Shown: piece by piece, positions 1 to 64,000 of the stretch
Layout: each line of letters begins with the position of its first letter
Position numbering within the stretch: the first letter of the stretch is position 1
DNA from: Plumapathes pennacea
Lineage: Eukaryota > Cnidaria > Anthozoa > Antipatharia > Myriopathidae
Direction: 5' to 3'
Length of the DNA: 64,000 nt
Assembly: GCA_964036295.1 (NCBI GenBank)
Contig: OZ038462.1
Location: forward strand, 10,464,440 to 10,528,439
Notes under the pieces: model-generated
What the model was told of the DNA's origin: nothing
What the model saw: only the letters and a program-made list of their open reading frames with translations
Databases searched by the model: none
Translations under genes and position numbers: made by a program

Positions 1-2455
1 TGTAAAAGTGATGCTCAATTACACAAGATTTAGACATATTTCCGTTTTGGAGGTTTCCTGAAAGTAAAATGCAGTGGATCTTATTCAGTTTTGGATAAAA
101 GGATCAAAGAAATTAACTTCATAAACGAAAAGGTACCCAAGTTTGTTGTCCTGCGTGAAGTCCCGCCATTTTCTGTGAACAGTCCTTGCAATCAAATGAT
201 TGCTATACCGAACATCCTGGGGTATAAAATGCATATCCATGGCTGCTTTAACATTTTTCGGGCAGTGCTTGAAAAGGTTCCAAGGAGCCCACACAAGAAA
301 ATCATGCACACAAAAACGGTTGCCTGCCAGAGACCACGTTGTTTGTTTAGTGGCTAGAGCGCAGGCTCCACTGCGATACCGCTGAGCAATAGCAACGTGA
401 CATACACAAAATGGCCAGCACTCAGAATGTTTTAATTTTATAAGTATAAGATATATTTATCATAATAAGTTACATAATAATAGTTCTTTTCTTTTGATGA
501 GAGTGCAGTTAAAAATTTTAAAAATCCAGTCAGTCAGCAAGACTTGTTTTGTACAGAGGATTGAGTATATCCAGATACATGAAGAATGCTTTTCGTGCAG
601 GAAGCCCTTGTGTACATAGCAATAGTTTTCCTTTTGGCACTTCATTGTGATGGGAAATATACACTGTACTGTATGTCACTGTTTTCTTAATTTTCTCAGT
701 GCAGGGGACTTTATGCATCTTGTTTGGCACCTTTGAATAAACAATAATAAAATGTATAGGTATAGTTAACACACAATGAAGGGAAAAAATACATAAATAG
801 GAAATAAAACACTATATAATTAACTCTCAAGAGGTTCATTATGTAAATTTTCTCCTTCAGTCATTCTCACCAGAGGCCTTGGAGAAGTTGGCTTTTGATA
901 GCCAGATGAAAGCTGATATATATGTCAGTTCTCACAACATCACTTACCCCATATTCTTCTTTTTTAAGGCTACATGAGAAATTCTGCATTTTGAGCTTCA
1001 GAGTGGAATCAACGAATGGTTAACTGGATAGAAGTGACATGCACACAGAGATAATAATATTACTAATGCACTGGGTTGTTTATTGCTTACACTACATATG
1101 TCTTGTGCATGTGTTGTCCAGTAGTGTAAATACCATTTAGTATAAAGATGGTTTAGTATCATAGTCATGCAGGCAGGCTTACTTTTTACTTGTTGCTATA
1201 TAACCACAGGTATATGAACAAATGTCCTGTGTATGAACACCACCATTATGTTTCTTGGAAGAGCCCCTATCAGTGAAGGAGAACAGATCTCAGTTAAAAT
1301 GAGAGTTAAGATGAAAGTTTTACACAGTATGATAATAAGAAAAAAATTGTTTACCTTTTTTCTGGTGTAATCCTTCATATTGTTGACATACAATACCACT
1401 GACTGGAAGAAATGGAGGATCACAGTTTGGCACAATCTGTTGGATGAAATTAATACAAATTAATTATTAAATGATGCCGTAATGACAGTATTTAACTATC
1501 AACACCCTGACAAGTGAAGAGATATGCACATCTATTGTCTGACACAAATTCACACACTAAATTATTATGTTGAATAAAAGCTGTTATGTAAAATTTGTGA
1601 GCATGTACTGTTCAGGTCAATCTCTGTTTCTGTGATTATACTCACTACTGTAGCTTCCGTTAATGATAAGATCCTCTGTGCATATATCTGCCTGTACTGC
1701 AATAGTATTCTCCACAGTATAGTTAACATCAGTGCATAATGTTAAGTGACTCTAGATTTTGTTTTCTTTTTAAAACTCTTAAAAAACTATGCCAAGGGTC
1801 TGTTGTATACAGTAGAACCCTGCTATTTCGAACTTGGTTATCTCAAACTCCCCTATATCTCAAACGGAATCCAATGTCCATTGGAAATAAACATGGTAGA
1901 AATTTCCTTTGGTAAAAACCCACTGTCACAATATCAAGTAGAAACAGTGTGCTGGTGTTACAATTTCTTGTGAAAATACACAGATAATATAATGTGCACA
2001 TATACAGTGCTTAGTGGATATCTAGAACAGAAATAAACCAAACATTACTTTGTGCTGATTCACAGAAATACTTGATGCATGCACAACATAAAGAAATTCA
2101 CATGATTCACACCAGGCCAAGAAAAAAAATCAAATTCAGTAATGTAATATGTAAAAAAATATAAATAAAGCTGTTAGAAATATGGGATGTGAAGTACCAT
2201 TGATTGTCCCTTAAAATTGCTTAAATACAGCAGAACTATTTCCATCAACTTAACTAACATTTGAAGGCATAGAAGTATGTGCATTGAAGCATTCTATTAC
2301 AGTAATCAGGTTTTGTTAGCACTTGGCAATCACTAATACATTTAATGTGTATTACAACAAAAGAAAATGTAAATAAAATGGCTATATACTTATAAATGCC
2401 TGGTGTGATCAATGGAAGTGATATTTTTGCAAATGAATGTGGCAAGTTTGACTGG
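1..2455. other. AT-rich sequence, no supported gene
   Basis: No reading frame here has recognisable protein features, splice-site support or useful length. At 1810 the sequence CAGTAGAACCCTGCTATTTC resembles the terminal repeats of pogo/Tigger elements as I remember them, but I found no inverted partner within the next kilobase, so it is at most a remnant. Confidence 0.5.
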
Positions 2456-2477
2456 AATGGTCAGCATCTGCGATAGG

Positions 2478-2635
2478 TAATGAGATCTGAGTAACTTTTG
2501 TTTGTTTACAAAAGATTGGTCAACATCTGCCTGCAATGAGACCTGAGTGGTTTGCTTTTGTAAGGTAACAATAAAACCTGAGTAGTCTGCTTTTGCATGT
2601 TGGCAGTGGACCTGAGTGGTCTACATTTACCCTGT
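2478..2635. repeat. Degenerate ~34-bp minisatellite
   Basis: The core ACCTGAGTGGT with a following TGCTTTTG recurs at 2541, 2576 and 2610, so neighbouring units are 34-35 bp apart, and a more diverged core lies at 2484. The array sits just beyond the 3' end of the Helitron helicase frame on the other strand, so it could lie in the terminal region of that element. I could not identify a Helitron terminus. Confidence 0.45.
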
Positions 2636-2719
2636 AGCAGTGGACCAGGATGGTTGTAAAGTCACATTTGTCATGATGGAAGAGCACAGATCTTTATTTA
2701 TCTGTGTGAGAAGACAAGC

Positions 2720-5650
2720 TCACCTAAAATGCTGTACCAGAAGCCTGGTGTGGGCTTGGCTGAACAGATTTGTTGTTGGTACAAAGCTGAGGCCTCCTTT
2801 ATGGTTTGGCAGGATAGCGGTGAAGTGTCCAGGAGTAGCCGTAAAGTATGCAAAAAGACCTGCACGGATGGATGGGGTATTTCCTGGCTTCTCATAGATA
2901 ATGTGGTGCCTTGTGTTGTCAGCACCTTCCTGAAACAGTTGGCACAGTTGAGCACCGTTTTGGTATGGATATGGGAATGTGCCATCCCTGAGACGGAATG
3001 ATGAATAGACATATATTGGTCTGTTTAGGGCGAGGGAAAGTGCATGGAGGTGAAACTTTCCACCCCAAGCTCCCCATGTAGCAGCTGCTTTGACAATGGT
3101 GTCAAAAGTTTCATGATGATTCTCCAGGCTGAGGAGCTGCCTGAAGTACTGTTCATTCTCCACCATTGTCAGTACAGTTAGGAGTCGCAGGTCAGCTGTC
3201 AACTTCTCAGTGCCTGTCAGTCCCTGTGAAATCATATGCCACAGGCAGTTGCCATCACCTCTGGTTGGTATGGCTGTGTACTGGGTTTTTACAACAGGAT
3301 GGAGCTGTGCCATGACATGTGTTTCTGGAACCTGCTTCCCTTTATAAAGTATTGGTTCAACAGATCTTACTTGGTGGAGTAGACAATGTAGCGATTGCCT
3401 TTCTGAGTGTACAAACTGTTTGATGACCTGAATGTTTGTTCCAACAGTGTGCAGGAGCTGTTTTCCAACTTTCTGTGTATGTGGTATATTGTTGGAAACA
3501 TGTGGCTTTGAGAAACTTGGTTGATCCACTGGGTTCCCAGGTCTGAATCTGGACCATGTTTCTTGTGCGAGTGTAGCCAGGTGCTGTTCTTCAGCTCTCC
3601 TGTACTTCAGGCCTTTGCTTTTACCAATGGACTGAATTCTCTCGAGACTCATTGGCTGGAAAAGTACATCATTGATGGACCGTACCCTGGACGCCGCAAC
3701 AAATGTGCATCCAGCTGCTCTCTCACTTTTCCCAAGATCAATGACTACTTTGGACAAGGTCTGTCCTTGTGACTTATGGATAGTCATGGCATATCGCAGT
3801 CTGACAGGGACTTGGAGACGTGAAAATCTGCTGCCATGAGCATCCCACTGAAACAGCTGTGGTGGTACTGGGACACAATGGGGCATTTCTTCTATGAATG
3901 GTGGCCCAGTGTATTGTGGAAAGTCCACAAGTACAGCAATCAGCAGCTCTGGTGGGCCACTGTCTGCAGCGTACAGGATATCATGAACTGCACCAGGAGA
4001 GCCATTACATAGCCCCATTTGCTGCCACAGGTTGGATGTGAGCATGACCTTTGCTCCTTTGCTGAGGAAAATCTCCGGGTCCAGGCCGCCAGCATCATCT
4101 GACTTGGCAGAAGCTGCACCCGTGCCTGAGTGTTTTGCAGAGATGCGAGCAATAGGGGTGTTGAGGCTCTTCAACTTGTTGTAGTTGTACTCAGCCACAC
4201 TCTGCTTATCAAAGAACAGTCTGACTGCATCACTGAACTCGGCCTGGTTGCTAGTGCTTGGTGACCTTGTAAGGAGTTTCCTTCAGTCGTCTTCTGTTGA
4301 CTGGCCATTTCTCAATCTGAGCAACAGGCCACGAAAAGCTGCAGCTTCAGAATCGCTACCTGCTTGCCTCATGACTTCAGTTAGCACGACAACAGTGTCA
4401 AACAGCTTGTAAACCGCGTGGCCTTGGTCACCAAGAACTGATCCTGGAGCAGCTGCATAGACTGGTCTGTCACCAACAGGTGGAAGTTGGCCAAAATCAC
4501 CAATCAGGATGACAGAAAATCCTCCAAATGCTTCAGCAAGCTAGCCTGTTGCTTGGCGGAGCCTCCTGTCAACCCATGCCATGCTCTTTTGGCCCAGCAT
4601 TGACATTTCATCTATGAGTATATAATGCTTTCCGTCCAGAAGCATCTGAAGCCGCTGCAGTGACTGACCCTCTAATTCCTTGTTCTTCTGCTCACGTACA
4701 GGGAGCTGCAAGGCAGAGTGGATGGTACAGCCATGGATGTTAAAACCTGCCATTCCTGTTGTTCCTGTTAGAACACATTGCTCTTTGAGAACATCTGCTA
4801 TAGCACTGATGAGGTAAGACTTTCCAGTACCAGCAGTTCCTGAAATAATCATTCGCAGGGGAGCTGGTGGTTTGTCAGTCTGTTGGGTCTGGTAGTGCTG
4901 CTGAACAATGTCATATGCTAGGCGCTGCTTGATGTTGAGTTGTGAAATGTCTACAGCATTTCCAGGCTGTGAAAGCACTTTGTCTGAGTTGTCTTCTTGT
5001 GTTTTCTTCTGCTGAACAATCCATTGTGGACATGCTCGCAGGAGAGGAGGAGGAACTTCAGAGGCTCCACTGCTCCAGTCATAGGTGTTGATCTCCTCAC
5101 TGGGATTATCTTCAAAGCGCTGGTTCAGGCGACACAAGAGCATCCACTCTTCACACGTGTCCTCCCCTGGTACTGGTGCCATTGCCTCTTCTTCTGGTTC
5201 TGCTTTGGCAAGATAGTGCTGGGCACTCTCGATTTCAGCTGCAACTTTAGGAACATGTTGTTGCGCATATTCTGTGGAGAGAAAAGCGTTGTATGCTGTG
5301 GTGAACATTGCACTGCATTCCTCTTCAGCATCCCATGCATTATGAGGAGCTCCAACCCAAGGCTTGTACTTGATCAGCTGGTATTTGCAGTACAGTGGGT
5401 AGTTCTTTCCATCAGGGTTGGATGAAAACGTTGGAAATGCCCTGATGACAACCTCATTGGATCGTGGTCTTGGCTCATTGTTGCTGATGCGGTAGTTAGA
5501 GACAAATTCCATGAAGTTGAGGGCTGAAATTCCAGGAAAAAGTTTCTCCCACTGAGCCCGCTTGGAGTACATACTGAGCATTGATGGATCCAATGCTTCA
5601 CCTGGTTCACTGCCTTCTTTGTCTTGTTGGTGGTTCACTTTGCGGCTTTC
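2720..5650 (-). pseudogene. Helitron PIF1-type helicase with OTU-like tail
   Basis: In minus-strand order I see a post-Rep segment, then Walker A GTAGTGKS, Walker B as LIDEMSM, a GDFGQLPPVGD motif, and later IHKSQGQTL and a VAASRVRS motif. These belong to superfamily 1 PIF1-type helicases, the strand-displacing motor of Helitrons. After about 250 more residues the OTU-like protease signature GDGNCLWH supplies the expected Asp and Cys, and PGHFTAI near the C terminus supplies a candidate His. An OTU domain at this place is known in some animal Helitrons. The frame is continuous except for TAG at 4541-4543 and TGA at 4283-4285, which split it into three parts; apart from these the helicase motifs look well kept, suggesting fairly recent death. 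Confidence 0.85.
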
Positions 5651-5651
5651 A

Positions 5652-6142
5652 TCAAGTGATACAATCACAAAGGAATAGGTGCACAGACACAGCCCTCTTT
5701 CGCCCCTGGTTGGTTGGGTCACCTTTTCCATATGGAAAGAGAGCAGGAAAAGCCATAGAAGCCAGGCCTGTAGTCTTGAACTCATTAAGCGAGTCTTTAG
5801 ATATTGATGGCCAATCGAATGGACCCTGACCATCAATAGCTGACCTGATGGCTTCTTGATCTTGTTTCTTGTGGAGTGGGAGAGGCAAGAAACTTCTGGG
5901 AAGTTCAACATCTTCACCATTATCCTCCTGTGCATCTGTGGGTACATCAGGATCACTGTTGTCTTCATCTTCAGTGTTGTCTTCGATGATTTGGAGACCA
6001 CTTGGTACATCATCTTCAGGCAGGTTTTGCAGTGATTTGTGGTCGATGATAATGTCCTTGTAGTAGGGATTGTTTGTCTTGAGCCACTGAATCGCATCCA
6101 AGACTCGTTTGCGGCGCACTCTACAGTCTTTGTGAGTGTTAT
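5652..6142 (-). pseudogene. Helitron gene, exon 2 start (pre-Rep block)
   Basis: The block contains DCRVRRKRVLDAIQWL and NNPYYKDIIIDH, a signature of the region just before the Rep domain of animal Helitrons, then an acidic linker and the FPALFPYGKGDPTNQGR motif. The frame runs to a stop at 5652-5654, while the helicase block downstream is in another frame. The motif chain that should follow (several hundred residues including the HUH histidines and the catalytic tyrosines) is absent, so the frame change and the deletion coincide. What remains would encode no catalytic site. Confidence 0.75.
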
Positions 6143-6966
6143 CTAATTAAATAAAGTGAGGCTAATTTTGTACTCTGAAAATAAATGTCTTTGAAATAGT
6201 ACATACGTACATGTACAGGTATCACTAAATACTTAAAAATGATATATTGTATTGTGCAAAAACACTCCATTGTAAAGTATGCCAGAGTAGCAAAAATATA
6301 AATAACTTAAACACGAAAACCATGAAAATGAAAACCTTGAAAATCAGTTCACTATGTCTATTGAGGGGCAAAATAAATCACAACACACACACTAATTTTG
6401 AGCTGTATTCAGTAACAAAGAAGAATGATGCATTTGAAATGAAATTCATAAAGTCTTCAAAGACAAAAAATGTAAAACAAAGTATGGCAGCTGCTTTTTA
6501 ATTGATAGAAACCCATGAAATTAGATGTGATAACATTTGGAAATTCAGCAAAATTCATGATTAATACTGTATAATTGTGTAAATATACATATACTGTACA
6601 ATTATGTAAAAGAAAGATTGACAGCAAACAATTAATTCAACAAGCAAAAAATAAACCATGAATTCAGTCAAGAAGATTATTTTCTGATGCAGAAAAATGT
6701 AATATACTGACAGTACTTTTTCTTCGTGTTCAATAAACTGGATAGGTTTCAAAAGACAATTTAAACAAAGGAAGGAAATCATGTTAAAAAATCCATATTA
6801 CATTTAGCAAGTGAATCAGGTGTGAAAATCGAAGATGGTTGGCAGTTACTCGCATGAAAAACAAACATAATGAAACAACAGTAAAGCAACGACAATATTT
6901 CCGAGACGGCTGATAAGCATTATAGGCCAGGTACAAACGTAAAGAAGAAGAGGTTTCATTTCTTAC
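6143..6966 (-). other. Predicted intron of the Helitron gene
   Basis: On the minus strand the 824-bp segment starts GTAAGA and ends TTTAATTAG. Splicing is phase 1 and joins the exon-1 frame to DNTHKDCRVRRKR, which is the expected next block in this family. A different AG nearer the next methionine would put the downstream block in the wrong frame, which decided the choice. The segment is AT-rich and holds no other convincing gene. Confidence 0.6.
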
Positions 6967-7945
6967 CTGCCCCTTGTTTCCTGATAAGAATCGGCAGATC
7001 ACTCACATTGGCGGGGAGACTGCTGAGAAATCCCTGCACAGCTTGTGGCAAATTAAGGACATGTCCTTTGTACCCACGCTGGCCGCCATGTTTCCGGTAA
7101 ACACACATAATGGGGAAAGCCCTGGCGATAAGCATTTCCTCCACTTCGCTGAGGCCCCGTAGTTCTGTTGGCACTATACCAGGGTCCATGTCGTTGTCAT
7201 CCGAGAATAAGCGGCACGATGTCTTTTTGTCTCGCTTACATCTGGTGCAGATATAGTTCGGGTAGGCCATACTTTGCTTGGCAACTATTGGCCATGTTTC
7301 CTTACACACGTTACAGTGAAGGTGTCGAAGGTTTTCTTCGTAGCGGTGGAAGGCTGCAAGTTCCTCTTGTGCCCATTGCTGTTCATGCAGAGCCGGGTTG
7401 TCAGGATTAGCCCATCCACGGCTATGCAGATATTGTTGCCTCTGGAAGCGCCGTTCTTCGACAAGCGACGAACATTGCTCACGATGTCGATTGTTGGTCT
7501 CATTTTGAGCCTGAAGCCTGCGAGCCCTTTGTGCATTCGTTTCATTGTGGCGTCGGGAAGCAGTTCGTTGTCGAGCGGCTTTCACGCGCTGTTCTTTTGC
7601 CTGAGTTGTTTCTTGGGCCAGCTTCTGCCTGTGATGCTCCAGATCAGCTATAATGCGCTGCTCTCTTTCCTGGGTTGTCTCCTGAGCTCGTTTCTGCAGG
7701 TGATGCTCTCGGTCATACCGTTGCTTCGCTTTTTTGGCAGCAACAGCACTGTCTGTTTGCCGTCTGCGCTCGAGACGAATACACAGTGCCTGGCTTGTCT
7801 CGTGCATTCGTCTTAGTCTCGCTTGTTCTCTTCGTTTTTGAAGACGAACTTGTTTCTTCTCTTCAGAGTGTTCGCTTTGATTTTTTGCTTGATTCATACT
7901 TGCCGTATATACTTCTTCAGCAAGAGTGTATAAAAACTCCTTCAA
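6967..7945 (-). pseudogene. Helitron gene, exon 1 (DUF6570-like region)
   Basis: The frame opens at an ATG at 7945, with a second candidate ATG 15 codons later. The first ~150 residues are a charged, probably helical repeat rich in R, E, Q and H, with units such as QKRAQETTQEREQR and QKLAQETTQAKEQR. A cysteine pair follows (CNVCKETWP, then CTRCKRD), as in the DUF6570-like region upstream of Helitron Rep domains. The exon ends at a strong splice donor, CAG|GTAAGA, whose last exon base is 6967. I paired it with an acceptor at 6143-6144 because that keeps the family's reading frame. This exon has no stop codon. The role is presumed to be part of the element's replication protein; the zinc-binding reading is inferred from cysteine spacing only. 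Confidence 0.7.
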
Positions 7946-7998
7946 CCTCCGAGTGTCCGTTGCTTCGCAACGGACCAGCAGACACTGCGGTGCGGGAA

Positions 7999-8408
7999 GG
8001 TCGCCCGTGAACGAAAAACATTAAAAAACGAGATTCGAGGTCACGAGAAAAAAGAGCCTGGGAACGAGGTTAGAGTGTTCTACCCAGCAAACCCCGCGCG
8101 TGATTCTGTTCCGAGTTTCTACCCAGCAGACCCCACTGCGCGGGGACGTGATTCTCTTCCGATGTTTTTCCCAGCAAGCCCCGCTGCGCGGGGAGGTCGC
8201 CCGTGAACGAAAAACATTAAAAAACGAGATTCGAGGTCGCGAGAGGAAAGAGCCTGGGAACGAGGTTAGAGTGTTCTACCCAGCAAACCCCGCGCGTGAT
8301 TCTGTTCCGAGTTTCTACCCAGCAGACCCCGCGGGGACGTGATTCTCTTCCGATGTTTTTCCCAGCAAACCCCGCTGCGCGGGGAGGTCGCCCGTGAACG
8401 AAAAACAT
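7999..8408. repeat. Tandem repeat, 196- and 191-bp units
   Basis: The string GGTCGCCCGTGAACGAAAAA starts at 7999, 8195 and 8386, so two full units and the start of a third are present. Each unit is itself built from two or three diverged modules of about 50 bp, each beginning ACCCAGCA or CCCAGCA, containing CCCCGC and often CTGCGCGGGG, and most followed by GTGATTCT. The array lies between the 5' side of the Helitron gene and the truncated start of the gypsy element, and gives way to gypsy sequence at about 8440. Confidence 0.85.
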
Positions 8409-8492
8409 TAAAAAACGACATGGTGTTCAGATTAGTACCCACGCAGGGCATGGGAAAAAACACTTCATTGCGCGCCCAAGCGGTTACAAGGG

Positions 8493-10025
8493 ATGATGAT
8501 CCTTCTGCAAAGATATGACTTGGAAGTCAACTACGAAAAAGGAAACACAATTTTTCTGGCGGACACATTCTCCAGGGCATACCTCCCCTCACACAAACAA
8601 GATGGGGCAGAGTTTGAAACCATCAACATGACGAAGTACCTACCTATTTCCGAAGAAAGGCTTCTGCAGATCCAGCGTGAGACAGATATGGACGAGTCCC
8701 TTCAAGTTCTAAAGGCTGTTATTCAATGGGGCTGGCCTGAACACAAGAGTGCCCTGCCAGATATCATCTCTCTGTATTTTAACATGAGAGATGAAATGTC
8801 TGTTCAAGAGGGACTTATCTTGAAAGGCGAAAGGGTAGTAGTTCCACGAGCTGTAAGAGGCGAGCTGCTCAAGAGAATCCACAACCCACATATGGGTGTT
8901 AATGGCTCTTTCAACAGAGCCTGCAAGTGTCTTTATTGGCCGGGCATGACAGAGGATATCAAGAATCATGTGTCAACCTGCAAAGCCTGCAGAGAGTATG
9001 AGCGGAGCCAGACCAAGGAGACACTCATGGGCCATGAAACGCCAAGTCGTCCATGGCAGTATGTCTCAGCTGACCTTTTCGAGTGCGACGGAAGAACCTA
9101 CTTGGTGACCTCGGACTACTACAGTGACTTCTTCGAGCTGGACCACCTCAGAAGTAATGCGTTGGTAGCAGTAATCAAGAAACTCAAAGCCCATTTTGCA
9201 AGACACTGCATACCAGAGGAGCTCGTGTCGGACAATGGCCAGCAATTTGTGTCACGTGACTTCCTAAAATTCTCCAAAGAGTGGGATTTTGAACACCACC
9301 CCATCAGCCCTCGCCACAGCCAAGGCAATGGAAAAGCTGAGAGTGCAGTGAAGGAGGCCAAGAAAATCCTAATGAAGTCCAAAAGAGCAAGCTCTGACAC
9401 GTTCATCACGTTGCTGGACCACAGAAACACACCACCTTCGAGCATCATGATAAGCCCTGTACAGCGCCTAATGAACAGAAGGACATGGAGCTTGCTGCCA
9501 ATGTCTGCTGGATTACTCAAACCGAGTGTTTCTGATGATGATCACACTCAAACTAAACCACGCCTTCGTCAACAACAGCAAGCGCATTACTACAACAGAG
9601 GTGCCCACGATCTCGACCCATTAGAGCCAGGGGATCCTGTGAGAATCAAGCCATGGCAGCTTGGCAAGAAAGAGTGGGAGAAAGGCTTTGTGAGGAGCCG
9701 CCTTGATGAAAGTTCATATGAGATACAAGCTCAACAAAGTGTTCTACGAAGGAACAGGGTGCTCCTCAAGAAAAGCAGTGAGTCAACCCGTGGATCCATG
9801 ATTGACGCCCTTGATGAACCAACCCCTGAGACCTCCGAGCCACCGCAGGCGCCAGCTGAGCCAGAGACCAGTCAACCCATCCCTGTCAAGTCCAAGGAAA
9901 CTGCAGCCTGCGAGTCCTCTCCGAGGAAAGTCCAAGAGCCAAGAAGATCGGAAAGCATACGCCGTATGCCTTCACATTTGAAAGACTTTTTCTTAAACGT
10001 TGTAAAGGCCATGAAACCTATCTAA
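8493..10025 (+). CDS. Gypsy pol remnant: RNase H end and integrase
   Basis: The first ~30 residues (YDLEVNYEKGN then ADTFSRA) are the end of a gypsy RNase H domain; coding similarity extends a few codons upstream of the listed ATG, so this start is an artefact of truncation. The integrase follows: an H-H-C-C zinc-binding module (HNPHMGVNG to CKACREY), then the catalytic core with D in SADLFECDG, D in VSDNGQQF and E in GKAESAVKEAKK. All three catalytic residues are present and the frame is open to a TAA just after 10020. The tail is proline-, serine- and glutamate-rich and I see no chromodomain. It is a 510-residue open frame, but lacking the rest of pol it would not make a working element. 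The fragments at 31.6-35.0 kb look like a related family. Confidence 0.85.
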   Translation: MMILLQRYDLEVNYEKGNTIFLADTFSRAYLPSHKQDGAEFETINMTKYLPISEERLLQIQRETDMDESLQVLKAVIQWGWPEHKSALPDIISLYFNMRDEMSVQEGLILKGERVVVPRAVRGELLKRIHNPHMGVNGSFNRACKCLYWPGMTEDIKNHVSTCKACREYERSQTKETLMGHETPSRPWQYVSADLFECDGRTYLVTSDYYSDFFELDHLRSNALVAVIKKLKAHFARHCIPEELVSDNGQQFVSRDFLKFSKEWDFEHHPISPRHSQGNGKAESAVKEAKKILMKSKRASSDTFITLLDHRNTPPSSIMISPVQRLMNRRTWSLLPMSAGLLKPSVSDDDHTQTKPRLRQQQQAHYYNRGAHDLDPLEPGDPVRIKPWQLGKKEWEKGFVRSRLDESSYEIQAQQSVLRRNRVLLKKSSESTRGSMIDALDEPTPETSEPPQAPAEPETSQPIPVKSKETAACESSPRKVQEPRRSESIRRMPSHLKDFFLNVVKAMKPI

Positions 10026-10092
10026 CCCTAACACTACATTCACGTGTTTTGCGGAGTACATTCTTTTCTTTATTCTCCCATTAAAGGGAGGG

Positions 10093-10253
10093 TGTTATAA
10101 AATGTAACTAGAGCCAGCGGTTGTCCCTAGGGACACGCTTTATCTGATTAGATATTCTGTCAGCAAGGTCTGTGACACTTTTCGTAGCGTCGGTTTGGAG
10201 TGAACATTAAAACACGTTTGCCGTCGAGTTTGTCTTTGCTCGATATTATCACA
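10093..10253 (+). repeat. Putative gypsy 3' LTR
   Basis: It starts TGTTATAAAATG directly after the purine tract and ends ATTATCACA, giving the TG...CA ends expected of an LTR. The length of 161 bp is short but possible. No 5' LTR is present in the window to confirm the limits, and the end is set by the adjoining foldback element. Confidence 0.5.
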
Positions 10254-10524
10254 TGGTCCTCACTTGCGCATAAAGCATAAGTAAGTGCAAGCATAAGCGC
10301 AAGCGCAAGAGAGCGACAGTGTCGACATAAGCATAAGCATAAGGAACAGACGTGTTTGTTTCCTAAGGCTCCTTTACACATACAATGCAATAATAAGGAT
10401 CAGAAGCGTTTGATCCTCATGCTTATGCTTATGCTTATGCTTATGCTTATGTCGTCACTGTCGCTCTGTTGTGCTTATACTTATGCTTGTGCTTATGCTT
10501 ATACTTATGCGCTAGTGAGGACCA
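10254..10524. mobile_element. Foldback element built from CATAAG hexamers
   Basis: The ends are inverted copies: TGGTCCTCACTTGCGCATAA on the left, and the right end reads TTATGCGC, one T-to-C or similar change further, then AGTGAGGACCA. The arms are about 90 bp and consist largely of CATAAG (left) and CTTATG (right) hexamers around a shared block resembling GAGCGACAGTG. The arms are separated by about 70 bp. I find no protein and no clear target duplication. Its left end touches the putative gypsy LTR end exactly. Confidence 0.7.
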
Positions 10525-10626
10525 GGCTTAAAGTTATTGTTCCGATGCGTAAATCATATCTTAAGAACATTATCATTCGTACGCAGGTTTTGTGAATCCG
10601 GCCCGTTTCCAGAGGTTTTTTTACAG

Positions 10627-12284
10627 CAGAAGGAGCCACAATTGCAAACCAGTGAGTTTTCTGTCTAATTCTCGCCTGAATCGGTTTCCATTAAGAAAAC
10701 GCCTAGAACCTAATCTTCTAATTCATGTAATAAAAGAGTACAGCTTTTGTTTGCATATGACTTGCATAAATCAATTATTCCTATTTTAGTGCTGATTCTA
10801 TCATGAATTTATTTTTATTGTAGCGAGCGAGAATCAAAATCTCCAACTGCCAGCTGATGATGACCATTTGCACGAGGCATTAAGGATTCTGGGAGAATCT
10901 TTAATGCCTGGTGCAAATGGACCAGAGCCAATAGAGCAAAGATTGGCCAGCTGTGATAGAGTGCTGCAGAAGGTCCTGCAAGTGCTGATATCAGATCAAA
11001 CGAGGGCCACCACAACAAATCAGGTACATTTAGTAACTCAATTACACTTCAATGCATATCTCTAATTATTTTTATTGTATATTAATAATTTGCATGCATT
11101 AAATATCACATATACACATTGAATAATTTATTTATGTAGAACATTTATATAATTAAATTAAGTATTTTTCACTGCAGGGACCAGCTGAGTGTGCCACAAT
11201 TGATTCAGACTTAAAGGTATTATATTAAATTGTAGGCTACTGCTTCCACAAAGTTTCATCAGATTTGGTCAATATATTTCCTGTAACATTATGACTGTGT
11301 GTAATATTACTTCCTCATTATGCGAAGAAACTTTCATTTGTTACTCCCAAAATTATAACAACCACCACTCACCACATCAGGCAAGGGTACAGCGATTCCC
11401 TCTTTGTGCTTGTGACATCACATCAAGTTCAGAGACTATCAAAAATGCTCATATCCTTTCAACTTTTAAGTTATTTGTTTCAAATGTACCATATCTTGTA
11501 CAATATTTAGTATGTTTTCTGACTGCATCTTGTTTTCCCTGAAAACTGTTCTACAGAAACAAGTTAGAGAGGTGCTACGAAAAGCTGGCTCACCTGGAGA
11601 TGCTCTGCGGCAAGGGGCCAGGGCAATCTTCAGCCAGTCTGAGTTAACGGAGTGCTCTGTTCGTGGCCGACACACCAACAAAGGCCACCAACAGAGACCC
11701 GCCTTGGACCCAACAAGGCTGAACTTTTTGACTGGTGAGTCAAAAACCCCCTTCCTATTTGATTTATATTTATCATTTTTCAGGAAGATAACTTTACTGT
11801 TTTCTCAACTTTTCTAAAATAGTAACAGTATTATGATTCATAACACTCATGTGATTTTGAATGAACTTATCTGAAGTCCATGGCTAATCAGGTTATCTTA
11901 TCCAGTCATGGACATTTCTATTGTATTTTGTGATATGGGGACTTGATATAATACACCAATCATTATATATTAGCACCATTTTTGATGACTGTCCTTTGAT
12001 TACTTTTTAAAGCCTGTTTCCAATATTAGTACCTATGGCAAATTTTCTTTCCCACTTCTGATTGGTTACAGTATTTCTTCATAGTAAAATCAAATGCACA
12101 TTACTAAATCATATTGGTTGAAATACTGCATTATTGCTCTTATTGCATGTTGGTCTTCACAATATTCTCTATATGATAATTGTTTTTAGGAACAGTCCAG
12201 AAAGGCTTCAAAGAGCAGATGACAAGTGGCAAGGGCTTAGGCTTTAATGGGAGATTTTCTGAAAAGGCAGCGGCCAAAATCTGA
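10627..12284 (+). CDS. BEN-like domain gene, five 3' exons
   Basis: Five exons join in phase: 10627-10651, 10824-11023, 11178-11216, 11557-11734 and 12190-12284, all with AG acceptors and GT donors (GTGAGT, GTACAT, GTATTA, GTGAGT), ending at TGA 12282-12284. The deduced protein has a helical first part (HEALRILGESLMPGANG), then VREVLRKAGSPGDALRQGA, FSQSELTECSVRG and ALDPTRLNFLTG. The order of an alpha-helical block, an acidic E-L motif, a glycine and a late LDP motif resembles BEN domains, which bind DNA or partners in chromatin regulation and transposon-derived proteins. That assignment rests on pattern memory. No start codon exon was found; sequence upstream of 10627 is foldback and gypsy DNA, so the gene either begins far upstream or has lost its 5' end. 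Confidence 0.55.
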
Positions 12285-14110
12285 ACCAAACGACCATGAG
12301 TAACATTTTGACATTTATTCATTAAAATTTTGTGCTACAACAATCGCAGACAAAATGTGTTGACACATACTTTAAATGTCGTACATTTGTCAAAACTTAA
12401 CAATGCTGGGAGTGATCCAGTTCCAAAAAAAATTCTGCTTTTGATCACCCCCTACCTGTATCAATGTTGTAGCTTGAATTTAGAAGAGTTCTGGTAAGAC
12501 TTTGGTGGAAAACTGTTACTAAATAATTAATTATCAACATTGAACGGAGGAGGGGGAATGTGTGGACACTTTTGTCCGTGGTTGAGAATATATCCATATT
12601 CTTTATTACATATTGAACTTTGGTGTGATACATAGATTTCTGCCACTCAGAAATGTCGAATCTGAAACACATGCATAAATTCGATATTTTTATGTGTAAT
12701 ATTGATATCAGCCAAGCAGTGATCTTTCACATTTTTGCATTTCTTAGTGGGGAAATCCCTGTATCACACCAGAGTTTATGAAAGAAACAGAATAACACAT
12801 GGATGCTTGGTGATATGAAATTTATCTTCTCATGTTCATCTCAATATCTGGTTCGCTTTGCTCACTTGCAAGATATCAAGATAACCACTCAAAGATAAAT
12901 TTCATATCTCCGAGCACCCATGTAGTATTCTCCACATGATATTTGTCATCAGATCCCATATGGTTATGTGCATGCACGTCTGGTCATTTGTTAGAAGTTA
13001 CACTCACCTGGTTTTTGTGATTTTTATGGTCACATAGAGACACACAGTCAGGTCCATAGCATGAAACAGATAATCAAATTTGTATACTTAAGGTAATCAC
13101 ATGATTTTGAACATGATGATTATGCAGTTTTGTGGTGTTTGAAAAATTTATTAATGCTAGTATATTCCAAAATTGCATAAGAAATCATGTGAGTACTTAG
13201 TGTTAAAATAATTTTGTCACGTTAAAATAATTCGTTAATTTTATTTGCAATTTCAAAATTATGCGCTGTTAATTTCACCTTTCATCACTGTTAATTTCAC
13301 ATATTCGCACTGTTTGGGAAAAACCCACATGCTCTCAGCCAATTAGAATGCAAAAGTTTTCTTTGCATGTTATTAGGCAGCACATTGAAGATTAGAAAAA
13401 TTATGAAAAAGATTTGCTTGAAAAAGTTACTGAAGTGAGCCATAAATTAGCATGGACCTCTTGTTTTGCATTTGTATAGACATGTTATCAGATGCTCTTT
13501 ACATTTCAAGGTTCTCATAAAATGAATTATCTTTTGGGTCTTGATTTTCTTTTTTGCAAAAACCATGCTCAAACCCAAAGTTGATTGTTTAGACTTAATT
13601 TTGTCATCAAAATAATTAAACTTGTGAACACTTTGACACCGTGCTAAAGCTCATGGAAATTATTGCTGTGCACTAGATCTAAAGATCCTATAGCTGTATG
13701 TATAAACTGAGTACACAACATGTCAACAGAATTGTTGAGTACTCGTACCTGTACCCAGTTTACTATGACACACAATGTACTTTGAACATACTTAATTTTT
13801 TTTAGGGTAAGTTTATTCTTTGTTTTCAAACATTTTTGTGTTCCCATTACATCCTCGTGTTTTTGTTTTTGTACAAATACGTTGAAACGCATGTTATGTA
13901 TTACTAAAATTGCATGCCTTAATATACATCGTGCATATAACTGATCATTTTGCATTTATTGGTAGTTCATCTCGTGGTGGATTGAAGGAAGACCTTGGCA
14001 CCACAGGCTGACAGCATGGTATATTCAACTGAGGCAATCTACTGGGCTTCAAAGTTTGGATGGAGATGGTTAATGTGCATGGGCAAAAAGGTAAGTTTAA
14101 AGTTTGATTG
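12285..14110. other. AT-rich spacer
   Basis: No exon, RNA or element could be supported. One short local feature is an imperfect inverted pair around 12810-12925 (GATATGAAATTTATCTT and AAGATAAATTTCATATC), about 60 bp apart, possibly a decayed MITE. Confidence 0.45.
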
Positions 14111-14114
14111 GATA

Positions 14115-14835
14115 AAGTGAGGTTATAATTCCCCTGCCAATCCCAGATTTTTTATCCTGTTAGTGGGCACAACCGTCAGCCTTAGTCAGGGTTAATAACT
14201 CACAGGGTTTGTACTGGACAGGTTGACCCGGCCAATCCCAGTTTTTTTTATAGCCTGTCAAAGCTGGCAACCCCAGAGTAGCCTAGCCTCCACCGGGGTA
14301 ACCGTGGCTCAGCCAGGGTTTGTTTTGGGCCGGGCTAGCCCGGCCGACCCCAGATAACCTGGTTTTTTTATCCTCTGGCAAGGCCTTGACCAGGGTAACC
14401 ATTGTTTAGCTAGGGTTTGTACTCAGCCAGGCTAACACGGTCGACCCCGGATACCCTGGTCTTTTTTATCTCCTGGCAAGCCCGGACAAAGCCCGGCCCC
14501 AACTAGCCTGGCCTTGACCAGGGTAACCATGGTTCAGCCGGGGTTTGTACTTGCCCGGGCTAGCCTGGCCGACCCCAGATACCCTGGTTTTTTTATCATC
14601 TGGCAAGCCTGGACAAAGCCCGGCCCCAACTTCCCGGCCTTGACCGGGATGACCATGGTTCAGCCAGGGTTTGTACTTGGCCGGGCTAGCCTGGCCAACC
14701 CCGGATACCTTGATTTATTTATTATCTGGCAAGCCCGGTCAAAGCCCGGCTGCAGGGCCTGGCTGACCCCGGTCAATTGCCCAGGCTTTGACCCCAGTCA
14801 ACCCCGCTTTGGCCGGGCTTCTGACACAAGGGTTC
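14115..14835. repeat. GC-rich minisatellite, ~126-bp units
   Basis: ACCATGGTTCAGCC starts at 14526 and 14652, 126 bp apart; diverged counterparts lie at 14398 and 14301. Each unit contains GGGCTAGCCTGGCC, a GACCCC(A/G)GATACC block, CCTGGTTTTTTTATC and a GGCAAGCC..GGACAAAGCCCGGCC block. The left side is more degenerate. The composition is strikingly GC-rich compared with the AT-rich flanks. Six-frame reading gives no known protein. Confidence 0.8.
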
Positions 14836-15023
14836 TTTAGACTTGTGACATGTTTTTTGAGGCTTTTCTTAAATGAACGCGAAAGGTTCTCGAGAAAATA
14901 AGGTTTTGTTTCAAAACAATGAGATAGGATAAGCGGCTCAAAAGTTGATGACAGCGGTTATGAAATGTATGTCGTAGGTTACGATGCAGCGTGCGAAGAG
15001 TAGTGCAAAGATACAGAGTAAAC

Positions 15024-16860
15024 ATGGTCTTCTGTGCAGCCTTTGGGTGTTCAAATGATTTGAAAACAGCAAGAAATTTTCATCTAATTCAAAAGGAGAA
15101 GCTTCGCCAGGCATGGGTCTCAAAGATTTCGATGCATACGGTACTTTGTTCTAAACACTTTGAACTGACATGTTTTGACCGTGATCTTCGAGCTGAACTC
15201 TTGGGTACAAAAACAAAGCCGACCTTGAAGCTTGGTGCTGTTCCAACGCTGTTTTGTCACAAACCTCAAGAGAAACCGCAAATGTCATCAGAAAACCGTC
15301 GTCAAGAAAAAGGAAAAACAGAGGTATGTAGTTTTGTATTCTTTATTATTCAATGGCGGCAACCCTGTTCTAGACTGAGGTATTTCGACTGAGGTTATTG
15401 TAAGATTCCTTCCTATGTTAAGTTTTATATTTGCCTTTCTTTTCAGTTGCTGCAGTCAATCCTCGAAGCTCTTGAAGCTTCGGATGCTTCGTGTTCAAGC
15501 CATGAACAGGAGAATGGCATGGAAACTCCTGTAGACGTTACAGACCAACTCATCGTAGTAAACATCTCTGAACCAAGAAACACCGAAACAACTACATCGA
15601 TTGGTGTTCAAGTGGATGTGGAGCCTTGGTGATTGACAAGGAGAAAAACACCCACGGAACTTTGCTGACTGTTGAACTTAGTTGTATCAAAGATCACAAA
15701 TATACTTGGAGAAGACAACCAATGCTGAACAGAATGGCTGCTGGAAATTTATTATTGTCATCTTCAATCTTACGAAGTGGTGCAACCTACACAAGAATCT
15801 CATGTTTGGCAGAGGTCTTGAATTTGCAGTTCTTAAGTGAAAAGACATATTGCGACATTCAAGATGAGTACCTATTCCCTGTGATAAATGAGGTATGGCT
15901 CCACGAACGACAGAATGTCTGGACAGACATAAATGAAAGAGAGGTGTGGGTATCTGGTGATGGTAGATGTGATAGCCCGGGATTTAATGCTAAGTACGGG
16001 ACGTATACCATCATAGATCAAGAAAGCGACAAAATTATTGACTTCAAATTAGTCCAGGTCAGTGAAGTGGAAAGCAGCAACCAGATGGAGAGAAAAAGGT
16101 TTTAAATTATGTTTGGAACGCCTTCTGGAAAATGATGTCAATGTCAAAGTTGTTACTACAGATGGTCACGTTGGCATTGCAGCAGACATGAATAAGGAGT
16201 ATCCGAACATAAAACATCAACAAGATGTGTGGCATATCTCAAAGAGAATTACCACTAAACTCACAGAAAAAGCCAAGAAAAAGGATTGCAGGGAGCTATT
16301 TCCATGGGTTAAATCAGTGTCAAATCACCTCTAGTGGTGTGCAGATACATGTGATGGCAACAAAGAGATCTTGAAAGAGAAGTGGATCTCCATAACATAT
16401 CGCTGTGTCTACCATCAGTGTTCACATCTGTCCATTCCTCCTGATGAAGCAAGGACGAAGATGTGGCTCAAGCCTGGTTTCTCACCACATGAAGCACTCA
16501 AAGCAGTTGTCTTAGACAAGAACATTTTAAAAGCTGTAGAGAAATTGAACTTGTGCTGTGATACAGGTAGTCTAGAGGTTTACCACAGTGTACTCACAAG
16601 CTATGTCCCAAAAAGATTACATTTCTAATATATAGGTATGATGCCGCGCACGCAGCTAGCTGCTCTCCGCCACAACAACAACACAGGCAGGGAACAGGCA
16701 GTCTCATCAAGAGGAGAATGCGGGGGAATTGAGATATAAAATTGTATTCCTTAAGTGCACCAAGGAGTGGGTTGCAAAGCCTGTGAAAACACCAACCACA
16801 AGAGACCACCTCAGGGCAATAGTAGATGCTGTAGTTGCAAGATAAACTCTGCAGTATGAA
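15024..16860 (+). pseudogene. THAP-domain transposase, Kolobok-like, decayed
   Basis: The best start is ATG 15024, giving MVFCAAFGCSND, the usual opening of a THAP zinc finger, followed by a FH motif, a tryptophan, CSKHF and an AVPT motif near residue 75. A phase-0 intron (15324-15446, GTATGT to TTTTCAG) leads to a short helical exon. Beyond about 15626 lies a DDE-like catalytic region: VWVSGDGRCDSPGFNAKYG, then VTTDGHVGIAADM, HQQDVWHISK, and TGSLEVYHSVLTSYVPKR. I associate this motif set with Kolobok-type transposases of cnidarians and fish. Breaks: frame changes near 15626 and 16098, and in-frame stops at 16332 and 16626. The recognisable frame fades after about 16860. Terminal repeats and TTAA sites were not located. 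Confidence 0.7.
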
Positions 16861-16905
16861 GACAGAACGGATGGTATTGATACATCAAACATTGCACACA
16901 ACATT

Positions 16906-18031
16906 GTCTCAAAGCCAAGGTCTCCAAGAAATGAAGTGATTGGTCGTCATTCATCTAGATTTGGACAAACTGTAGTACTGTCTTTTATAAATCATCTCTT
17001 ATGTACATGTATAAGCTTTTCCATTAAGAGCAATTGTCTGAGTAGACCAGGTGGATCGAAAAGATCGGGGTCGGCCGATTCCCTTGATCTTTTCAGCATT
17101 TTCTATCTGTGTGATAGCAAAACGAATTGTGGTATTTAGAATGTATCCTCAGTTTTTGTCCGTCAGATTGACCACCCCCCTAGTCTTGGCCCTGTCAAAC
17201 ATCAAAAATCAGCTAAAATTTGACCAGCTTTAGGATGTTAAAAAATATACTTCCCAAAAAGGTAGACCAAAACGTTTTTTTCTGAAATTTAATGAAGTAC
17301 GTCGGAATGCGAGAACAGTTTTCACACTTAGGTTGGACTAATTCATTTTTTTTTTCGCCACCTTAAAGATACATGGGTCATTAGTCTTCTGGGATTAAAC
17401 AAATTTGGGTCAGTAAAATGTCATTTTCTCAAAAGTGCGGTTGTTTATTTTCAAATTTACACAATTTCCGGAAGGTTTCTACCCTCTTCTGCAAAAAAAA
17501 ACAATTATTTATTGATTGGCAAAATATACTGTTGTCATGTGAGGTCAGCTGTAAACGCCCTAAAATCCGAAAATGCAAATTTTTCTGTCAAATTCAGAAG
17601 GCACTACGTCTGCCTTTTATCCTTGATACTAACAAAAAGTTATTTGTTGGGTGTATACCGACTTTCCCGGTAAACAATGACCGAAAAAGGGTTGAAAAGG
17701 CAATTCTCACTTCATTTATTGGAGAACAAATATAAAACGGCCACTTCTGCCTGTAGTAATTTTTAGCATTTTACCGCATAATTATTCAAATGTGTTCGCA
17801 TACCTTTGAGGCAATAAATACCACAAAAAAATGTTACAAAATGTACATCGCATCTGAAAACAAATGTGGCCTGAGGCATGAGTACTGAGTGACACGATAG
17901 TTCATGAAAACGACTGTTACGTAAGATGTCAATAGACTATCAAATTACCATACGTGACGCACGCTTGTCCAATTGTTTTTCAAGAGTTTTCTAGAACTCT
18001 AGCATCTATTCGTATAAATTTCTGCATAAAG
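16906..18031. other. Spacer without supported gene
   Basis: The longest frame here (17418-17735, 105 residues) has no recognisable motif, an unusual composition and no splice context, so I do not call it a gene. Confidence 0.4.
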
Positions 18032-18434
18032 ATGAACTGCTGCTTTGCTACTAGCGACTCACCTTGTGGCAATATTGGGCAAGCATCGATCGTGTCATTA
18101 GACATGTGCAAAATCGACACGACATCACATTTATCAAGTCTTGGAATTAGCAGTAAGCGTGATTGGAGAAGTGAGTCAAGGGTGAGTGAAAAAGAACTGA
18201 TTCTCAACAGAGCTGGACATTTTGACATACCCGATGAAAGAATTGCAGTGCTGGTGATCTGCCCAAAAGATAGACGTGAGCTCACAGTAATCTGGCCGGG
18301 AAGAAGACGTACGACTTCCTGCTACCCGACACACAAAAGCCACCGCAAATAATTGAAATGCCCACGGCGTGTAAATTTCGTAATGTCGAAGGAAATATTC
18401 ACCTTGCACAAAGCTGTTGTGCTACTTGGGTCGG
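18032..18434 (+). pseudogene. Exon of an unnamed cysteine/histidine family
   Basis: An ATG-initiated frame contains RVSEKELILNRAGHFDIPDE, then VICPKDRRELTVIW, then a CYPTH motif. The spacing of Cys and His around a central W suggests a small zinc-binding module that I have a vague memory of in repeated coral gene models, without a name. A TAA interrupts the frame at about 18352, after which it stays readable (MSKEIFTLHKAVVLLGS) up to a good donor, TCGG|GTAAGC at 18434. No partner exon was found downstream, so this is probably a detached first exon. Confidence 0.4.
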
Positions 18435-19206
18435 GTAAGCCCCCCAGTTTCACACTTTTTGTCGTTTATTTATTCATGCACTTTGTATTTCAGTTAACCC
18501 TAATTTCAAAGTTTCTGATTCGCACACGAAGTTTCTATCAATTTTAGCATAACAGGCGGATAATTTTCCTCTCAATTTTCCAATTATTCTATTGTTTTGA
18601 AAAGAAGCATACAACGATAGAACTGTTCACAGTTCTATGTAAAAATGTGGTTCTGGTAAAACAATAATAAGCACACATTTAAGAAGTCCTTTTGCGGAAG
18701 GTTATTTCCGCTATTTGGACTGTCACGCAATGCTCGCTTTTTGGAGCGGAAGGAGACCTGGGCATTTATATGTTTATCTATCTATCCATCCATCTATATA
18801 TCTAGTTACTTATTTTATTCATTTTTCTAGTCATTTGTGGAACATGTCGCACATATCACTACAAAAAACATGATGCGCTGAAATCAGACACACCGGGCAG
18901 CGACACACAACAGGTAGCTTGTCTCTTGCTAAAAATGCGCACCTATACTGGTGTAAAGAAATTTTCTTTTATACGAGCAACGACACGGTATTTTAGCGTG
19001 TCATCTACATTCTAGTATAAGGAATGAGCCGTAGACCCAGAGCCTGTATTCAACACAATTAGCCATGGACTAGACTAAAGAACCATTGCACAGAAACATC
19101 TGTTCAGTTACTACAGTTAGCTCCACTAAAACAGGTCCCTCGAGTAAACATCTTAATCATGTATTTGCATTGTATAGTTATATAAGAGTCTACAGGTCCT
19201 CAGCTT
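18435..19206. other. Spacer with a TCTA/TCCA microsatellite
   Basis: A short run of TCTA, TCCA and related tetramers spans about 18774-18804. The rest shows no gene or element I can support. Confidence 0.5.
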
Positions 19207-21818
19207 TTACGTTCGTGCTGTATAATAACAACTTTGTAGTTGCAGTGAAGCGAAAAAAATGACAGTTATTGACCGTTTGTGTATTTCTTCTAGTGTGTTT
19301 ACAATCTGTGGATTGATATGGCTTCTGTGTGAAGCCAGTGTTTCTGATTGTTTTGTGGGTGAAGGAATTTTCACGCAGACAAGAGTGTCCTTTAGAGATT
19401 TTTCCTTCCTGTAAGATATAATCGGCGGTTTGTTGAAGATCCGAGCAAGTTTTGGTTGACCTTCAATTAGATGCCAGTGTTTCATGAGAATCTACTTTAG
19501 ATTCGGTTTAGCCGGGTTGTAGATAGTGATGAACGGTAGGATTTCATTTCTTTGCTTTCCTTTAGGCCGAAGTGACGCCGTTCTATCACAGAATTGTACG
19601 AGAGTGTAAGGATAGCCTCTGTTGTAGAGTCTGATTTCAAAATCTCGTTTAAGTTTTTTTTAAAGTTCGTTTTGACTGAAAGTTCGTTCTGAGTAGGCGT
19701 AATGCTTCTCCTTTCACAAAACCCTTTTTGGAATTAAGAAGGTGGCAGGATGAGAAGTATGTATACTGAAAAGTTTCAGTCGGCTTGAAATTAGTTCGGA
19801 CGTCCAGGAGTTTGCAAGTTGAAAGGCGTGGGCCTTTGAAAACTTCAGTGTTGACACCTCGTGAGTAAATTTGATGGTGGGATAAAATGTATTAGCAAAG
19901 TCAACAAAAGTAGTGACTTCCGTCTCGGAAACGTCCCACAGAGAGAAAATGTCATGAATAAATGTCTTCCAAACCAGAGGTTTGTTTGTACTAGCCTTTA
20001 GGAGTCGTGTTTCGAGGTCCGCCATGAAAATGATGGAAAACGCAACTGCTATTTTAGTTCCCAAAGCAATACCATGTGTTTGCAAGAAATGTTTGTTGTT
20101 GAACTCAAAGGAGTTTTCTTCTAAAATGAGTCACATAAGTTCCCTAATATAGTTCGTAGGGATTGGTGTGTTCAACTCATAGTGTTTTTCGTAATGCAAA
20201 CAAACTATGTTAATTCCTTTTTCATGAGAAATATTGGTATAAAGGGAGCTCACGTCAAGTGAGGCTAGGATAGCATGGTCTGGAATAGGAGTGTTTTCTA
20301 TGAACTCGATGAAGTCCGTTGTGTCTTTGATGTAGGATTCCTGCTTTTTAGCGATAGGTTGTAGTAATGAATCGACAAAGCTAGAAATACGTTCTGTAGG
20401 GCCACCACTACCGGAGACGATTGGTCTGACGACTTTTATGAATTTTAGTCAGAGTATAGAATTCCGGTATTCGGGGTGTATTTTTGGCCGTCTAATAACC
20501 ATTTGTGAGTCATTTTGTCGATATGCCCGGAGTGGTAAAGTTTGTTGATAACTTTAGTAACTTGTTGGGCTGTAGAAAACACAATAGGTGATGGGATAGG
20601 CTTATAAAAATTATCGTCTAACTATTGCTTTAAGCCTTCCTCGATTTTGGGTGCAGTGCCTAAAATGACTGTGGTTGTTCCTTTGTCTGCTTTTTTCAGG
20701 TTGAGTTCGTTGTTGTTTTTTGATATGCGGATACACAGTCGTTCTTCCCCTGAAATGTTGTCGGGTTGAGGTGTAAAAGCCGCTGACACTAGTTCAAGTT
20801 TTGTGTCTTCTATGTATTGTTCAAGGGCAGCTGAGACCTGTGGCGGCGGTTGCCAGTTTGATTTCACACAGAAGGGATGTAGTGCGGTTCTTTTTTCATA
20901 AGCGAAAATATATTTCAAACGCATAGTTCTGGCGAACTGGTTAAAATCCTTTAACAAGGATTTGTGTGACGCTAGAACTGGAGGAGTTGGTATGAATTTA
21001 AGGCCTCTGGAAAGGATTTTAACCTCGTCATTCGATAGGGTGTGATTTGAAAGATTATGGATATATCTTTCGTTCTGAACCCTGGAGATATCATTTTTAG
21101 ATTTCAAAAGGTTTTTCCTTCTTTTAGAACGTTTCTTGTTGCATGGTTCGCTTAGGGTGGGGAACCTTTAGATCAGACAAAGATACACCAGTGTAAGATT
21201 CAACTCTTTCTTTATTTACATTAATAACTTCGTTGAATGAAGTTTTACTTGCATTGTAGCAAGGTCTCACTGAGAGTTTTTGTTCGCTTGTGACCTTGGT
21301 CTGGGTCTTGGTTTCTTGGCAGCTCGGGCAACAGCTGACTGAATGTTGGCTTGGCGCTTGGGATCCGGGCAGAGGTGTTGGAGTTGCTGTTCGAGGGCAT
21401 CAATGGCCTGGTTGCGTGCAACTAGGTTTTTCTCTTGCTGCTGGATTATCAGCGATAGGAGGTCAGAGTGAGCGCGTTGACAGATTTTCTCTAAGTTCTC
21501 TTGAAATTATTTGTCGAACCTCAGGTGCGGTTTTGGTCTGTATTGTAGACCATACGGGCAAGTAGACTTGCTGACGTGTTCCTTGAGCATTTGTAGGGAA
21601 CGTTTGCACTTGGCTCTCGTCTTGTTTCAAGGCTGGTAAGACGATTCCTGATGTTCTTAAAACCCTCTTCCAGTCTAGGGCGTTTTGGAGGTGGTAGCTG
21701 CTCTTTGGAATCGGTTCTGTCACGTGGCCGTTTGGGTGACTTTATTGGAGAGATCGCCGGTGGCTGTGTCTCTGTCATTTTCGGCTAAAATGGCGGCAAG
21801 TTCTTCATCAGTTGCCAT
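19207..21818 (-). pseudogene. Penelope-like reverse transcriptase pseudogene
   Basis: The likely start is ATG 21818 (MATDEELAAILAEN), after which a one-base shift leads into a basic, proline-rich segment (SPIKSPKRPRDRT). Further down are ILSRGLKFIPTPP, LKKADKGTTTVILG, then in broken frames RPIVSGSGGPTERISSFVD, ILASLDVSSLYTNI, HGIALGTKIAVAF and FIHDIFSLW, and finally a PPIISYRKEKSLKDTL block. These are RT blocks in the order of Penelope-like elements. The catalytic box expected as Y/F-x-D-D reads FIHD, so one active-site Asp is replaced by His. Stops and frameshifts occur between 21463 and 21107, between 20622 and 20085, and at the C-terminal end. Confidence 0.75.
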
Positions 21819-21841
21819 GGTTTGAAGTGAAAAGTTCTGAG

Positions 21842-21910
21842 TAGAACTGGTAAGTTTTGCAATACCGGTTTCGGAAACTAATGATAGTATCCTTCGTCAG
21901 TTGTTCTAGT
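21842..21910 (-). ncRNA. Type I hammerhead ribozyme fold (Penelope-linked)
   Basis: Read on the minus strand: CTGACGA at 21900-21894, a hairpin of GGA/ACT paired with AGT/TCC around one T-T mismatch, GAAAC at 21872-21868, then the palindrome ACCGGT overlapping it, and a cleavage site GTA with the cut expected between 21863 and 21862. CAA just before CTGACGA pairs with TTG just after the cut to close stem I, and AGAA further out pairs with TTCT. All conserved core positions CUGANGA and GAAA are present. Very short stem III with a palindrome is known from Penelope-associated hammerheads and may act as a dimer. Activity is inferred, not shown. Confidence 0.75.
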
Positions 21911-22165
21911 GAATAGCTCACAGTGAGAGCTGGTATAACATTTATAAATGCCAAACGTATGTGTTATGAGTTATGTCGCTAGTACCACTAGTGAACGTTT
22001 GCGTAGTTTTGAAAAGGAATGAACGATCATTTTCAAACTTTTTGCTGAAAATGGGACGGCTGCAGAGGCGCTCATGCGGATATAGAGGGGGGCAGTATTG
22101 TGACAGTAGATTTATCTGCACTTGTATGTGCTTATGACAGCATTTCACCAAATTGCAAATGAGCA

Positions 22166-22546
22166 ATGCGTCATCTCAGCAGACCATCCCCAAAGAGGAA
22201 ATCAGCAGATGAAATTGAGGAACAACAGCAGAGACGATAGATGCTGAATAACGCTATGAGTACTTTATCTGGGGGTCGAGTCAGTCCAATTCTTTTGACG
22301 CTAAACACATCCTGGGGAGATATTTCTTCAACCCAGCAAAAGTATTATCAGCGGAAGGCTGTCGAAACTATTTCTGCAACATCGTCAGTCCTGGCCAAGA
22401 ACAAGAATTGTGGAATGCGGTGAGACGGGAAAGGTTAGTGGGTGGACCTGCAACTACTGGTAGGGGTAAAAGCTTTGATCCCAACTCTGGTCTGATTGAT
22501 GCACTAGTTAACACCTACAATGAGGCAGAATCATGGCAAACTAAAA
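22166..22546 (+). pseudogene. Unidentified gene fragment cut by an insertion
   Basis: ATG 22166 opens MRHLSRPSPKRKSADEIEEQ and meets TAG at about 22228; the frame then stays readable as LNNAMSTLSGGRVSPILLTL. After a frame change it continues with QEQELWNAVRRERL and LIDALVNTYNEAESWQTKR, where it stops abruptly at the GGGTGCGTTCC end of the next element. The coding-like composition across the frame changes suggests a decayed gene. I do not recognise it. Confidence 0.4.
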
Positions 22547-23760
22547 GGGTGCGTTCCTTTGGTTGAATCCAAATCCAGATTATGAATCCTGAAATGGATT
22601 TTCTGTTCCTTTGGACAAATCCAAAAATGGATTTTAATCCTCGAAATCCAAGCAAGAGTAGGATTTCAAGAATTAAATCCTAATTCGGATTTCCTGGATT
22701 TCGGTTTTTCCATTTCTTTGGTCCTACTGACCAGCGGTATTTTTTTGCGGAGCAGACCCTTTGGTAACAATTTACTGACGCCATCTTGCGAGGTTAGTAT
22801 GAGATTTCTTCTGCTCGTTCACCACAACTTCCTAGCATGAATTACTACAGAAATTAGTACAAGTCGATAGGCACTCTAACTCTTTAGCTGGTGTTTTTTT
22901 CCGATACACCTCGACTCGCTTGTTTTGCAAGACAACTATCGATCTTCAGTTTTAATATTTGCAGGTACGTGGAACCAGCTATATACAACTGACTACAGTA
23001 TTATAAGTGATGACTTGTGGCAGCCGTTTGCACCGGAGTCTGCACCCTTCACATCAAAACAGGGTTCGAGCTGTTTATCTGCAGATGAATTAAGTTCCGC
23101 AACTAGTTCAAATAGAAGAAACAACTGGTCAAGAACAGAGGTCCTTGCTCTGCTAGAAATCTACAAGGAGAGAAGGCAAGAATTCAGAAATCCCAGGACA
23201 AGAAATAAGGACATATGGGAGATGATTAGTAACAATATGCAGCAGAATGGATTTCCAGATAACAACGGCAAGGACTGCGAAACAAAGTTCAAAAACTTAA
23301 AGCGTACCTATGTGAACACTGTAGATCATAACAACACTTCAGGTAATGAACGCAAAGTCTGTACTTATTACCATGAGTTACACGACTTGTTTCACAAGGA
23401 TGCTACAATCAATCCAGTCGTCTTTGCAGTAATCACCGAGGCCACTCTCAATCAGCCAGTGCGAGGCATTAATTGTGAAACAAGTGAATCAACAACAGAT
23501 GCTGATGACATTTCCCAGAATGAAGAAGTTCCCAGGAAGAAGAAAAAGGTTCAAACACATCGCCAGAGAAAAACAGGTGAACTGGTGACATTATTAAAAT
23601 AATTTACAAAGTCCAGTGAAGAAAGTGAAAAAGAGAAAATGTTGAAACTGTACCAAATGCACAGTGAAAAAATGAATGTAATGTGTAGATTTTTGCAGGT
23701 ATTTGAAAAATCCATGAATAAGGTGGATAAGGAATAAAATTGTTTTGGTTTTGAAGAAGT
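22547..23760 (+). mobile_element. Putative Harbinger-type element, left part
   Basis: The left edge GGGTGCGTTCCTTTGG lies where the preceding coding fragment breaks off. It is followed by a dense series of AAATCC/GGATTT repeats up to about 22700 and then a Myb/SANT-type ORF, an arrangement known from Harbinger elements with their accessory DNA-binding protein. I see no transposase frame and no matching right terminus before 24000, so the element is truncated or the right end is unrecognised. Confidence 0.45.
22925..23737 (+). pseudogene. Myb/SANT-like DNA-binding protein
   Basis: The core NWSRTEVLALLEIYKERR, then IWEMISNNMQQNGF and CETKFKNLKRTY, forms a trihelix or Myb/SANT-like fold with W, I and L at the usual hydrophobic positions. 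It probably binds element ends or recruits the transposase, by analogy with Harbinger second proteins. The frame ends at TAA 23600-23602, but the same frame continues for 44 codons of probable coiled coil (KSSEESEKEKMLKLYQMHSE) to TAA 23735-23737, so the first stop is likely premature. A splice acceptor TTTGCAG lies at the beginning; the true start is uncertain. Confidence 0.6.
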
Positions 23761-24924
23761 TCATTGTATTTTTGAGACATTTAAAAATCTCATTCCCATT
23801 TGTTGACTGTTTATGATCCTGTTCCTGTTTGTTTATACATAGATTGAAATGAATTTCTGAGTGATTGCATGTAATATTGTTATGTAATATAGTTGGTTAA
23901 AAAGTACTAGTAAATGGTTTTCACTACACTGATGCCATCTATACTCTATTTACAAACACAACAATACAGTACAAGTTGGAATTATCTAAAGAAGGTCTTT
24001 AATGCAGCAATACATGAATCACGCTGGGAGAAAAGGGTTCAAATTCTGCCAATGAAAATGGCCCTAATTTTGAAGCTGCCATATTGGCTTCCTGTGCATT
24101 GTGGTTAGGGTAATTGGCGGCAAAATCCTAATATGCGAAATGTATGATTCATTAGCTTTATTTACATACCAAACTTGTAGCGCTTCTTGAAACGAAATAT
24201 ATTTTGAGAGACCTCACGAGTTGGGAGGTGTCATGGCGTCCCTTCCAAGAGATACATTTGGAGAAGTTGTGCAGGTTTAAATTGAAAAGCTTCGGATTCT
24301 GTGAGCTTTTGGAGGAAAGTGTTGTACAGTCGGTGCTTTCGGTAAGTGCTTGGCCAATCCCAATTTTCGATTTCCCATTTCCTTTCGCTTTAATCACCAA
24401 GTTTTCAAGCTTACTTTGCGGTGTGTATGTACGTGGACCTCCAATTTCAGAATCATGGCCCTGCATAAAGGATACCGTTCACAATTTCCTGTGAACAAGT
24501 GGCAGGCAGCGAAGTGAAATCTGGGTGCAGATCTCGCCAAGGCTCTTTCCAAGGACCAGGACTACAGTAAAAAGATGAATCTTACACGACTGGAAAGAAA
24601 GGTAATATTATACATCAACTGCTTCGCTTCCGTGCTTGTTTGAGGTGTTTGTAGAGTCGGCGCGCATTCTGAAGGTTCATTTCAATTAATGCCAAGTAAT
24701 ATATCTGTTTTGCAGGCAAAGAAAGTTGATGACCACATGAAAGAAAACCAAAAAGCTACGGGGAATAAGGTTAATGTTTTCTGTTTTGTTGTTCTTCAGC
24801 TGTGTGTGGTCTTTTTTTCCAATAGCTTTATTTAAATTGCGTATTTTGTTTCTCAGCAGTGCTCTTCAATCATACATGTAATGCTACAAGGGCATTTACA
24901 GTAAGAAACTTATAAATATATTGT

Positions 24925-25361
24925 AAGGCTTGTGGGAAGGCCAAAACAGCTGTCCATGGCTGCTATTACTTGGACTCACAATTTTCTTTTTTTTTTTCTT
25001 TTTTTTTTTGGTAGATCAAGGGGTAATGCCCGCTACCACCGTGGCCTTTGTGCCCTATTCTGTGCCTTCAGCTTACCAGCACATTGTGCAGTATTCTGAT
25101 TATGTAAATTAAGCCACATCCCACAAGCCTTACGATTTTACAGTTTGTTACCTCAATGTGGGAACCCGAGCCCAAGTATAGCTATGCCGTGCTGACGAGG
25201 CCTAATAAGGCCGAAACAGCTGTCCATGGCTGCTATTACTTGGGCTCACAATTTTCTTTTTCTTTTTTTTTGGTAGATCAAGGGGTAATGCCCGCTACCA
25301 CCGTGGCCTTTGTGCCCTATTCTGTGGCTTCAGCTTACCAGCACACTGTGCACTATTCTGA
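24925..25361 (+). mobile_element. Retrozyme-like hammerhead tandem repeat
   Basis: This is 1.6 copies of a 270-bp unit: the ribozyme cut sites fall at 24954/24955 (incomplete copy) and 25224/25225 (complete copy), exactly 270 bp apart. Shared blocks include CAGCTGTCCATGGCTGCTAT, a T-rich run, GTAATGCCCGCTACCACCG and TTACCAGCACA. The insertion is bracketed by a 15-bp direct repeat, TTATAAATATATTGT, at 24910-24924 and 25362-25376; a few bases of it may belong to the element end. Tandem hammerhead units with target duplications fit the non-autonomous retroelements called retrozymes. It lies in an intron of element X1 gene A, on the same strand. Confidence 0.8.
25168..25247 (+). ncRNA. Type I hammerhead ribozyme, complete core
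   Basis: Stem I has an outer helix of 11 perfect pairs, GAGCCCAAGTA with TACTTGGGCTC, an internal loop, and an inner helix GCCGTG with CATGGC (one G-T pair). The core is CTGACGA at 25192-25198, stem II GGCCT/AGGCC with loop AATA at 25199-25212, GAAAC at 25213-25217, the palindrome ACAGCTGT, and the cleavage triplet GTC with the cut after 25224. All invariant core positions are kept. The internal loop opposite stem II is where tertiary contacts occur in natural type I hammerheads. The first unit keeps only its right part because it starts inside stem II (GGCCAAAAC at 24939), with one core change. Confidence 0.88.
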
Positions 25362-27697
25362 TTATAAATATATTGTTCCTCTCCTTTCTTTTAGCAGGAG
25401 GTAAGTGTCAGATTACAAAACAGGATTTTGACACCCACTTTCCTAAATGAGAATGGGCAAATTACTGGGCCTGGTCGCAGTGGGAGAGGGAGGAGAGAAC
25501 AAAGAATGAAAGCTGCTATGGAGCTGCATGGAGGAAGCCCTGGTAACACAATACCAGCATTTGAAGGAATGATGGCTGTATTGAATGCAAGTGCCTCTGT
25601 GCCAGTGTTGACTGCAGCAATTGAAAACTGTCCAAATTTTTACAATAGTGTCATTCCAGCAGTTGTTAAGGGTAATATTAGCAAGTTTGAAGGGTCTCAT
25701 CAAAATTTTGTCAGGAGTGTACATATTCTTTACAGGGGAGGGATTGCAAGCAAACGAAAGTATCAGGCAATAAGATCTTCACTAACAATGTGCAGAAGTG
25801 AAAGTGGCTTCTCCAAAAAGCATGTTGAATTTATGCCTAACATTGCTGTTCCTAAATTACTGACATACCAAGTGTTACTGTCCCAACTAAATGAAGTAAA
25901 CATTGGGACCCTGTATGATGTCAGAGAAACACTTTGCAATGGGTTAGAGGAGGAAATGAAAGTACATGGGAAGTACAGGGACCTCTCCCAGACTCTAGTG
26001 AGGCTAGCAGAATTCTATTTAACAGCAGACAGGTACAGGAGAGACAAGTTGAACTGGTTTGGTGAGGTTGAGGGTGCTTTCAAGGTAGCTATTGAGGGAG
26101 ACGGGGCCCCCTTTGGCAAAGATGACCAGGCCTTGTCTTGGCTGGTCAGCTTTCTGAACTGTGGACAAAGTGTATGTAGCCTTGAAGAGAATTTTCTCTT
26201 GTTTGGAGCAAACCGTCCACAAGACTGTGAACCGGTCCGCATATACCTCTTAAATCTAAACAAGGAAATGAAAGAAATTGAAGGAAAAACTTTCAGTTTC
26301 AGTCAATGGTGAGGACAAGGTTGTGACCTTCGCATTTGTATTGCTACCAAATGACATGAAGTACCTTGCTTTTCTTGGTGGTGAGCTAAGCATCTCAGCT
26401 GCCTACTTTTCCCCTTTTGCAGATGTCAAGAAGAGTGACATGAATAATCTTGAGTGTAAATATGGACCTGGACCTGGCAACAAGTGGAAACCCTGGAGGT
26501 ATGTTGACAGAATTAGAGTAGCCATTACAGTACAGCGAAAGAAGGAAGAATTAGACAAAACTGTTCTAAGACCTGCTACTAAGCGAGAAAAAAATACCAA
26601 ATTTATTTCCCAGAGAGCAAATCTAGACAAGAATTTGCACCACTTGTTGCTGAGTACATTGACAAGGCAAAAGCTGAACCCCTGCATTTGAAAAACAATG
26701 CTTGGCAACACTGGCATCAAGCTGTGATGAATTATGCTTTGTCCCAAAGTAATATTGAGAAGTGTCAGTCTCTATGCCAAGTGCCTTTAACAAGTTCCTT
26801 TGGCAGGTATTACAACTGTAGTTTGTAGTACAAGCAACAAGGTTGGCTAAGAAGGTAAGAAAGTGGTTCATCGACGGCAGACAAAAAAACAAGCCCTTGG
26901 AATACCGGTTTACAGGTAAGGAATCACGTCTTTGTTGCCAACATTTCATGGCAATCGTGCAAACTGAAACTGCTAAGGAGCTGCATTTATTTCAGTTGCA
27001 TGTGTTTGCCTACACAGCACTGAATCTCAGAGACTCAGTCTCCCTCTCCAGTAGGGTTCACCTCACTTTTGATCAGGTTGGAAATCTACGAACGGTTTGC
27101 TCCAATTTTTCCAGGGCTACAGCACTTTTTCTCTCAGGTACCCCCACCTCCTGGACTATAGGACATGTTGTTCCTGTACATGCAAAACAACTTCAACACG
27201 AACTTGGTCTGGGGCTCGGGGCTAACACCATGGAGGGGAGGGAGTCTAAACATGTCACCCTTGCACAATTTGCACATAACACCCAATTCAGTAAGAGGTG
27301 GGCACAAGTGTTCAAGCATGAATTTATATATCTGATTTGGTTGAGGGAAAATGGGTGTGATGCCATTGTTTACAGGAAGACAAATGCAGTATACATACCC
27401 AACAAATGCTATACTGATGAATATTGTTACTGTGGGCAGCCCAAGCAAATCAACAATGCTCAATGCCACTTTTGCTCTAATGCGATGCAAACTATTGTTG
27501 CAGACTGTGTGAAACAGGGAACAATCACACAGGAAGCAATGCAAAAATCCTGGGAAAGAAAATGTAGGATAAAATTGTGCATTTATTCAGGACTTGCATG
27601 CAAGTCTACAAGGATGTACGGTAATGCAAATTATTGGTGCTGTGCAAAACAGGGCAAAATTACTACGCAAGCAAAACAAATTTTGATGCCTGGTTGA

Positions 27698-28402
27698 AAA
27701 GCAACAGCACACCCTAAGGATAAAATACCCTAATTACTCACAACTTGCATACAGGTCCAGGTTTATATGGATTCGAAATAGATATACCAAAACTAGTTAA
27801 TCTGAAAACCCCTCTACAGCATTTCAATAAGGGGATGAATATTTTGGTTTGTAAGAATTTGTTACAGACACGCATTGCTCAACTTTCTAGGTTCTGATCT
27901 CCCAATCAAGTAGGTCACAAAATAGGGACCTCACCAGAAATTCTATTGTCTGATACAAGTTTCCAAGCATTATAATAAATTTTATAATTTATGATATATG
28001 ACAATATATATGATATTCGAAATGAGAGTTGACAAATATTTTTGTCACTTCTGTATTTCATTAGAAAACATTGTATTTGAACAGAACATATTTTTATTAC
28101 AGCAGAAAAGGCCGTGTTGTGAACTATAGACATACTGTAGCAGAACAAAGTTATCTGAATAAACTTTTGCCATTTTATCTGCTGAAAGATCTGAAAGATG
28201 TTTTTCTTCTGTTTGCAGATACACCATTTGTGAAATTTTGAAACGAATATTTGAATTTTACACATGCTGTGGCTAACCATACTTGTTCCAAACCCCATAA
28301 AAAAAGTCAAATGAAATTTCCTCAGACTCGTAGTTGTAAGGAATCCAAACTGCTTTTCTTCATCAATAATTGCCTCCACTTTCTTCTCTCCAGCTTTCTT
28401 CT
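27698..28402. other. Element X1 interior between convergent genes
   Basis: AT-rich. The minus-strand frame 27915-28379 begins in a charged stretch (DEEKQFGFLTTTSLRK) that could be a frameshifted continuation of gene B before it loses coding character. No other gene is supported. Confidence 0.4.
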
Positions 28403-28876
28403 TCAGAAAACTTTCTTCCGAAATTCTTCCCCAGTTATCTCACAAAACAGACGCCGTACTCTTGTTTTTGTAAAAGCCATGATGTGGTACTTCCTCGTCC
28501 TCTTCTCAATTAATCCGTAGCTTGTCCTACATACCACTTCTTCTATAACTTTAAAGAGTTCCTTACTCACTATGTCACTATGAACGACCTTCCATGGGTG
28601 TTTCACGGCACACTTGGACATCATTCGGCGCACGAAAGTCTTGTACCACCGCATCGAAATCCTTTTCATCATCGGATAGGCCTGTACCACCAGATGTCGA
28701 AATCTATTTCGGATATCTCCGAAATGGCGCTTCAAAAGTTCAGCAACCAACTGTAGCTCTTTCACAGCCTCATTGGTGGTGGAAGTATCTAAGTGAACAA
28801 GGATTGCTTCAGACTTTGCAACCAACAGCGCATCACGGAATATATTTTCAAATCGGATAGAAGATTCGCCCGCCAT
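28403..28876 (-). CDS. Element X1 gene B, unknown 157-residue protein
   Basis: The frame opens with ATG 28876, 80 bp inside the right terminus. I recognise no domain. It is mixed alpha-helical in character, with EAVKELQLVAELLKRHFGD near residue 40, SKELFKVIEEVVCRTSYGLI near residue 107, and a basic C-terminal part (KTRVRRLFCEITGEEFRKKV). The second copy has matching features in the same order: SEEIFGYLKDLLTCVSEYGL and KLELFFKDLLGDVFGGLPKK. Position, orientation and spacing to the terminus are also shared, which argues that gene B is a functional part of the element and not a chance frame. It may continue past 28403 after a frame change. Confidence 0.55.
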   Translation of the reverse strand: MAGESSIRFENIFRDALLVAKSEAILVHLDTSTTNEAVKELQLVAELLKRHFGDIRNRFRHLVVQAYPMMKRISMRWYKTFVRRMMSKCAVKHPWKVVHSDIVSKELFKVIEEVVCRTSYGLIEKRTRKYHIMAFTKTRVRRLFCEITGEEFRKKVF

Positions 28877-29134
28877 TTTTTTCCTTCATCCAACCGCTGA
28901 CCACTCGCATTGCGGGAAAGAAATGGCCGGAATTCGATCAAAAAATTCCCAGCGTGAATTATTTCACAAGGTTGATAATGAACAAACGCAGTTGCTGTTG
29001 GATATGAGCTTGATATAATGTATATGTGATAAACTCATATATATGAACTGCGGATAGGAATGAATCACGTGAATTTTGATCATCGCAGTGAGTGAAGCAA
29101 CTTAAGCAGTTGCAATGAGCCCGGAAAAAAATCC

Positions 29135-29206
29135 GAGCTTCAACGGGAATCGAACCCATGACCTTCACGATACCGGTGTGATGCTCTACCACTGAGCTAT
29201 GAAGCC
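29135..29206 (-). tRNA. tRNA-like gene 1, anticodon position GGT
   Basis: 72 nt cloverleaf: acceptor GGCTTCA with TGAAGCT (first pair G-T), D arm GCTC/GAGC, T arm ATGGG/CCCGT, with TTCGATT loop. A box TAGCTCAGTGG and B box GGTTCGATTCC are intact. The loop CCGGTAT puts GGT (Thr) at the anticodon, but position 33 is C not T and the last anticodon-stem pair is A-C, so decoding function is doubtful. Confidence 0.65.
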
Positions 29207-29387
29207 GTATGGGAGCTGGTCAAGTGTTTGGTTCGATTTGTACCCGTCATAGTGATTTGAATGATATAATGTATATATGTGATAAACTCATATATGTGAA
29301 CTGCGGATAGGAATGAATCACGTGAATTTTGATCATCGCAGTGAGTGAAGCAACTTAAGCAGTTGCAATGAGCCCGGAAAAAAATCC

Positions 29388-29459
29388 GAGCTTCAACGGG
29401 AATCGAACCCATGACCTTCACGATACCGGTGTGATGCTCTACCACTGAGCTATGAAGCC
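29388..29459 (-). tRNA. tRNA-like gene 2, anticodon position GGT
   Basis: Identical in the gene body to copy 1 and exactly 253 bp from it. Followed on its own strand by GGATTTTTTTCC, a polymerase III type terminator. Confidence 0.65.
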
Positions 29460-29641
29460 GTATGGGAGCTGGTCAAGTGTTTGGTTCGATTTGTACCCGT
29501 CATAGTGATTTGAATGATATAATGTATATATGTGATAAACTCATATATATGAACTGCGGATAGGAATGAATCACGTGAATTTTGATCATCGCAGTGAGTG
29601 AAGCAACTTAAGCAGTTGCAATGAGCCCGGAAAAAAAATCC

Positions 29642-29713
29642 GAGCTTCAACGGGAATCGAACCCATGACCTTCACGATACCGGTGTGATGCTCTACCACT
29701 GAGCTATGAAACC
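29642..29713 (-). tRNA. tRNA-like gene 3, acceptor-stem variant
   Basis: Innermost minus-strand copy. Its 5' end reads GGTTTCA in place of GGCTTCA, weakening one acceptor pair to T-G. The A and B boxes are unchanged. Its terminator has one more T than its neighbours. Confidence 0.6.
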
Positions 29714-29925
29714 ATATGGGAGCTGGTCAAGTGTTTGGTTCGATTTGTACCCGTCATAGTGATTTGAATGATATAATGTGAATGATATCACTGCGATGAT
29801 CAAAATTCACGTGATTCATTCCTATCCGCAGTTCATATATATGAGTTTATCACATATATACATTATATCATTCAAATCACTACGACGGGTACAAATCGAA
29901 CCAAACACTTGACCAGCTCCCATAC

Positions 29926-29997
29926 GGCTTCATAGCTCAGTGGTAGAGCATCACACCGGTATCGTGAAGGTCATGGGTTCGATTCCCGTTGAAGCTC
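29926..29997 (+). tRNA. tRNA-like gene 4, anticodon position GGT
   Basis: First plus-strand copy, beyond the inversion point. Body identical to copy 1. The upstream spacer carries one difference (CTACGACGG against CTATGACGG in the other plus-strand copies). Followed by GGATTTTTTTCC. Confidence 0.65.
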
Positions 29998-30178
29998 GGA
30001 TTTTTTTCCGGGCTCATTGCAACTGCTTAAGTTGCTTCACTCACTGCGATGATCAAAATTCACGTGATTCATTCCTATCCGCAGTTCATATATATGAGTT
30101 TATCACATATATACATTATATCATTCAAATCACTATGACGGGTACAAATCGAACCAAACACTTGACCAGCTCCCATAC

Positions 30179-30250
30179 GGCTTCATAGCTCAGTGGTAGA
30201 GCATCACACCGGTATCGTGAAGGTCATGGGTTCGATTCCCGTTGAAGCTC
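30179..30250 (+). tRNA. tRNA-like gene 5, weak terminator
   Basis: Body identical to copy 1. The downstream T run is interrupted (GGATTTTGTTCC), leaving only four T in a row, so polymerase III termination may be less efficient than in the sister copies. Confidence 0.65.
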
Positions 30251-30431
30251 GGATTTTGTTCCGGGCTCATTGCAACTGCTTAAGTTGCTTCACTCACTGC
30301 GATGATCAAAATTCACGTGATTCATTCCTATCCGCAGTTCATATACATGAGTTTATCACATATATACATTATATCATTCAAATCACTATGACGGGTACAA
30401 ATCGAACCAAACACTTGACCAGCTCCCATAC

Positions 30432-30503
30432 GGCTTCATAGCTCAGTGGTAGAGCATCACACCGGTATCGTGAAGGTCATGGGTTCGATTCCCGTTGAAG
30501 CTC
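30432..30503 (+). tRNA. tRNA-like gene 6, anticodon position GGT
   Basis: Body identical to copy 1, 253 bp from copy 5, with an intact T-run terminator. Confidence 0.65.
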
Positions 30504-30684
30504 GGATTTTTTTCCGGGCTCATTGCAACTGCTTAAGTTGCTTCACTCACTGCGATGATCAAAATTCACGTGATTCATTCCTATCCGCAGTTCATATATA
30601 TGAGTTTATCACATATATACATTATGTCATTCAAATCACTATGACGGGTACAAATCGAACCAAACACTTGACCAGCTCCCATAC

Positions 30685-30756
30685 GGCTTCATAGCTCAGT
30701 GGTAGAGCATCACACCGGTATCGTGAAGGTCATGGGTTCGATTCCCGTTGAAGCTC
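30685..30756 (+). tRNA. tRNA-like gene 7, no T-run terminator
   Basis: Last copy. The body is identical to copy 1, but the sequence after it switches to GGATATGAGCTTG, the 13-bp repeat also present at the left edge of the array, so the usual terminator is missing. Confidence 0.65.
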
Positions 30757-30769
30757 GGATATGAGCTTG

Positions 30770-31112
30770 TGAGTTAATGTAATCTGCTTTTGGGCAAAAT
30801 CAACAGTTTTGAGTGAAGATAACATGTTACAGATATCAAGTATAAATTGTTGCTTGTCAAGAAGGGTCATGGTAGGTTTCTGTCATTGTACAATATTTTA
30901 CATAAACATTCACACCTAAAGAGAGAAAGTGAAGGTGAAGGGGAATTTGTGCTATTCAAAAATCTCCATGGATTCCTTCCCCAGTTTAAGCTAGGTATCT
31001 CATTATTTCATTTCTTTTATCTGCCCCCTCTGCCTGTGGTAGAAAAATATCATTATTTTGATCATCATGGCCATCATTACAGTCATTATCAAAAAAGTCA
31101 CCGATATCACCT
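30770..31112. other. Spacer without supported gene
   Basis: An open frame from 30847 runs into the next feature but lies antisense to a recognisable transposase fragment, so I treat it as a shadow. Nothing else is visible. Confidence 0.45.
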
Positions 31113-31496
31113 TCACTTAGGAGACATGTTGTGCACCACACACGAGGCAACTACAATATCAGGTACGTCCCCTATTCTACTGATGTCCATTTCAGTTTTC
31201 AGCTTTCGGAACCTCTCCTTCAGAAGTGCCAATGACCTTTCCTCGATCATTCTCGTTAAGCTGTGCACGAAATTGTACCTTTTCTGGCTTCTTGTTAGAC
31301 ATCCATTGTCCTTAAAGAGAGTCAGAATCAAGGACCTTAGGGAATATGCAGCGTCTCCGATTAGGTGTGTACTCCCAGGAAATAACTGCCTTCGGTCCGC
31401 TTCTGCATCGTGATACAGTGGAGAATTTCTAAACATTCTTGCATCGTGAACAGATCCCGGGTACCCGCAAAAGGCATCCGTAAACTGCCTTTGCAA
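31113..31496 (-). pseudogene. PIF/Harbinger transposase fragment
   Basis: The frame contains GYPGSVHDARMF, STHLIGDAAYSL, a QKRYNFVHSLTRMIEERSLA block and VVASCVVHN. These are the middle and C-terminal parts of a Harbinger DDE domain: the second catalytic Asp (HDARMF), the GDAAY motif and the late Glu (MIEE). The N-terminal part with the first Asp is absent upstream, where in-frame stops appear. No termini were identified. It is a different, more decayed copy than the transposase at 38648-39835. Confidence 0.75.
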
Positions 31497-31594
31497 CCAT
31501 CAAAGAAACGTCGACAAGTGACGCAGTACTCTAATACTATGATGTCACAAAGCCCACAACAGTATCAGTATCATCATATGGACTAGGAGCTTGT

Positions 31595-32012
31595 TTGATG
31601 CAAGATGGTCGACCAGTGTGTTATGCATCTAGATCCCTCAATCCTGCAGAGAAAAACTATGCACACATTGAGAAGGAGCTGTTGGCAATAGTGCATGGGT
31701 GCACCAAATTCCATCAGTACATCTATGGAAAGAAAGTCAGAATTGAGACTGACAACAAGCCATTGGAAACTTTGTTCCGAAAACCCTTACTTCAAGCCCC
31801 ACAGAGGTTGCAAAAATTGATGCAGAGGCTCCAGCGTTATCATTTGCAAGTGGACTATGAACCAGGAAAGAACTTGCACATTGCAGACACTCTAAGCCGT
31901 GTGCCCGAGTGAAGCAAAGAAACAGTAAATCTAAGGTATGAATTTGAAATATTGACCATTGAGAACCTCCCAGTGAGTGTGGAGAAGCTGCAGGAGTTCA
32001 AAGAAGAAACGG
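31595..32012 (+). pseudogene. Gypsy RNase H fragment
   Basis: The frame reads QDGRPVCYASRSLNPAEKNY, HIEKELLAIVHGCTKFHQYI, RIETDNKPLETLF and DTLSRVPE. These are the catalytic Glu and Asp regions of a gypsy RNase H domain, with the first Asp upstream of the break lost. It ends at TGA 31910-31912, but gypsy-like sequence continues to the insertion point of the next element, and the matching continuation resumes at 34007. There the 9-bp duplication AGAAGGACC marks the split. Confidence 0.8.
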
Positions 32013-32263
32013 AGAAGGACCTACCCTGGGTGCCAGAGGTTCCTCGCTCTCGGCAGCCGTGAGAGGCTGGGGGCGAGGCGGGCCGAGGCGGGCTGGGGGA
32101 GGCTGGGGGCGAGGCGGGCCGAAGTGAGGGAACCTCTGGGCGCGCCGTGTCACCTATTGTTCTCAGAGACCAATTATGAATCGAGTTTCATTCCGCGAGT
32201 CAGATTCTGACCCTGGCGCGCTGATTGGCTCGCTCCAAAACCGGTTTGCCTATGCGAGTAAAA

Positions 32264-33274
32264 ATGGCTTCCGAAGTGTTCTTGCTCGAAGTTGCTCTAG
32301 CTTTGACAGAACTAATACGTACAAAATTCCCAGAAATCGAAAGGTTGAGAAAGCAGCAGTTGGATGCTATTCTTCAGTTTATTTTCAAGAAAGATGTCTT
32401 CCCGGTTCTTCCCACTGGCACGGGGAAGTCGCTCATATTTCAAGCGATTCTCGACTTGTGCGCTAAGTTAGGCGAGAGAGGCATCGTTGGGTATCACACA
32501 AAGCCGATATTGCTGGTAATATGTCCACTAACATCGCTAGCCGTCTCGCACATAACTGAGTTGAGCAGAAGAGGTATTTCTGCGGCATCTCTTTCTGGAG
32601 AAAAAGTGGACGAGGTAGGAATTATGAAAGGCGAGTATCGAGTTGCATCGCTAGCACAGAATCTCTTATCAGAAATGACAAGTGGCGTCAAATGCTTCGA
32701 AGCAAAGTGTATCAGGATCGAGTATTTGGCGTCGTCGCAGACGAAGCTCATGTTGTTCCGAAGTGGTAAGTAAAACAAGTTGTTTACTTTGTTATGGTTT
32801 GATTCCCGAGAGAGATCAAAACCCATACCTAACGTTGCCTCGATCGAACTGCCATGCTAAGTTTGAGGTTCCAATGTCTTATACTGAATATAGGCACAAA
32901 AAACTTTTATCCTATGCAAGGATGAAATTTAATAGATAGTTTGACATCAGTCCTTTTTAGGCTTTTTCTGAATATGCATCATGAACATTTTTCAGCACAT
33001 TTTCCACTTTTACTTGAAGGATTATGCTGTAATACCACTGTATTTGTGTTGATTAATAAAGTTTATTATTTTAAGAACTATGTGTTGTTCTTGTGACCTG
33101 AAAGTAACCAAATACCAGACAAGTGCAAACATGCTGCTGGCAATGTTTCACCACAACACCCTCAACAGACACAAGGACCGGGTACTTGAATCATTGTTGA
33201 ACCAGGATGGAGTGTGTCGTGTGGTTTTTGCCTCTACTGCCCTCGGAATGAGAGTTAACATGAAGGACTATTAA
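32264..33274 (+). pseudogene. RecQ-like helicase, internally deleted
   Basis: From ATG 32264 the frame gives a helical N terminus, RKQQLDAILQFIFKKDVF, Walker A PTGTGKSLIFQ, CPLTSLAVSHITEL and SAASLSGEK. A one-base shift near 32675 then leads into FGVVADEAHVVPKW, the DEAH-type Walker B, right before a donor GTAAGT. The second RecA lobe resumes at 33080: MLLAMFHHNTLNRHKDRVLE and VVFASTALGMRVN, which is motif V of the RecQ group with R where G is usual. The segment between motifs III and IV and everything after motif V are missing. It is probably an ATP-dependent DNA unwinding factor captured or used by the element. It ends at TAA 33272-33274. Confidence 0.75.
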
Positions 33275-33742
33275 GTCGCCATGGCAAGGTAGTTGTGACT
33301 GTGGTTCGACACTGATGCCCGGCAACAGAAATTTCTGCAGATGTCTGCACGCACGTTTTGTTTTGATCTGTCGCTGCGGTGAAACTCGGCATCGCTTGAA
33401 GCGCTCGGGTTCAGTCGTAGATTGCTCATTTTGCCGCTGTTGAGCCACCACGGCCTTCTTATATCGGTTTTTGAACTCTTCCAGATCAACTGAAACGGCT
33501 TTCAAATGTCCTTCAAACCGTTCGACCTCTCTTCTGCACTTGTAGCAAATAACGCTCGAAACCCCAGCGCATCTGGTAACTGGTGTTGCCAAAACTTGAG
33601 ATAAACGTTCTGCTAGCTTGGTTTCTTTGGAGACTTTCCCGGTGAACAAATTACATTTTCCCCTTCCTAAAATGGATGGTTTACACATACAAATCCTGCA
33701 TATCTCGTCAGGTTTTACGGCTTTAACGGGAGTTTTGATCAT
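33191..33742 (-). CDS. ZAD-like zinc-binding protein fragment
   Basis: The first true ATG is at 33742. The frame then reads ICRICMCKPS, a KETKLAERLSQVL helix, VICYKCRREVERFEGHLKAV, and a basic tail (RFKRCRVSPQRQIKTKRACR). Two C-x2-C pairs about 50 residues apart flanking a helix are the layout of ZAD-type treble-clef zinc modules, which dimerise or bind DNA in insect transcription factors and occur at the N terminus of some transposon proteins. Coding extends upstream to 33805 and ends at a possible splice donor, ACC|GTAAGT near 33771, so the gene may have another exon. Its 3' end overlaps the helicase tail on the other strand. Confidence 0.5.
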   Translation of the reverse strand: MIKTPVKAVKPDEICRICMCKPSILGRGKCNLFTGKVSKETKLAERLSQVLATPVTRCAGVSSVICYKCRREVERFEGHLKAVSVDLEEFKNRYKKAVVAQQRQNEQSTTEPERFKRCRVSPQRQIKTKRACRHLQKFLLPGISVEPQSQLPCHGDLIVLHVNSHSEGSRGKNHTTHSILVQQ

Positions 33743-34006
33743 ATTACAAATTCTCGCAAGCGCGAACTTACGGTACTGCACTTCACATGTCACACCAGCG
33801 AACAAAACCTGTTTAGCTAGATTTACATTTTTCGCGCGTTTACCAACTTGAATTAATAATTAACGGAACAGGAAAGTGACACGTCGCGCCCAGAGGTTCC
33901 CTCGCTTCGGCCCGCCTCAGCCCCAGCCCGCCTCGGCCCGCCTCGCCCCCAGCCTCTCGCAGCTGCCGAGAGCGAGGAACCTCTGGCACCCAGGGTAAGA
34001 AGGACC

Positions 34007-34964
34007 CAGTCATGCAGAAATTAAGATAAATAGTACTGAAAGGATGGCCAGAGACCAAATCAAGTACAGATCGAGAGCTTCACAAACACTGGCGAGTAAA
34101 GGAAGAAATCACTGTATGTGATGACGTGCTGCTGAGAAGGGAGAGACTGATAGTCCCAAGTTCTCTGAGAAAGGAGATGTTGGAGAGGATTCATAGCAAC
34201 CATTTGGGAATGGAGAAATGCAAATGCAGAGCACATGACATTCTCTATTGGCCAGGAATGAATCAGCAGATCATGGACCAGGTGTCCAGATGCAGTACAT
34301 GCAACATGTACCGAAATGCACAAACAAAAGAGCCCTTGAAGAGCCATGAAGTACCAGAAAGACCCTGGCAGAAGATCGCAATCGACCTGTTCGAGCTGGA
34401 CAGGCAAATATTCTGAAGAAAGCAAAGGTTGAAGGCAAAGACATCCATCTGGCCTTATTGGATTATAGAAACACACCCATTGAAGAAATTGATCTTTCGC
34501 CAGCACAGATGCTAAAAGGTCGTTGAACAAGGACTCGACTTCCAACAACCCCCACCTTCTGAAACCGCAGTATCCAGCTGACAACATCAAGAAATGTCCG
34601 GAGCACCGAGCAGAAATACAGCAACAATATTTCAACCAACATGCAAAGCCCCTGAAACCTTTGAACACCGAAGACACTGTAAGAATCCGAAGCCAGACAA
34701 CAAACTTTGGATGCCCGCTACGGTAACCAAGGTAGCCTCAACACCCAGATCCTTTGTCGTGGAGACAGACGGAGGAAGATACAGACGAAACAGAAAGGAC
34801 CTGATCAAGACCAGTGAGACCACTGAAGTCGAAACACAAGCCACAAGTCAACACAATCTAGATGTGAATGGTGAGCACACAAGGTGCAGCCGTTGCACCA
34901 TCAGGCCGCCAGTATGGATGAAATACTACGTCACTAGTATTTACACTTTTTTGTTCATTTTATA
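34007..34964 (+). pseudogene. Gypsy integrase remnant, catalytic core deleted
   Basis: This continues the gypsy copy split by the TIR element. The zinc-binding module is intact (RIHSNHLGME to CSTCNMYRNA), followed by PWQKIAIDLFELDRQ, and then the sequence jumps to HLALLDYRNTPIEEIDLSPA of the late core. The VSDNG and Glu parts between them are deleted near 34410. The remainder includes a stop after MLKGR (34523-34525), frame changes, and a C-terminal tail ending TAA near 34964. No LTR is recognisable beyond it. Confidence 0.75.
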
Positions 34965-35121
34965 AAATATATATATAAAGGACGGACAGGAAAGCATTGC
35001 ATGTGCTATTATTACATTTTTGCTCGCGGGGGCCTGGGGCCTAAGCGAGCTTAAAAACGCAAATTTTTATTTTTATTTTTTCCGTTGTCGGTCGAGAATG
35101 GGCACACGGTGATTGGTTCAT
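34965..35121. other. Spacer before the small Harbinger element
   Basis: Contains a short TATA microsatellite (34968-34976) and no gene. Confidence 0.4.
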
Positions 35122-35124
35122 ATT

Positions 35125-35845
35125 AGCTGTGGTTACACTGGGCATGTTTTATTGAGTTACCGAGCAATATTTTCACGCGTTGAAATTGTCGTGGTGTTTC
35201 CGTTGCCCGAGATGCTTCCGGTCACACAGAGAAATTGATTATCTTGGGTGATATTTGATCATCCTTACGAAAATAGTTTTTTTGTGGCGGGAATTCTATT
35301 TTAAAATGGAGCTGGAGGATTTGAGAGCAATAGGTGGTCTGCTGTTGATTTTGTTTGTCCTTCTCTGTCACCGAAATAAGTTCAATGTGTTGATTAGCCA
35401 AGTACTTTTACTGAGGAGGAGAATAAGAATGAGACGCCGCCAGTTCATCCGCTTGTCTGAAATTATTATTCGCTACAAACGATTTCCAAAACCATATGTC
35501 TCAGTTCTCACAGTGATGCACGAAATCCAGCCATCGTCGAGTCCTTCGCGGGCGATTGAAATAACAACAAAGTGGCACGGCAATTAAAAATGCTAATTTT
35601 GACATGTTTGAGATCATCCGATAAAACCGCAACTCTCTGATTGGTCTAGTCATCTTGGGGCTCTGAAAAACCTTGCTTTTCATCTCGGTACATGTCATGG
35701 GCTTTTCTTTTGTTCTTTTTGATGTATCCATGGATATTCAATGCGTGAAATTTTGCTCGGGAAAATGGGGTTACACCGTCGCGACCATTTCAACGCGTGA
35801 AAACGGCCTTTTAACGTGGGAAAACAGCTCAGTGTAACCACAGCT
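35125..35845 (+). mobile_element. Harbinger deletion derivative, ATT duplication
   Basis: The ends are inverted: AGCTGTGGTTACACTG on the left and CAGTGTAACCACAGCT on the right. Each is flanked by ATT (35122-35124 and 35846-35848). The terminal motif GCTGTGGT(T/C)ACACT and the ATT duplication match the larger element at 37029-40044. An ORF at 35306-35587 starts MELEDLRAIGGLLLILFVL and has an RRRIRMRRRQFIRL basic segment, comparable in type to the first residues of the Harbinger transposase in the large element, so this copy kept the 5' end of a transposase gene and lost the rest. Confidence 0.75.
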
Positions 35846-35932
35846 ATTATCACGTGCTGGGCGATGACGTAATTGACTTTGCTAAACAACTCGAGATGTG
35901 GCCAGTGAATTGCTCGTTACTTGTGTGTAAAA

Positions 35933-37028
35933 GTTAACTGCAACCCATCCAAACTCAACACCATTTGGCTCTGTGGAATGTGCACGGATAAACTGGATTT
36001 TCGGGAACGATTTTGGCTCGCGTTCACCGCGGAAGCTTTGAGAATAGCCGTAAACAAATATTTGATGGATACCGCTGTCGCCAATAAATATTTAGTCCCG
36101 ATGAAACTTTCTGTGGCGACACGAAATACTTTTGGGAAGATAACAGGGCGAAAACAGAAACCAAAGCTACGGTGAGCTTTAGCCGTAAAACAATGACGCT
36201 TTGTGCTTTACTCTGTACATGACATCCGTCGCTTCATAAAATTCTTCTGCGTATTGTACATTGCCTGTTGAAGTGTTTCTTTCATTCGATCATGTAGCCT
36301 TTGTTTTGCAATGGTCATTGAATACCAGAAATGAAAAATACACCGAAATAACTCTGAGGATTGAGTTTGCAGTCACAAATGGACTGAACACACTGTAAAC
36401 AAAACCACAATGATATTGTAAACATCTCTCGTGTGACATTCCTCGCTTTCAATTTTATATTTGTTACAGAGCACAAATACTCAAAAGCCTGATAGAAAAA
36501 ACGTATTGAGTTAATAAAAGAAAACACATAAGTAGTGAACCAAAAAGGTTAACTGCATCCCATTCAAACTCAACGCCATTTGGCTCTGTGGAATATGCAC
36601 GGATAAACTGGATTTTAGGAAAAGATTTTGGCTCGCGTTCATCGCACGAGCTTTGAGAATAGCTGCAAACAAATGTTTGATGGATACCGCTGGGGCATTG
36701 CAAATATCTCTGTCACCGATAAGTATTTAGTCCCGACGAAACTTTCTGTGGTGACACAAAATAGTTTTGGGAAGATAACAGGGCGAAAACAGAAACCAAA
36801 GCTATGGTGAGGTTTAGCCGTAAAACAATGACGCTTTATGCTTTACTCTGTACATGACATCTGTTGCTTCATAAAATTCTTCTGCGTATCGTACATTGCC
36901 TGTTGAAGTGTTTCTTTCATTCGATCATGTAGCCTTTGTTCGCAATGTTCATTAAATACCAGAAATGAAAAATACACTGAAATAATTCTGAGGATTGAGT
37001 TTGCAGTCACAAATGGACTGAACACATT
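35933..37028. repeat. 615-bp tandem duplication, second copy split
   Basis: GTTAACTGCA starts at 35933 and 36548, 615 bp apart. The units match along their length with scattered substitutions. The second unit is interrupted at 37028 by the Harbinger element and resumes at 40048, running to about 40190. The first unit thereby serves as an empty-site reference. A short frame in each unit (WLAFTAEALRIAVNKYLMD in unit 1) has no recognisable domain and I do not call it a gene. Confidence 0.85.
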
Positions 37029-37359
37029 GGCTGTGGTCACACTAGAAAGTTAAATCACGATTTAGTAGTGCTTAATCGCGATTTAGCCAAAATCTGTGTG
37101 TGACCGTAAAAACTGCCCAGTGGGAGACCGCACTGATTAATGTTGTAAAGTGATATCGAAAGCGGCATAGTTGAAAGAAATAACTCTCGTTCTAAATCAT
37201 TTCAAAAGTACGATTTAAAAGGTGATTTATCTAACTCTTGTTCCATGAACCAATCGCACGCTTGATTTGAATTGCCGACGTCAGCCCCCTATTGATTGTA
37301 ACCATGCCCCACAACTCACTTTTATCAGTTCCCGCACTTTTTTCGCAACTTCTCTCAAG

Positions 37360-38408
37360 ATGTCCGATCGACCTCCGTTAAACTGTAACATTCCAGCAAA
37401 TTCGGAAAGCACTATGATATGGAGGTAAGCGCATAAACTCTGATTAATTACTTGAGATTTATTGCAATCTGCAGTTATCCGATGTAAAAAGGTAACGTTA
37501 TATCTATATCACAGTCCGTGGCCTTCACCATATATACGCGGGTCCCTCTTCCAAAGCCATCAGGAACTGAGGCAACAGCAACATCAAGATCAACAGACAT
37601 TATACTTGCCACCGATGCCCAGAGAGAGCCCGGCAGCGCGTCCATACACAAGCCCGCAGTGCAGCAATTCGCCATCAACAGCAAGCGCCGGCTCATCTTC
37701 GAGTGAAGCCGATGGGCGAACGAAGACTCCCAGAAGAAAATGGTCAGAGCAAGAGTCCGAGGTACTCGTTCAAATTTGGGCCGAATCATATCAGGACCTA
37801 AAGAAGAAACGGAACAAGGCTGTATGGCAGAAAATAACGCTGCGATACAACGAGGTCATATCCGGACATGATGGCTTCGCACCAAGGGAGATAAAGAACC
37901 TCACCGACGCGTACAAGGAGGCAAAGACAAAGAATTCTAAGTCAGGCAATGGGCGAGAAAGCTGCCCCTTTACGAGTTCATTGACGGAGTCTTGGGCTCA
38001 AGAGAAGCAACGTGTCCAACATCTTTAGTAGAGAGCTGCGAGCCGGCAATCAAGACAGCAAGCGATACAGCAGAGGAAATCGATGCCTTAGAGGACAACA
38101 GAGCTGATACAAGTGTAGAAAGCGAGGAAGATCAAGAAAAAGAAGCGCAAGAGTTGACTGGCAATCGTTTGGCTTCCACTAAACCATGCAAACGAAGAAA
38201 AGTGTCGAATGAACAAGGCCACCCAAAAGCAAAGAAGAGCAATAGAGAAAGCACAGATTTCCTGCAAGAGTACTTGGAGGAAAGCAGAAAGCATAACCAA
38301 GAAATGATGGAGAGGATGATGGGTCAGGAGAAAGAGATGCAAGCTGCAGAACATAATTTTCTGCGTGAATTCATGGGCTCCCTTGGAGAAATTCTAAAGA
38401 ACAAATAA
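37360..38408 (+). pseudogene. Harbinger Myb/SANT-like accessory protein
   Basis: Exon 1 is 37360-37424 (MSDRPPLNCNIPANSE), its donor GAG|GTAAGC; exon 2 starts at 37515 after CACAG, joining in phase 2. A glutamine- and proline-rich stretch leads to the Myb/SANT-like domain (KTPRRKWSEQESEVLVQIWA, then KAVWQKITLRYNE and PREIKNLTDAYKE). A one-base loss in the CCCCTTT tract near 37970 changes frame; the new frame YEFIDGVLGSREAT continues to the stop at 38406-38408 with an acidic region, a nuclear-localisation-like KPCKRRK and a coiled-coil tail ending LREFMGSLGEILKNK. In this superfamily the protein brings the transposase to the nucleus and to element ends. Confidence 0.85.
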
Positions 38409-38647
38409 ACAGAACATTATCAGACAGACGTAAACCAAGTAAACGCGAGTTTATTTGTGGCATGACTTTGAACATGAGAATTTCTTAGTTTTGGTCTGCT
38501 CTCGTTACTGCAAATGTACCTTGAAATAAACGTTTTATATCAATCAAAAAGTCAGTTCAAATGATGAAAATAAAAGCCTTTTGATTCTTCTCTAAAGTAA
38601 ATGTATGTTTTTCACTCATGATAGCCAGTTTCTTATGGCATCGCGGG

Positions 38648-39835
38648 CTAGTTTTCCAGCGTTATTAGGGCCGGGCATACGTAGATGGGTCTTCCTCTGG
38701 GATTAGCGGGAACATCCTCAATACGGTCACCCATCTCGACACAAATATTGTGCAATATGCAGCAGGCGATGAACGTGCGGGATACTTTCCGAGGATGTTC
38801 ATCCAGACGCTTGTTCAAGCAGCGCCAACGAGCCTCTAACTCACCAAATGCTTGTTCCACTTTTACCCGTGCCTTGCAGTGGTTCCTGTTGTAGACACGC
38901 TCACCTGCACCACAAAGGGCATTTTGTGGGTAGGGCTTCATTAACCATTCCGATAGTGGGTACGCAGAGTCACCAAGCAGCAAAGGCGGAATGTTTCTTC
39001 CTCCAATTCGGCGTACAGGTTCAACTAAAATTTCTCCGTTTTCCATCTTCTCGAACACCTTGCTATATCTGAAAATACGGGCATCGTGCATGCTGCCGGG
39101 GTACCCAACGCTCACGTCGATAAACTTTCCTTGGGCACTAACGACAGCTTGTGCTGCAATGCTGTAAAATCGTTTTCTGTTGAAATAATCTTCTCTATTC
39201 GTCGATGGTCCTTTTATGGCAATATGCGTGCCGTCTATTGCTCCGACAACCTGCGGGAAATTAGAAATTTCTTGAAATGCATCGATAGCTTCCTGTACTT
39301 CGTCCCTTGTTTGCGGAAATCGAATTACGGCCGGCGACAAGCGACACAGCGCCCTGCAAACTTCGTCAACAATAAAGATAGCAGTAGACTTTCCACAACC
39401 AAACTGAAGTCCGCAACTGCGATAAGTGTCTCCTGAAGCGAGGCGCCACAATGCAAGAGCAACCCGTTTAGGTACTTCAATTTCATTTCGCATTAGGGTG
39501 TCTTCCTTAACAATCTCTGGCCAGACTCTTTCACAGATAGTTGCAAAAGTCCTTCTGGAAATGCGAAAATGTCGCCGCCACTCATCCTCTTCAGCACGGC
39601 TGTTTAGGATGGACATAAACCACTGCTGAGGTCTTGGGAAAGCCCACGTTAACCGGCCGCGACGTTACTGTTGCTCTCTAAGATAGCGGTGCAAGCCAAC
39701 AACGAGCCTTTTCCTCCGTTGCCTCTGGAGCATGAAAATCCTAATTCTTTTCAGTCGTCTGGATCGGGCTTTCCATATTAATTTTCTTAGCAAAAACAAG
39801 GCAGAGAGACCGATGATAACGTTTGCAAAGGCCAT
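38648..39835 (-). pseudogene. Harbinger DDE transposase, one premature stop
   Basis: From ATG 39835 (MAFANVIIGLSALFLLRKLI) the frame is continuous to the stop at 38648-38650, except for TAA at 39665-39667 (codon 57). Without it the protein would be 395 residues, close to the family norm. Motifs: an HTH-like WRLASGDTYRSCGLQFGCG, catalytic D in VVGAIDGTHIAIKG, D in GYPGSMHDARIF, LLLGDSAYPLSEWLMKPY, and E in VKVEQAFGELEARW, ending ACCILHNICVEMGD. All three catalytic acids are present. Initiation at the internal ATG 39616 would give 322 residues that still contain the whole catalytic core. It cuts and joins element ends with ATT/TWA-type targets. Confidence 0.92.
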
Positions 39836-40047
39836 AGTTTTTACAACTCCAAAGTCCAGATGCTGCCCTTTCAGAACGTGTTCTATTTCATTTATCTAAT
39901 CGGATTAGGAAGTTAGCTGTCATGTTTGATACATTCAAGAGAGCACGAATGCCGCCTCTTCTAAATCACGATTTATCTTGCGGTTTCCTTAATCAAGATT
40001 TAGGGTGCTTAATCGTGATTTAGCTTTCTAGTGTGACCACAGCCATT

Positions 40048-41864
40048 GTGAACAAAACCGCAATAATATTGTAAACATCTCTCATGTGACATTCCCCGCT
40101 TTCAATTTTATATTTGTTACAGAGCACAAATACTCGAAAGCCTGATAGAAGAAACGTATTGAGTTAATAAAAGAAAACACATAAGTAGTGAAGCGAAGGC
40201 TGGATTAACCGTGGTCTCTGATTAGAAAGAGTCAAGGTCAAACTGTCATAATCGATTGTGCATAAAAAGATATGTCACGCATTCTCAAGATGCAGGGTTG
40301 CTCAACCTTTAAACAAGGACCCTCGCTATAAAAGGGATAGCTCCTCCCCCTTTCCCGTGATGTCAGCACAATTTTGAAAAATAAAATGAGTGAGTGAGCA
40401 GCAAACCAAATATACATATTTCGGTAAAACTCTCCCTTTATCAAGAGAATAATTAAGATAATATTCAGTTGTGGACAATTGTTGTGAATAAAGTACTCTG
40501 TTGCGTTTATTTACTTGCTTTTGGACGATTTTAGCTGTTTTTTTGACGAACGTTTGAATTTCGCGCTCGTAAACCGTCACTGTCAACCTCGGCCCACCAT
40601 TACTTTGCCACAGTCTCCCCTCTCCTTGTCTTTTTGAGCCTGCAGAGCAGCTGAACGCGATCTTTCTCATCCTAGCATGCTCCAGGGGGGTTATTATTAT
40701 ACACTGCTCCATTGATAGCGGAAGTTAAACAATTGTCGTTGTTCTCTTCCACCTTCAATTGAGCGGTTTCTCACACACATGCGATCACTTAGTTTTCCAA
40801 TTTTTGCGTAGCTGGTTATCATGGATCATTCGTGTACCAAAAAGCCAAAATTAACGACCTTCCAAGCTCCTCGACTGCGATTTTACCATCCAATTAGAAG
40901 TGGAATCCCGTATAGAGGATCGCCTCAAAGGATTGAAGACGCGTATTCAACATGCCAAGAATGTGCTTTCGATAACTGGCCAAACGCCACTGGGAAACGT
41001 TAGGATGTTGGAACGGCTTTTAGATTCTTTTGAGCAGCAAGAGCGGGGACATTTGTCTAGTCGTCGTGTTCCTTCCTTCGGCCAACGGAAGAGTTGATGT
41101 TCACACTAACCGAGATTTGCCCTCCTTAGCGGCAGGTAACGAGAAACTTTCTTTATTCTGTGTAAATGTTGTGTCTATCGCTGTAATCAAAAACCGTGCA
41201 AGCAAGGACCTTTGATCCTGCAGATATCTGGTTGAGCCAAAGACCCGTTGGTCTAGGCGGGAAATTCGCATTGCGGTCGTGCTGATATTGTCGATTTCAT
41301 TTCTTTACGTGTTATCCTAAACCTAAATTAAAATAGTAGTACAATTGACATTCCTAATAAATACTCTCGAGCTCAAAGTAATAAAATAAAATTTCAGAAA
41401 GTATTGTGTATAATGTGTTTAGTTATACGCTTTAGTTATCTCTCTCTCTCTTCGGCTGTTATCACTGACCAGATCATGCAACATGCTTGCAACTGTAACC
41501 TGCAACTTCTTTCTGCATGTCACAAAATATACATTACATTGTCTCTGAGTGTTTGAGAAGTTACTGATTCCCAGTAAATGCTGTACTAATTAGTTTAGTC
41601 TGGACAATGAATCTGATGGTCTGTTTTGGTGGACTTTCATTTTGTTGCCCTGGCCCTGGTTGTGCAAAGCCTGAAGCTAATACAGGATGAACTGAATTCT
41701 TTTATTCTTGGCCAACAAACCACAGGATTTTGGTTGAAGACAAACCTGCAGAAACAATGCTCTAGCTCTAAATATATTGATGAACATGTTGTAAGCGAAA
41801 CCTTCTAATTTCAGACCCACAAATGGCACAGTAGTTTGGAACTAATCCAGAAAGGAGAGTATCT
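40048..41864. other. End of duplication, then spacer
   Basis: Up to about 40190 this is the rest of the second 615-bp unit. Beyond it I see no convincing gene. A short frame near 40900-41095 (RIEDRLKGLKTRIQHAKNVL) looks helical and might be an exon fragment. A CT-rich microsatellite (TCTCTCTCTC) lies at about 41441-41452. Confidence 0.4.
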
Positions 41865-42041
41865 TGTAGTTTGAACCTAACTTCCGCTATATCTAGCTTA
41901 CTTCCGTTTCCGTTTTGCTATGCGCACGTGCACCACATACAGGACTGTCTCATGAACGCTGCTCACTCACCATCTTCATAATAAAAGTTGCGTTCAATAT
42001 CTTTGGATATCAAGGCCATTCTTTATACTAAAACCACAACA
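41865..42041 (+). repeat. Putative gypsy 5' LTR
   Basis: Starts TGTAGTTTGAACC and ends CCACAACA, with AATAAA-like sequence (CATAATAAAAG) about 55 bp before the end. It is followed directly by TGGTGTCAGTAGTCTGAG, shaped like a tRNA primer-binding site, and then by a gag gene. No 3' LTR partner is present because a BEL/Pao element truncates the copy. Confidence 0.55.
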
Positions 42042-42120
42042 TGGTGTCAGTAGTCTGAGCAGAACCTTGAGCCTTGAGCCTTGGCTTGGTGTATTTTCTT
42101 CGTTTTCGACTCACAAGTCC

Positions 42121-43179
42121 ATGGCAGAACTTGCTGGGCTACCGATTCCTCGTATGGACTGGGCATCCCAAGATGCACCGCAAGCGCTCAAAAAGTTCAG
42201 AGTGCTATGCGAACTCTATTTTGGCGGCCCTCTTAAAGAAAACAGTGAGCTCAAGAAAACCAACTACCTGTCAGGATCACACCTTCAAATCTGGTCGGGC
42301 AAAGAATTAATCGAGTTAGTCTCTACATAGACGCGCAATGAAGAAGCAAAGACACTCAGCTCATATCGGACCAAATTCCAATAGTACGTCGCTCCAAAAA
42401 GCAACTTCAGGCTGTCAAGATTCAAGCTCTGCACTCCCAAAAAGAACCTGGAAAATTGTTGATGCATTCATAAAAAAAGTATGCATCCTGGCAAATGAGT
42501 GTAAATTCACGAATGCTGATCAACATTTCACATTATCGATGCACTGATATTTGGTACCAACAAGGGTGTACAATCTAAGCTGCTAGAGCACGATGCTACA
42601 CTGACATTCGACAAAGCAATTGACATGAATTGCCAGAAGCCAAGAAGCAACCAGTAACCAACTGCAAGATATTAGAGGCAAAGCAGCAACCAATATAAAC
42701 GTATTGAAATACCGTGGGCATCCGAAGCAAACCACACACAAATAAACACACAATAACTGTGGTACCAGTTATAATCTGTCACAGAGATCATCGTGCCCTG
42801 CTTACAGAACAAAGTGCAAGGCTTGTGGTAAGGACAACCACTGGAGAAAAGTTTGTCGCCCTGCCAAGCCTCAGCAAGGCAACCCTAAACACAGGACCAG
42901 TCCAGCACCCAAGCAAGGAAAAGATAAACAAACGCATGATGCACACACTCTCCAAGAGTATGCAAACCAACCCTTAATGCCAGAGCTACCGCAGTTATAC
43001 TTCAACTCTCTATCAATAGACAACATGGTAGAGAACAATGCCAAAGCAGAACTCCAGGTACATGTAGACTCTGGGCAATGCACCATCTCCCTTTGCTGCA
43101 AAATTGGAGCAGAAGGCAATGCTCTTCCTGTGAGTACCTACAAACAGATATGTCCAAAAGCACCATGTGACACTAATGG
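42121..43179 (+). pseudogene. Gypsy gag and protease start, decayed
   Basis: The frame opens MAELAGLPIPRMDWASQDAP at ATG 42121, then ALKKFRVLCELYFGGPL, typical of gag proteins in this gypsy lineage. After several frame changes a CCHC knuckle appears in KCKACGKDNHW (42811-42846). The protease begins as LQVHVDSGQCTISLCCKIGA, where the catalytic D-T/S-G expected before AEGN is missing, apparently by a short in-frame loss, so the protease is dead even locally. The gene stops at the TGTGGGAAATTG start of the BEL/Pao LTR. Confidence 0.7.
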
Positions 43180-43424
43180 TGTGGGAAATTGAGTTATATA
43201 ATTTTCAAGCAGTCAGATCACCCAAGATCTCTGTACAGTATTGTTGTCTGGCCAGTTTAGTCAGCCAATCAGGTTCATACCTGTCTGAGTTGTGACATCG
43301 ATTAGTTTATTGTGATGTCTAGGATTTCAGGTTTTTTGCTTCACGTGTTGTGAAATCAAGTGAGTTCAAATAAAGCAGAAGTGTATTCGTAAACTGTGTG
43401 TTGGAACAACTACTATTTCCGACA
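43180..43424 (+). repeat. BEL/Pao 5' LTR
   Basis: Ends are near-complementary as usual: TGTGGGAAAT at the start and ATTTCCGACA at the end. About 245 bp long, with AATAAAGCAG about 55 bp before the end. After it comes CAGTGGCACCTCC, a plausible primer-binding site, then a BEL/Pao gag. I could not match a 3' LTR near 53.8 kb. Confidence 0.7.
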
Positions 43425-43552
43425 CAGTGGCACCTCCAAACGGGGCTTAAAGTGAAGAAGGATCCAGAATCTTGAGATGGAGGAGATCAGCCTAAAATTA
43501 AAGACGGAATCGCAACTATTACAGTTATCCAGGAGTTAAACTAAAAGTGTGA

Positions 43553-45536
43553 TTGAGAAGGGAAATCGGCAGAAAATACAAAAGTAAAGTCGTGAGTTCC
43601 CAGGAAGACCTCAAACTGCAGGCAGAAAAGGTCAAACTTGAAGCGGGAAAAAGCATCAAACAGCTGGAGAAATGGGGAGTCGAACCCGAACGGAGCGTCA
43701 ACGAAGCCAACAATGAAATATGCCACCTAGATCACTGCCTTGAAGAAGCCGCCACAAGGGCGGAAATGACAAATGCGACAAAAAACTCTACTCGCTCAAC
43801 AACATGAAGAGGAGCTCAAGTTTGTGAAGTAAAAACTCAAGCAGCAAGTGAAAATGCAGTCGGCAGAGCAAGCTGCCACAAAGCCAGCGAAGAGCAGCCG
43901 GGCCAAAATGCCGAAATTGGTCATAATAAAATACGACGGAACGTACGAGAAGTGGCTGTCCTTTTGGAACAAGTTTGAAGCTGAGATTGATTCGATGGAC
44001 CTACCAGCAGTGACCAAATTCCCTCATTTGAAGGAACTGTTCGAAGTCAATGTTTGCCAAGGAATTGATGGCCTGCCTTTCACATCGAAAGGATAGGAGC
44101 GTCCCAAAAATATATTGAAATCAAATTACGGAAAGGTCAGTGAAATAATCAAGGCGTATGTGGAGAGCATACAGGACCTGCCAGTCATAACAGGAACCCA
44201 GCCAAGTAAAATCCACAAGTTCTGTCAGACATTGAACTATAACATCCAGTCTTTGGAAACTTTAGGCAAGCTATCAGATTGTCTATCTATGGTGCGTGGG
44301 GTTCTTGACAAGTTGCCAGAGATCAAAGCGGGGCTAGTAAGTAACAAGTTCGGCTGGCAAAACTGGGGCTTTGCTCAGCTCATGGAAGCCCTTAAGGACT
44401 GGAAAGCAATACACCCAGTTGAAATGGCAAACAAAAACAACAAGGAACCGCCACTGCCACGCCAAAGAAGCTTGTATGCTCAAGAGCAAGTTCAACCGAC
44501 GCGAGGATGTGTTTGTTGTGATGACATAACACATAAATCATTTGAGTGTCTGGAAGTTAATTCACCCGCTGAACCCAGACAAATATTACAAATCAAGACT
44601 GTGTTTTAATTGCAGAGGAAGCAGACACCATGCAGCCCAGTGTTGTAGCCGTACTTTCTGTTTCCATTACAAGTGAAAACATCACTCCTCTATCTGTGAC
44701 AAAGCAAGTAAACCAGTGGTCAATGGAGGAGCAGGTATGACAGCAACACATGAAGGGGAGAGAGTGTGCCATCCAATTGTTGTCGTTAAGGTGAATGGTG
44801 TTGCCTGTCGGGCATTCTTGGACACAGGCACAACTGTATCATATGCTTCAGGTTACATATTGGATCACCTGAAACTCGTGACTTCACATACGCTCACGCA
44901 TCGGATTCAGACCATAGTTGGCATAGTTACGAAGCATGCCGAGATACAAAAGGAAAGCACGTCATTCCCATGTGTGCTACGAGAGTGCACCATGGAGAAC
45001 TGTTGTCGGTGGACAATCCAAAGTATGAAGAGTTCATCAGCAGCTACCCTCACTTAAGAGGAGTATATATGGAGGATACGGACACCAAGAGCCAGCTTCC
45101 TGTGCGGATTATCCTGGGGGCGAGTGAGAACACCAAGATCAAGACATGCAAACCCCAGTGAACCGGAGCCATGGGTCAACCCATCGCTGAACATACATGG
45201 TTTGGCTGGACCATAATGTCATCAGGAGAAGAGGCAAACCTGGGCAACATGTTCTTGACACAGACTGCCATGGCCGACTAAAAAGGTCTTTGCCGAATGG
45301 ACGTCCTTGGTCTCAAAGATCAACCCAGCAGAGATCAGAACATAGAGTTCCTGGAACAGCTCCAGCGTAGCCCGGAAGGATGGTACGAGACTGTCCTCCT
45401 GTGGAAAGGAGACCACCTCCCATTACCATCAAACAAAGCAGGCAGCTTGAAGCAATTGGGGAGCTTGGTGCAACAACTGAAGAAGACCGGGAGACTGGAT
45501 GAATACGATGCCATTATCCAGGACCAGCTAAAAGAA
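43553..45536 (+). pseudogene. BEL/Pao gag, protease and RT beginning
   Basis: Pieces in three frames give the polyprotein order of BEL/Pao: a helical start (SQEDLKLQAEKVKLEAGKS), the DUF1759-like gag core (PKLVIIKYDGTYEKWLSFWN, FPHLKELFEV), a cysteine cluster (GCVCCDDITHKSFECLEV), the DUF1758-like aspartic protease with FLDTGTTVSYAS at about 44815, and then the start of the RT region (MDVLGLKDQ, GWYETVLLWKGDHLPLPSN, RLDEYDAIIQDQLKE). It is broken by stops at about 44094, 44607 and 45055 and by frame changes. At 45536 element X2 splits the RT; the reading continues at 49606 after removal of X2. Confidence 0.8.
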
Positions 45537-46176
45537 CACACTGGGGATCTGTGGGCCCTCAAACGCTCACGTACTTACCTAACCACGCGCGCTAGGTATC
45601 TTGGGTAGAACGCATCCAGGGAAATTGAGCATCACATATGGGCATTTTAGCCTCCACTGGCGGTAAATTTACATATTGGAGAACGGCCATCTTGTTGACG
45701 AATGCCTGCCCTTGAAAATGATACATTACATGGATGGATTCACCACGCTTTTGCCCATATAAACCGGCATGATAGGTTTGCGAAGAAGGTCGCAAAGGAA
45801 GAATTAACTCGTGTGGCTGTAAAAAACTCGGAGATATGAATTCTGAAGGATCATTGTTCAGATCTTGTGAAGGAGATAGAGACCATAAAATATAAGGTAT
45901 GTTGTAATATACTATCCTCATTTATATATACCTTTCACTTCCAATGGTGATCAAAATACGTACATGTATGTCATACAGTGTGGAGAACTTGGCTTTTGAT
46001 AGTTTGATAAGATCGATTCTTATTGGGAGAATATGTATGAAAGTACAATACTACCTCATTTAGAATACTGCATTGCATCATTGTATCATTTATAAATAAT
46101 CGAAATATTAAAAATATAAATGTAAATAAAGTATATAAAATATAAATAAAAAATATAGCATGTCCTATTTTGACTT

Positions 46177-48401
46177 TTGCAGAGAGATTTTAATGAAGAC
46201 CATAAGACACATCTGCCACGGAGCTCAAAATCAAAGCAAGTGACCTCTTTTAAAGATGGTAATAGTGAGGTTTTGGACCTTCTCCCAAGTTCAGCACAAA
46301 AACAAAGACTACATACTATTGAATGTGCCACTGAAATCCACGGACATTCTAGCCTATCACCCACTAAGAAAGAAAAGCAGCCTTAGAAGGGCTTTTTAAC
46401 ACTGTTGTAAATAATTCATCAACAAAACAATGTGTGATATGTCAAAAGGTTCAAAGAAAGTGTGTGAGAAAGTTGTACCAGAACTAGCAAATAATGCAGT
46501 GAGAGTTTGAGAACTCCACTGATAACACTATCCGCTCTGTCATGACACTTTACAGGGGAGGGCTTATCAGCAAAGCCAAATATAACAGTGTCAGAAGTTC
46601 TCTAATGTACACAAGCAAGAAAACTAAGACCACTGGGAAAGTAAGGTCTGAGTTGAGTAATGGCATAATTATCCCTAAATTATTGTCATATAAGAAACTG
46701 ATGCAGTTCATTAAGTCAGTCGACATAGGTGAACTTAAGTCTGCCAAATGGTGAGGATGAAGACACTGGTGAGGATGAAGACAGTGAAGGAGCTTCTCCT
46801 ACACATAATTCAATTTCTGGTTGCAACATTGCTCTTCAAACTCGCTTGCTGCAGTTAGCAGATCTATACCTCTCTTTGGATAAGGTAAATCCTATTCTTG
46901 CTTGGTTTGGCAATCCCCCTGGGGCATTTACGGTTGCTATAGGTGCAGACGGTGCCCCCTTTGGAAGGATAATGAAGCCACCTCATGGTTGGTGAGTTTT
47001 CGTAACTTAGGGAACCGTATTGCAAGTTCCGAAGACAATGTTCTTATTTTGGGGGCAAATTGCAAGGAGAATCACCCAGCAATGATCAACTATGCAAAGC
47101 AAATCATGGGCAAAATAACAAATATTGAAAGCCAGACGTATGAAATTCAAAGGCATGAAGATGTTGTTATTACATTCAAATTTGAACTTGTCCCTTCTGA
47201 CATGAAATGGTTGGCAAAATTTTCAGGGGAACTTCAAATGCTGCAATGTACCCATCTTCATTCGCCAATGTTAAGAAAGATGATTTAATTAATGTTCATG
47301 GTAACCTTGGGAACAAAAAGTCATCCACTTGGCAGCCATGGCTGTAGGACCAAAGAATTAAAGTGGCCAAACTGGTCACAGATTACAAGAGCAAGATTTC
47401 TGTGAACAAATCTCCAAAGCAACAGAGGAATTTAGTAACTAAATTAATTTCCAGTAAGCAGTCGAGACAGGAATTTGAACCATTTTTGGGCAAAATGTGA
47501 ACCACTCCACTTAAGAAATAATTGTTGGCAGGAGTGGAACAAGCAAGTGATGACCATTGCACTGACCCGCACTAACATTGATCCTACTACAGCCACAGTC
47601 AGCCAACTGCCATTTGACTGCTGCTTTCGAAGGTATCTTCGTGCAGTCAGAAACCAGGTTAGGTCTCACAAGCTTTACAAGAAAATCCTCAGGTGGTTTC
47701 GAGAAGAGAGAAAGGAAAAGGATTTTCAGTGCATGTTCACAGGAGAAAAAACCCGAAAATTTTGCCAAAATTTTATGTACATCATTGAGGCTGTAAATTT
47801 ACTAAGTGACACAGAAGCAAGCAGTGTTAAACTTTATGCTCTAGCATATACGGGGTTGAAGCTGAGAAATGCTACATCTCGTATGAACAGAACCACAGAT
47901 ATTGATCAAGCAGGTGTTGACGATCTGGAGAAAGACTGCCAACAATATGTTATTTGTAGTGCATTGTTTCTCAACAAAGTCACATTCAGTATGTGGACAG
48001 TGGGTTTCTGTGTCCCGTACCACACTAAGTCTTTGTTTAAAGAATTTAAAATTGGTCTTGGCATCGATACCATGCAGGGCAAGGAAGCAAAGCATCAGAA
48101 ACTTGCAAACTATGCGGGCTTTTCTCTGCCAAAAGAAAGGTGGCAAAAGGTTTTTTTGCGTGAGCACATGTCATTGATCTGGCTTACACTGCAGAACCCT
48201 TACTTGGTGAAGTATTCCAAATCAAATGTGCAGTACATCCCGAAGTCATATTAATTTGACGATCTCTGTTTCTGTGGCCTCCCCAAAGCAACTGAGTACT
48301 CTGGGTGTAGGTACTGCCAGTCACCATTGATGGCAAAAGTAGCTGCATGTGTTACAGCAAAAAAGATTACAAATGAAATGGGAAAGATTTTCTCCTCCTG
48401 A
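46177..48401 (+). pseudogene. Element X2 gene A, putative transposase
   Basis: An exon begins after TTTTGCAG at 46177. Blocks shared with X1 gene A, in order: NTIRSVMTLYRGGLISKAKY, IPKLLSYKKLMQFIKSVDIG, FTVAIGADGAPFG (46929-46967), WLVSFRNLGNRIASSEDNVL, ILGANCKENHPAM, ELVPSDMKWLAKFSGEL, DFQCMFTGEKTRKF, LYALAYTGLKLRNAT, WTVGFCVPYHTKSLF, GLGIDTMQGKEAKH, and a C-terminal CFCG then CRYC pair. Identity is low enough that these are old, separate lineages, which makes the shared blocks informative. Breaks include frame changes near 46740 and 46967, a stop near 47347, and TAA 48252-48254; the final stop is TGA 48399-48401. An earlier exon may lie near 45710-45840. Confidence 0.65.
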
Positions 48402-48893
48402 GGCAATCTGATATTTATAGTTCACTTTCCAACTGTAATATAGATTTATTAAACTTACTGTAATAGACATTTTCAAGGGCATAACATTGTAATGCAAGGC
48501 ATTATTAGATTTCTTAGTTATCTAAAGGAAGTTTTCTTTATCAAAGTTTATTCTGTAATCAGATATTGTTGACTGTTGCAATAAACTATTTGAAATGTTT
48601 ATATCATGTGATGTGTTACACTGATTCTGATACCAGGAATAATTTCTCTATGTTTTCTGAGTACACACAATAACTAACAACTGTGTCCATAAAAATGGCA
48701 TAAACAAAACAATTTATAGTCATTTCCTAGGATGTAGATTTACAGTTTATAGGCCTAAGAAAACTGGGACATAACAAACTATCAACCAAAATGGTCAAAA
48801 TGTCTTCACTCTCAGTTGATAATTTATAGCTTGAATAATACTGTAAAGTAAAATGTCAAATGTAAATATTTGTTCTGCTCTCAGGTAAACAAT
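48402..48893. other. Element X2 interior between convergent genes
   Basis: AT-rich, no gene supported; presumably the 3' untranslated ends of genes A and B. Confidence 0.4.
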
Positions 48894-49534
48894 TCAAAGG
48901 TGCTGCGGCACATTGTGTGCATTCCATAGGCCATAAAAACAACAGATCTCGATTTTTGCTATCACATTAGTGTATTTGATGGTGAACAACTTCTCCTTAG
49001 ATACAAATAGTCTTATGGTGCTACCCTGGAGAACCTTCTTTGGAAGACCACCAAATACATCACCAAGAAGATCCTTAAAAAAGAGCTCAAGTTTCCTGGG
49101 GTACCAGATTTGAATTGTAGTTTTCTTGTTACCCTCCAGGCCATACTCACTCACACACGTCAATAGGTCTTTCAAATAGCCAAATATTTCCTCGCTCATT
49201 CTGTGGCAAATATCGATCCTGTATGGGGACCCCTGCCTTGGAGTTCTTCGCATTCGCCTGCAGATTGTCTTCATCCAATACAGAACTTCTTGACAACTAA
49301 TGTACGCATTTCCCCCATGGCACAATGTATTCCTTGTCTGTCATTCGTTGCTGCATATTTCCTGATTAACTGCAATTTTGCTGAACGTAGCTCCTTGAAA
49401 AAGTCCATCACAGCAACTCTTTGGTCCACATTATGGCTGGGAATAGAACAGTAAACCTCAGCCTCCTTTTCCTTAAAGGTCGCATCCAAGATTGCACTCA
49501 TATTTATAGAAGCAATCAGTCGAGCTGCCACCAT
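48894..49534 (-). pseudogene. Element X2 gene B, unknown
   Basis: ATG 49534 opens MVAARLIASINMSAILDATF, then a helical DQRVAVMDFFKELRSAKLQL. A frame change near 49280 leads into EVLYWMKTICRRMRRTPRQG, then SEEIFGYLKDLLTCVSEYGL and KLELFFKDLLGDVFGGLPKK. The last two blocks align in order and spacing with SKELFKVIEEVVCRTSYGLI and RVRRLFCEITGEEF of X1 gene B. I do not recognise the fold. Its size class and position next to the right terminus suggest a DNA-binding or regulatory partner of protein A, which is a guess from layout alone. Confidence 0.55.
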
Positions 49535-49605
49535 TTTGAAAATCTCGCACAGAGCCTCGATATGGTGTTGAGCCTTTCAAAGCCAATAAATTCCCAGTGT
49601 GTAAG

Positions 49606-50257
49606 GAATTGTAGAGAAGGCAGAGATGCCAGCTGCAGGGAGAGAGTTTTACATACCTCATAAGGCGGTCGTGAGGAAGAGTGCCAAAACCACTAAGATG
49701 AGGATAGCTTATGATGCATCGGCTAAGGCAAATGACTCTGTGCCCTCTCTGAATGATTTCCGTGAGATTGGACCGCCGCTGCAGAACAAACTTTGGAAGG
49801 TGCTTGTCAGGGGAAGATTCCACACGGTAGCCCTTGCCAATGACATTCAGAAGGCATTTCTTTAAGTTTGAATTCGTGCTGAAGACCGAGAAACACCAAG
49901 GTTCCACTGGCTGGATCCCAAAGGCCCCCAACGAGTGTGCACATTGCAGTTTACCAGGGCACTTTTTTGGCTTGGGGCCATCACCATTCCTACTAGGTGG
50001 TGTAATCCAGCACCATCTGGGAGCTTACAGAGCAGATTACCCCAAGTGCGTGGAAGAAATCGAGCGAGAGTTGTACGTGGGTAACCTGCTTACCGGAGTA
50101 TCAACTGTAGAACAAGTGCAAAAGAACAAAGACACCACAACGGAGCTATTCAGCAAAGCCACCTTTCAATTACACAAGTGGAACTCTTACGTGAACGAGC
50201 TAGAACAGACAGGAGTTAGCGAAAGTAAAGATGAACTGACATTCGCCAAGCAGCACC
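49606..50257 (+). pseudogene. BEL/Pao RT, middle part
   Basis: Continues the BEL/Pao frame after X2: EMPAAGREFYIPHKAVVRK, MRIAYDASAKANDSVPSLND, LQNKLWKVLVRGRFHTVALA and NDIQKAFL are RT blocks up to the first catalytic Asp region (reads ANDIQKAFL). A stop and frame change near 49862 interrupt it, then YPKCVEEIERELYVGNLLTG and the following helix (RT end) are readable. The Y-x-D-D region between them lies in the damaged stretch: the corresponding position reads ELYVGNLLTG with G for D, so the active site is lost. The composite MITE unit splits it at 50258. Confidence 0.8.
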
Positions 50258-50259
50258 TA

Positions 50260-50489
50260 CAATCATGGTCAAAAGTCGTTGGGACGCTCCTCTTACGCAC
50301 ATCCGGAGCACAATGTAAATCCGTACAACCTATAGGGGTCTCATATTTCTTGTTTTCAAGTCCCTCCTCCTCCCCTCCATTTAATGTTGGCCCATGGTGC
50401 AGCTATAAGCCAAACCATGCTCAACTACCCAACATTGAATGGGGGGAGGGGGTAAACTAGAAATCGTCCAACAATTTTGACCATGATTG
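50260..50489. mobile_element. 230-bp MITE, copy 1
   Basis: Terminal inverted repeats: CAATCATGGTCAAAAGTCGT on the left; the right end read inward is CAATCATGGTCAAAATTGTT. An inner inverted pair lies around 50385-50445 (CCATTTAATGTTGG and CCAACATTGAATGG). No protein. Its sister copy differs by scattered substitutions only. Confidence 0.85.
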
Positions 50490-50750
50490 TGTTTGTTCCA
50501 CAGAAGTAAAATCGCCGTTTGAGGTTCTTGGACTGAAGGGACTGGAAATATGTTGATACACCTTGGCAGATATTGTCTCAAGAAATCATTTTACGTCCAG
50601 TTTAAAAAAATAGAAACAAGAAACTGTCCACTAGCAGAAAATAGGGCCCACATTAGGCTTCTAAAGGTTAAAAGCTCTGGTGACAGGAAATTTATATATT
50701 TTTAAGTAGCTATCCTTTGCAGTAAGACGATTGACTGTATTGAAAAGATG
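50490..50750. other. Composite interior, left part
   Basis: No gene, RNA or repeat recognised. The AG at 50502-50503 and following frame look like chance. Confidence 0.35.
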
Positions 50751-50754
50751 TTAA

Positions 50755-51275
50755 AGTGCCTATAAGCCTTCAGACATTACGTTTTTATATGAAAGTAGGA
50801 AGTGATCTAAGCAACTTATATTCAAAGAAACTCCGTTCCGAAGCGTTCTTATACTTTTTTCACGCGGTTGAATTCAGAATTCCGAAATCTTGACCGAGCG
50901 AAATGGGAGACTCGGTCTGTGACGTCAGAGAAGGCACTGGCATCGCTTTGGCGTCTCTTTACCTTAGTTGTTTTTTTCCCTTGGTTACGTTTTTCTCGAC
51001 AACACATCTATGAGCATAATTCTCACCTCGCCAACTGCAAAATCTGTGTGAAAGTTTTGTTTGACAAGAAACGAATCCCTCCTCTGACGTCATAACCCAG
51101 GCTCTCGATCGAAAAACTTTGCGAGGTCAGATTCAAAATGGCGGTCAAAATCGCATGTTTGCCGGGCGGAAAAATATATAAAAATGCTTCGGAGCGGAGT
51201 TTCTTTGGCCATAAGTTGTTTAGATTACTTCCTACTTTCATATAAAAACGTAACGTCTGAAGGCTCATAGGCACT
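50755..51275. mobile_element. TTAA-flanked MITE with ~100-bp inverted arms
   Basis: Flanked by TTAA at 50751-50754 and 51276-51279. Left end AGTGCCTATAAGCCTTCAGA, right end read inward AGTGCCTATGAGCCTTCAGA; the arms stay similar for about 100 bp (ATATGAAAGTAGGAAGT, AAGAAACTCCG(T/C)TCCGAAGC). TTAA targets occur in piggyBac and Kolobok superfamilies. No ORF of interest. Confidence 0.85.
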
Positions 51276-51279
51276 TTAA

Positions 51280-52292
51280 ACATATTTAGTGTAAAGGAAA
51301 ATGGATCCTCGTTGAATTTCCTACTTGAAAGGGAATGCAGTATTCACGTATGCTGAGTCTGGTACCGGGATGCAGCTGTTTAGCGGCGGAAATTCACCGT
51401 AATGGCAAGTTTCATTCACGGATTGTTGTTATGGGACTTGCTTATAACACCTGATATTTTGACGAATCGAATAATAATTCATACAGCTTGCAAATAGCCA
51501 TCTTATGGCGGCGACAACTGTTCATGTGACGTCAGAAGGAGATTGCTCAACATTACAACATACAATACTCCGTAGTTTGTGGTTCAAATTCGGCCGGTTT
51601 GAAACAGTTAAAAGCTGTAAAAGTGTATTACCGTGAATAGTTATATCTAAAGCCCATATTGGTGCATAATCCGCTTAATGTTTCCCTCGTATAGAAGGAA
51701 AAACAACAATACTCCGCTGAATGACAACAAAAGAGATAATTAGATTCAACTTATTTGTTTGGCTACAAGGGAGTAATGTTCTAAACAAAAAACTCTGTCG
51801 TGAAATTAGTAAAAAATGCATTGAAAGATTTACCTAACGTTTGTCAAACATATCGCGTTTATAGTTTTGTTGAAAATGTCTTGAATTTTTTTTATTCAGC
51901 ATTTTACTGTGGAGTATTGATGGGAGTAATGACAAACTGAGCCAGACGAGGTAAAACAAAGAATCAAATTTCACTCGAGAATATGGTACCAGCTAATAAA
52001 AAGAATGAAACTGTTATCTCTGTGGTATGAAACAGTTATCGCATGCTTGTTGCACTGCATGATGCTCAGGCAGAATAAAGTTCCTAAGCACACAATGTGA
52101 CAAAACGGCTTTTAGTAATGCAATCGGCACTTAACTTTCAAATATTATACACATTTCTGAACTGACTTCAACCAATTCTGAAATCACAGTTGTCTTCTCT
52201 ATAAAGCATTCATAAACATGCACGAGTTTGGTGGTTGTAGCTCTTTTTCCCCTAGTTCCAGAAGCGTTTAAACATTTTTTAACATTTTCAGA
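51280..52292. other. Composite interior, right part
   Basis: About 1 kb without a recognisable gene or repeat; probably ordinary genomic sequence or decayed element sequence carried between the two MITE copies. Confidence 0.35.
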
Positions 52293-52523
52293 CAATCATG
52301 GTCAAAAGTCGTTGGGATGCTCCTCTTACGCACATCCGGAGCACAATGTAAATCCGTACAACCTATAGGAGTCTCATATTTCTTGTTTTCAAGTCCCTCC
52401 CCCTCCCCTCCATTCAGTGTTGGCCCGTGGTGCAGCTATAAGCTGAACCATGCTCAACTACCCAATACTGAATGGGGGGAGGGGGTAAACTTGAAATCGT
52501 CCCAACAATTTTGACCATGATTG
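52293..52523. mobile_element. 231-bp MITE, copy 2
   Basis: Same orientation and structure as the copy at 50260-50489, starting CAATCATGGTCAAAAGTCGT and ending with the inverted counterpart. The right edge abuts TA at 52524-52525. Confidence 0.85.
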
Positions 52524-52525
52524 TA

Positions 52526-53040
52526 GGTGCCCAGCCTAGGCAGTGTGGACTACTCAGAATGAAGTGGAACAAGAAAAATGACAAATTTTCCGACGGATGT
52601 CACTCGACCCATGAAGAGGGGAATCTTAGGCAAAGTGGTCAGGATCTATGACCCCCTTGGGCTAGTCGCACCTACCACGTTACAAGGGAAGCTGTTGTAT
52701 CGCGAGGCTTGTGACGAGAAGTGTGCTTGGGATGCGCAGCTGTCCACTGGGATGGTGCAAAAATGGCCAAATTGGGAGAGCACTCTAGCACAGCAAGTCA
52801 ACACTTGGAGATCAGTGGCACATGCCCGGGAGCCCATAAAGAAGATCGCCCTCCATGCCTTGAGACGCTAGCAACAAGGGCTCGTCATTCCTCGCCGGGA
52901 ATTAGTCTCAGGTCCCATGGCCACGAACCTGCTGAGCAACGTCCAGGACACGCTGCAAGGGTTTCCTGTGACAACTCTACACTGTTGGCTCAACAGCACT
53001 GTGGCTCTCCACTGGGTGCGCGGCAACAGCGAGTCAGAAA
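52526..53040 (+). pseudogene. BEL/Pao pol, RT-RNase H part
   Basis: Continues GAQPRQCGLLRMKWNKKND, then after a frame change NFPTDVTRPMKRGILGKVVR, IYDPLGLVAPTTLQGKLLYR, typical of BEL/Pao downstream of the RT, and after TAG 52869-52871 LVIPRRELVSGPMATNLL and LHCWLNSTVALHWVRGNSE, the RNase H-like part. At 53040 the reading passes directly into an unrelated nuclease fragment, and the integrase that should follow is absent. Confidence 0.8.
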
Positions 53041-53462
53041 GCATGAAAGCAGGTCTTGAAATGGAAGACAAAATTATCAAGAGGTACGCAGAGGTGATGG
53101 AACAGAAAGGGCACACTGGTGACACTGTTAATAGATGTGGGTTCTTTATCAGCAAGGACCATGGATTTCTAGGTGCTTCACCAGATGGTCTTGTTTCAGA
53201 CCCCTCTTCAGTGGAGTCAAAAGCACTTATAGAAGTGAAGTTTATTCAAGTAAAATAGAATGAGAGTTTGAGTGAATCCTTGCTGAGAAAGAGAATCCAA
53301 GTAAAAACGGATGCATTGGAACTAAATCCCAAGCACAAGTATTATTATCAAGTACAGCGACAGATGTAAATGACTGAAATGAAATGGACTGATTTTGTTG
53401 TGCAGGGAAAACTGTGGTATCAATGTTCCCAAGATATTTGTCCTGAACATGCAGTCAGTGGC
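53038..53462 (+). pseudogene. YqaJ-type exonuclease fragment
   Basis: The frame reads CGFFISKDHGFLGASPDGLV, then ALIEVKFIQVK, then after TAG near 53256 LELNPKHKYYYQVQRQM and MKWTDFVVQGKLWY. The D in SPDG, the E-x-K in IEVKF and the later Y-Q-V-Q are the signature of YqaJ/lambda-exonuclease-type PD-(D/E)xK nucleases, which chew DNA ends. In animals such domains occur in some transposons, including KolobokE elements. Two stops break it. It is fused head-on to the BEL/Pao frame upstream (in the same reading frame over the junction) and followed by BEL/Pao sequence again, so it looks like a patch replacing the integrase region. No terminal repeats were seen. Confidence 0.7.
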
Positions 53463-53469
53463 CCCTCGC

Positions 53470-53716
53470 AAGGGTGGTGCAAGTTTATCTGAGTGACGAT
53501 GGGCGTATCAGAAAGGTGAAGATCATGATGGCAGATGGAATCCTTGACGACAAAGGCAAGCACCACAAACCCCCAACATTCCTAGACAGGCCAGTTCACA
53601 AGTTGGTTCTCCTGTTGACTGGAGGGGAGTTCGACAAGATGATCACGCAAGAGATCGAGGAAGTTCCACCGCAGAGCCAACCAGTCAGACAAAGACAACA
53701 CCAAGAGTGTGATTGA
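53470..53716 (+). pseudogene. BEL/Pao C-terminal DUF5641-like tail
   Basis: ARVVQVYLSDDGRIRKVKIM followed by FLDRPVHKLVLLL is the C-terminal domain that ends BEL/Pao polyproteins after the integrase. It ends at TGA near 53716 after a glutamine-rich tail. A purine tract AAGGGAG (53788-53794) precedes TGTCACTGCAGCAGTG, which could be the beginning of a 3' LTR, but this does not resemble the 5' LTR at 43180, so the two ends may not be from one insertion. Confidence 0.7.
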
Positions 53717-54617
53717 ATGACAGTTGTGGACATTTATTTTTCATGTTTGCATCGGAACATTCGTTTGTAACTGTCTCATGACAGTTAAGGGAGCCATGTC
53801 ACTGCAGCAGTGTGCAGTGCAATGAACTCTTTGTATTGTTAGTTTGCTGCTTGCTCCCATTTTCTTAAGCTGCGTTCTTTAGGGCCTGCGGATTCTCTGT
53901 ATCGCTTGGTAACCTCCCCACGTGGTTGGAGAGACGCCATTTTTCTTGTTTGGCAAAGCACATTTCCAATTGTAATCCAGGTTCAATCTTCCCCTAGTGA
54001 ACCCACTCAATTGTTATCTTGAGTGAACCCATGAAACCGAGAGGAAAGTTTCAGCAGCGTGGTTCATTTATGAATAACAGTCCGGGGGCTGCCACGACGA
54101 AAGTTCTGAGCGGCAGTAACAGAAAGTTTCAATGTTGAAATTGGCGCCACCTGCTCTAATACTTCTTATGATTCCAGAAAGATCTACAAGGCTAACACGC
54201 AGACAGAGTGGAATAACTTCAGGGACCGCTCTTTGAGTGGTTTTGGCCAATATAGTCTAACTGGTAAGTAATATAGTAATAAAAGTCACCTTAGATATAG
54301 GCAGAATACCAGAAACTTTGCTCGTCCCGAGGTCTCAGATTTTTTGTCACATTAAAACAAGAAGCCAAATTTGATATTCATAGTCAATATCAACGTCAGA
54401 AGTAGCACAGAGATGCACTGATGCGAAGGGGGCTAGTTCAATATATTTTACTCCCGCATCCAGTCTTCTAAGGCAATAAATTGCGTCTATTTAGAAGAGA
54501 AAAGGGGGAGGGTTTAACCTCCAGGGCATTTTACTGTTTACTGTTTCAGCCACGACATCAATTTGGGAAATTACGCTGAATCAACACATTTACTTTTGCA
54601 TCAATCTGTTTTTACAG
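53717..54617. other. BEL/Pao 3' flank and spacer
   Basis: No gene is supported. A possible 3' LTR start at about 53796 was not matched to anything. Confidence 0.4.
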
Positions 54618-57600
54618 TACAGCTCCACGAGATCAAATATAACAAAATACAAGGCATTCCAATCAGTCGAGGAAAACATCTTGAGGACCGTACAAACGGG
54701 ACGAACGTGTGAAAAAAGGTGAAGACCTCTTGCAGAAACTTCGCGACTACAGGGGGCCTATTAATGAATTCAAGTATCAAAGGCTGGAGGAACAAAAAAA
54801 ACTTTTTCAAAAGTTTAAGGGAGGTGAGTTGAAATCAGATTCCAATTACTTTCAGCTGGCTAGCAGCAATATTAATATTGATTTATCACTATCATTACGA
54901 CAGTACAAGCTTTTACTCTTTTCCGATTACTACTTTGTTGTCTTTCTTTTTAAAAAATGTGAGCTGTAAAATGTAACTATAGGGTACAACAAGGTTGTTG
55001 TTGCTGTTGTTGACTGAAATATACCATCATTTACAGATGTCGAAAGCTGTTATCTGGGCACACAGGCTCTTACTGAAATTCACATTGTGTGTGGACGATG
55101 TGGGACAACCAGAGTGGTAAACCGGCTAAGATACCATCCCCATTTCACAAAAAGTAAGTAATGCTCTGAAAACCATATTTGGAGGGTGAACATGGTCATA
55201 GCCAGATTAACCAAGTAGAGGGGCGACTAAGTCACTACACTTGGAAAACAATATTCCAAAACCACACAAACCCTGGCCAATTAAGACAAAATCAGTCTGT
55301 CGTAAAATGTCAAGATTAATGATGGGGCATGCAGGATATGAAATAAGACGAGTTTTACGGTGTGTTGTTCGTGCAGCTAGAACTATAACTTTATGCTTTG
55401 AACTATAAGAAAGGACAGGCGCAATTGGCGTCTAAAAAGGAAAGAAATTTACATAAATAAGAACAGAAAGCAGATATGGGTATTGACCTAACTTGTTCGT
55501 ACCTTTTTTACAATTATATGTAAATTTTTTGTTTAACAGATCACTGGAAGAGCTGCAAGGTTGTTAAGTGAGGTGACATAAGAGATGTCAATTCAAGGCT
55601 GCAAAACCAGACTGCAGAGTAAGAAATGACATTTCTCTTGTAATGGAATGCAGTGGACACAGGAAAAAATAGCATTCCAATAATGGACAATAATTGGTGT
55701 ATCATAGGTATATCATTGGAATTACAACAAGGTATCCCAATATTGGAAAATGGTTACACACACCTTGCAGTTGAATTTACCACTGACATAAGTACCATTT
55801 ATTGTTATGCTAAATTAAATGAATGAATGATACAATACAGACAGAGGTCAATTCCTAAGGGCTGCACACATCGTGAATATAGTGCAGTCCCAAGAATGAC
55901 ATCCTGTCAATTTTGCTAATAACCATTTGTTCTTATTGATGAATGATGATAGGAAAGCTATGATCATTAGAAGAGCAGCTGTACTGTGGCCGGGGAACGC
56001 CAAAGTCCAATTTCAAATCAATGAAGCAAACAAGCTAAAACTAGAAGAGCTAGTCTCCCAGCTGGAACAAACATGCTCTATACCAGAGCTTGGATTTAAC
56101 AGAGGTATCCCTAAACTCAGCAAAGTAATTTCTGTTACAATTTATCAATGCATTTCAGGAACCTGTTACTGTATCTTCTCTGTGACAGGATAATCAGAAT
56201 TTTCTTCTAGGCTTCTAATAATATTCTTGTTAATAATGAAGCATCCTAAGATCTTGTCAATATTGTTTGTTTTATTATCAACTACAGACAGTATCCGCAA
56301 GCATATTCTACAATGGGCCCATGAAAAGAACCGTAGGATATCAAAAAGCCATAACTTTGAAGTAACATTAACTTATACATGTAACTGTAGAGTCTTTCCT
56401 TTTAAAATTTCAAATCTTGTCATAAAGTTAATAATTAGTTTTTTTTATTAATTTGTGAGAATAGGTCAAATCACCGCCAGCAAAACGGGCCAAAAAGATA
56501 CTTTCAGGCAGCAGCACAGAAAAGAAGGTGAAGGTATGTGTTAAATGACCAGAAGGATGAACAATTATGTAATTACAAATGTACTCAGGTGTACTCAGGT
56601 GGAAGGCACAAAGTCTTTAAATGGGCATGGTTATTCTGTCTTTTTTCATCTTTGGGTTGCTGATTGTGCACTTTGGATGGTGATTGGTTTGTGACAACTT
56701 TGCTGTCCTTTTGTCACCAACCCAGCATTAACAAATTTCTTTCAGTTCTATTCTTGGCCAAAACATCGTGGTTTTTATTTTGAAAAACCAGCCAGAAGGC
56801 TTGTTCTACCCCACAAAATATTGAGCCAAGGCATGTTGTCAGAGAACCTTCTCGTTCTAGGCCTAAAATTGACACAAAAGTTTGTACCTAGTGTAATCCA
56901 GGATTAGCCTAATTGTGCTTTGAAAAACCAGGCCCTGGACTGATGGACTGAAATCTGAGTTGCCCTTTGGACTCTGGGCTGCACTTCAAAATGGAATTCC
57001 AACCTTGATTAGTACATCAATGCACTGGGGTGTCAATTGTTGCGGCCAAATACGTTTTTGGTTAGTTCCGTCGCAACCCATATTTCCATATTTGGTAGGC
57101 AGCGTGTCGCGACGCGAGGAGGACTGGGTCAGATTTGAGGAGGGACATGTTTTATTTTGTTTTGGATTTAGTCGCGATTGTTTGTTCGCCGATAGTTTGG
57201 TTTACGTGCTCTAATACATTTGTAAGTACTGTTTTCGTTTCGTTTTAGTCGGACTTCAGTCTTGTAATATTCGTGTTATGTTTTAGGAACCGTCCTGTCG
57301 AGAAGCAACAATAAAGACGTATTGTTTGACGTTCTCAGGGAGCGCGTTCGTTTATTAGAGTCGACGTGGTCGAAGCCACATCAATGTAGTAGAATGAATT
57401 TCAACAAATTAATGTACAGAAAATGGCCCAAGTACACTGGTGAGACCAGTCTTGTTACACTTTGTTACACATTCTCATCATATTTAAACTTGTGAGTTCC
57501 ATAGATAGGTGTAACAACAGTTAATGGTTTGGACCCGTAATGTACATTATGGATGGATAGACAAAATAAGAGTTATGGCTAAGTATGTTTTTTCTGCCAC

Positions 57601-58162
57601 TTATATAATACTGTCAATGTAATTTAATATTGATAATTCATTTAATGTGTTTTCCTTTATAGATGATGATGATGCACCTGTAATTGCTGAGGACCTGACC
57701 TTTCCCAGTGGAAATATAAGTGACATCAGTCAGAGAAGTACCAAGGTGGTTATTTTGAAAGCATTCGAGGTGAATTCACTGCAAAACTTAACTGTCAAAG
57801 ATCATTTGCAGCTTCTGGGTAAAAAGCTCAAGGTAAAGACAAGGTCACTGAGCAAATATGCAATGTTAGGTCCCCTTGCTAAGGGTTTGATAAGTCAGAA
57901 TTACGTCAAACCAAAAGATCAAAGAACAGTTGATTATCTCAGTCTAAGCGGGGATGATTTGATTTTGCTAAAAGGCATCCCTGTAGGTACAAAGAATGAT
58001 GGTGGTGGTGACATTCTTTCATTACAATATACTGGTAATGATGATTGCAGTAGCCTGTCACCAAAGAATAAGAATGATGATGGTGGTGACGCTGACATTC
58101 TTTCATCACAAAGTAATAGTAATGATGATTACAGTAGCTTGTCACCACCTGAAAGTGATTGA
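54618..58162 (+). CDS. Multi-exon gene of unknown function
   Basis: Seven exons can be chained mostly in phase: 54618-54823 (with one frame irregularity near 54710), 55037-55153, 55540-55567, 55953-56104, 56288-56361, 56465-56533 and 57661-58162, ending TGA 58160-58162. The join into the last exon is one base out of phase, so a small exon between 56534 and 57660 is probably missing. The second and third exons give CGRCGTTRVVNRL then H and HWKSCKVVK, a C-x2-C...H...C set like a zinc site split by an intron. Next are a helical KVQFQINEANKLKLEELVSQ, a basic nuclear-localisation-like segment (PPAKRAKKILSGSSTEKKVK) and an acidic C terminus with a duplicated DGG..DILS..S..NDD(C/Y)SSLSP motif. A putative solo LTR lies in the last intron. 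I do not recognise the protein; it may be a nuclear host protein. Confidence 0.5.
57021..57380. repeat. Putative solo LTR in an intron
   Basis: Starts TGCACTGGGG, ends AAGCCACA, flanked by TCAA on both sides (57017-57020 and 57381-57384). It contains AATAAAGACG near 57311, like a polyadenylation signal, and a pyrimidine-rich promoter-like stretch, but no ORF or primer site. Limits are tentative because a longer direct repeat ACATCAATG also spans the edges. Confidence 0.5.
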
Positions 58163-58564
58163 TCTGTGTGAGGTTCAGGATGTAAACCTGCTTTCCAAGT
58201 CTGTTCATCTTAATAGAATAAGGTCATGAAAGAAAGTTGATTTTCATTATTGGCACATGTTTCATATTTTACACAGCTAATATGAGAAAATCTTGCTTTT
58301 TTCCCAAAGACTGCCAAGAAAATTTTGCAGTAATCACAATTATATTCAGTTGGTAGGTTGTGATCATTGTGTTCGAGATGTTCATATTAATGGTGTTGAT
58401 CTTCTGTTGAACGTTTACAAGCAATTTTAATGGTGGTACACAGCTATAGTCATGGTTGTAATAAAAGTATCAGAAGTATCTATTTATGTAGCTACAACAC
58501 TTTTCCGTAGGGGATGGACTATTAAGTCCCCTCTGGCACCAGTAACTTATTTCCTCCCATTCAC
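58163..58564. other. Spacer after the unknown gene
   Basis: AT-rich, no gene. It presumably holds the 3' untranslated end of the upstream gene; the gypsy coding signal begins at about 58.6 kb. Confidence 0.4.
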
Positions 58565-58626
58565 AAGGTTGCCACAATCCCAAATGATCCAAATTCAAAG
58601 AGTTTACATAATTTACATAATTCAAA

Positions 58627-59089
58627 CTCCAGCGGGAATCCAACAGTAAACAAGTTCGAAGGGAAACCAGCGTTCCAAAAGGAACTCAAACCCGACAAAG
58701 AGAGCCATGTGATCAAGTGCAGTCGCTGTGACGGTAAGCACAATCCCACTGAATGCCGTTTTAAAGATGCAAAGTGTCATGCTTGTGGGAAAGTGGGCCA
58801 TATTTCCCGAGCCTGTCGTAGTAAAGACAAAGGGGCCCAGCAGTCACCACAAAAAACACGGGGACATAGATCACACAAACCCCAGCCAATCCATAATGTT
58901 CTTGAGGGAGAGAGAGAAGTGGAGAATGACTGCATAACAGGAGCATATTCTATGTTCGCCTTTGGTGTTGATGTTAAGATTAATGGTAAACCCCTAAAGA
59001 TGGAAATAGATACAGGAGCTTCTCTGTCCGTGATAAGTAACAAGATGTACCAACAGTTGTGGGGCAAAAGCAAGCCACCACCACTGGCT
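58627..59089 (+). pseudogene. Gypsy gag zinc knuckles and protease
   Basis: Two knuckles, CSRCDGKHNPTEC and CHACGKVGHISRAC, precede a basic linker and the protease, whose active site reads KMEIDTGASLSVISN (about 58995-59040). The catalytic D-T-G is intact. The frame is cut at 59089 by a 506-bp MITE and resumes at 59605. The gag capsid part is not recognisable upstream. Confidence 0.85.
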
Positions 59090-59595
59090 TAGCCTGCGAA
59101 ACAGGCCCGTGTAGCGTCCGTTGGCCGCGCTCAGTTGTCCGCGCGTGGTCGGCAAGAGGGGGTTGTGTAGCGTCCAAAGAGGGGAATACAAGGGCCTGCA
59201 ATCAGCTCTTATGCAAATGAATTCAGCCCCCAAATTAATTTTGACAACCTGTCACAAAACCGACCAATCAGAAACACACCAGAAATGTTCCCACAGTTGA
59301 TCAAGCTGTCAAAACAAATTCTCTCGTGTGCACGTGTGCAGACTTTGTACTTCATCTGGTATTTATCAAACATTTTGACACATTCCAAGCCGAGTATTGA
59401 CCAATCAGTATTTTCCGTTCAGAATCTGAATGTGAATACTCAAATCATAGAGGCGGTTGCAGGCCCTTGTATACACGTCGCCCCAGACTCCAACGGGGCC
59501 ACAAATCCTCACCCTAGACTCCGACGCGGCCATAAAACGATTCAACGTTCCAACTGCTCGTGAAAAACAAACCCTAGGGCCTGTTTTGCAGGCTA
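59090..59595. mobile_element. MuDR-like MITE, 9-bp duplication
   Basis: Inverted ends TAGCCTGCGAAACAGGCCC and, read inward from the right, TAGCCTGCAAAACAGGCCC. Flanked by CCACTGGCT at 59081-59089 and 59596-59604, a perfect 9-bp duplication within the gypsy protease gene. A GTGTAGCGTCC motif occurs twice near the left end. No ORF. The 9-bp duplication is typical of MuDR-like elements. Confidence 0.88.
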
Positions 59596-59604
59596 CCACT
59601 GGCT

Positions 59605-60897
59605 AAGGGAGGTGTGGTACTATGCACTTACACAGGGGAGGAGGTGAATCCAAAGGGTTCAGCAGAAGTCATGGCATCGTATGAAGGAAAAGAATACTGA
59701 TTGCCTTTAGTGGTAGTATGGGGAGATGGTCCAGCTCTTCTTGGGAGAAACTGGTTAGAAGAGATTAACCTGAACTGGCGGGGGATCAAACACCTCACCA
59801 TACACAAGAAGCAGCTAGATGAGATTTTGGGGAACTATGCAGAGCTGTTTAAAGAAGGCCTGGGTACGCTTAAAGGGACAACTGATGAAGGAGCACCTGG
59901 GTAACCTGAAGGCAGTGTTCAAGTTGAATGCCTTGGCCACAGAGTCGACAAGGAAGGTTTCCACCCAGTCGAAGCTAAAGTCCAAGCCATTAAGGATGCC
60001 CCGACACCCACCAATGTCACTGAACTGAAGTCCTTCCTGGGGATGGTCAACTTCTACGGCAAATTTCTAGCCAATCTGGCGTCCACGCTGGAACCATTGC
60101 ACAAACTTTTGCAGGAGATACAGTGGAAGTGGACCAAACACCAACAAGGTGCATTCCAAGCAGCCAAAGACCTGCTAAGCTCGTCACAGCTGTTGGTACA
60201 CTATGACCTGCAGAAGGAGATAGTGGTGTCAAGCGATGCATCACCCTACGGAGTAGGAGCAGTACTTGCACAGGTGATGCAAGATGGTTCTGAGAAACCT
60301 ATTGCCTATGCTTCAAGGCCACTCTATAAGGCCGAGAGAGGATACTCCCAATTAGACAAGGAAGCTCTAGCGGTACTGTTTGCTGTAAAGAAGTACCACC
60401 AGTTCCTATATGGCCGCCATTTCAAGGTCTTTATAGACCATAAGCCACTCCTGGGGCTACTCAACAGAGGAAAAGGCTACCCCACTCATGGCATCAAGCA
60501 GAATGCAGAGGTGGGCATTGACATTGTACGAGCTTACGAGTACGAGCTAGTTTACAGACTGGGAAAGGAGAACAGCAATGCAGATGCCTTGAGCCGATTG
60601 CCACTCCCAGAGACCCTACAGGAAACACCAGTACCTGGCGACATCATCTACTTGATGGAGAACCTAGCCACTACCCCAGTTGATGCAACAAAAGTTAAGC
60701 AGTGGACAGCTCGTGACCCAGTGATGTCCCAAGTGCTGCAATTCGTGTTGCAGGGATGGCCCTCAGCAGTGGAGGACACGACCCTGAAACTTCACACGGC
60801 GAAACGAGCTGAGTGTCCATGCTGGGTGCCTCCTGTGGGGATTGCGCATTGTAATACCCCCTCGGGGAAAAGAGGAAGTCATGAATGTACTCCATGA
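59605..60897 (+). pseudogene. Gypsy RT remnant and RNase H
   Basis: After the MITE the protease-RT linker reads LLGRNWLEEINLNW, with TGA 59698-59700 before it. Near 59904 the reading jumps from the RT beginning to its very end (KSFLGMVNFYGKFLANLAST), so the palm with the catalytic Y-x-D-D is deleted. RNase H follows with D in VVSSDASPYGVGAVLAQ, E in LDKEALAVLFAVKKYHQFLY, and D in FKVFIDHKPLLGLL. It loses frame near 60840, where the integrase frame takes over. Confidence 0.85.
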
Positions 60898-61636
60898 AAC
60901 ACACCCGGGTATCAACAGGATGAAAGGATTAGCACGCAGCTATGTCTGGCGGCCGAAGATGGATGCAGCCCTGGAAGAGAAAGTGAAGAGCTGTGAGGTG
61001 TGCCAAGAACACCAAAAGAATCCAGCCCCAGCACCGTTACACCCCTGGGAATGGCCGAGCCACCCATGGTCCAGGGTACACATCAATTATGCAGGTCCTT
61101 TCATGGGAAAGATGTTCCTTATCATAATTGATGCTCATTCCAAATGGCTGGATGTGCACTGTGTAAATTCCGCCCTGACAGAGACAACCATTGAGAGGCT
61201 CAGGACCTTTGCCACTCATGGCCTACCGGAGATGTTGGTGTCTGACAATGGTTGTCTTCACAAGTGGTGAATTCAAATAGTTCATGCTGAGAAACGGCAT
61301 ACAACATGTGACATCAGCACCTTACCACCCCTCCTCAAATGGCTTAGCAAAGAGAGCAGTGCAAACTTTCAAGCGAGGGATGAAGAAACAAGGGCGAGGG
61401 AGCATCGAGACCAAGTTCACTCGTTTCTTGCTGAGCTATTGGATTACACCCGTCAACTACAGGCGAATCGCCCGCCCAGCTACATTGGGGCCGCAGCCTG
61501 AGGTCACATCTGGATCTTTTCAGACCAAATGTCGGGACAGAAGAGCCAACACGACCAGCATAGCCGGTCATGACAACTGGAGGTTGGAGATACAGTTCAA
61601 ATACGCAACTACTCTGAAAACCGTAAGTGGCAGCCT
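60842..61636 (+). pseudogene. Gypsy integrase with mutated catalytic residues
   Basis: The zinc module (HETHPGINRMKGLARSYVW, CEVCQEH) is intact. In the core the first acidic position reads HINYAGPF (N in place of D), the second is kept in MLVSDNG, and the third reads SNGLAKRAVQ (K in place of E). Stops lie at about 61268 and further frame changes follow. The integrase could not be catalytic even if the frames were continuous. Confidence 0.85.
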
Positions 61637-61639
61637 GGT

Positions 61640-61945
61640 ATGATCATCAAAGACACTGGCCCAGTATCTGCTAAGGTGGAGTTGGAGGATGGTGCTATTG
61701 TGAGGAGACACCATGATCAGTTATTGGCCCGTCCAACACGACCTGTGGAGAACCCAGTGCCAGTATCACTGCCATTACCACCTGAGATCGTAGCCGAAGA
61801 TTCCTCTGAAGGTAGTCCACCAAAGATTGTTGGTCCAGAGTATGAGGAGACAGTACCCCCACCATTGACTGAACCTGCTGCAGAAAAAACACCTACACGG
61901 CGCTACCCAGCAAGGGAACATAAGCCGCCGGCACGTTACCAATGA
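61640..61945 (+). pseudogene. Gypsy pol C-terminal tail
   Basis: Starts DTGPVSAKVELEDGAIVRRH, a typical end of integrase with an HHDQL motif, followed by a proline- and glutamate-rich tail (PTRRYPAREHKPPARYQ) to the stop at 61943-61945. Confidence 0.75.
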
Positions 61946-62055
61946 GAACTCGTTTAAGATAAAGACAGGATTGTGACTTTGATAGGGACTGATTCTAAGT
62001 CTGCCCAAGTTTCGTTTAGTTTGAGTTTTTGAAGTGTAAGACTAGGGGGGAGGAA

Positions 62056-62167
62056 TGTAGAGTCCTGAGAACTAGTTTGAGAGATCACGTGATCAAGGAT
62101 TGATTGATGTTAGTCGAACCATGTGCTTAATGTTTTGTGATTAAAGTGTTTATTTCAATACACTACA
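62056..62167 (+). repeat. Putative gypsy 3' LTR
   Basis: Begins TGTAGAGTCCTGAG directly after the purine tract AGGGGGGAGGAA and ends CACTACA. At 112 bp it is unusually short, so it may be truncated. It is followed after 8 bp by the start codon of a DIRS-type gag. Confidence 0.5.
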
Positions 62168-62175
62168 GGAACAAG

Positions 62176-63415
62176 ATGCAAAATAAGTTCAATCTGTCCG
62201 TCCAAGACAAACTTCAGGAAATAGCAGAGGCCAACACGCTCCTGGAAGCACGGACCACCACCGAAGAAGGTATGCTGTTGATCGCAGAAAGAAATAAACA
62301 CATCATGATCGCCGACAAGGATGGCTGGGATACGGTCGAACTGTACATCAACGACCCTCTTGCTGTAGATGATGATGACGAGAAAAAGATCAAGAGGGCT
62401 CAAAAGGAAGCAGAGCAGCTCAGGGAAAAGAAGAGAAAGGAGGACTCACGGTTTTGTAAAAATAAACTGTTCACGAAACCAGGTTTCAATAAAAGCCTCG
62501 ACAGTAGCCCAAGCACTTCCGGTCCACGGAACAGCCAAACCCAGCGTGTTGTCAACTGGTCCTCACCGTCGGACCGGAAATCATCCTTTCGGTGTTTTCG
62601 ATGCCAGAAACCTGGACACTTTCAGAGGGATTGCATGGCACCGGGCAGGACCCAGTGATGTTGATTTTGTATCAAGTTCGACTTGGTACAAGGATGACAA
62701 GTGAGACAAGGATGTTCTGTGTGAAGACAATGCTCTTCGTGAAGACGAGATCCTGTGGGACAACAACGTTCTGTGTGAGGACAATGTCTTGTGTGAGGAT
62801 AATGTTTTGTGTGAGAACGACATTCAGTCGGACTTTGATGAAGATCGGGGTTCATGTGAAGTTCGTGGCTGGCTTAGGAAACACATTCAATTTTGGAGAG
62901 ACATTGGGGCTTCACAATGGGTTCTTGATGTCATCAGTAAAGGTTACTATCTGCCTTTCATTGCTGATCAATTGAAGAAATGCTTTAACAATCATGCCAG
63001 TGCAGCTCAACATGTAGAATTTGTGGAGGATGTTATATTGAAACTCCTGGATACTAGCAGTGTATTGGAGGTTGATCAAGAGTACATCCACATTTCTAGT
63101 CCCTTGGGAGTTGTTCCCAAAAAGAATAACAAGCTTCGCCTCATTTTGGATCTGCGGTATCTTAACCACCATCTGGCCTCCTTCAAGGTTAGATATGAGG
63201 ACTTGAAAGTAGCCTCAGAACTTCTGGATCAAGGAGATTGGTTTTTCACTTTCGATCTACTCAGTGGCTACCACCACATTGACATTGAAGAGAAACATAG
63301 ACCGTACTTGGGTTTCTCCCACATGGTTGAAGGAACAGAGAGATTCTTTGTATTTGCTTCTCTCCCATTTGGCCTCAGTACAGCTCCCTATGTGTTTACA
63401 AAGATTGGGGGCTAG
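62176..63415 (+). pseudogene. DIRS-type gag and RT fragment
   Basis: ATG 62176 opens MQNKFNLSVQDKLQEIAEAN, a gag-like protein with a KKIKRAQKEAEQLREKKRKE coil and a CCHC knuckle (CFRCQKPGHFQRDC), ending TGA 62656-62658. In another frame come tandem NVLCED repeats (62725-62825), then VRGWLRKHIQFWRDIGASQW, GYYLPF, SPLGVVPKKNNKLRLILDLR, FFTFDLLSGYHHIDIEE and FASLPFGLSTAPYVFTK. These RT blocks are those of DIRS/Ngaro elements rather than gypsy. The sequence stops before the Y-x-D-D box, at TAG 63413-63415, and no tyrosine recombinase follows. Confidence 0.75.
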
Positions 63416-64000
63416 GATACGCCACCGCAAGTGTCTCAGTCACTGTTTAGGAACTGAGAAGACTGCTATAATTGTGTGTTATAATTTGAAGCTATTTGTG
63501 AGGCAGGATATTTTCAAATAAAGATGGTTTTAATGTAGCATTCTGCTTTTTATAATTTTTTTTTTTTTTACAAAAGCGAAGAAATAGAAGATGAATCCCA
63601 GTGGATTCCACAAGTACCTCTGGGAGCTCCGGGAGTGGAGAAGACAGTGTTGGTGATGGATTTGTGTAAGTTTGCAGTTATGTGATCATTATTGTAAGGA
63701 CCAGATATCTCGCTGACACACAGACAGTCTTTCACAGCTCAACCAGCATGTTCTGACGATGTTTGAATTGGGAAAATGTTACTTGTTTATAATTTTCACA
63801 TGACAGACTAGTAACTAATAGTGTTGACCAATATGTAATTCCATAATTTTTCTATAGCGTGCAGATGTTTGGAACAGCTGGATCCGGTTGTAGTGGCTCT
63901 ACAAAAGGAGATGAAAAGTGGGAGCCTCCCACGCGACCATTTTTTATGAAGTTATAAAAAACGCACTGGAGTTTGCTAAGAAGTCAGGGGATCCAACAAA
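63416..64000 (+). other. Possible host exons at the right edge
   Basis: A stretch from about 63580 ending at a donor-like GTAAGT (63665) and a second from about 63859, after TTTTTCTATAG, read in one phase as STSGSSGSGEDSVGDGF and in another as ACRCLEQLDPVVVALQKEMK and YEVIKNALEFAKKSGDP. The latter looks coding with a frame break between the two parts. The window ends before this can be resolved. A T run lies at 63560-63570. Confidence 0.35.

Follow-up and report, generated by a model that had tools for sequence, protein, structure and literature searches.

ProtoRAG combines a CMCT transposase with a second, convergent gene, and 5-bp target duplications are produced by ProtoRAG as well as by the RAG1-RAG2 system. 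According to the available portion of PMC12730594, the CMCT clade (CACTA-Mirage-Chapaev-Transib/RAG1) is defined by CA...TG termini and target duplications of 2-5 bp, and C(2)C together with H(3-4)H is common to every lineage listed there. Chapaev3, as far as the accessible text of PMC4079192 describes it, has TWA duplications, C(2)C and H(4)H, and the hAT/P/MuDR/Kolobok/Dada group is characterised in the part of PMC10045372 at hand by a C/DxxH motif between the second D and the E.

The window analysed here, a stretch of 64,000 nucleotides of Plumapathes pennacea, contains two elements, X1 and X2, which are decayed members of a real DNA-transposon family. The CAC termini and the two-gene layout claimed for them in the preliminary description were read directly in both, and further copies were found in the genome. 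X1 (24020..28956, plus strand, 4937 bp) has the termini CACGCTGGGA and TCCCAGCGTG and lies between the unstranded target duplications AAT at 24017..24019 and AAT at 28957..28959, the junctions reading directly as gAAT/CACGCTGGGA...TCCCAGCGTG/AATt. X2 (45537..49601, plus strand, 4065 bp) has the termini CACACTGGGG and TCCCAGTGTG and is flanked by the unstranded duplications GAA at 45534..45536 and TAA at 49602..49604, the latter being GAA with one change; its junctions read aGAA/CACACTGGGG...TCCCAGTGTG/TAAg. The earlier coordinates of X1 stood, while the end of X2, formerly placed at 49602, had to be moved one base inwards to 49601. X2 is inserted in a BEL/Pao-like reading frame, identified by eye, which is interrupted as ...IIQDQLKE/X2/(TAA)GIVEKAEMPAAG... 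and resumes in phase exactly three bases past the element. The host frame, restored after exactly three bases, thus provides a second check of the 3-bp duplication of X2. The flanking repeats AAT/AAT and GAA/TAA reported before were both read directly. An empty site for X2, sought with up to 3 mismatches allowed, gave 0 matches. Five occurrences of the string CAC(A/G)CTGGG were counted in the window against 0.83 expected, a number reached by none of 100 shuffles, and four of them are ends of X1 or X2.

Open-frame copies of the X1/X2 family are present in the same 290-Mb genome, and the elements have been amplified recently in multiple copies. One family consists of 5 copies, 98.2-99.9% identical and with sharp ends, whose 15-bp terminus occurs 9 times in the 290 Mb, always at the ends of those 5 copies; a second comprises three copies, 98.8-99.7% identical. 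Twelve copies with both ends gave 8 identical 3-bp duplications (AAT, AAT, AAA, AAA, GAA, GAA, CAT, TAA), 3 duplications of 2 bp and the 3-bp duplication of X2 with its one mismatch, in a table where the choice of end pairs favoured matching triplets and where the ends of the two young families were set by loss of identity instead. Between families the two genes, A and B, have diverged to pS 0.79-0.85 and pN 0.25-0.56, synonymous sites being saturated; the L029-L030 pair was left out of these figures (wrong frame of L030, 10 stops), as was the within-family omega, based on 0-7 changes.

Gene A is broken in frame in both X1 and X2. In X1 (all parts on the plus strand) the N-terminal part with the first putative catalytic Asp (GDGAPFGK, D codon 26100-26102) lies at 25395..26312, the second Asp (LPNDMK) and YFSPFAD follow in another frame at 26272..26691, and the C-terminal part at 26822..27697 carries HVVPVH, MEGRESKH and CYCG...CHFC, the E codon of MEGRESKH, the putative catalytic Glu, being read directly at 27242-27244. 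In X2 the plus-strand fragment 46884..47288 contains the second Asp (LVPSDMKW) and, in a different frame, the first (GADGAPFG, D codon 46948-46950); the C-terminal part at 47448..48254 (plus strand) holds EPLHLRNN and the Glu (MQGKEAKH), and CFCGL...CRYCQS is located downstream of an in-frame stop. Thus the DGAPFG, LGAN-type and M(E/Q)G(R/K)E(S/A)KH motifs and the C-terminal Cys pairs noted earlier could be recovered in both copies despite their broken frames. Across the family the product is about 714-750 aa long (intact frames include one of 744 aa at L036 and one of 714 aa at L056), its motifs follow the order D-D-LH-E, and 298-305 residues separate the second Asp (D2) from the Glu. AlphaFold models of the two rows of window-only fragments reached a pLDDT of 37.4.

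No significant match of gene A was found in Pfam, NCBIfam or the PDB. The lines obtained from Pfam concerned unrelated proteins (E 0.13), a decarboxylase match of the A profile (E 0.39) was taken as chance, and none of the 28 stretches matched in viral contigs was a relative. Academ membership would be a very improbable alternative: the duplication length alone speaks for it, AcademX making 3-4 bp duplications, but the Academ lineages are tied to an encoded helicase or nuclease in the available text of PMC10045372, and no such match was obtained for A or B in Pfam. Inspection of the alignment by eye revealed no conserved column pair corresponding to C/DxxH between the second D and the E of A.

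The closest comparison within the genome is with EnSpm/CACTA, for which the same-genome proteins L048 and L050-L055 were used; L049 was excluded, and so was a second frame present in L050. The A profile aligned with this set in hhalign with a score of 28.6, which was reached by one of 200 column shuffles (mean 18.6, sd 3.0); the program's own probability was 1.0-1.6% and P was 0.03-0.05. The first Asp of A fell on that of EnSpm in three profile alignments, including the calibrated one, and the second Asp on its counterpart in two, being off by three residues in the calibrated one. The segment around the first Asp had its top position there in 2 of 6 EnSpm proteins and ranked 3-6 in the other 4, and the Glu segment ranked 141-721 at the exact register. 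Chained scans of five EnSpm proteins hit all the motifs in none of them, 52-91 of 150 shuffles reaching the scores.

The letters of mouse RAG1 were taken from the PDB and start at D600, therefore the scan covers the D2, LH and E segments. The three segments (17 residues in the case of LH) had their top positions, among 366-392 each, exactly at D708, H795 and E962. The chained scan selected the same residues, and 31 of 1000 shuffles attained its score; for the D2 segment alone the number was 5 of 1000, and the LH and E segments did not outscore the shuffles (729 and 929 of 1000). Other LH windows performed worse, falling outside the top four in one scan and at rank 18 in another. The hhalign comparison of A with RAG1 stayed at noise level, as did the accepted pair EnSpm-RAG1, and the PF12940 (RAG1) profile had no match in this genome, its control also being without a match. 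The D of DGAPFG and the E of M(E/Q)GRE, which had been proposed as catalytic, line up with the catalytic residues of EnSpm and RAG1. The motif order, the EnSpm alignment and the RAG1 scan would place A near the CMCT clade, although weakly by statistics. The previous statement that A could not be placed in a named superfamily is corrected by this weak placement.

These comparisons bear also on the view that the elements are an ordinary divergent EnSpm/CACTA family, perhaps present in Repbase or Dfam, with B as its usual second product. The weak alignment of the A profile is in accordance with it, and CAC...GTG ends with 3-bp duplications fit EnSpm as presented in the available part of PMC12730594. 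However, PF02992 (Transposase_21) finds 23 EnSpm places in the genome, none of them at an A match when the lists were compared by eye, and it did not match A at E 1; RAG1 accommodates the D2, LH and E segments better than EnSpm does, and EnSpm keeps the C(2)C pair which is missing from A. We consider this explanation unlikely.

The positions D2+19 and D2+22 are occupied by Cys in both RAG1 and EnSpm, and by Ser and Ala (6 of 7) or Ser and Gly (1 of 7) in the A rows. H(4)H is complete in 4 of 8 rows, the first His being present in 4 and the second in 7, and the CxC...CxxC following the Glu is conserved. Because A lacks the C(2)C of the listed CMCT lineages and is often incomplete in H(3-4)H, it would be a divergent relative and not a canonical member of the clade.

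Gene B is convergent to A and is read from the right end of the element. In X1 its open part (28403..28885, minus strand, 160 aa) begins with an ATG located 80 bp inside the right end, and a frameshifted tail continues within 27915-28439; in X2 the C-terminal open part (48894..49340, minus strand, 148 aa) ends with NVPQHL, and the broken N-terminal part reaches to about 49535. Of the 68-80 bp given previously for the start of B, the upper value holds for X1, and in X2 the broken start is, by eye, about 66 bp from the element end. The earlier alignment of B blocks between the copies proved to be weak (24% over 79 aa, 28 bits), yet each matches the B of other copies in the genome. Of the 47 A loci, 39 were followed downstream by B in antisense orientation and none by B on the same strand, while at 8 B was not seen; conversely, 39 of 44 B loci were paired with A. 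The two-gene transposon of the preliminary description is thus upheld by these loci and by the CAC termini and 3-bp duplications of additional copies; the absence of B from most full-length copies, named as the observation which would speak against it, did not occur, because B accompanies most A loci.

The B proteins are 205-235 aa long and basic (pI 9.5-10.3), without a recognisable domain in Pfam, where lines at E 0.05 or more were taken as chance, and without a match in phage records. Three entries of the poxvirus core protein E11 (E 0.028-0.078) matched by the B profile were also taken as chance. The two rows of window-only B fragments were modelled by AlphaFold with a pLDDT of 56.9. Coevolution of A and B (28 pairs of 8 loci) was not significant (Spearman 0.24, P 0.21). 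Among the same 8 loci, the three closest A pairs were the three closest B pairs.

B would most likely be an accessory transposition subunit, binding the ends or the target or acting as a partner of the transposase. It could instead be an anti-silencing protein or a regulator of the element, since extra genes of fungal DNA transposons are thought to counter silencing in the part of PMC12730594 available, and its lack of a recognisable domain is compatible with such a function; but the position and orientation of B are constant at 39 of 47 A loci, and a small, basic protein is what is expected of a DNA-binding subunit. Both observations would also be compatible with a role outside transposition, which seems the less likely.

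Our interpretation, taken at a probability of about 0.75, is that X1 and X2 represent decayed insertions of a transposon lineage which moves by cut-and-paste, is akin to the CMCT clade and carries the small partner gene B. The lineage would best be read as a diverged CMCT branch, apparently without the zinc site, that has a partner protein of its own and a ProtoRAG-like layout. Transposase A, presumably with the RNase H-type fold proposed earlier, would cut at the CAC...GTG ends, and the cut ends would be joined to the target DNA with a stagger of 3 bp, sometimes 2 bp. In A the structural zinc site of the clade (C(2)C plus H(4)H) is missing or kept in part, and its zinc has presumably been lost; the CxC...CxxC after the Glu may hold zinc in its place. 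More tentatively, and with the odds somewhat against it, this may be a distinct, recently amplified CMCT lineage of superfamily level, with a lost zinc site and an obligatory convergent second subunit, an independent parallel to RAG1/RAG2. DGAPFG was not found in the literature searched; Repbase, Dfam and most journals lie beyond that search, and publication elsewhere is possible. The retained catalytic order with the Cys pair replaced by Ser and Ala/Gly would show that a CMCT lineage can lose the zinc site, and members without it would mean that motif searches overlook CMCT relatives. Open-frame copies of the family are available for an assay.

In comparison with the known systems, the CA...TG termini and 2-5 bp duplications of the CMCT definition are found in these elements, and A resembles the clade in D, D and E in the clade order, the LH motif, the long insertion between the second D and the E and the distance at which the former C(2)C site follows D2, differing in the replaced Cys pair and the incomplete H(4)H. 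With Chapaev3, to the extent covered by the accessible text of PMC4079192, it shares CAC/GTG ends, 3-bp duplications and the LH motif, but TWA is represented by one of the eight clean duplications (TAA), C(2)C is missing and H(4)H is complete in half of the rows. With the same-genome EnSpm/CACTA, A has in common the segment of the first Asp (SSDGAPLIK in L055, GADGAPFGK in A), the second Asp and the residue spacing downstream of it, but not the Cys pair or the PF02992 detection of EnSpm. The D2, LH and E segments of A are best placed at the RAG1 residues D708, H795 and E962, the D2-E distance of RAG1 being 254 residues versus 298-305 in A. Unlike ProtoRAG and RAG1-RAG2, the family makes 3-bp or 2-bp duplications, and its B protein of 205-235 aa had no RAG2 among its matches; like them it has CAC ends and a putative CMCT-type transposase accompanied by a convergent second gene. 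With this constant partner the family would stand next to RAG1/RAG2 as another natural example in which to ask why helpers are acquired by such transposases.

The layout of the two copies in the window as given in the preliminary description, X1 (24020-28956) and X2 (45537-49601), each with a large plus-strand gene A and a small convergent minus-strand gene B near the right end, was confirmed, only the right end of X2 had been placed one base off. Both copies are broken: gene A of X1 is spread over three frames and its gene B is frameshifted, and X2 carries several stops and frame changes. X2 was inserted into a coding frame named by eye as BEL/Pao-like and, since the interrupted frame picks up again three bases on, its duplication could be fixed at 3 bp. 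Beside X1, seven tRNA-Thr(GGT) genes lie at 29135-30756, three on the minus and then four on the plus strand; the array begins 179 bp from the right end of X1 and its spacing is mostly 253 bp, with 284 at the turn. The window also holds a Helitron-like block (2720-8020, minus strand), the frames of which carry domains of an OTU protease, a PIF1 helicase and DUF6570, as well as a Myb/SANT-like frame (22880-23602, plus strand) and a DDE_Tnp_4 frame (38648-39664, minus strand). Harbinger-like elements encode one protein of each of these last two kinds.

The 290-Mb assembly (24 contigs, the window included) was searched with three B queries and one A query, and the loci were pooled, B places already listed being dropped. 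The A query matched 58 times, at 47 loci, and the B queries 54 times, at 44 loci, these counts being lower bounds. B was located downstream of A on the opposite strand at 39 of the 47 A loci and on the same strand at none; the gap was 19-1613 bases, and 7057 at one locus, where a frame judged retroelement-like by eye lies in between. The three B queries found no B at 8 of the 47 A loci genome-wide, some of these being short fragments and one a distant frame of 901 aa, and the one A query found no A at 5 of the 44 B loci. The distant open frame (L058, G000:C7:10540450-10541250) is 28% identical and has kept the C-terminal Cys set as well as an E motif, LQAKESKH, but B was not found nearby; G000:C12:5592647 was listed alongside it as a distant relative of A. 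Such a relative could form a second lineage, or else be a host gene.

Family 1 (L042-L045 and L047) consists of copies of 4542-4847 bp, 98.2-99.9% identical in aligned pieces, and its terminus CACGTCGGGCTGGAG occurs at 9 genome sites, every one of them an end of a copy of this family; the one remaining end of the five copies is mutated. The family 2 copies L038-L040 are 5241-5245 bp long and 98.8-99.7% identical, and their 20-base left terminus has 6 genome sites at one mismatch or less. A further copy of this family, L046 (G000:C3:13671000-13680500), matches the left end and also the right part, where the match stops no more than 8 bases short of the terminus, with no gene A match found. A further family has six A matches, all within open frames of 746 aa and all accompanied by a B match whose frame is 255 aa long. 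At 9 of the 47 loci the A frame is open over 738-746 aa with a stop-free match, and one more of 714 aa was detected. Tabulating the target duplications, the check proposed in the preliminary description, covered 21 loci (19 genome loci, X1 and X2), with both ends found in 12, including L043. The duplication was 3 bp in eight (AAT in X1 and L047, CAT in L038, TAA in L039, GAA in L040 and L042, AAA in L041 and L045) and 2 bp in three (AC in L036, GC in L043, GT in L044), X2 being flanked by GAA/TAA. The elements have sharp ends and short duplications, some copies are recent, and the two genes have been kept together.

Protein A gave no significant match in Pfam, NCBIfam or PDB. In five full or nearly full proteins its proposed catalytic acids (D1, D2 and E) and the LH motif are spaced by 81-83 (D1-D2), 106-112 (D2-LH) and 298-305 residues (D2-E). 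The letters and numbering of mouse RAG1 were taken from PDB alignments, and D600, D708, C727, C730, H795, H937, H942 and E962 are its catalytic and zinc residues. The lead towards the CACTA-Mirage-Chapaev-Transib/RAG1 (CMCT) clade came from its definition in PMC12730594, by which the second D and the E are separated by a stretch with C(2)C and H(3-4)H, the ends are CA...TG and the duplications 2-5 bp. At +19/+22 from the second D, RAG1 and EnSpm have Cys and Cys, whereas A has Ser (7 of 7 rows with data) and Ala (six) or Gly (one). An H(4)H-like pair precedes the E of A as it does in RAG1, its second residue lying 21 positions upstream in A and 20 in RAG1; 4 of 8 rows have His at the first position (the others Y, K, N or F) and 7 of 8 at the second. 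Of 7 rows, 6 have the whole CxC + CxxC set after the E, and the remaining one (L030) is out of frame there. Zinc is probably absent from the C(2)C/H(4)H site of A and may be held instead by the CxC + CxxC set.

A was compared with seven EnSpm sequences of the same genome, from 23 PF02992 places. The hhalign score was 28.6 (P 0.03, own probability 1.6%), with 18.9 and 17.6 for reversed controls; 200 column shuffles gave a mean of 18.6 (sd 3.0, maximum 29.2), one reaching 28.6 or more. D1 was paired with D1 in three A-EnSpm alignments and D2 with D2 in two of them, D2 being three residues off in the third, which has the score of 28.6. A against RAG1 did not rise above noise (16.4 for an alignment that has D708 in register, 18.2 for one placed elsewhere), and neither did EnSpm against RAG1 (17.8). 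In sliding scans, the segments of which were picked around motifs already seen, so that ranks are support and not clean probabilities, D1 ranked 1, 1, 3, 4, 5, 5 and 6 in the seven EnSpm proteins; D2 ranked 1 of 375 positions in RAG1 and 6-48 in EnSpm, LH (17 residues) 1 of 392 and 2-70, and E 1 of 366 in RAG1, with 141-721 exactly and 2-56 at best within two positions in EnSpm. RAG1 shuffles matched the single-segment score in 5 (D2), 729 (LH) and 929 (E) of 1000 cases, only D2 standing out alone. The D2-LH-E chain with loose spacing limits landed exactly on D708, H795 and E962 of RAG1, and 31 of 1000 shuffles equalled its score. With D1 added, the chain found all motifs in none of five EnSpm proteins and D1 alone in one (L054), and its scores there were no better than shuffles (52-91 of 150 as good). 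A placement of A near the CMCT clade is supported by several features that agree: the motif order, the residues and their distances, the element ends and duplications, the EnSpm score as calibrated by shuffles, and the three residues hit in RAG1. Because one tested defining feature was not found and others were, the family would be a variant of this clade, as judged within one genome.

Gene B had no family match in Pfam and other profile and database searches. Four intact frames translate into 205-235 aa, and five proteins (two partial) have a pI of 9.5-10.3 and a net charge of +9 to +18. Recurrent sequence features are an RR pair near the middle, after which comes P(W/F/Y), and a tail of the type YG..N..G(I)PQH. 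Among 11 copies measured, nine have their first Met 78-122 bp from the right end and X1 has it at 80 bp, while in L041 the conserved MA start is further in. Since pN between families (0.31-0.56) is below the saturated pS (0.81-0.84), the frame has been kept as a protein. Protein A would cut at the CAC ends and join with a 3-bp stagger, and protein B may act as its helper. ProtoRAG has the same layout, CAC ends that enclose a CMCT-like transposase gene and a second gene convergent with it; B of the X1/X2 family is no RAG2.
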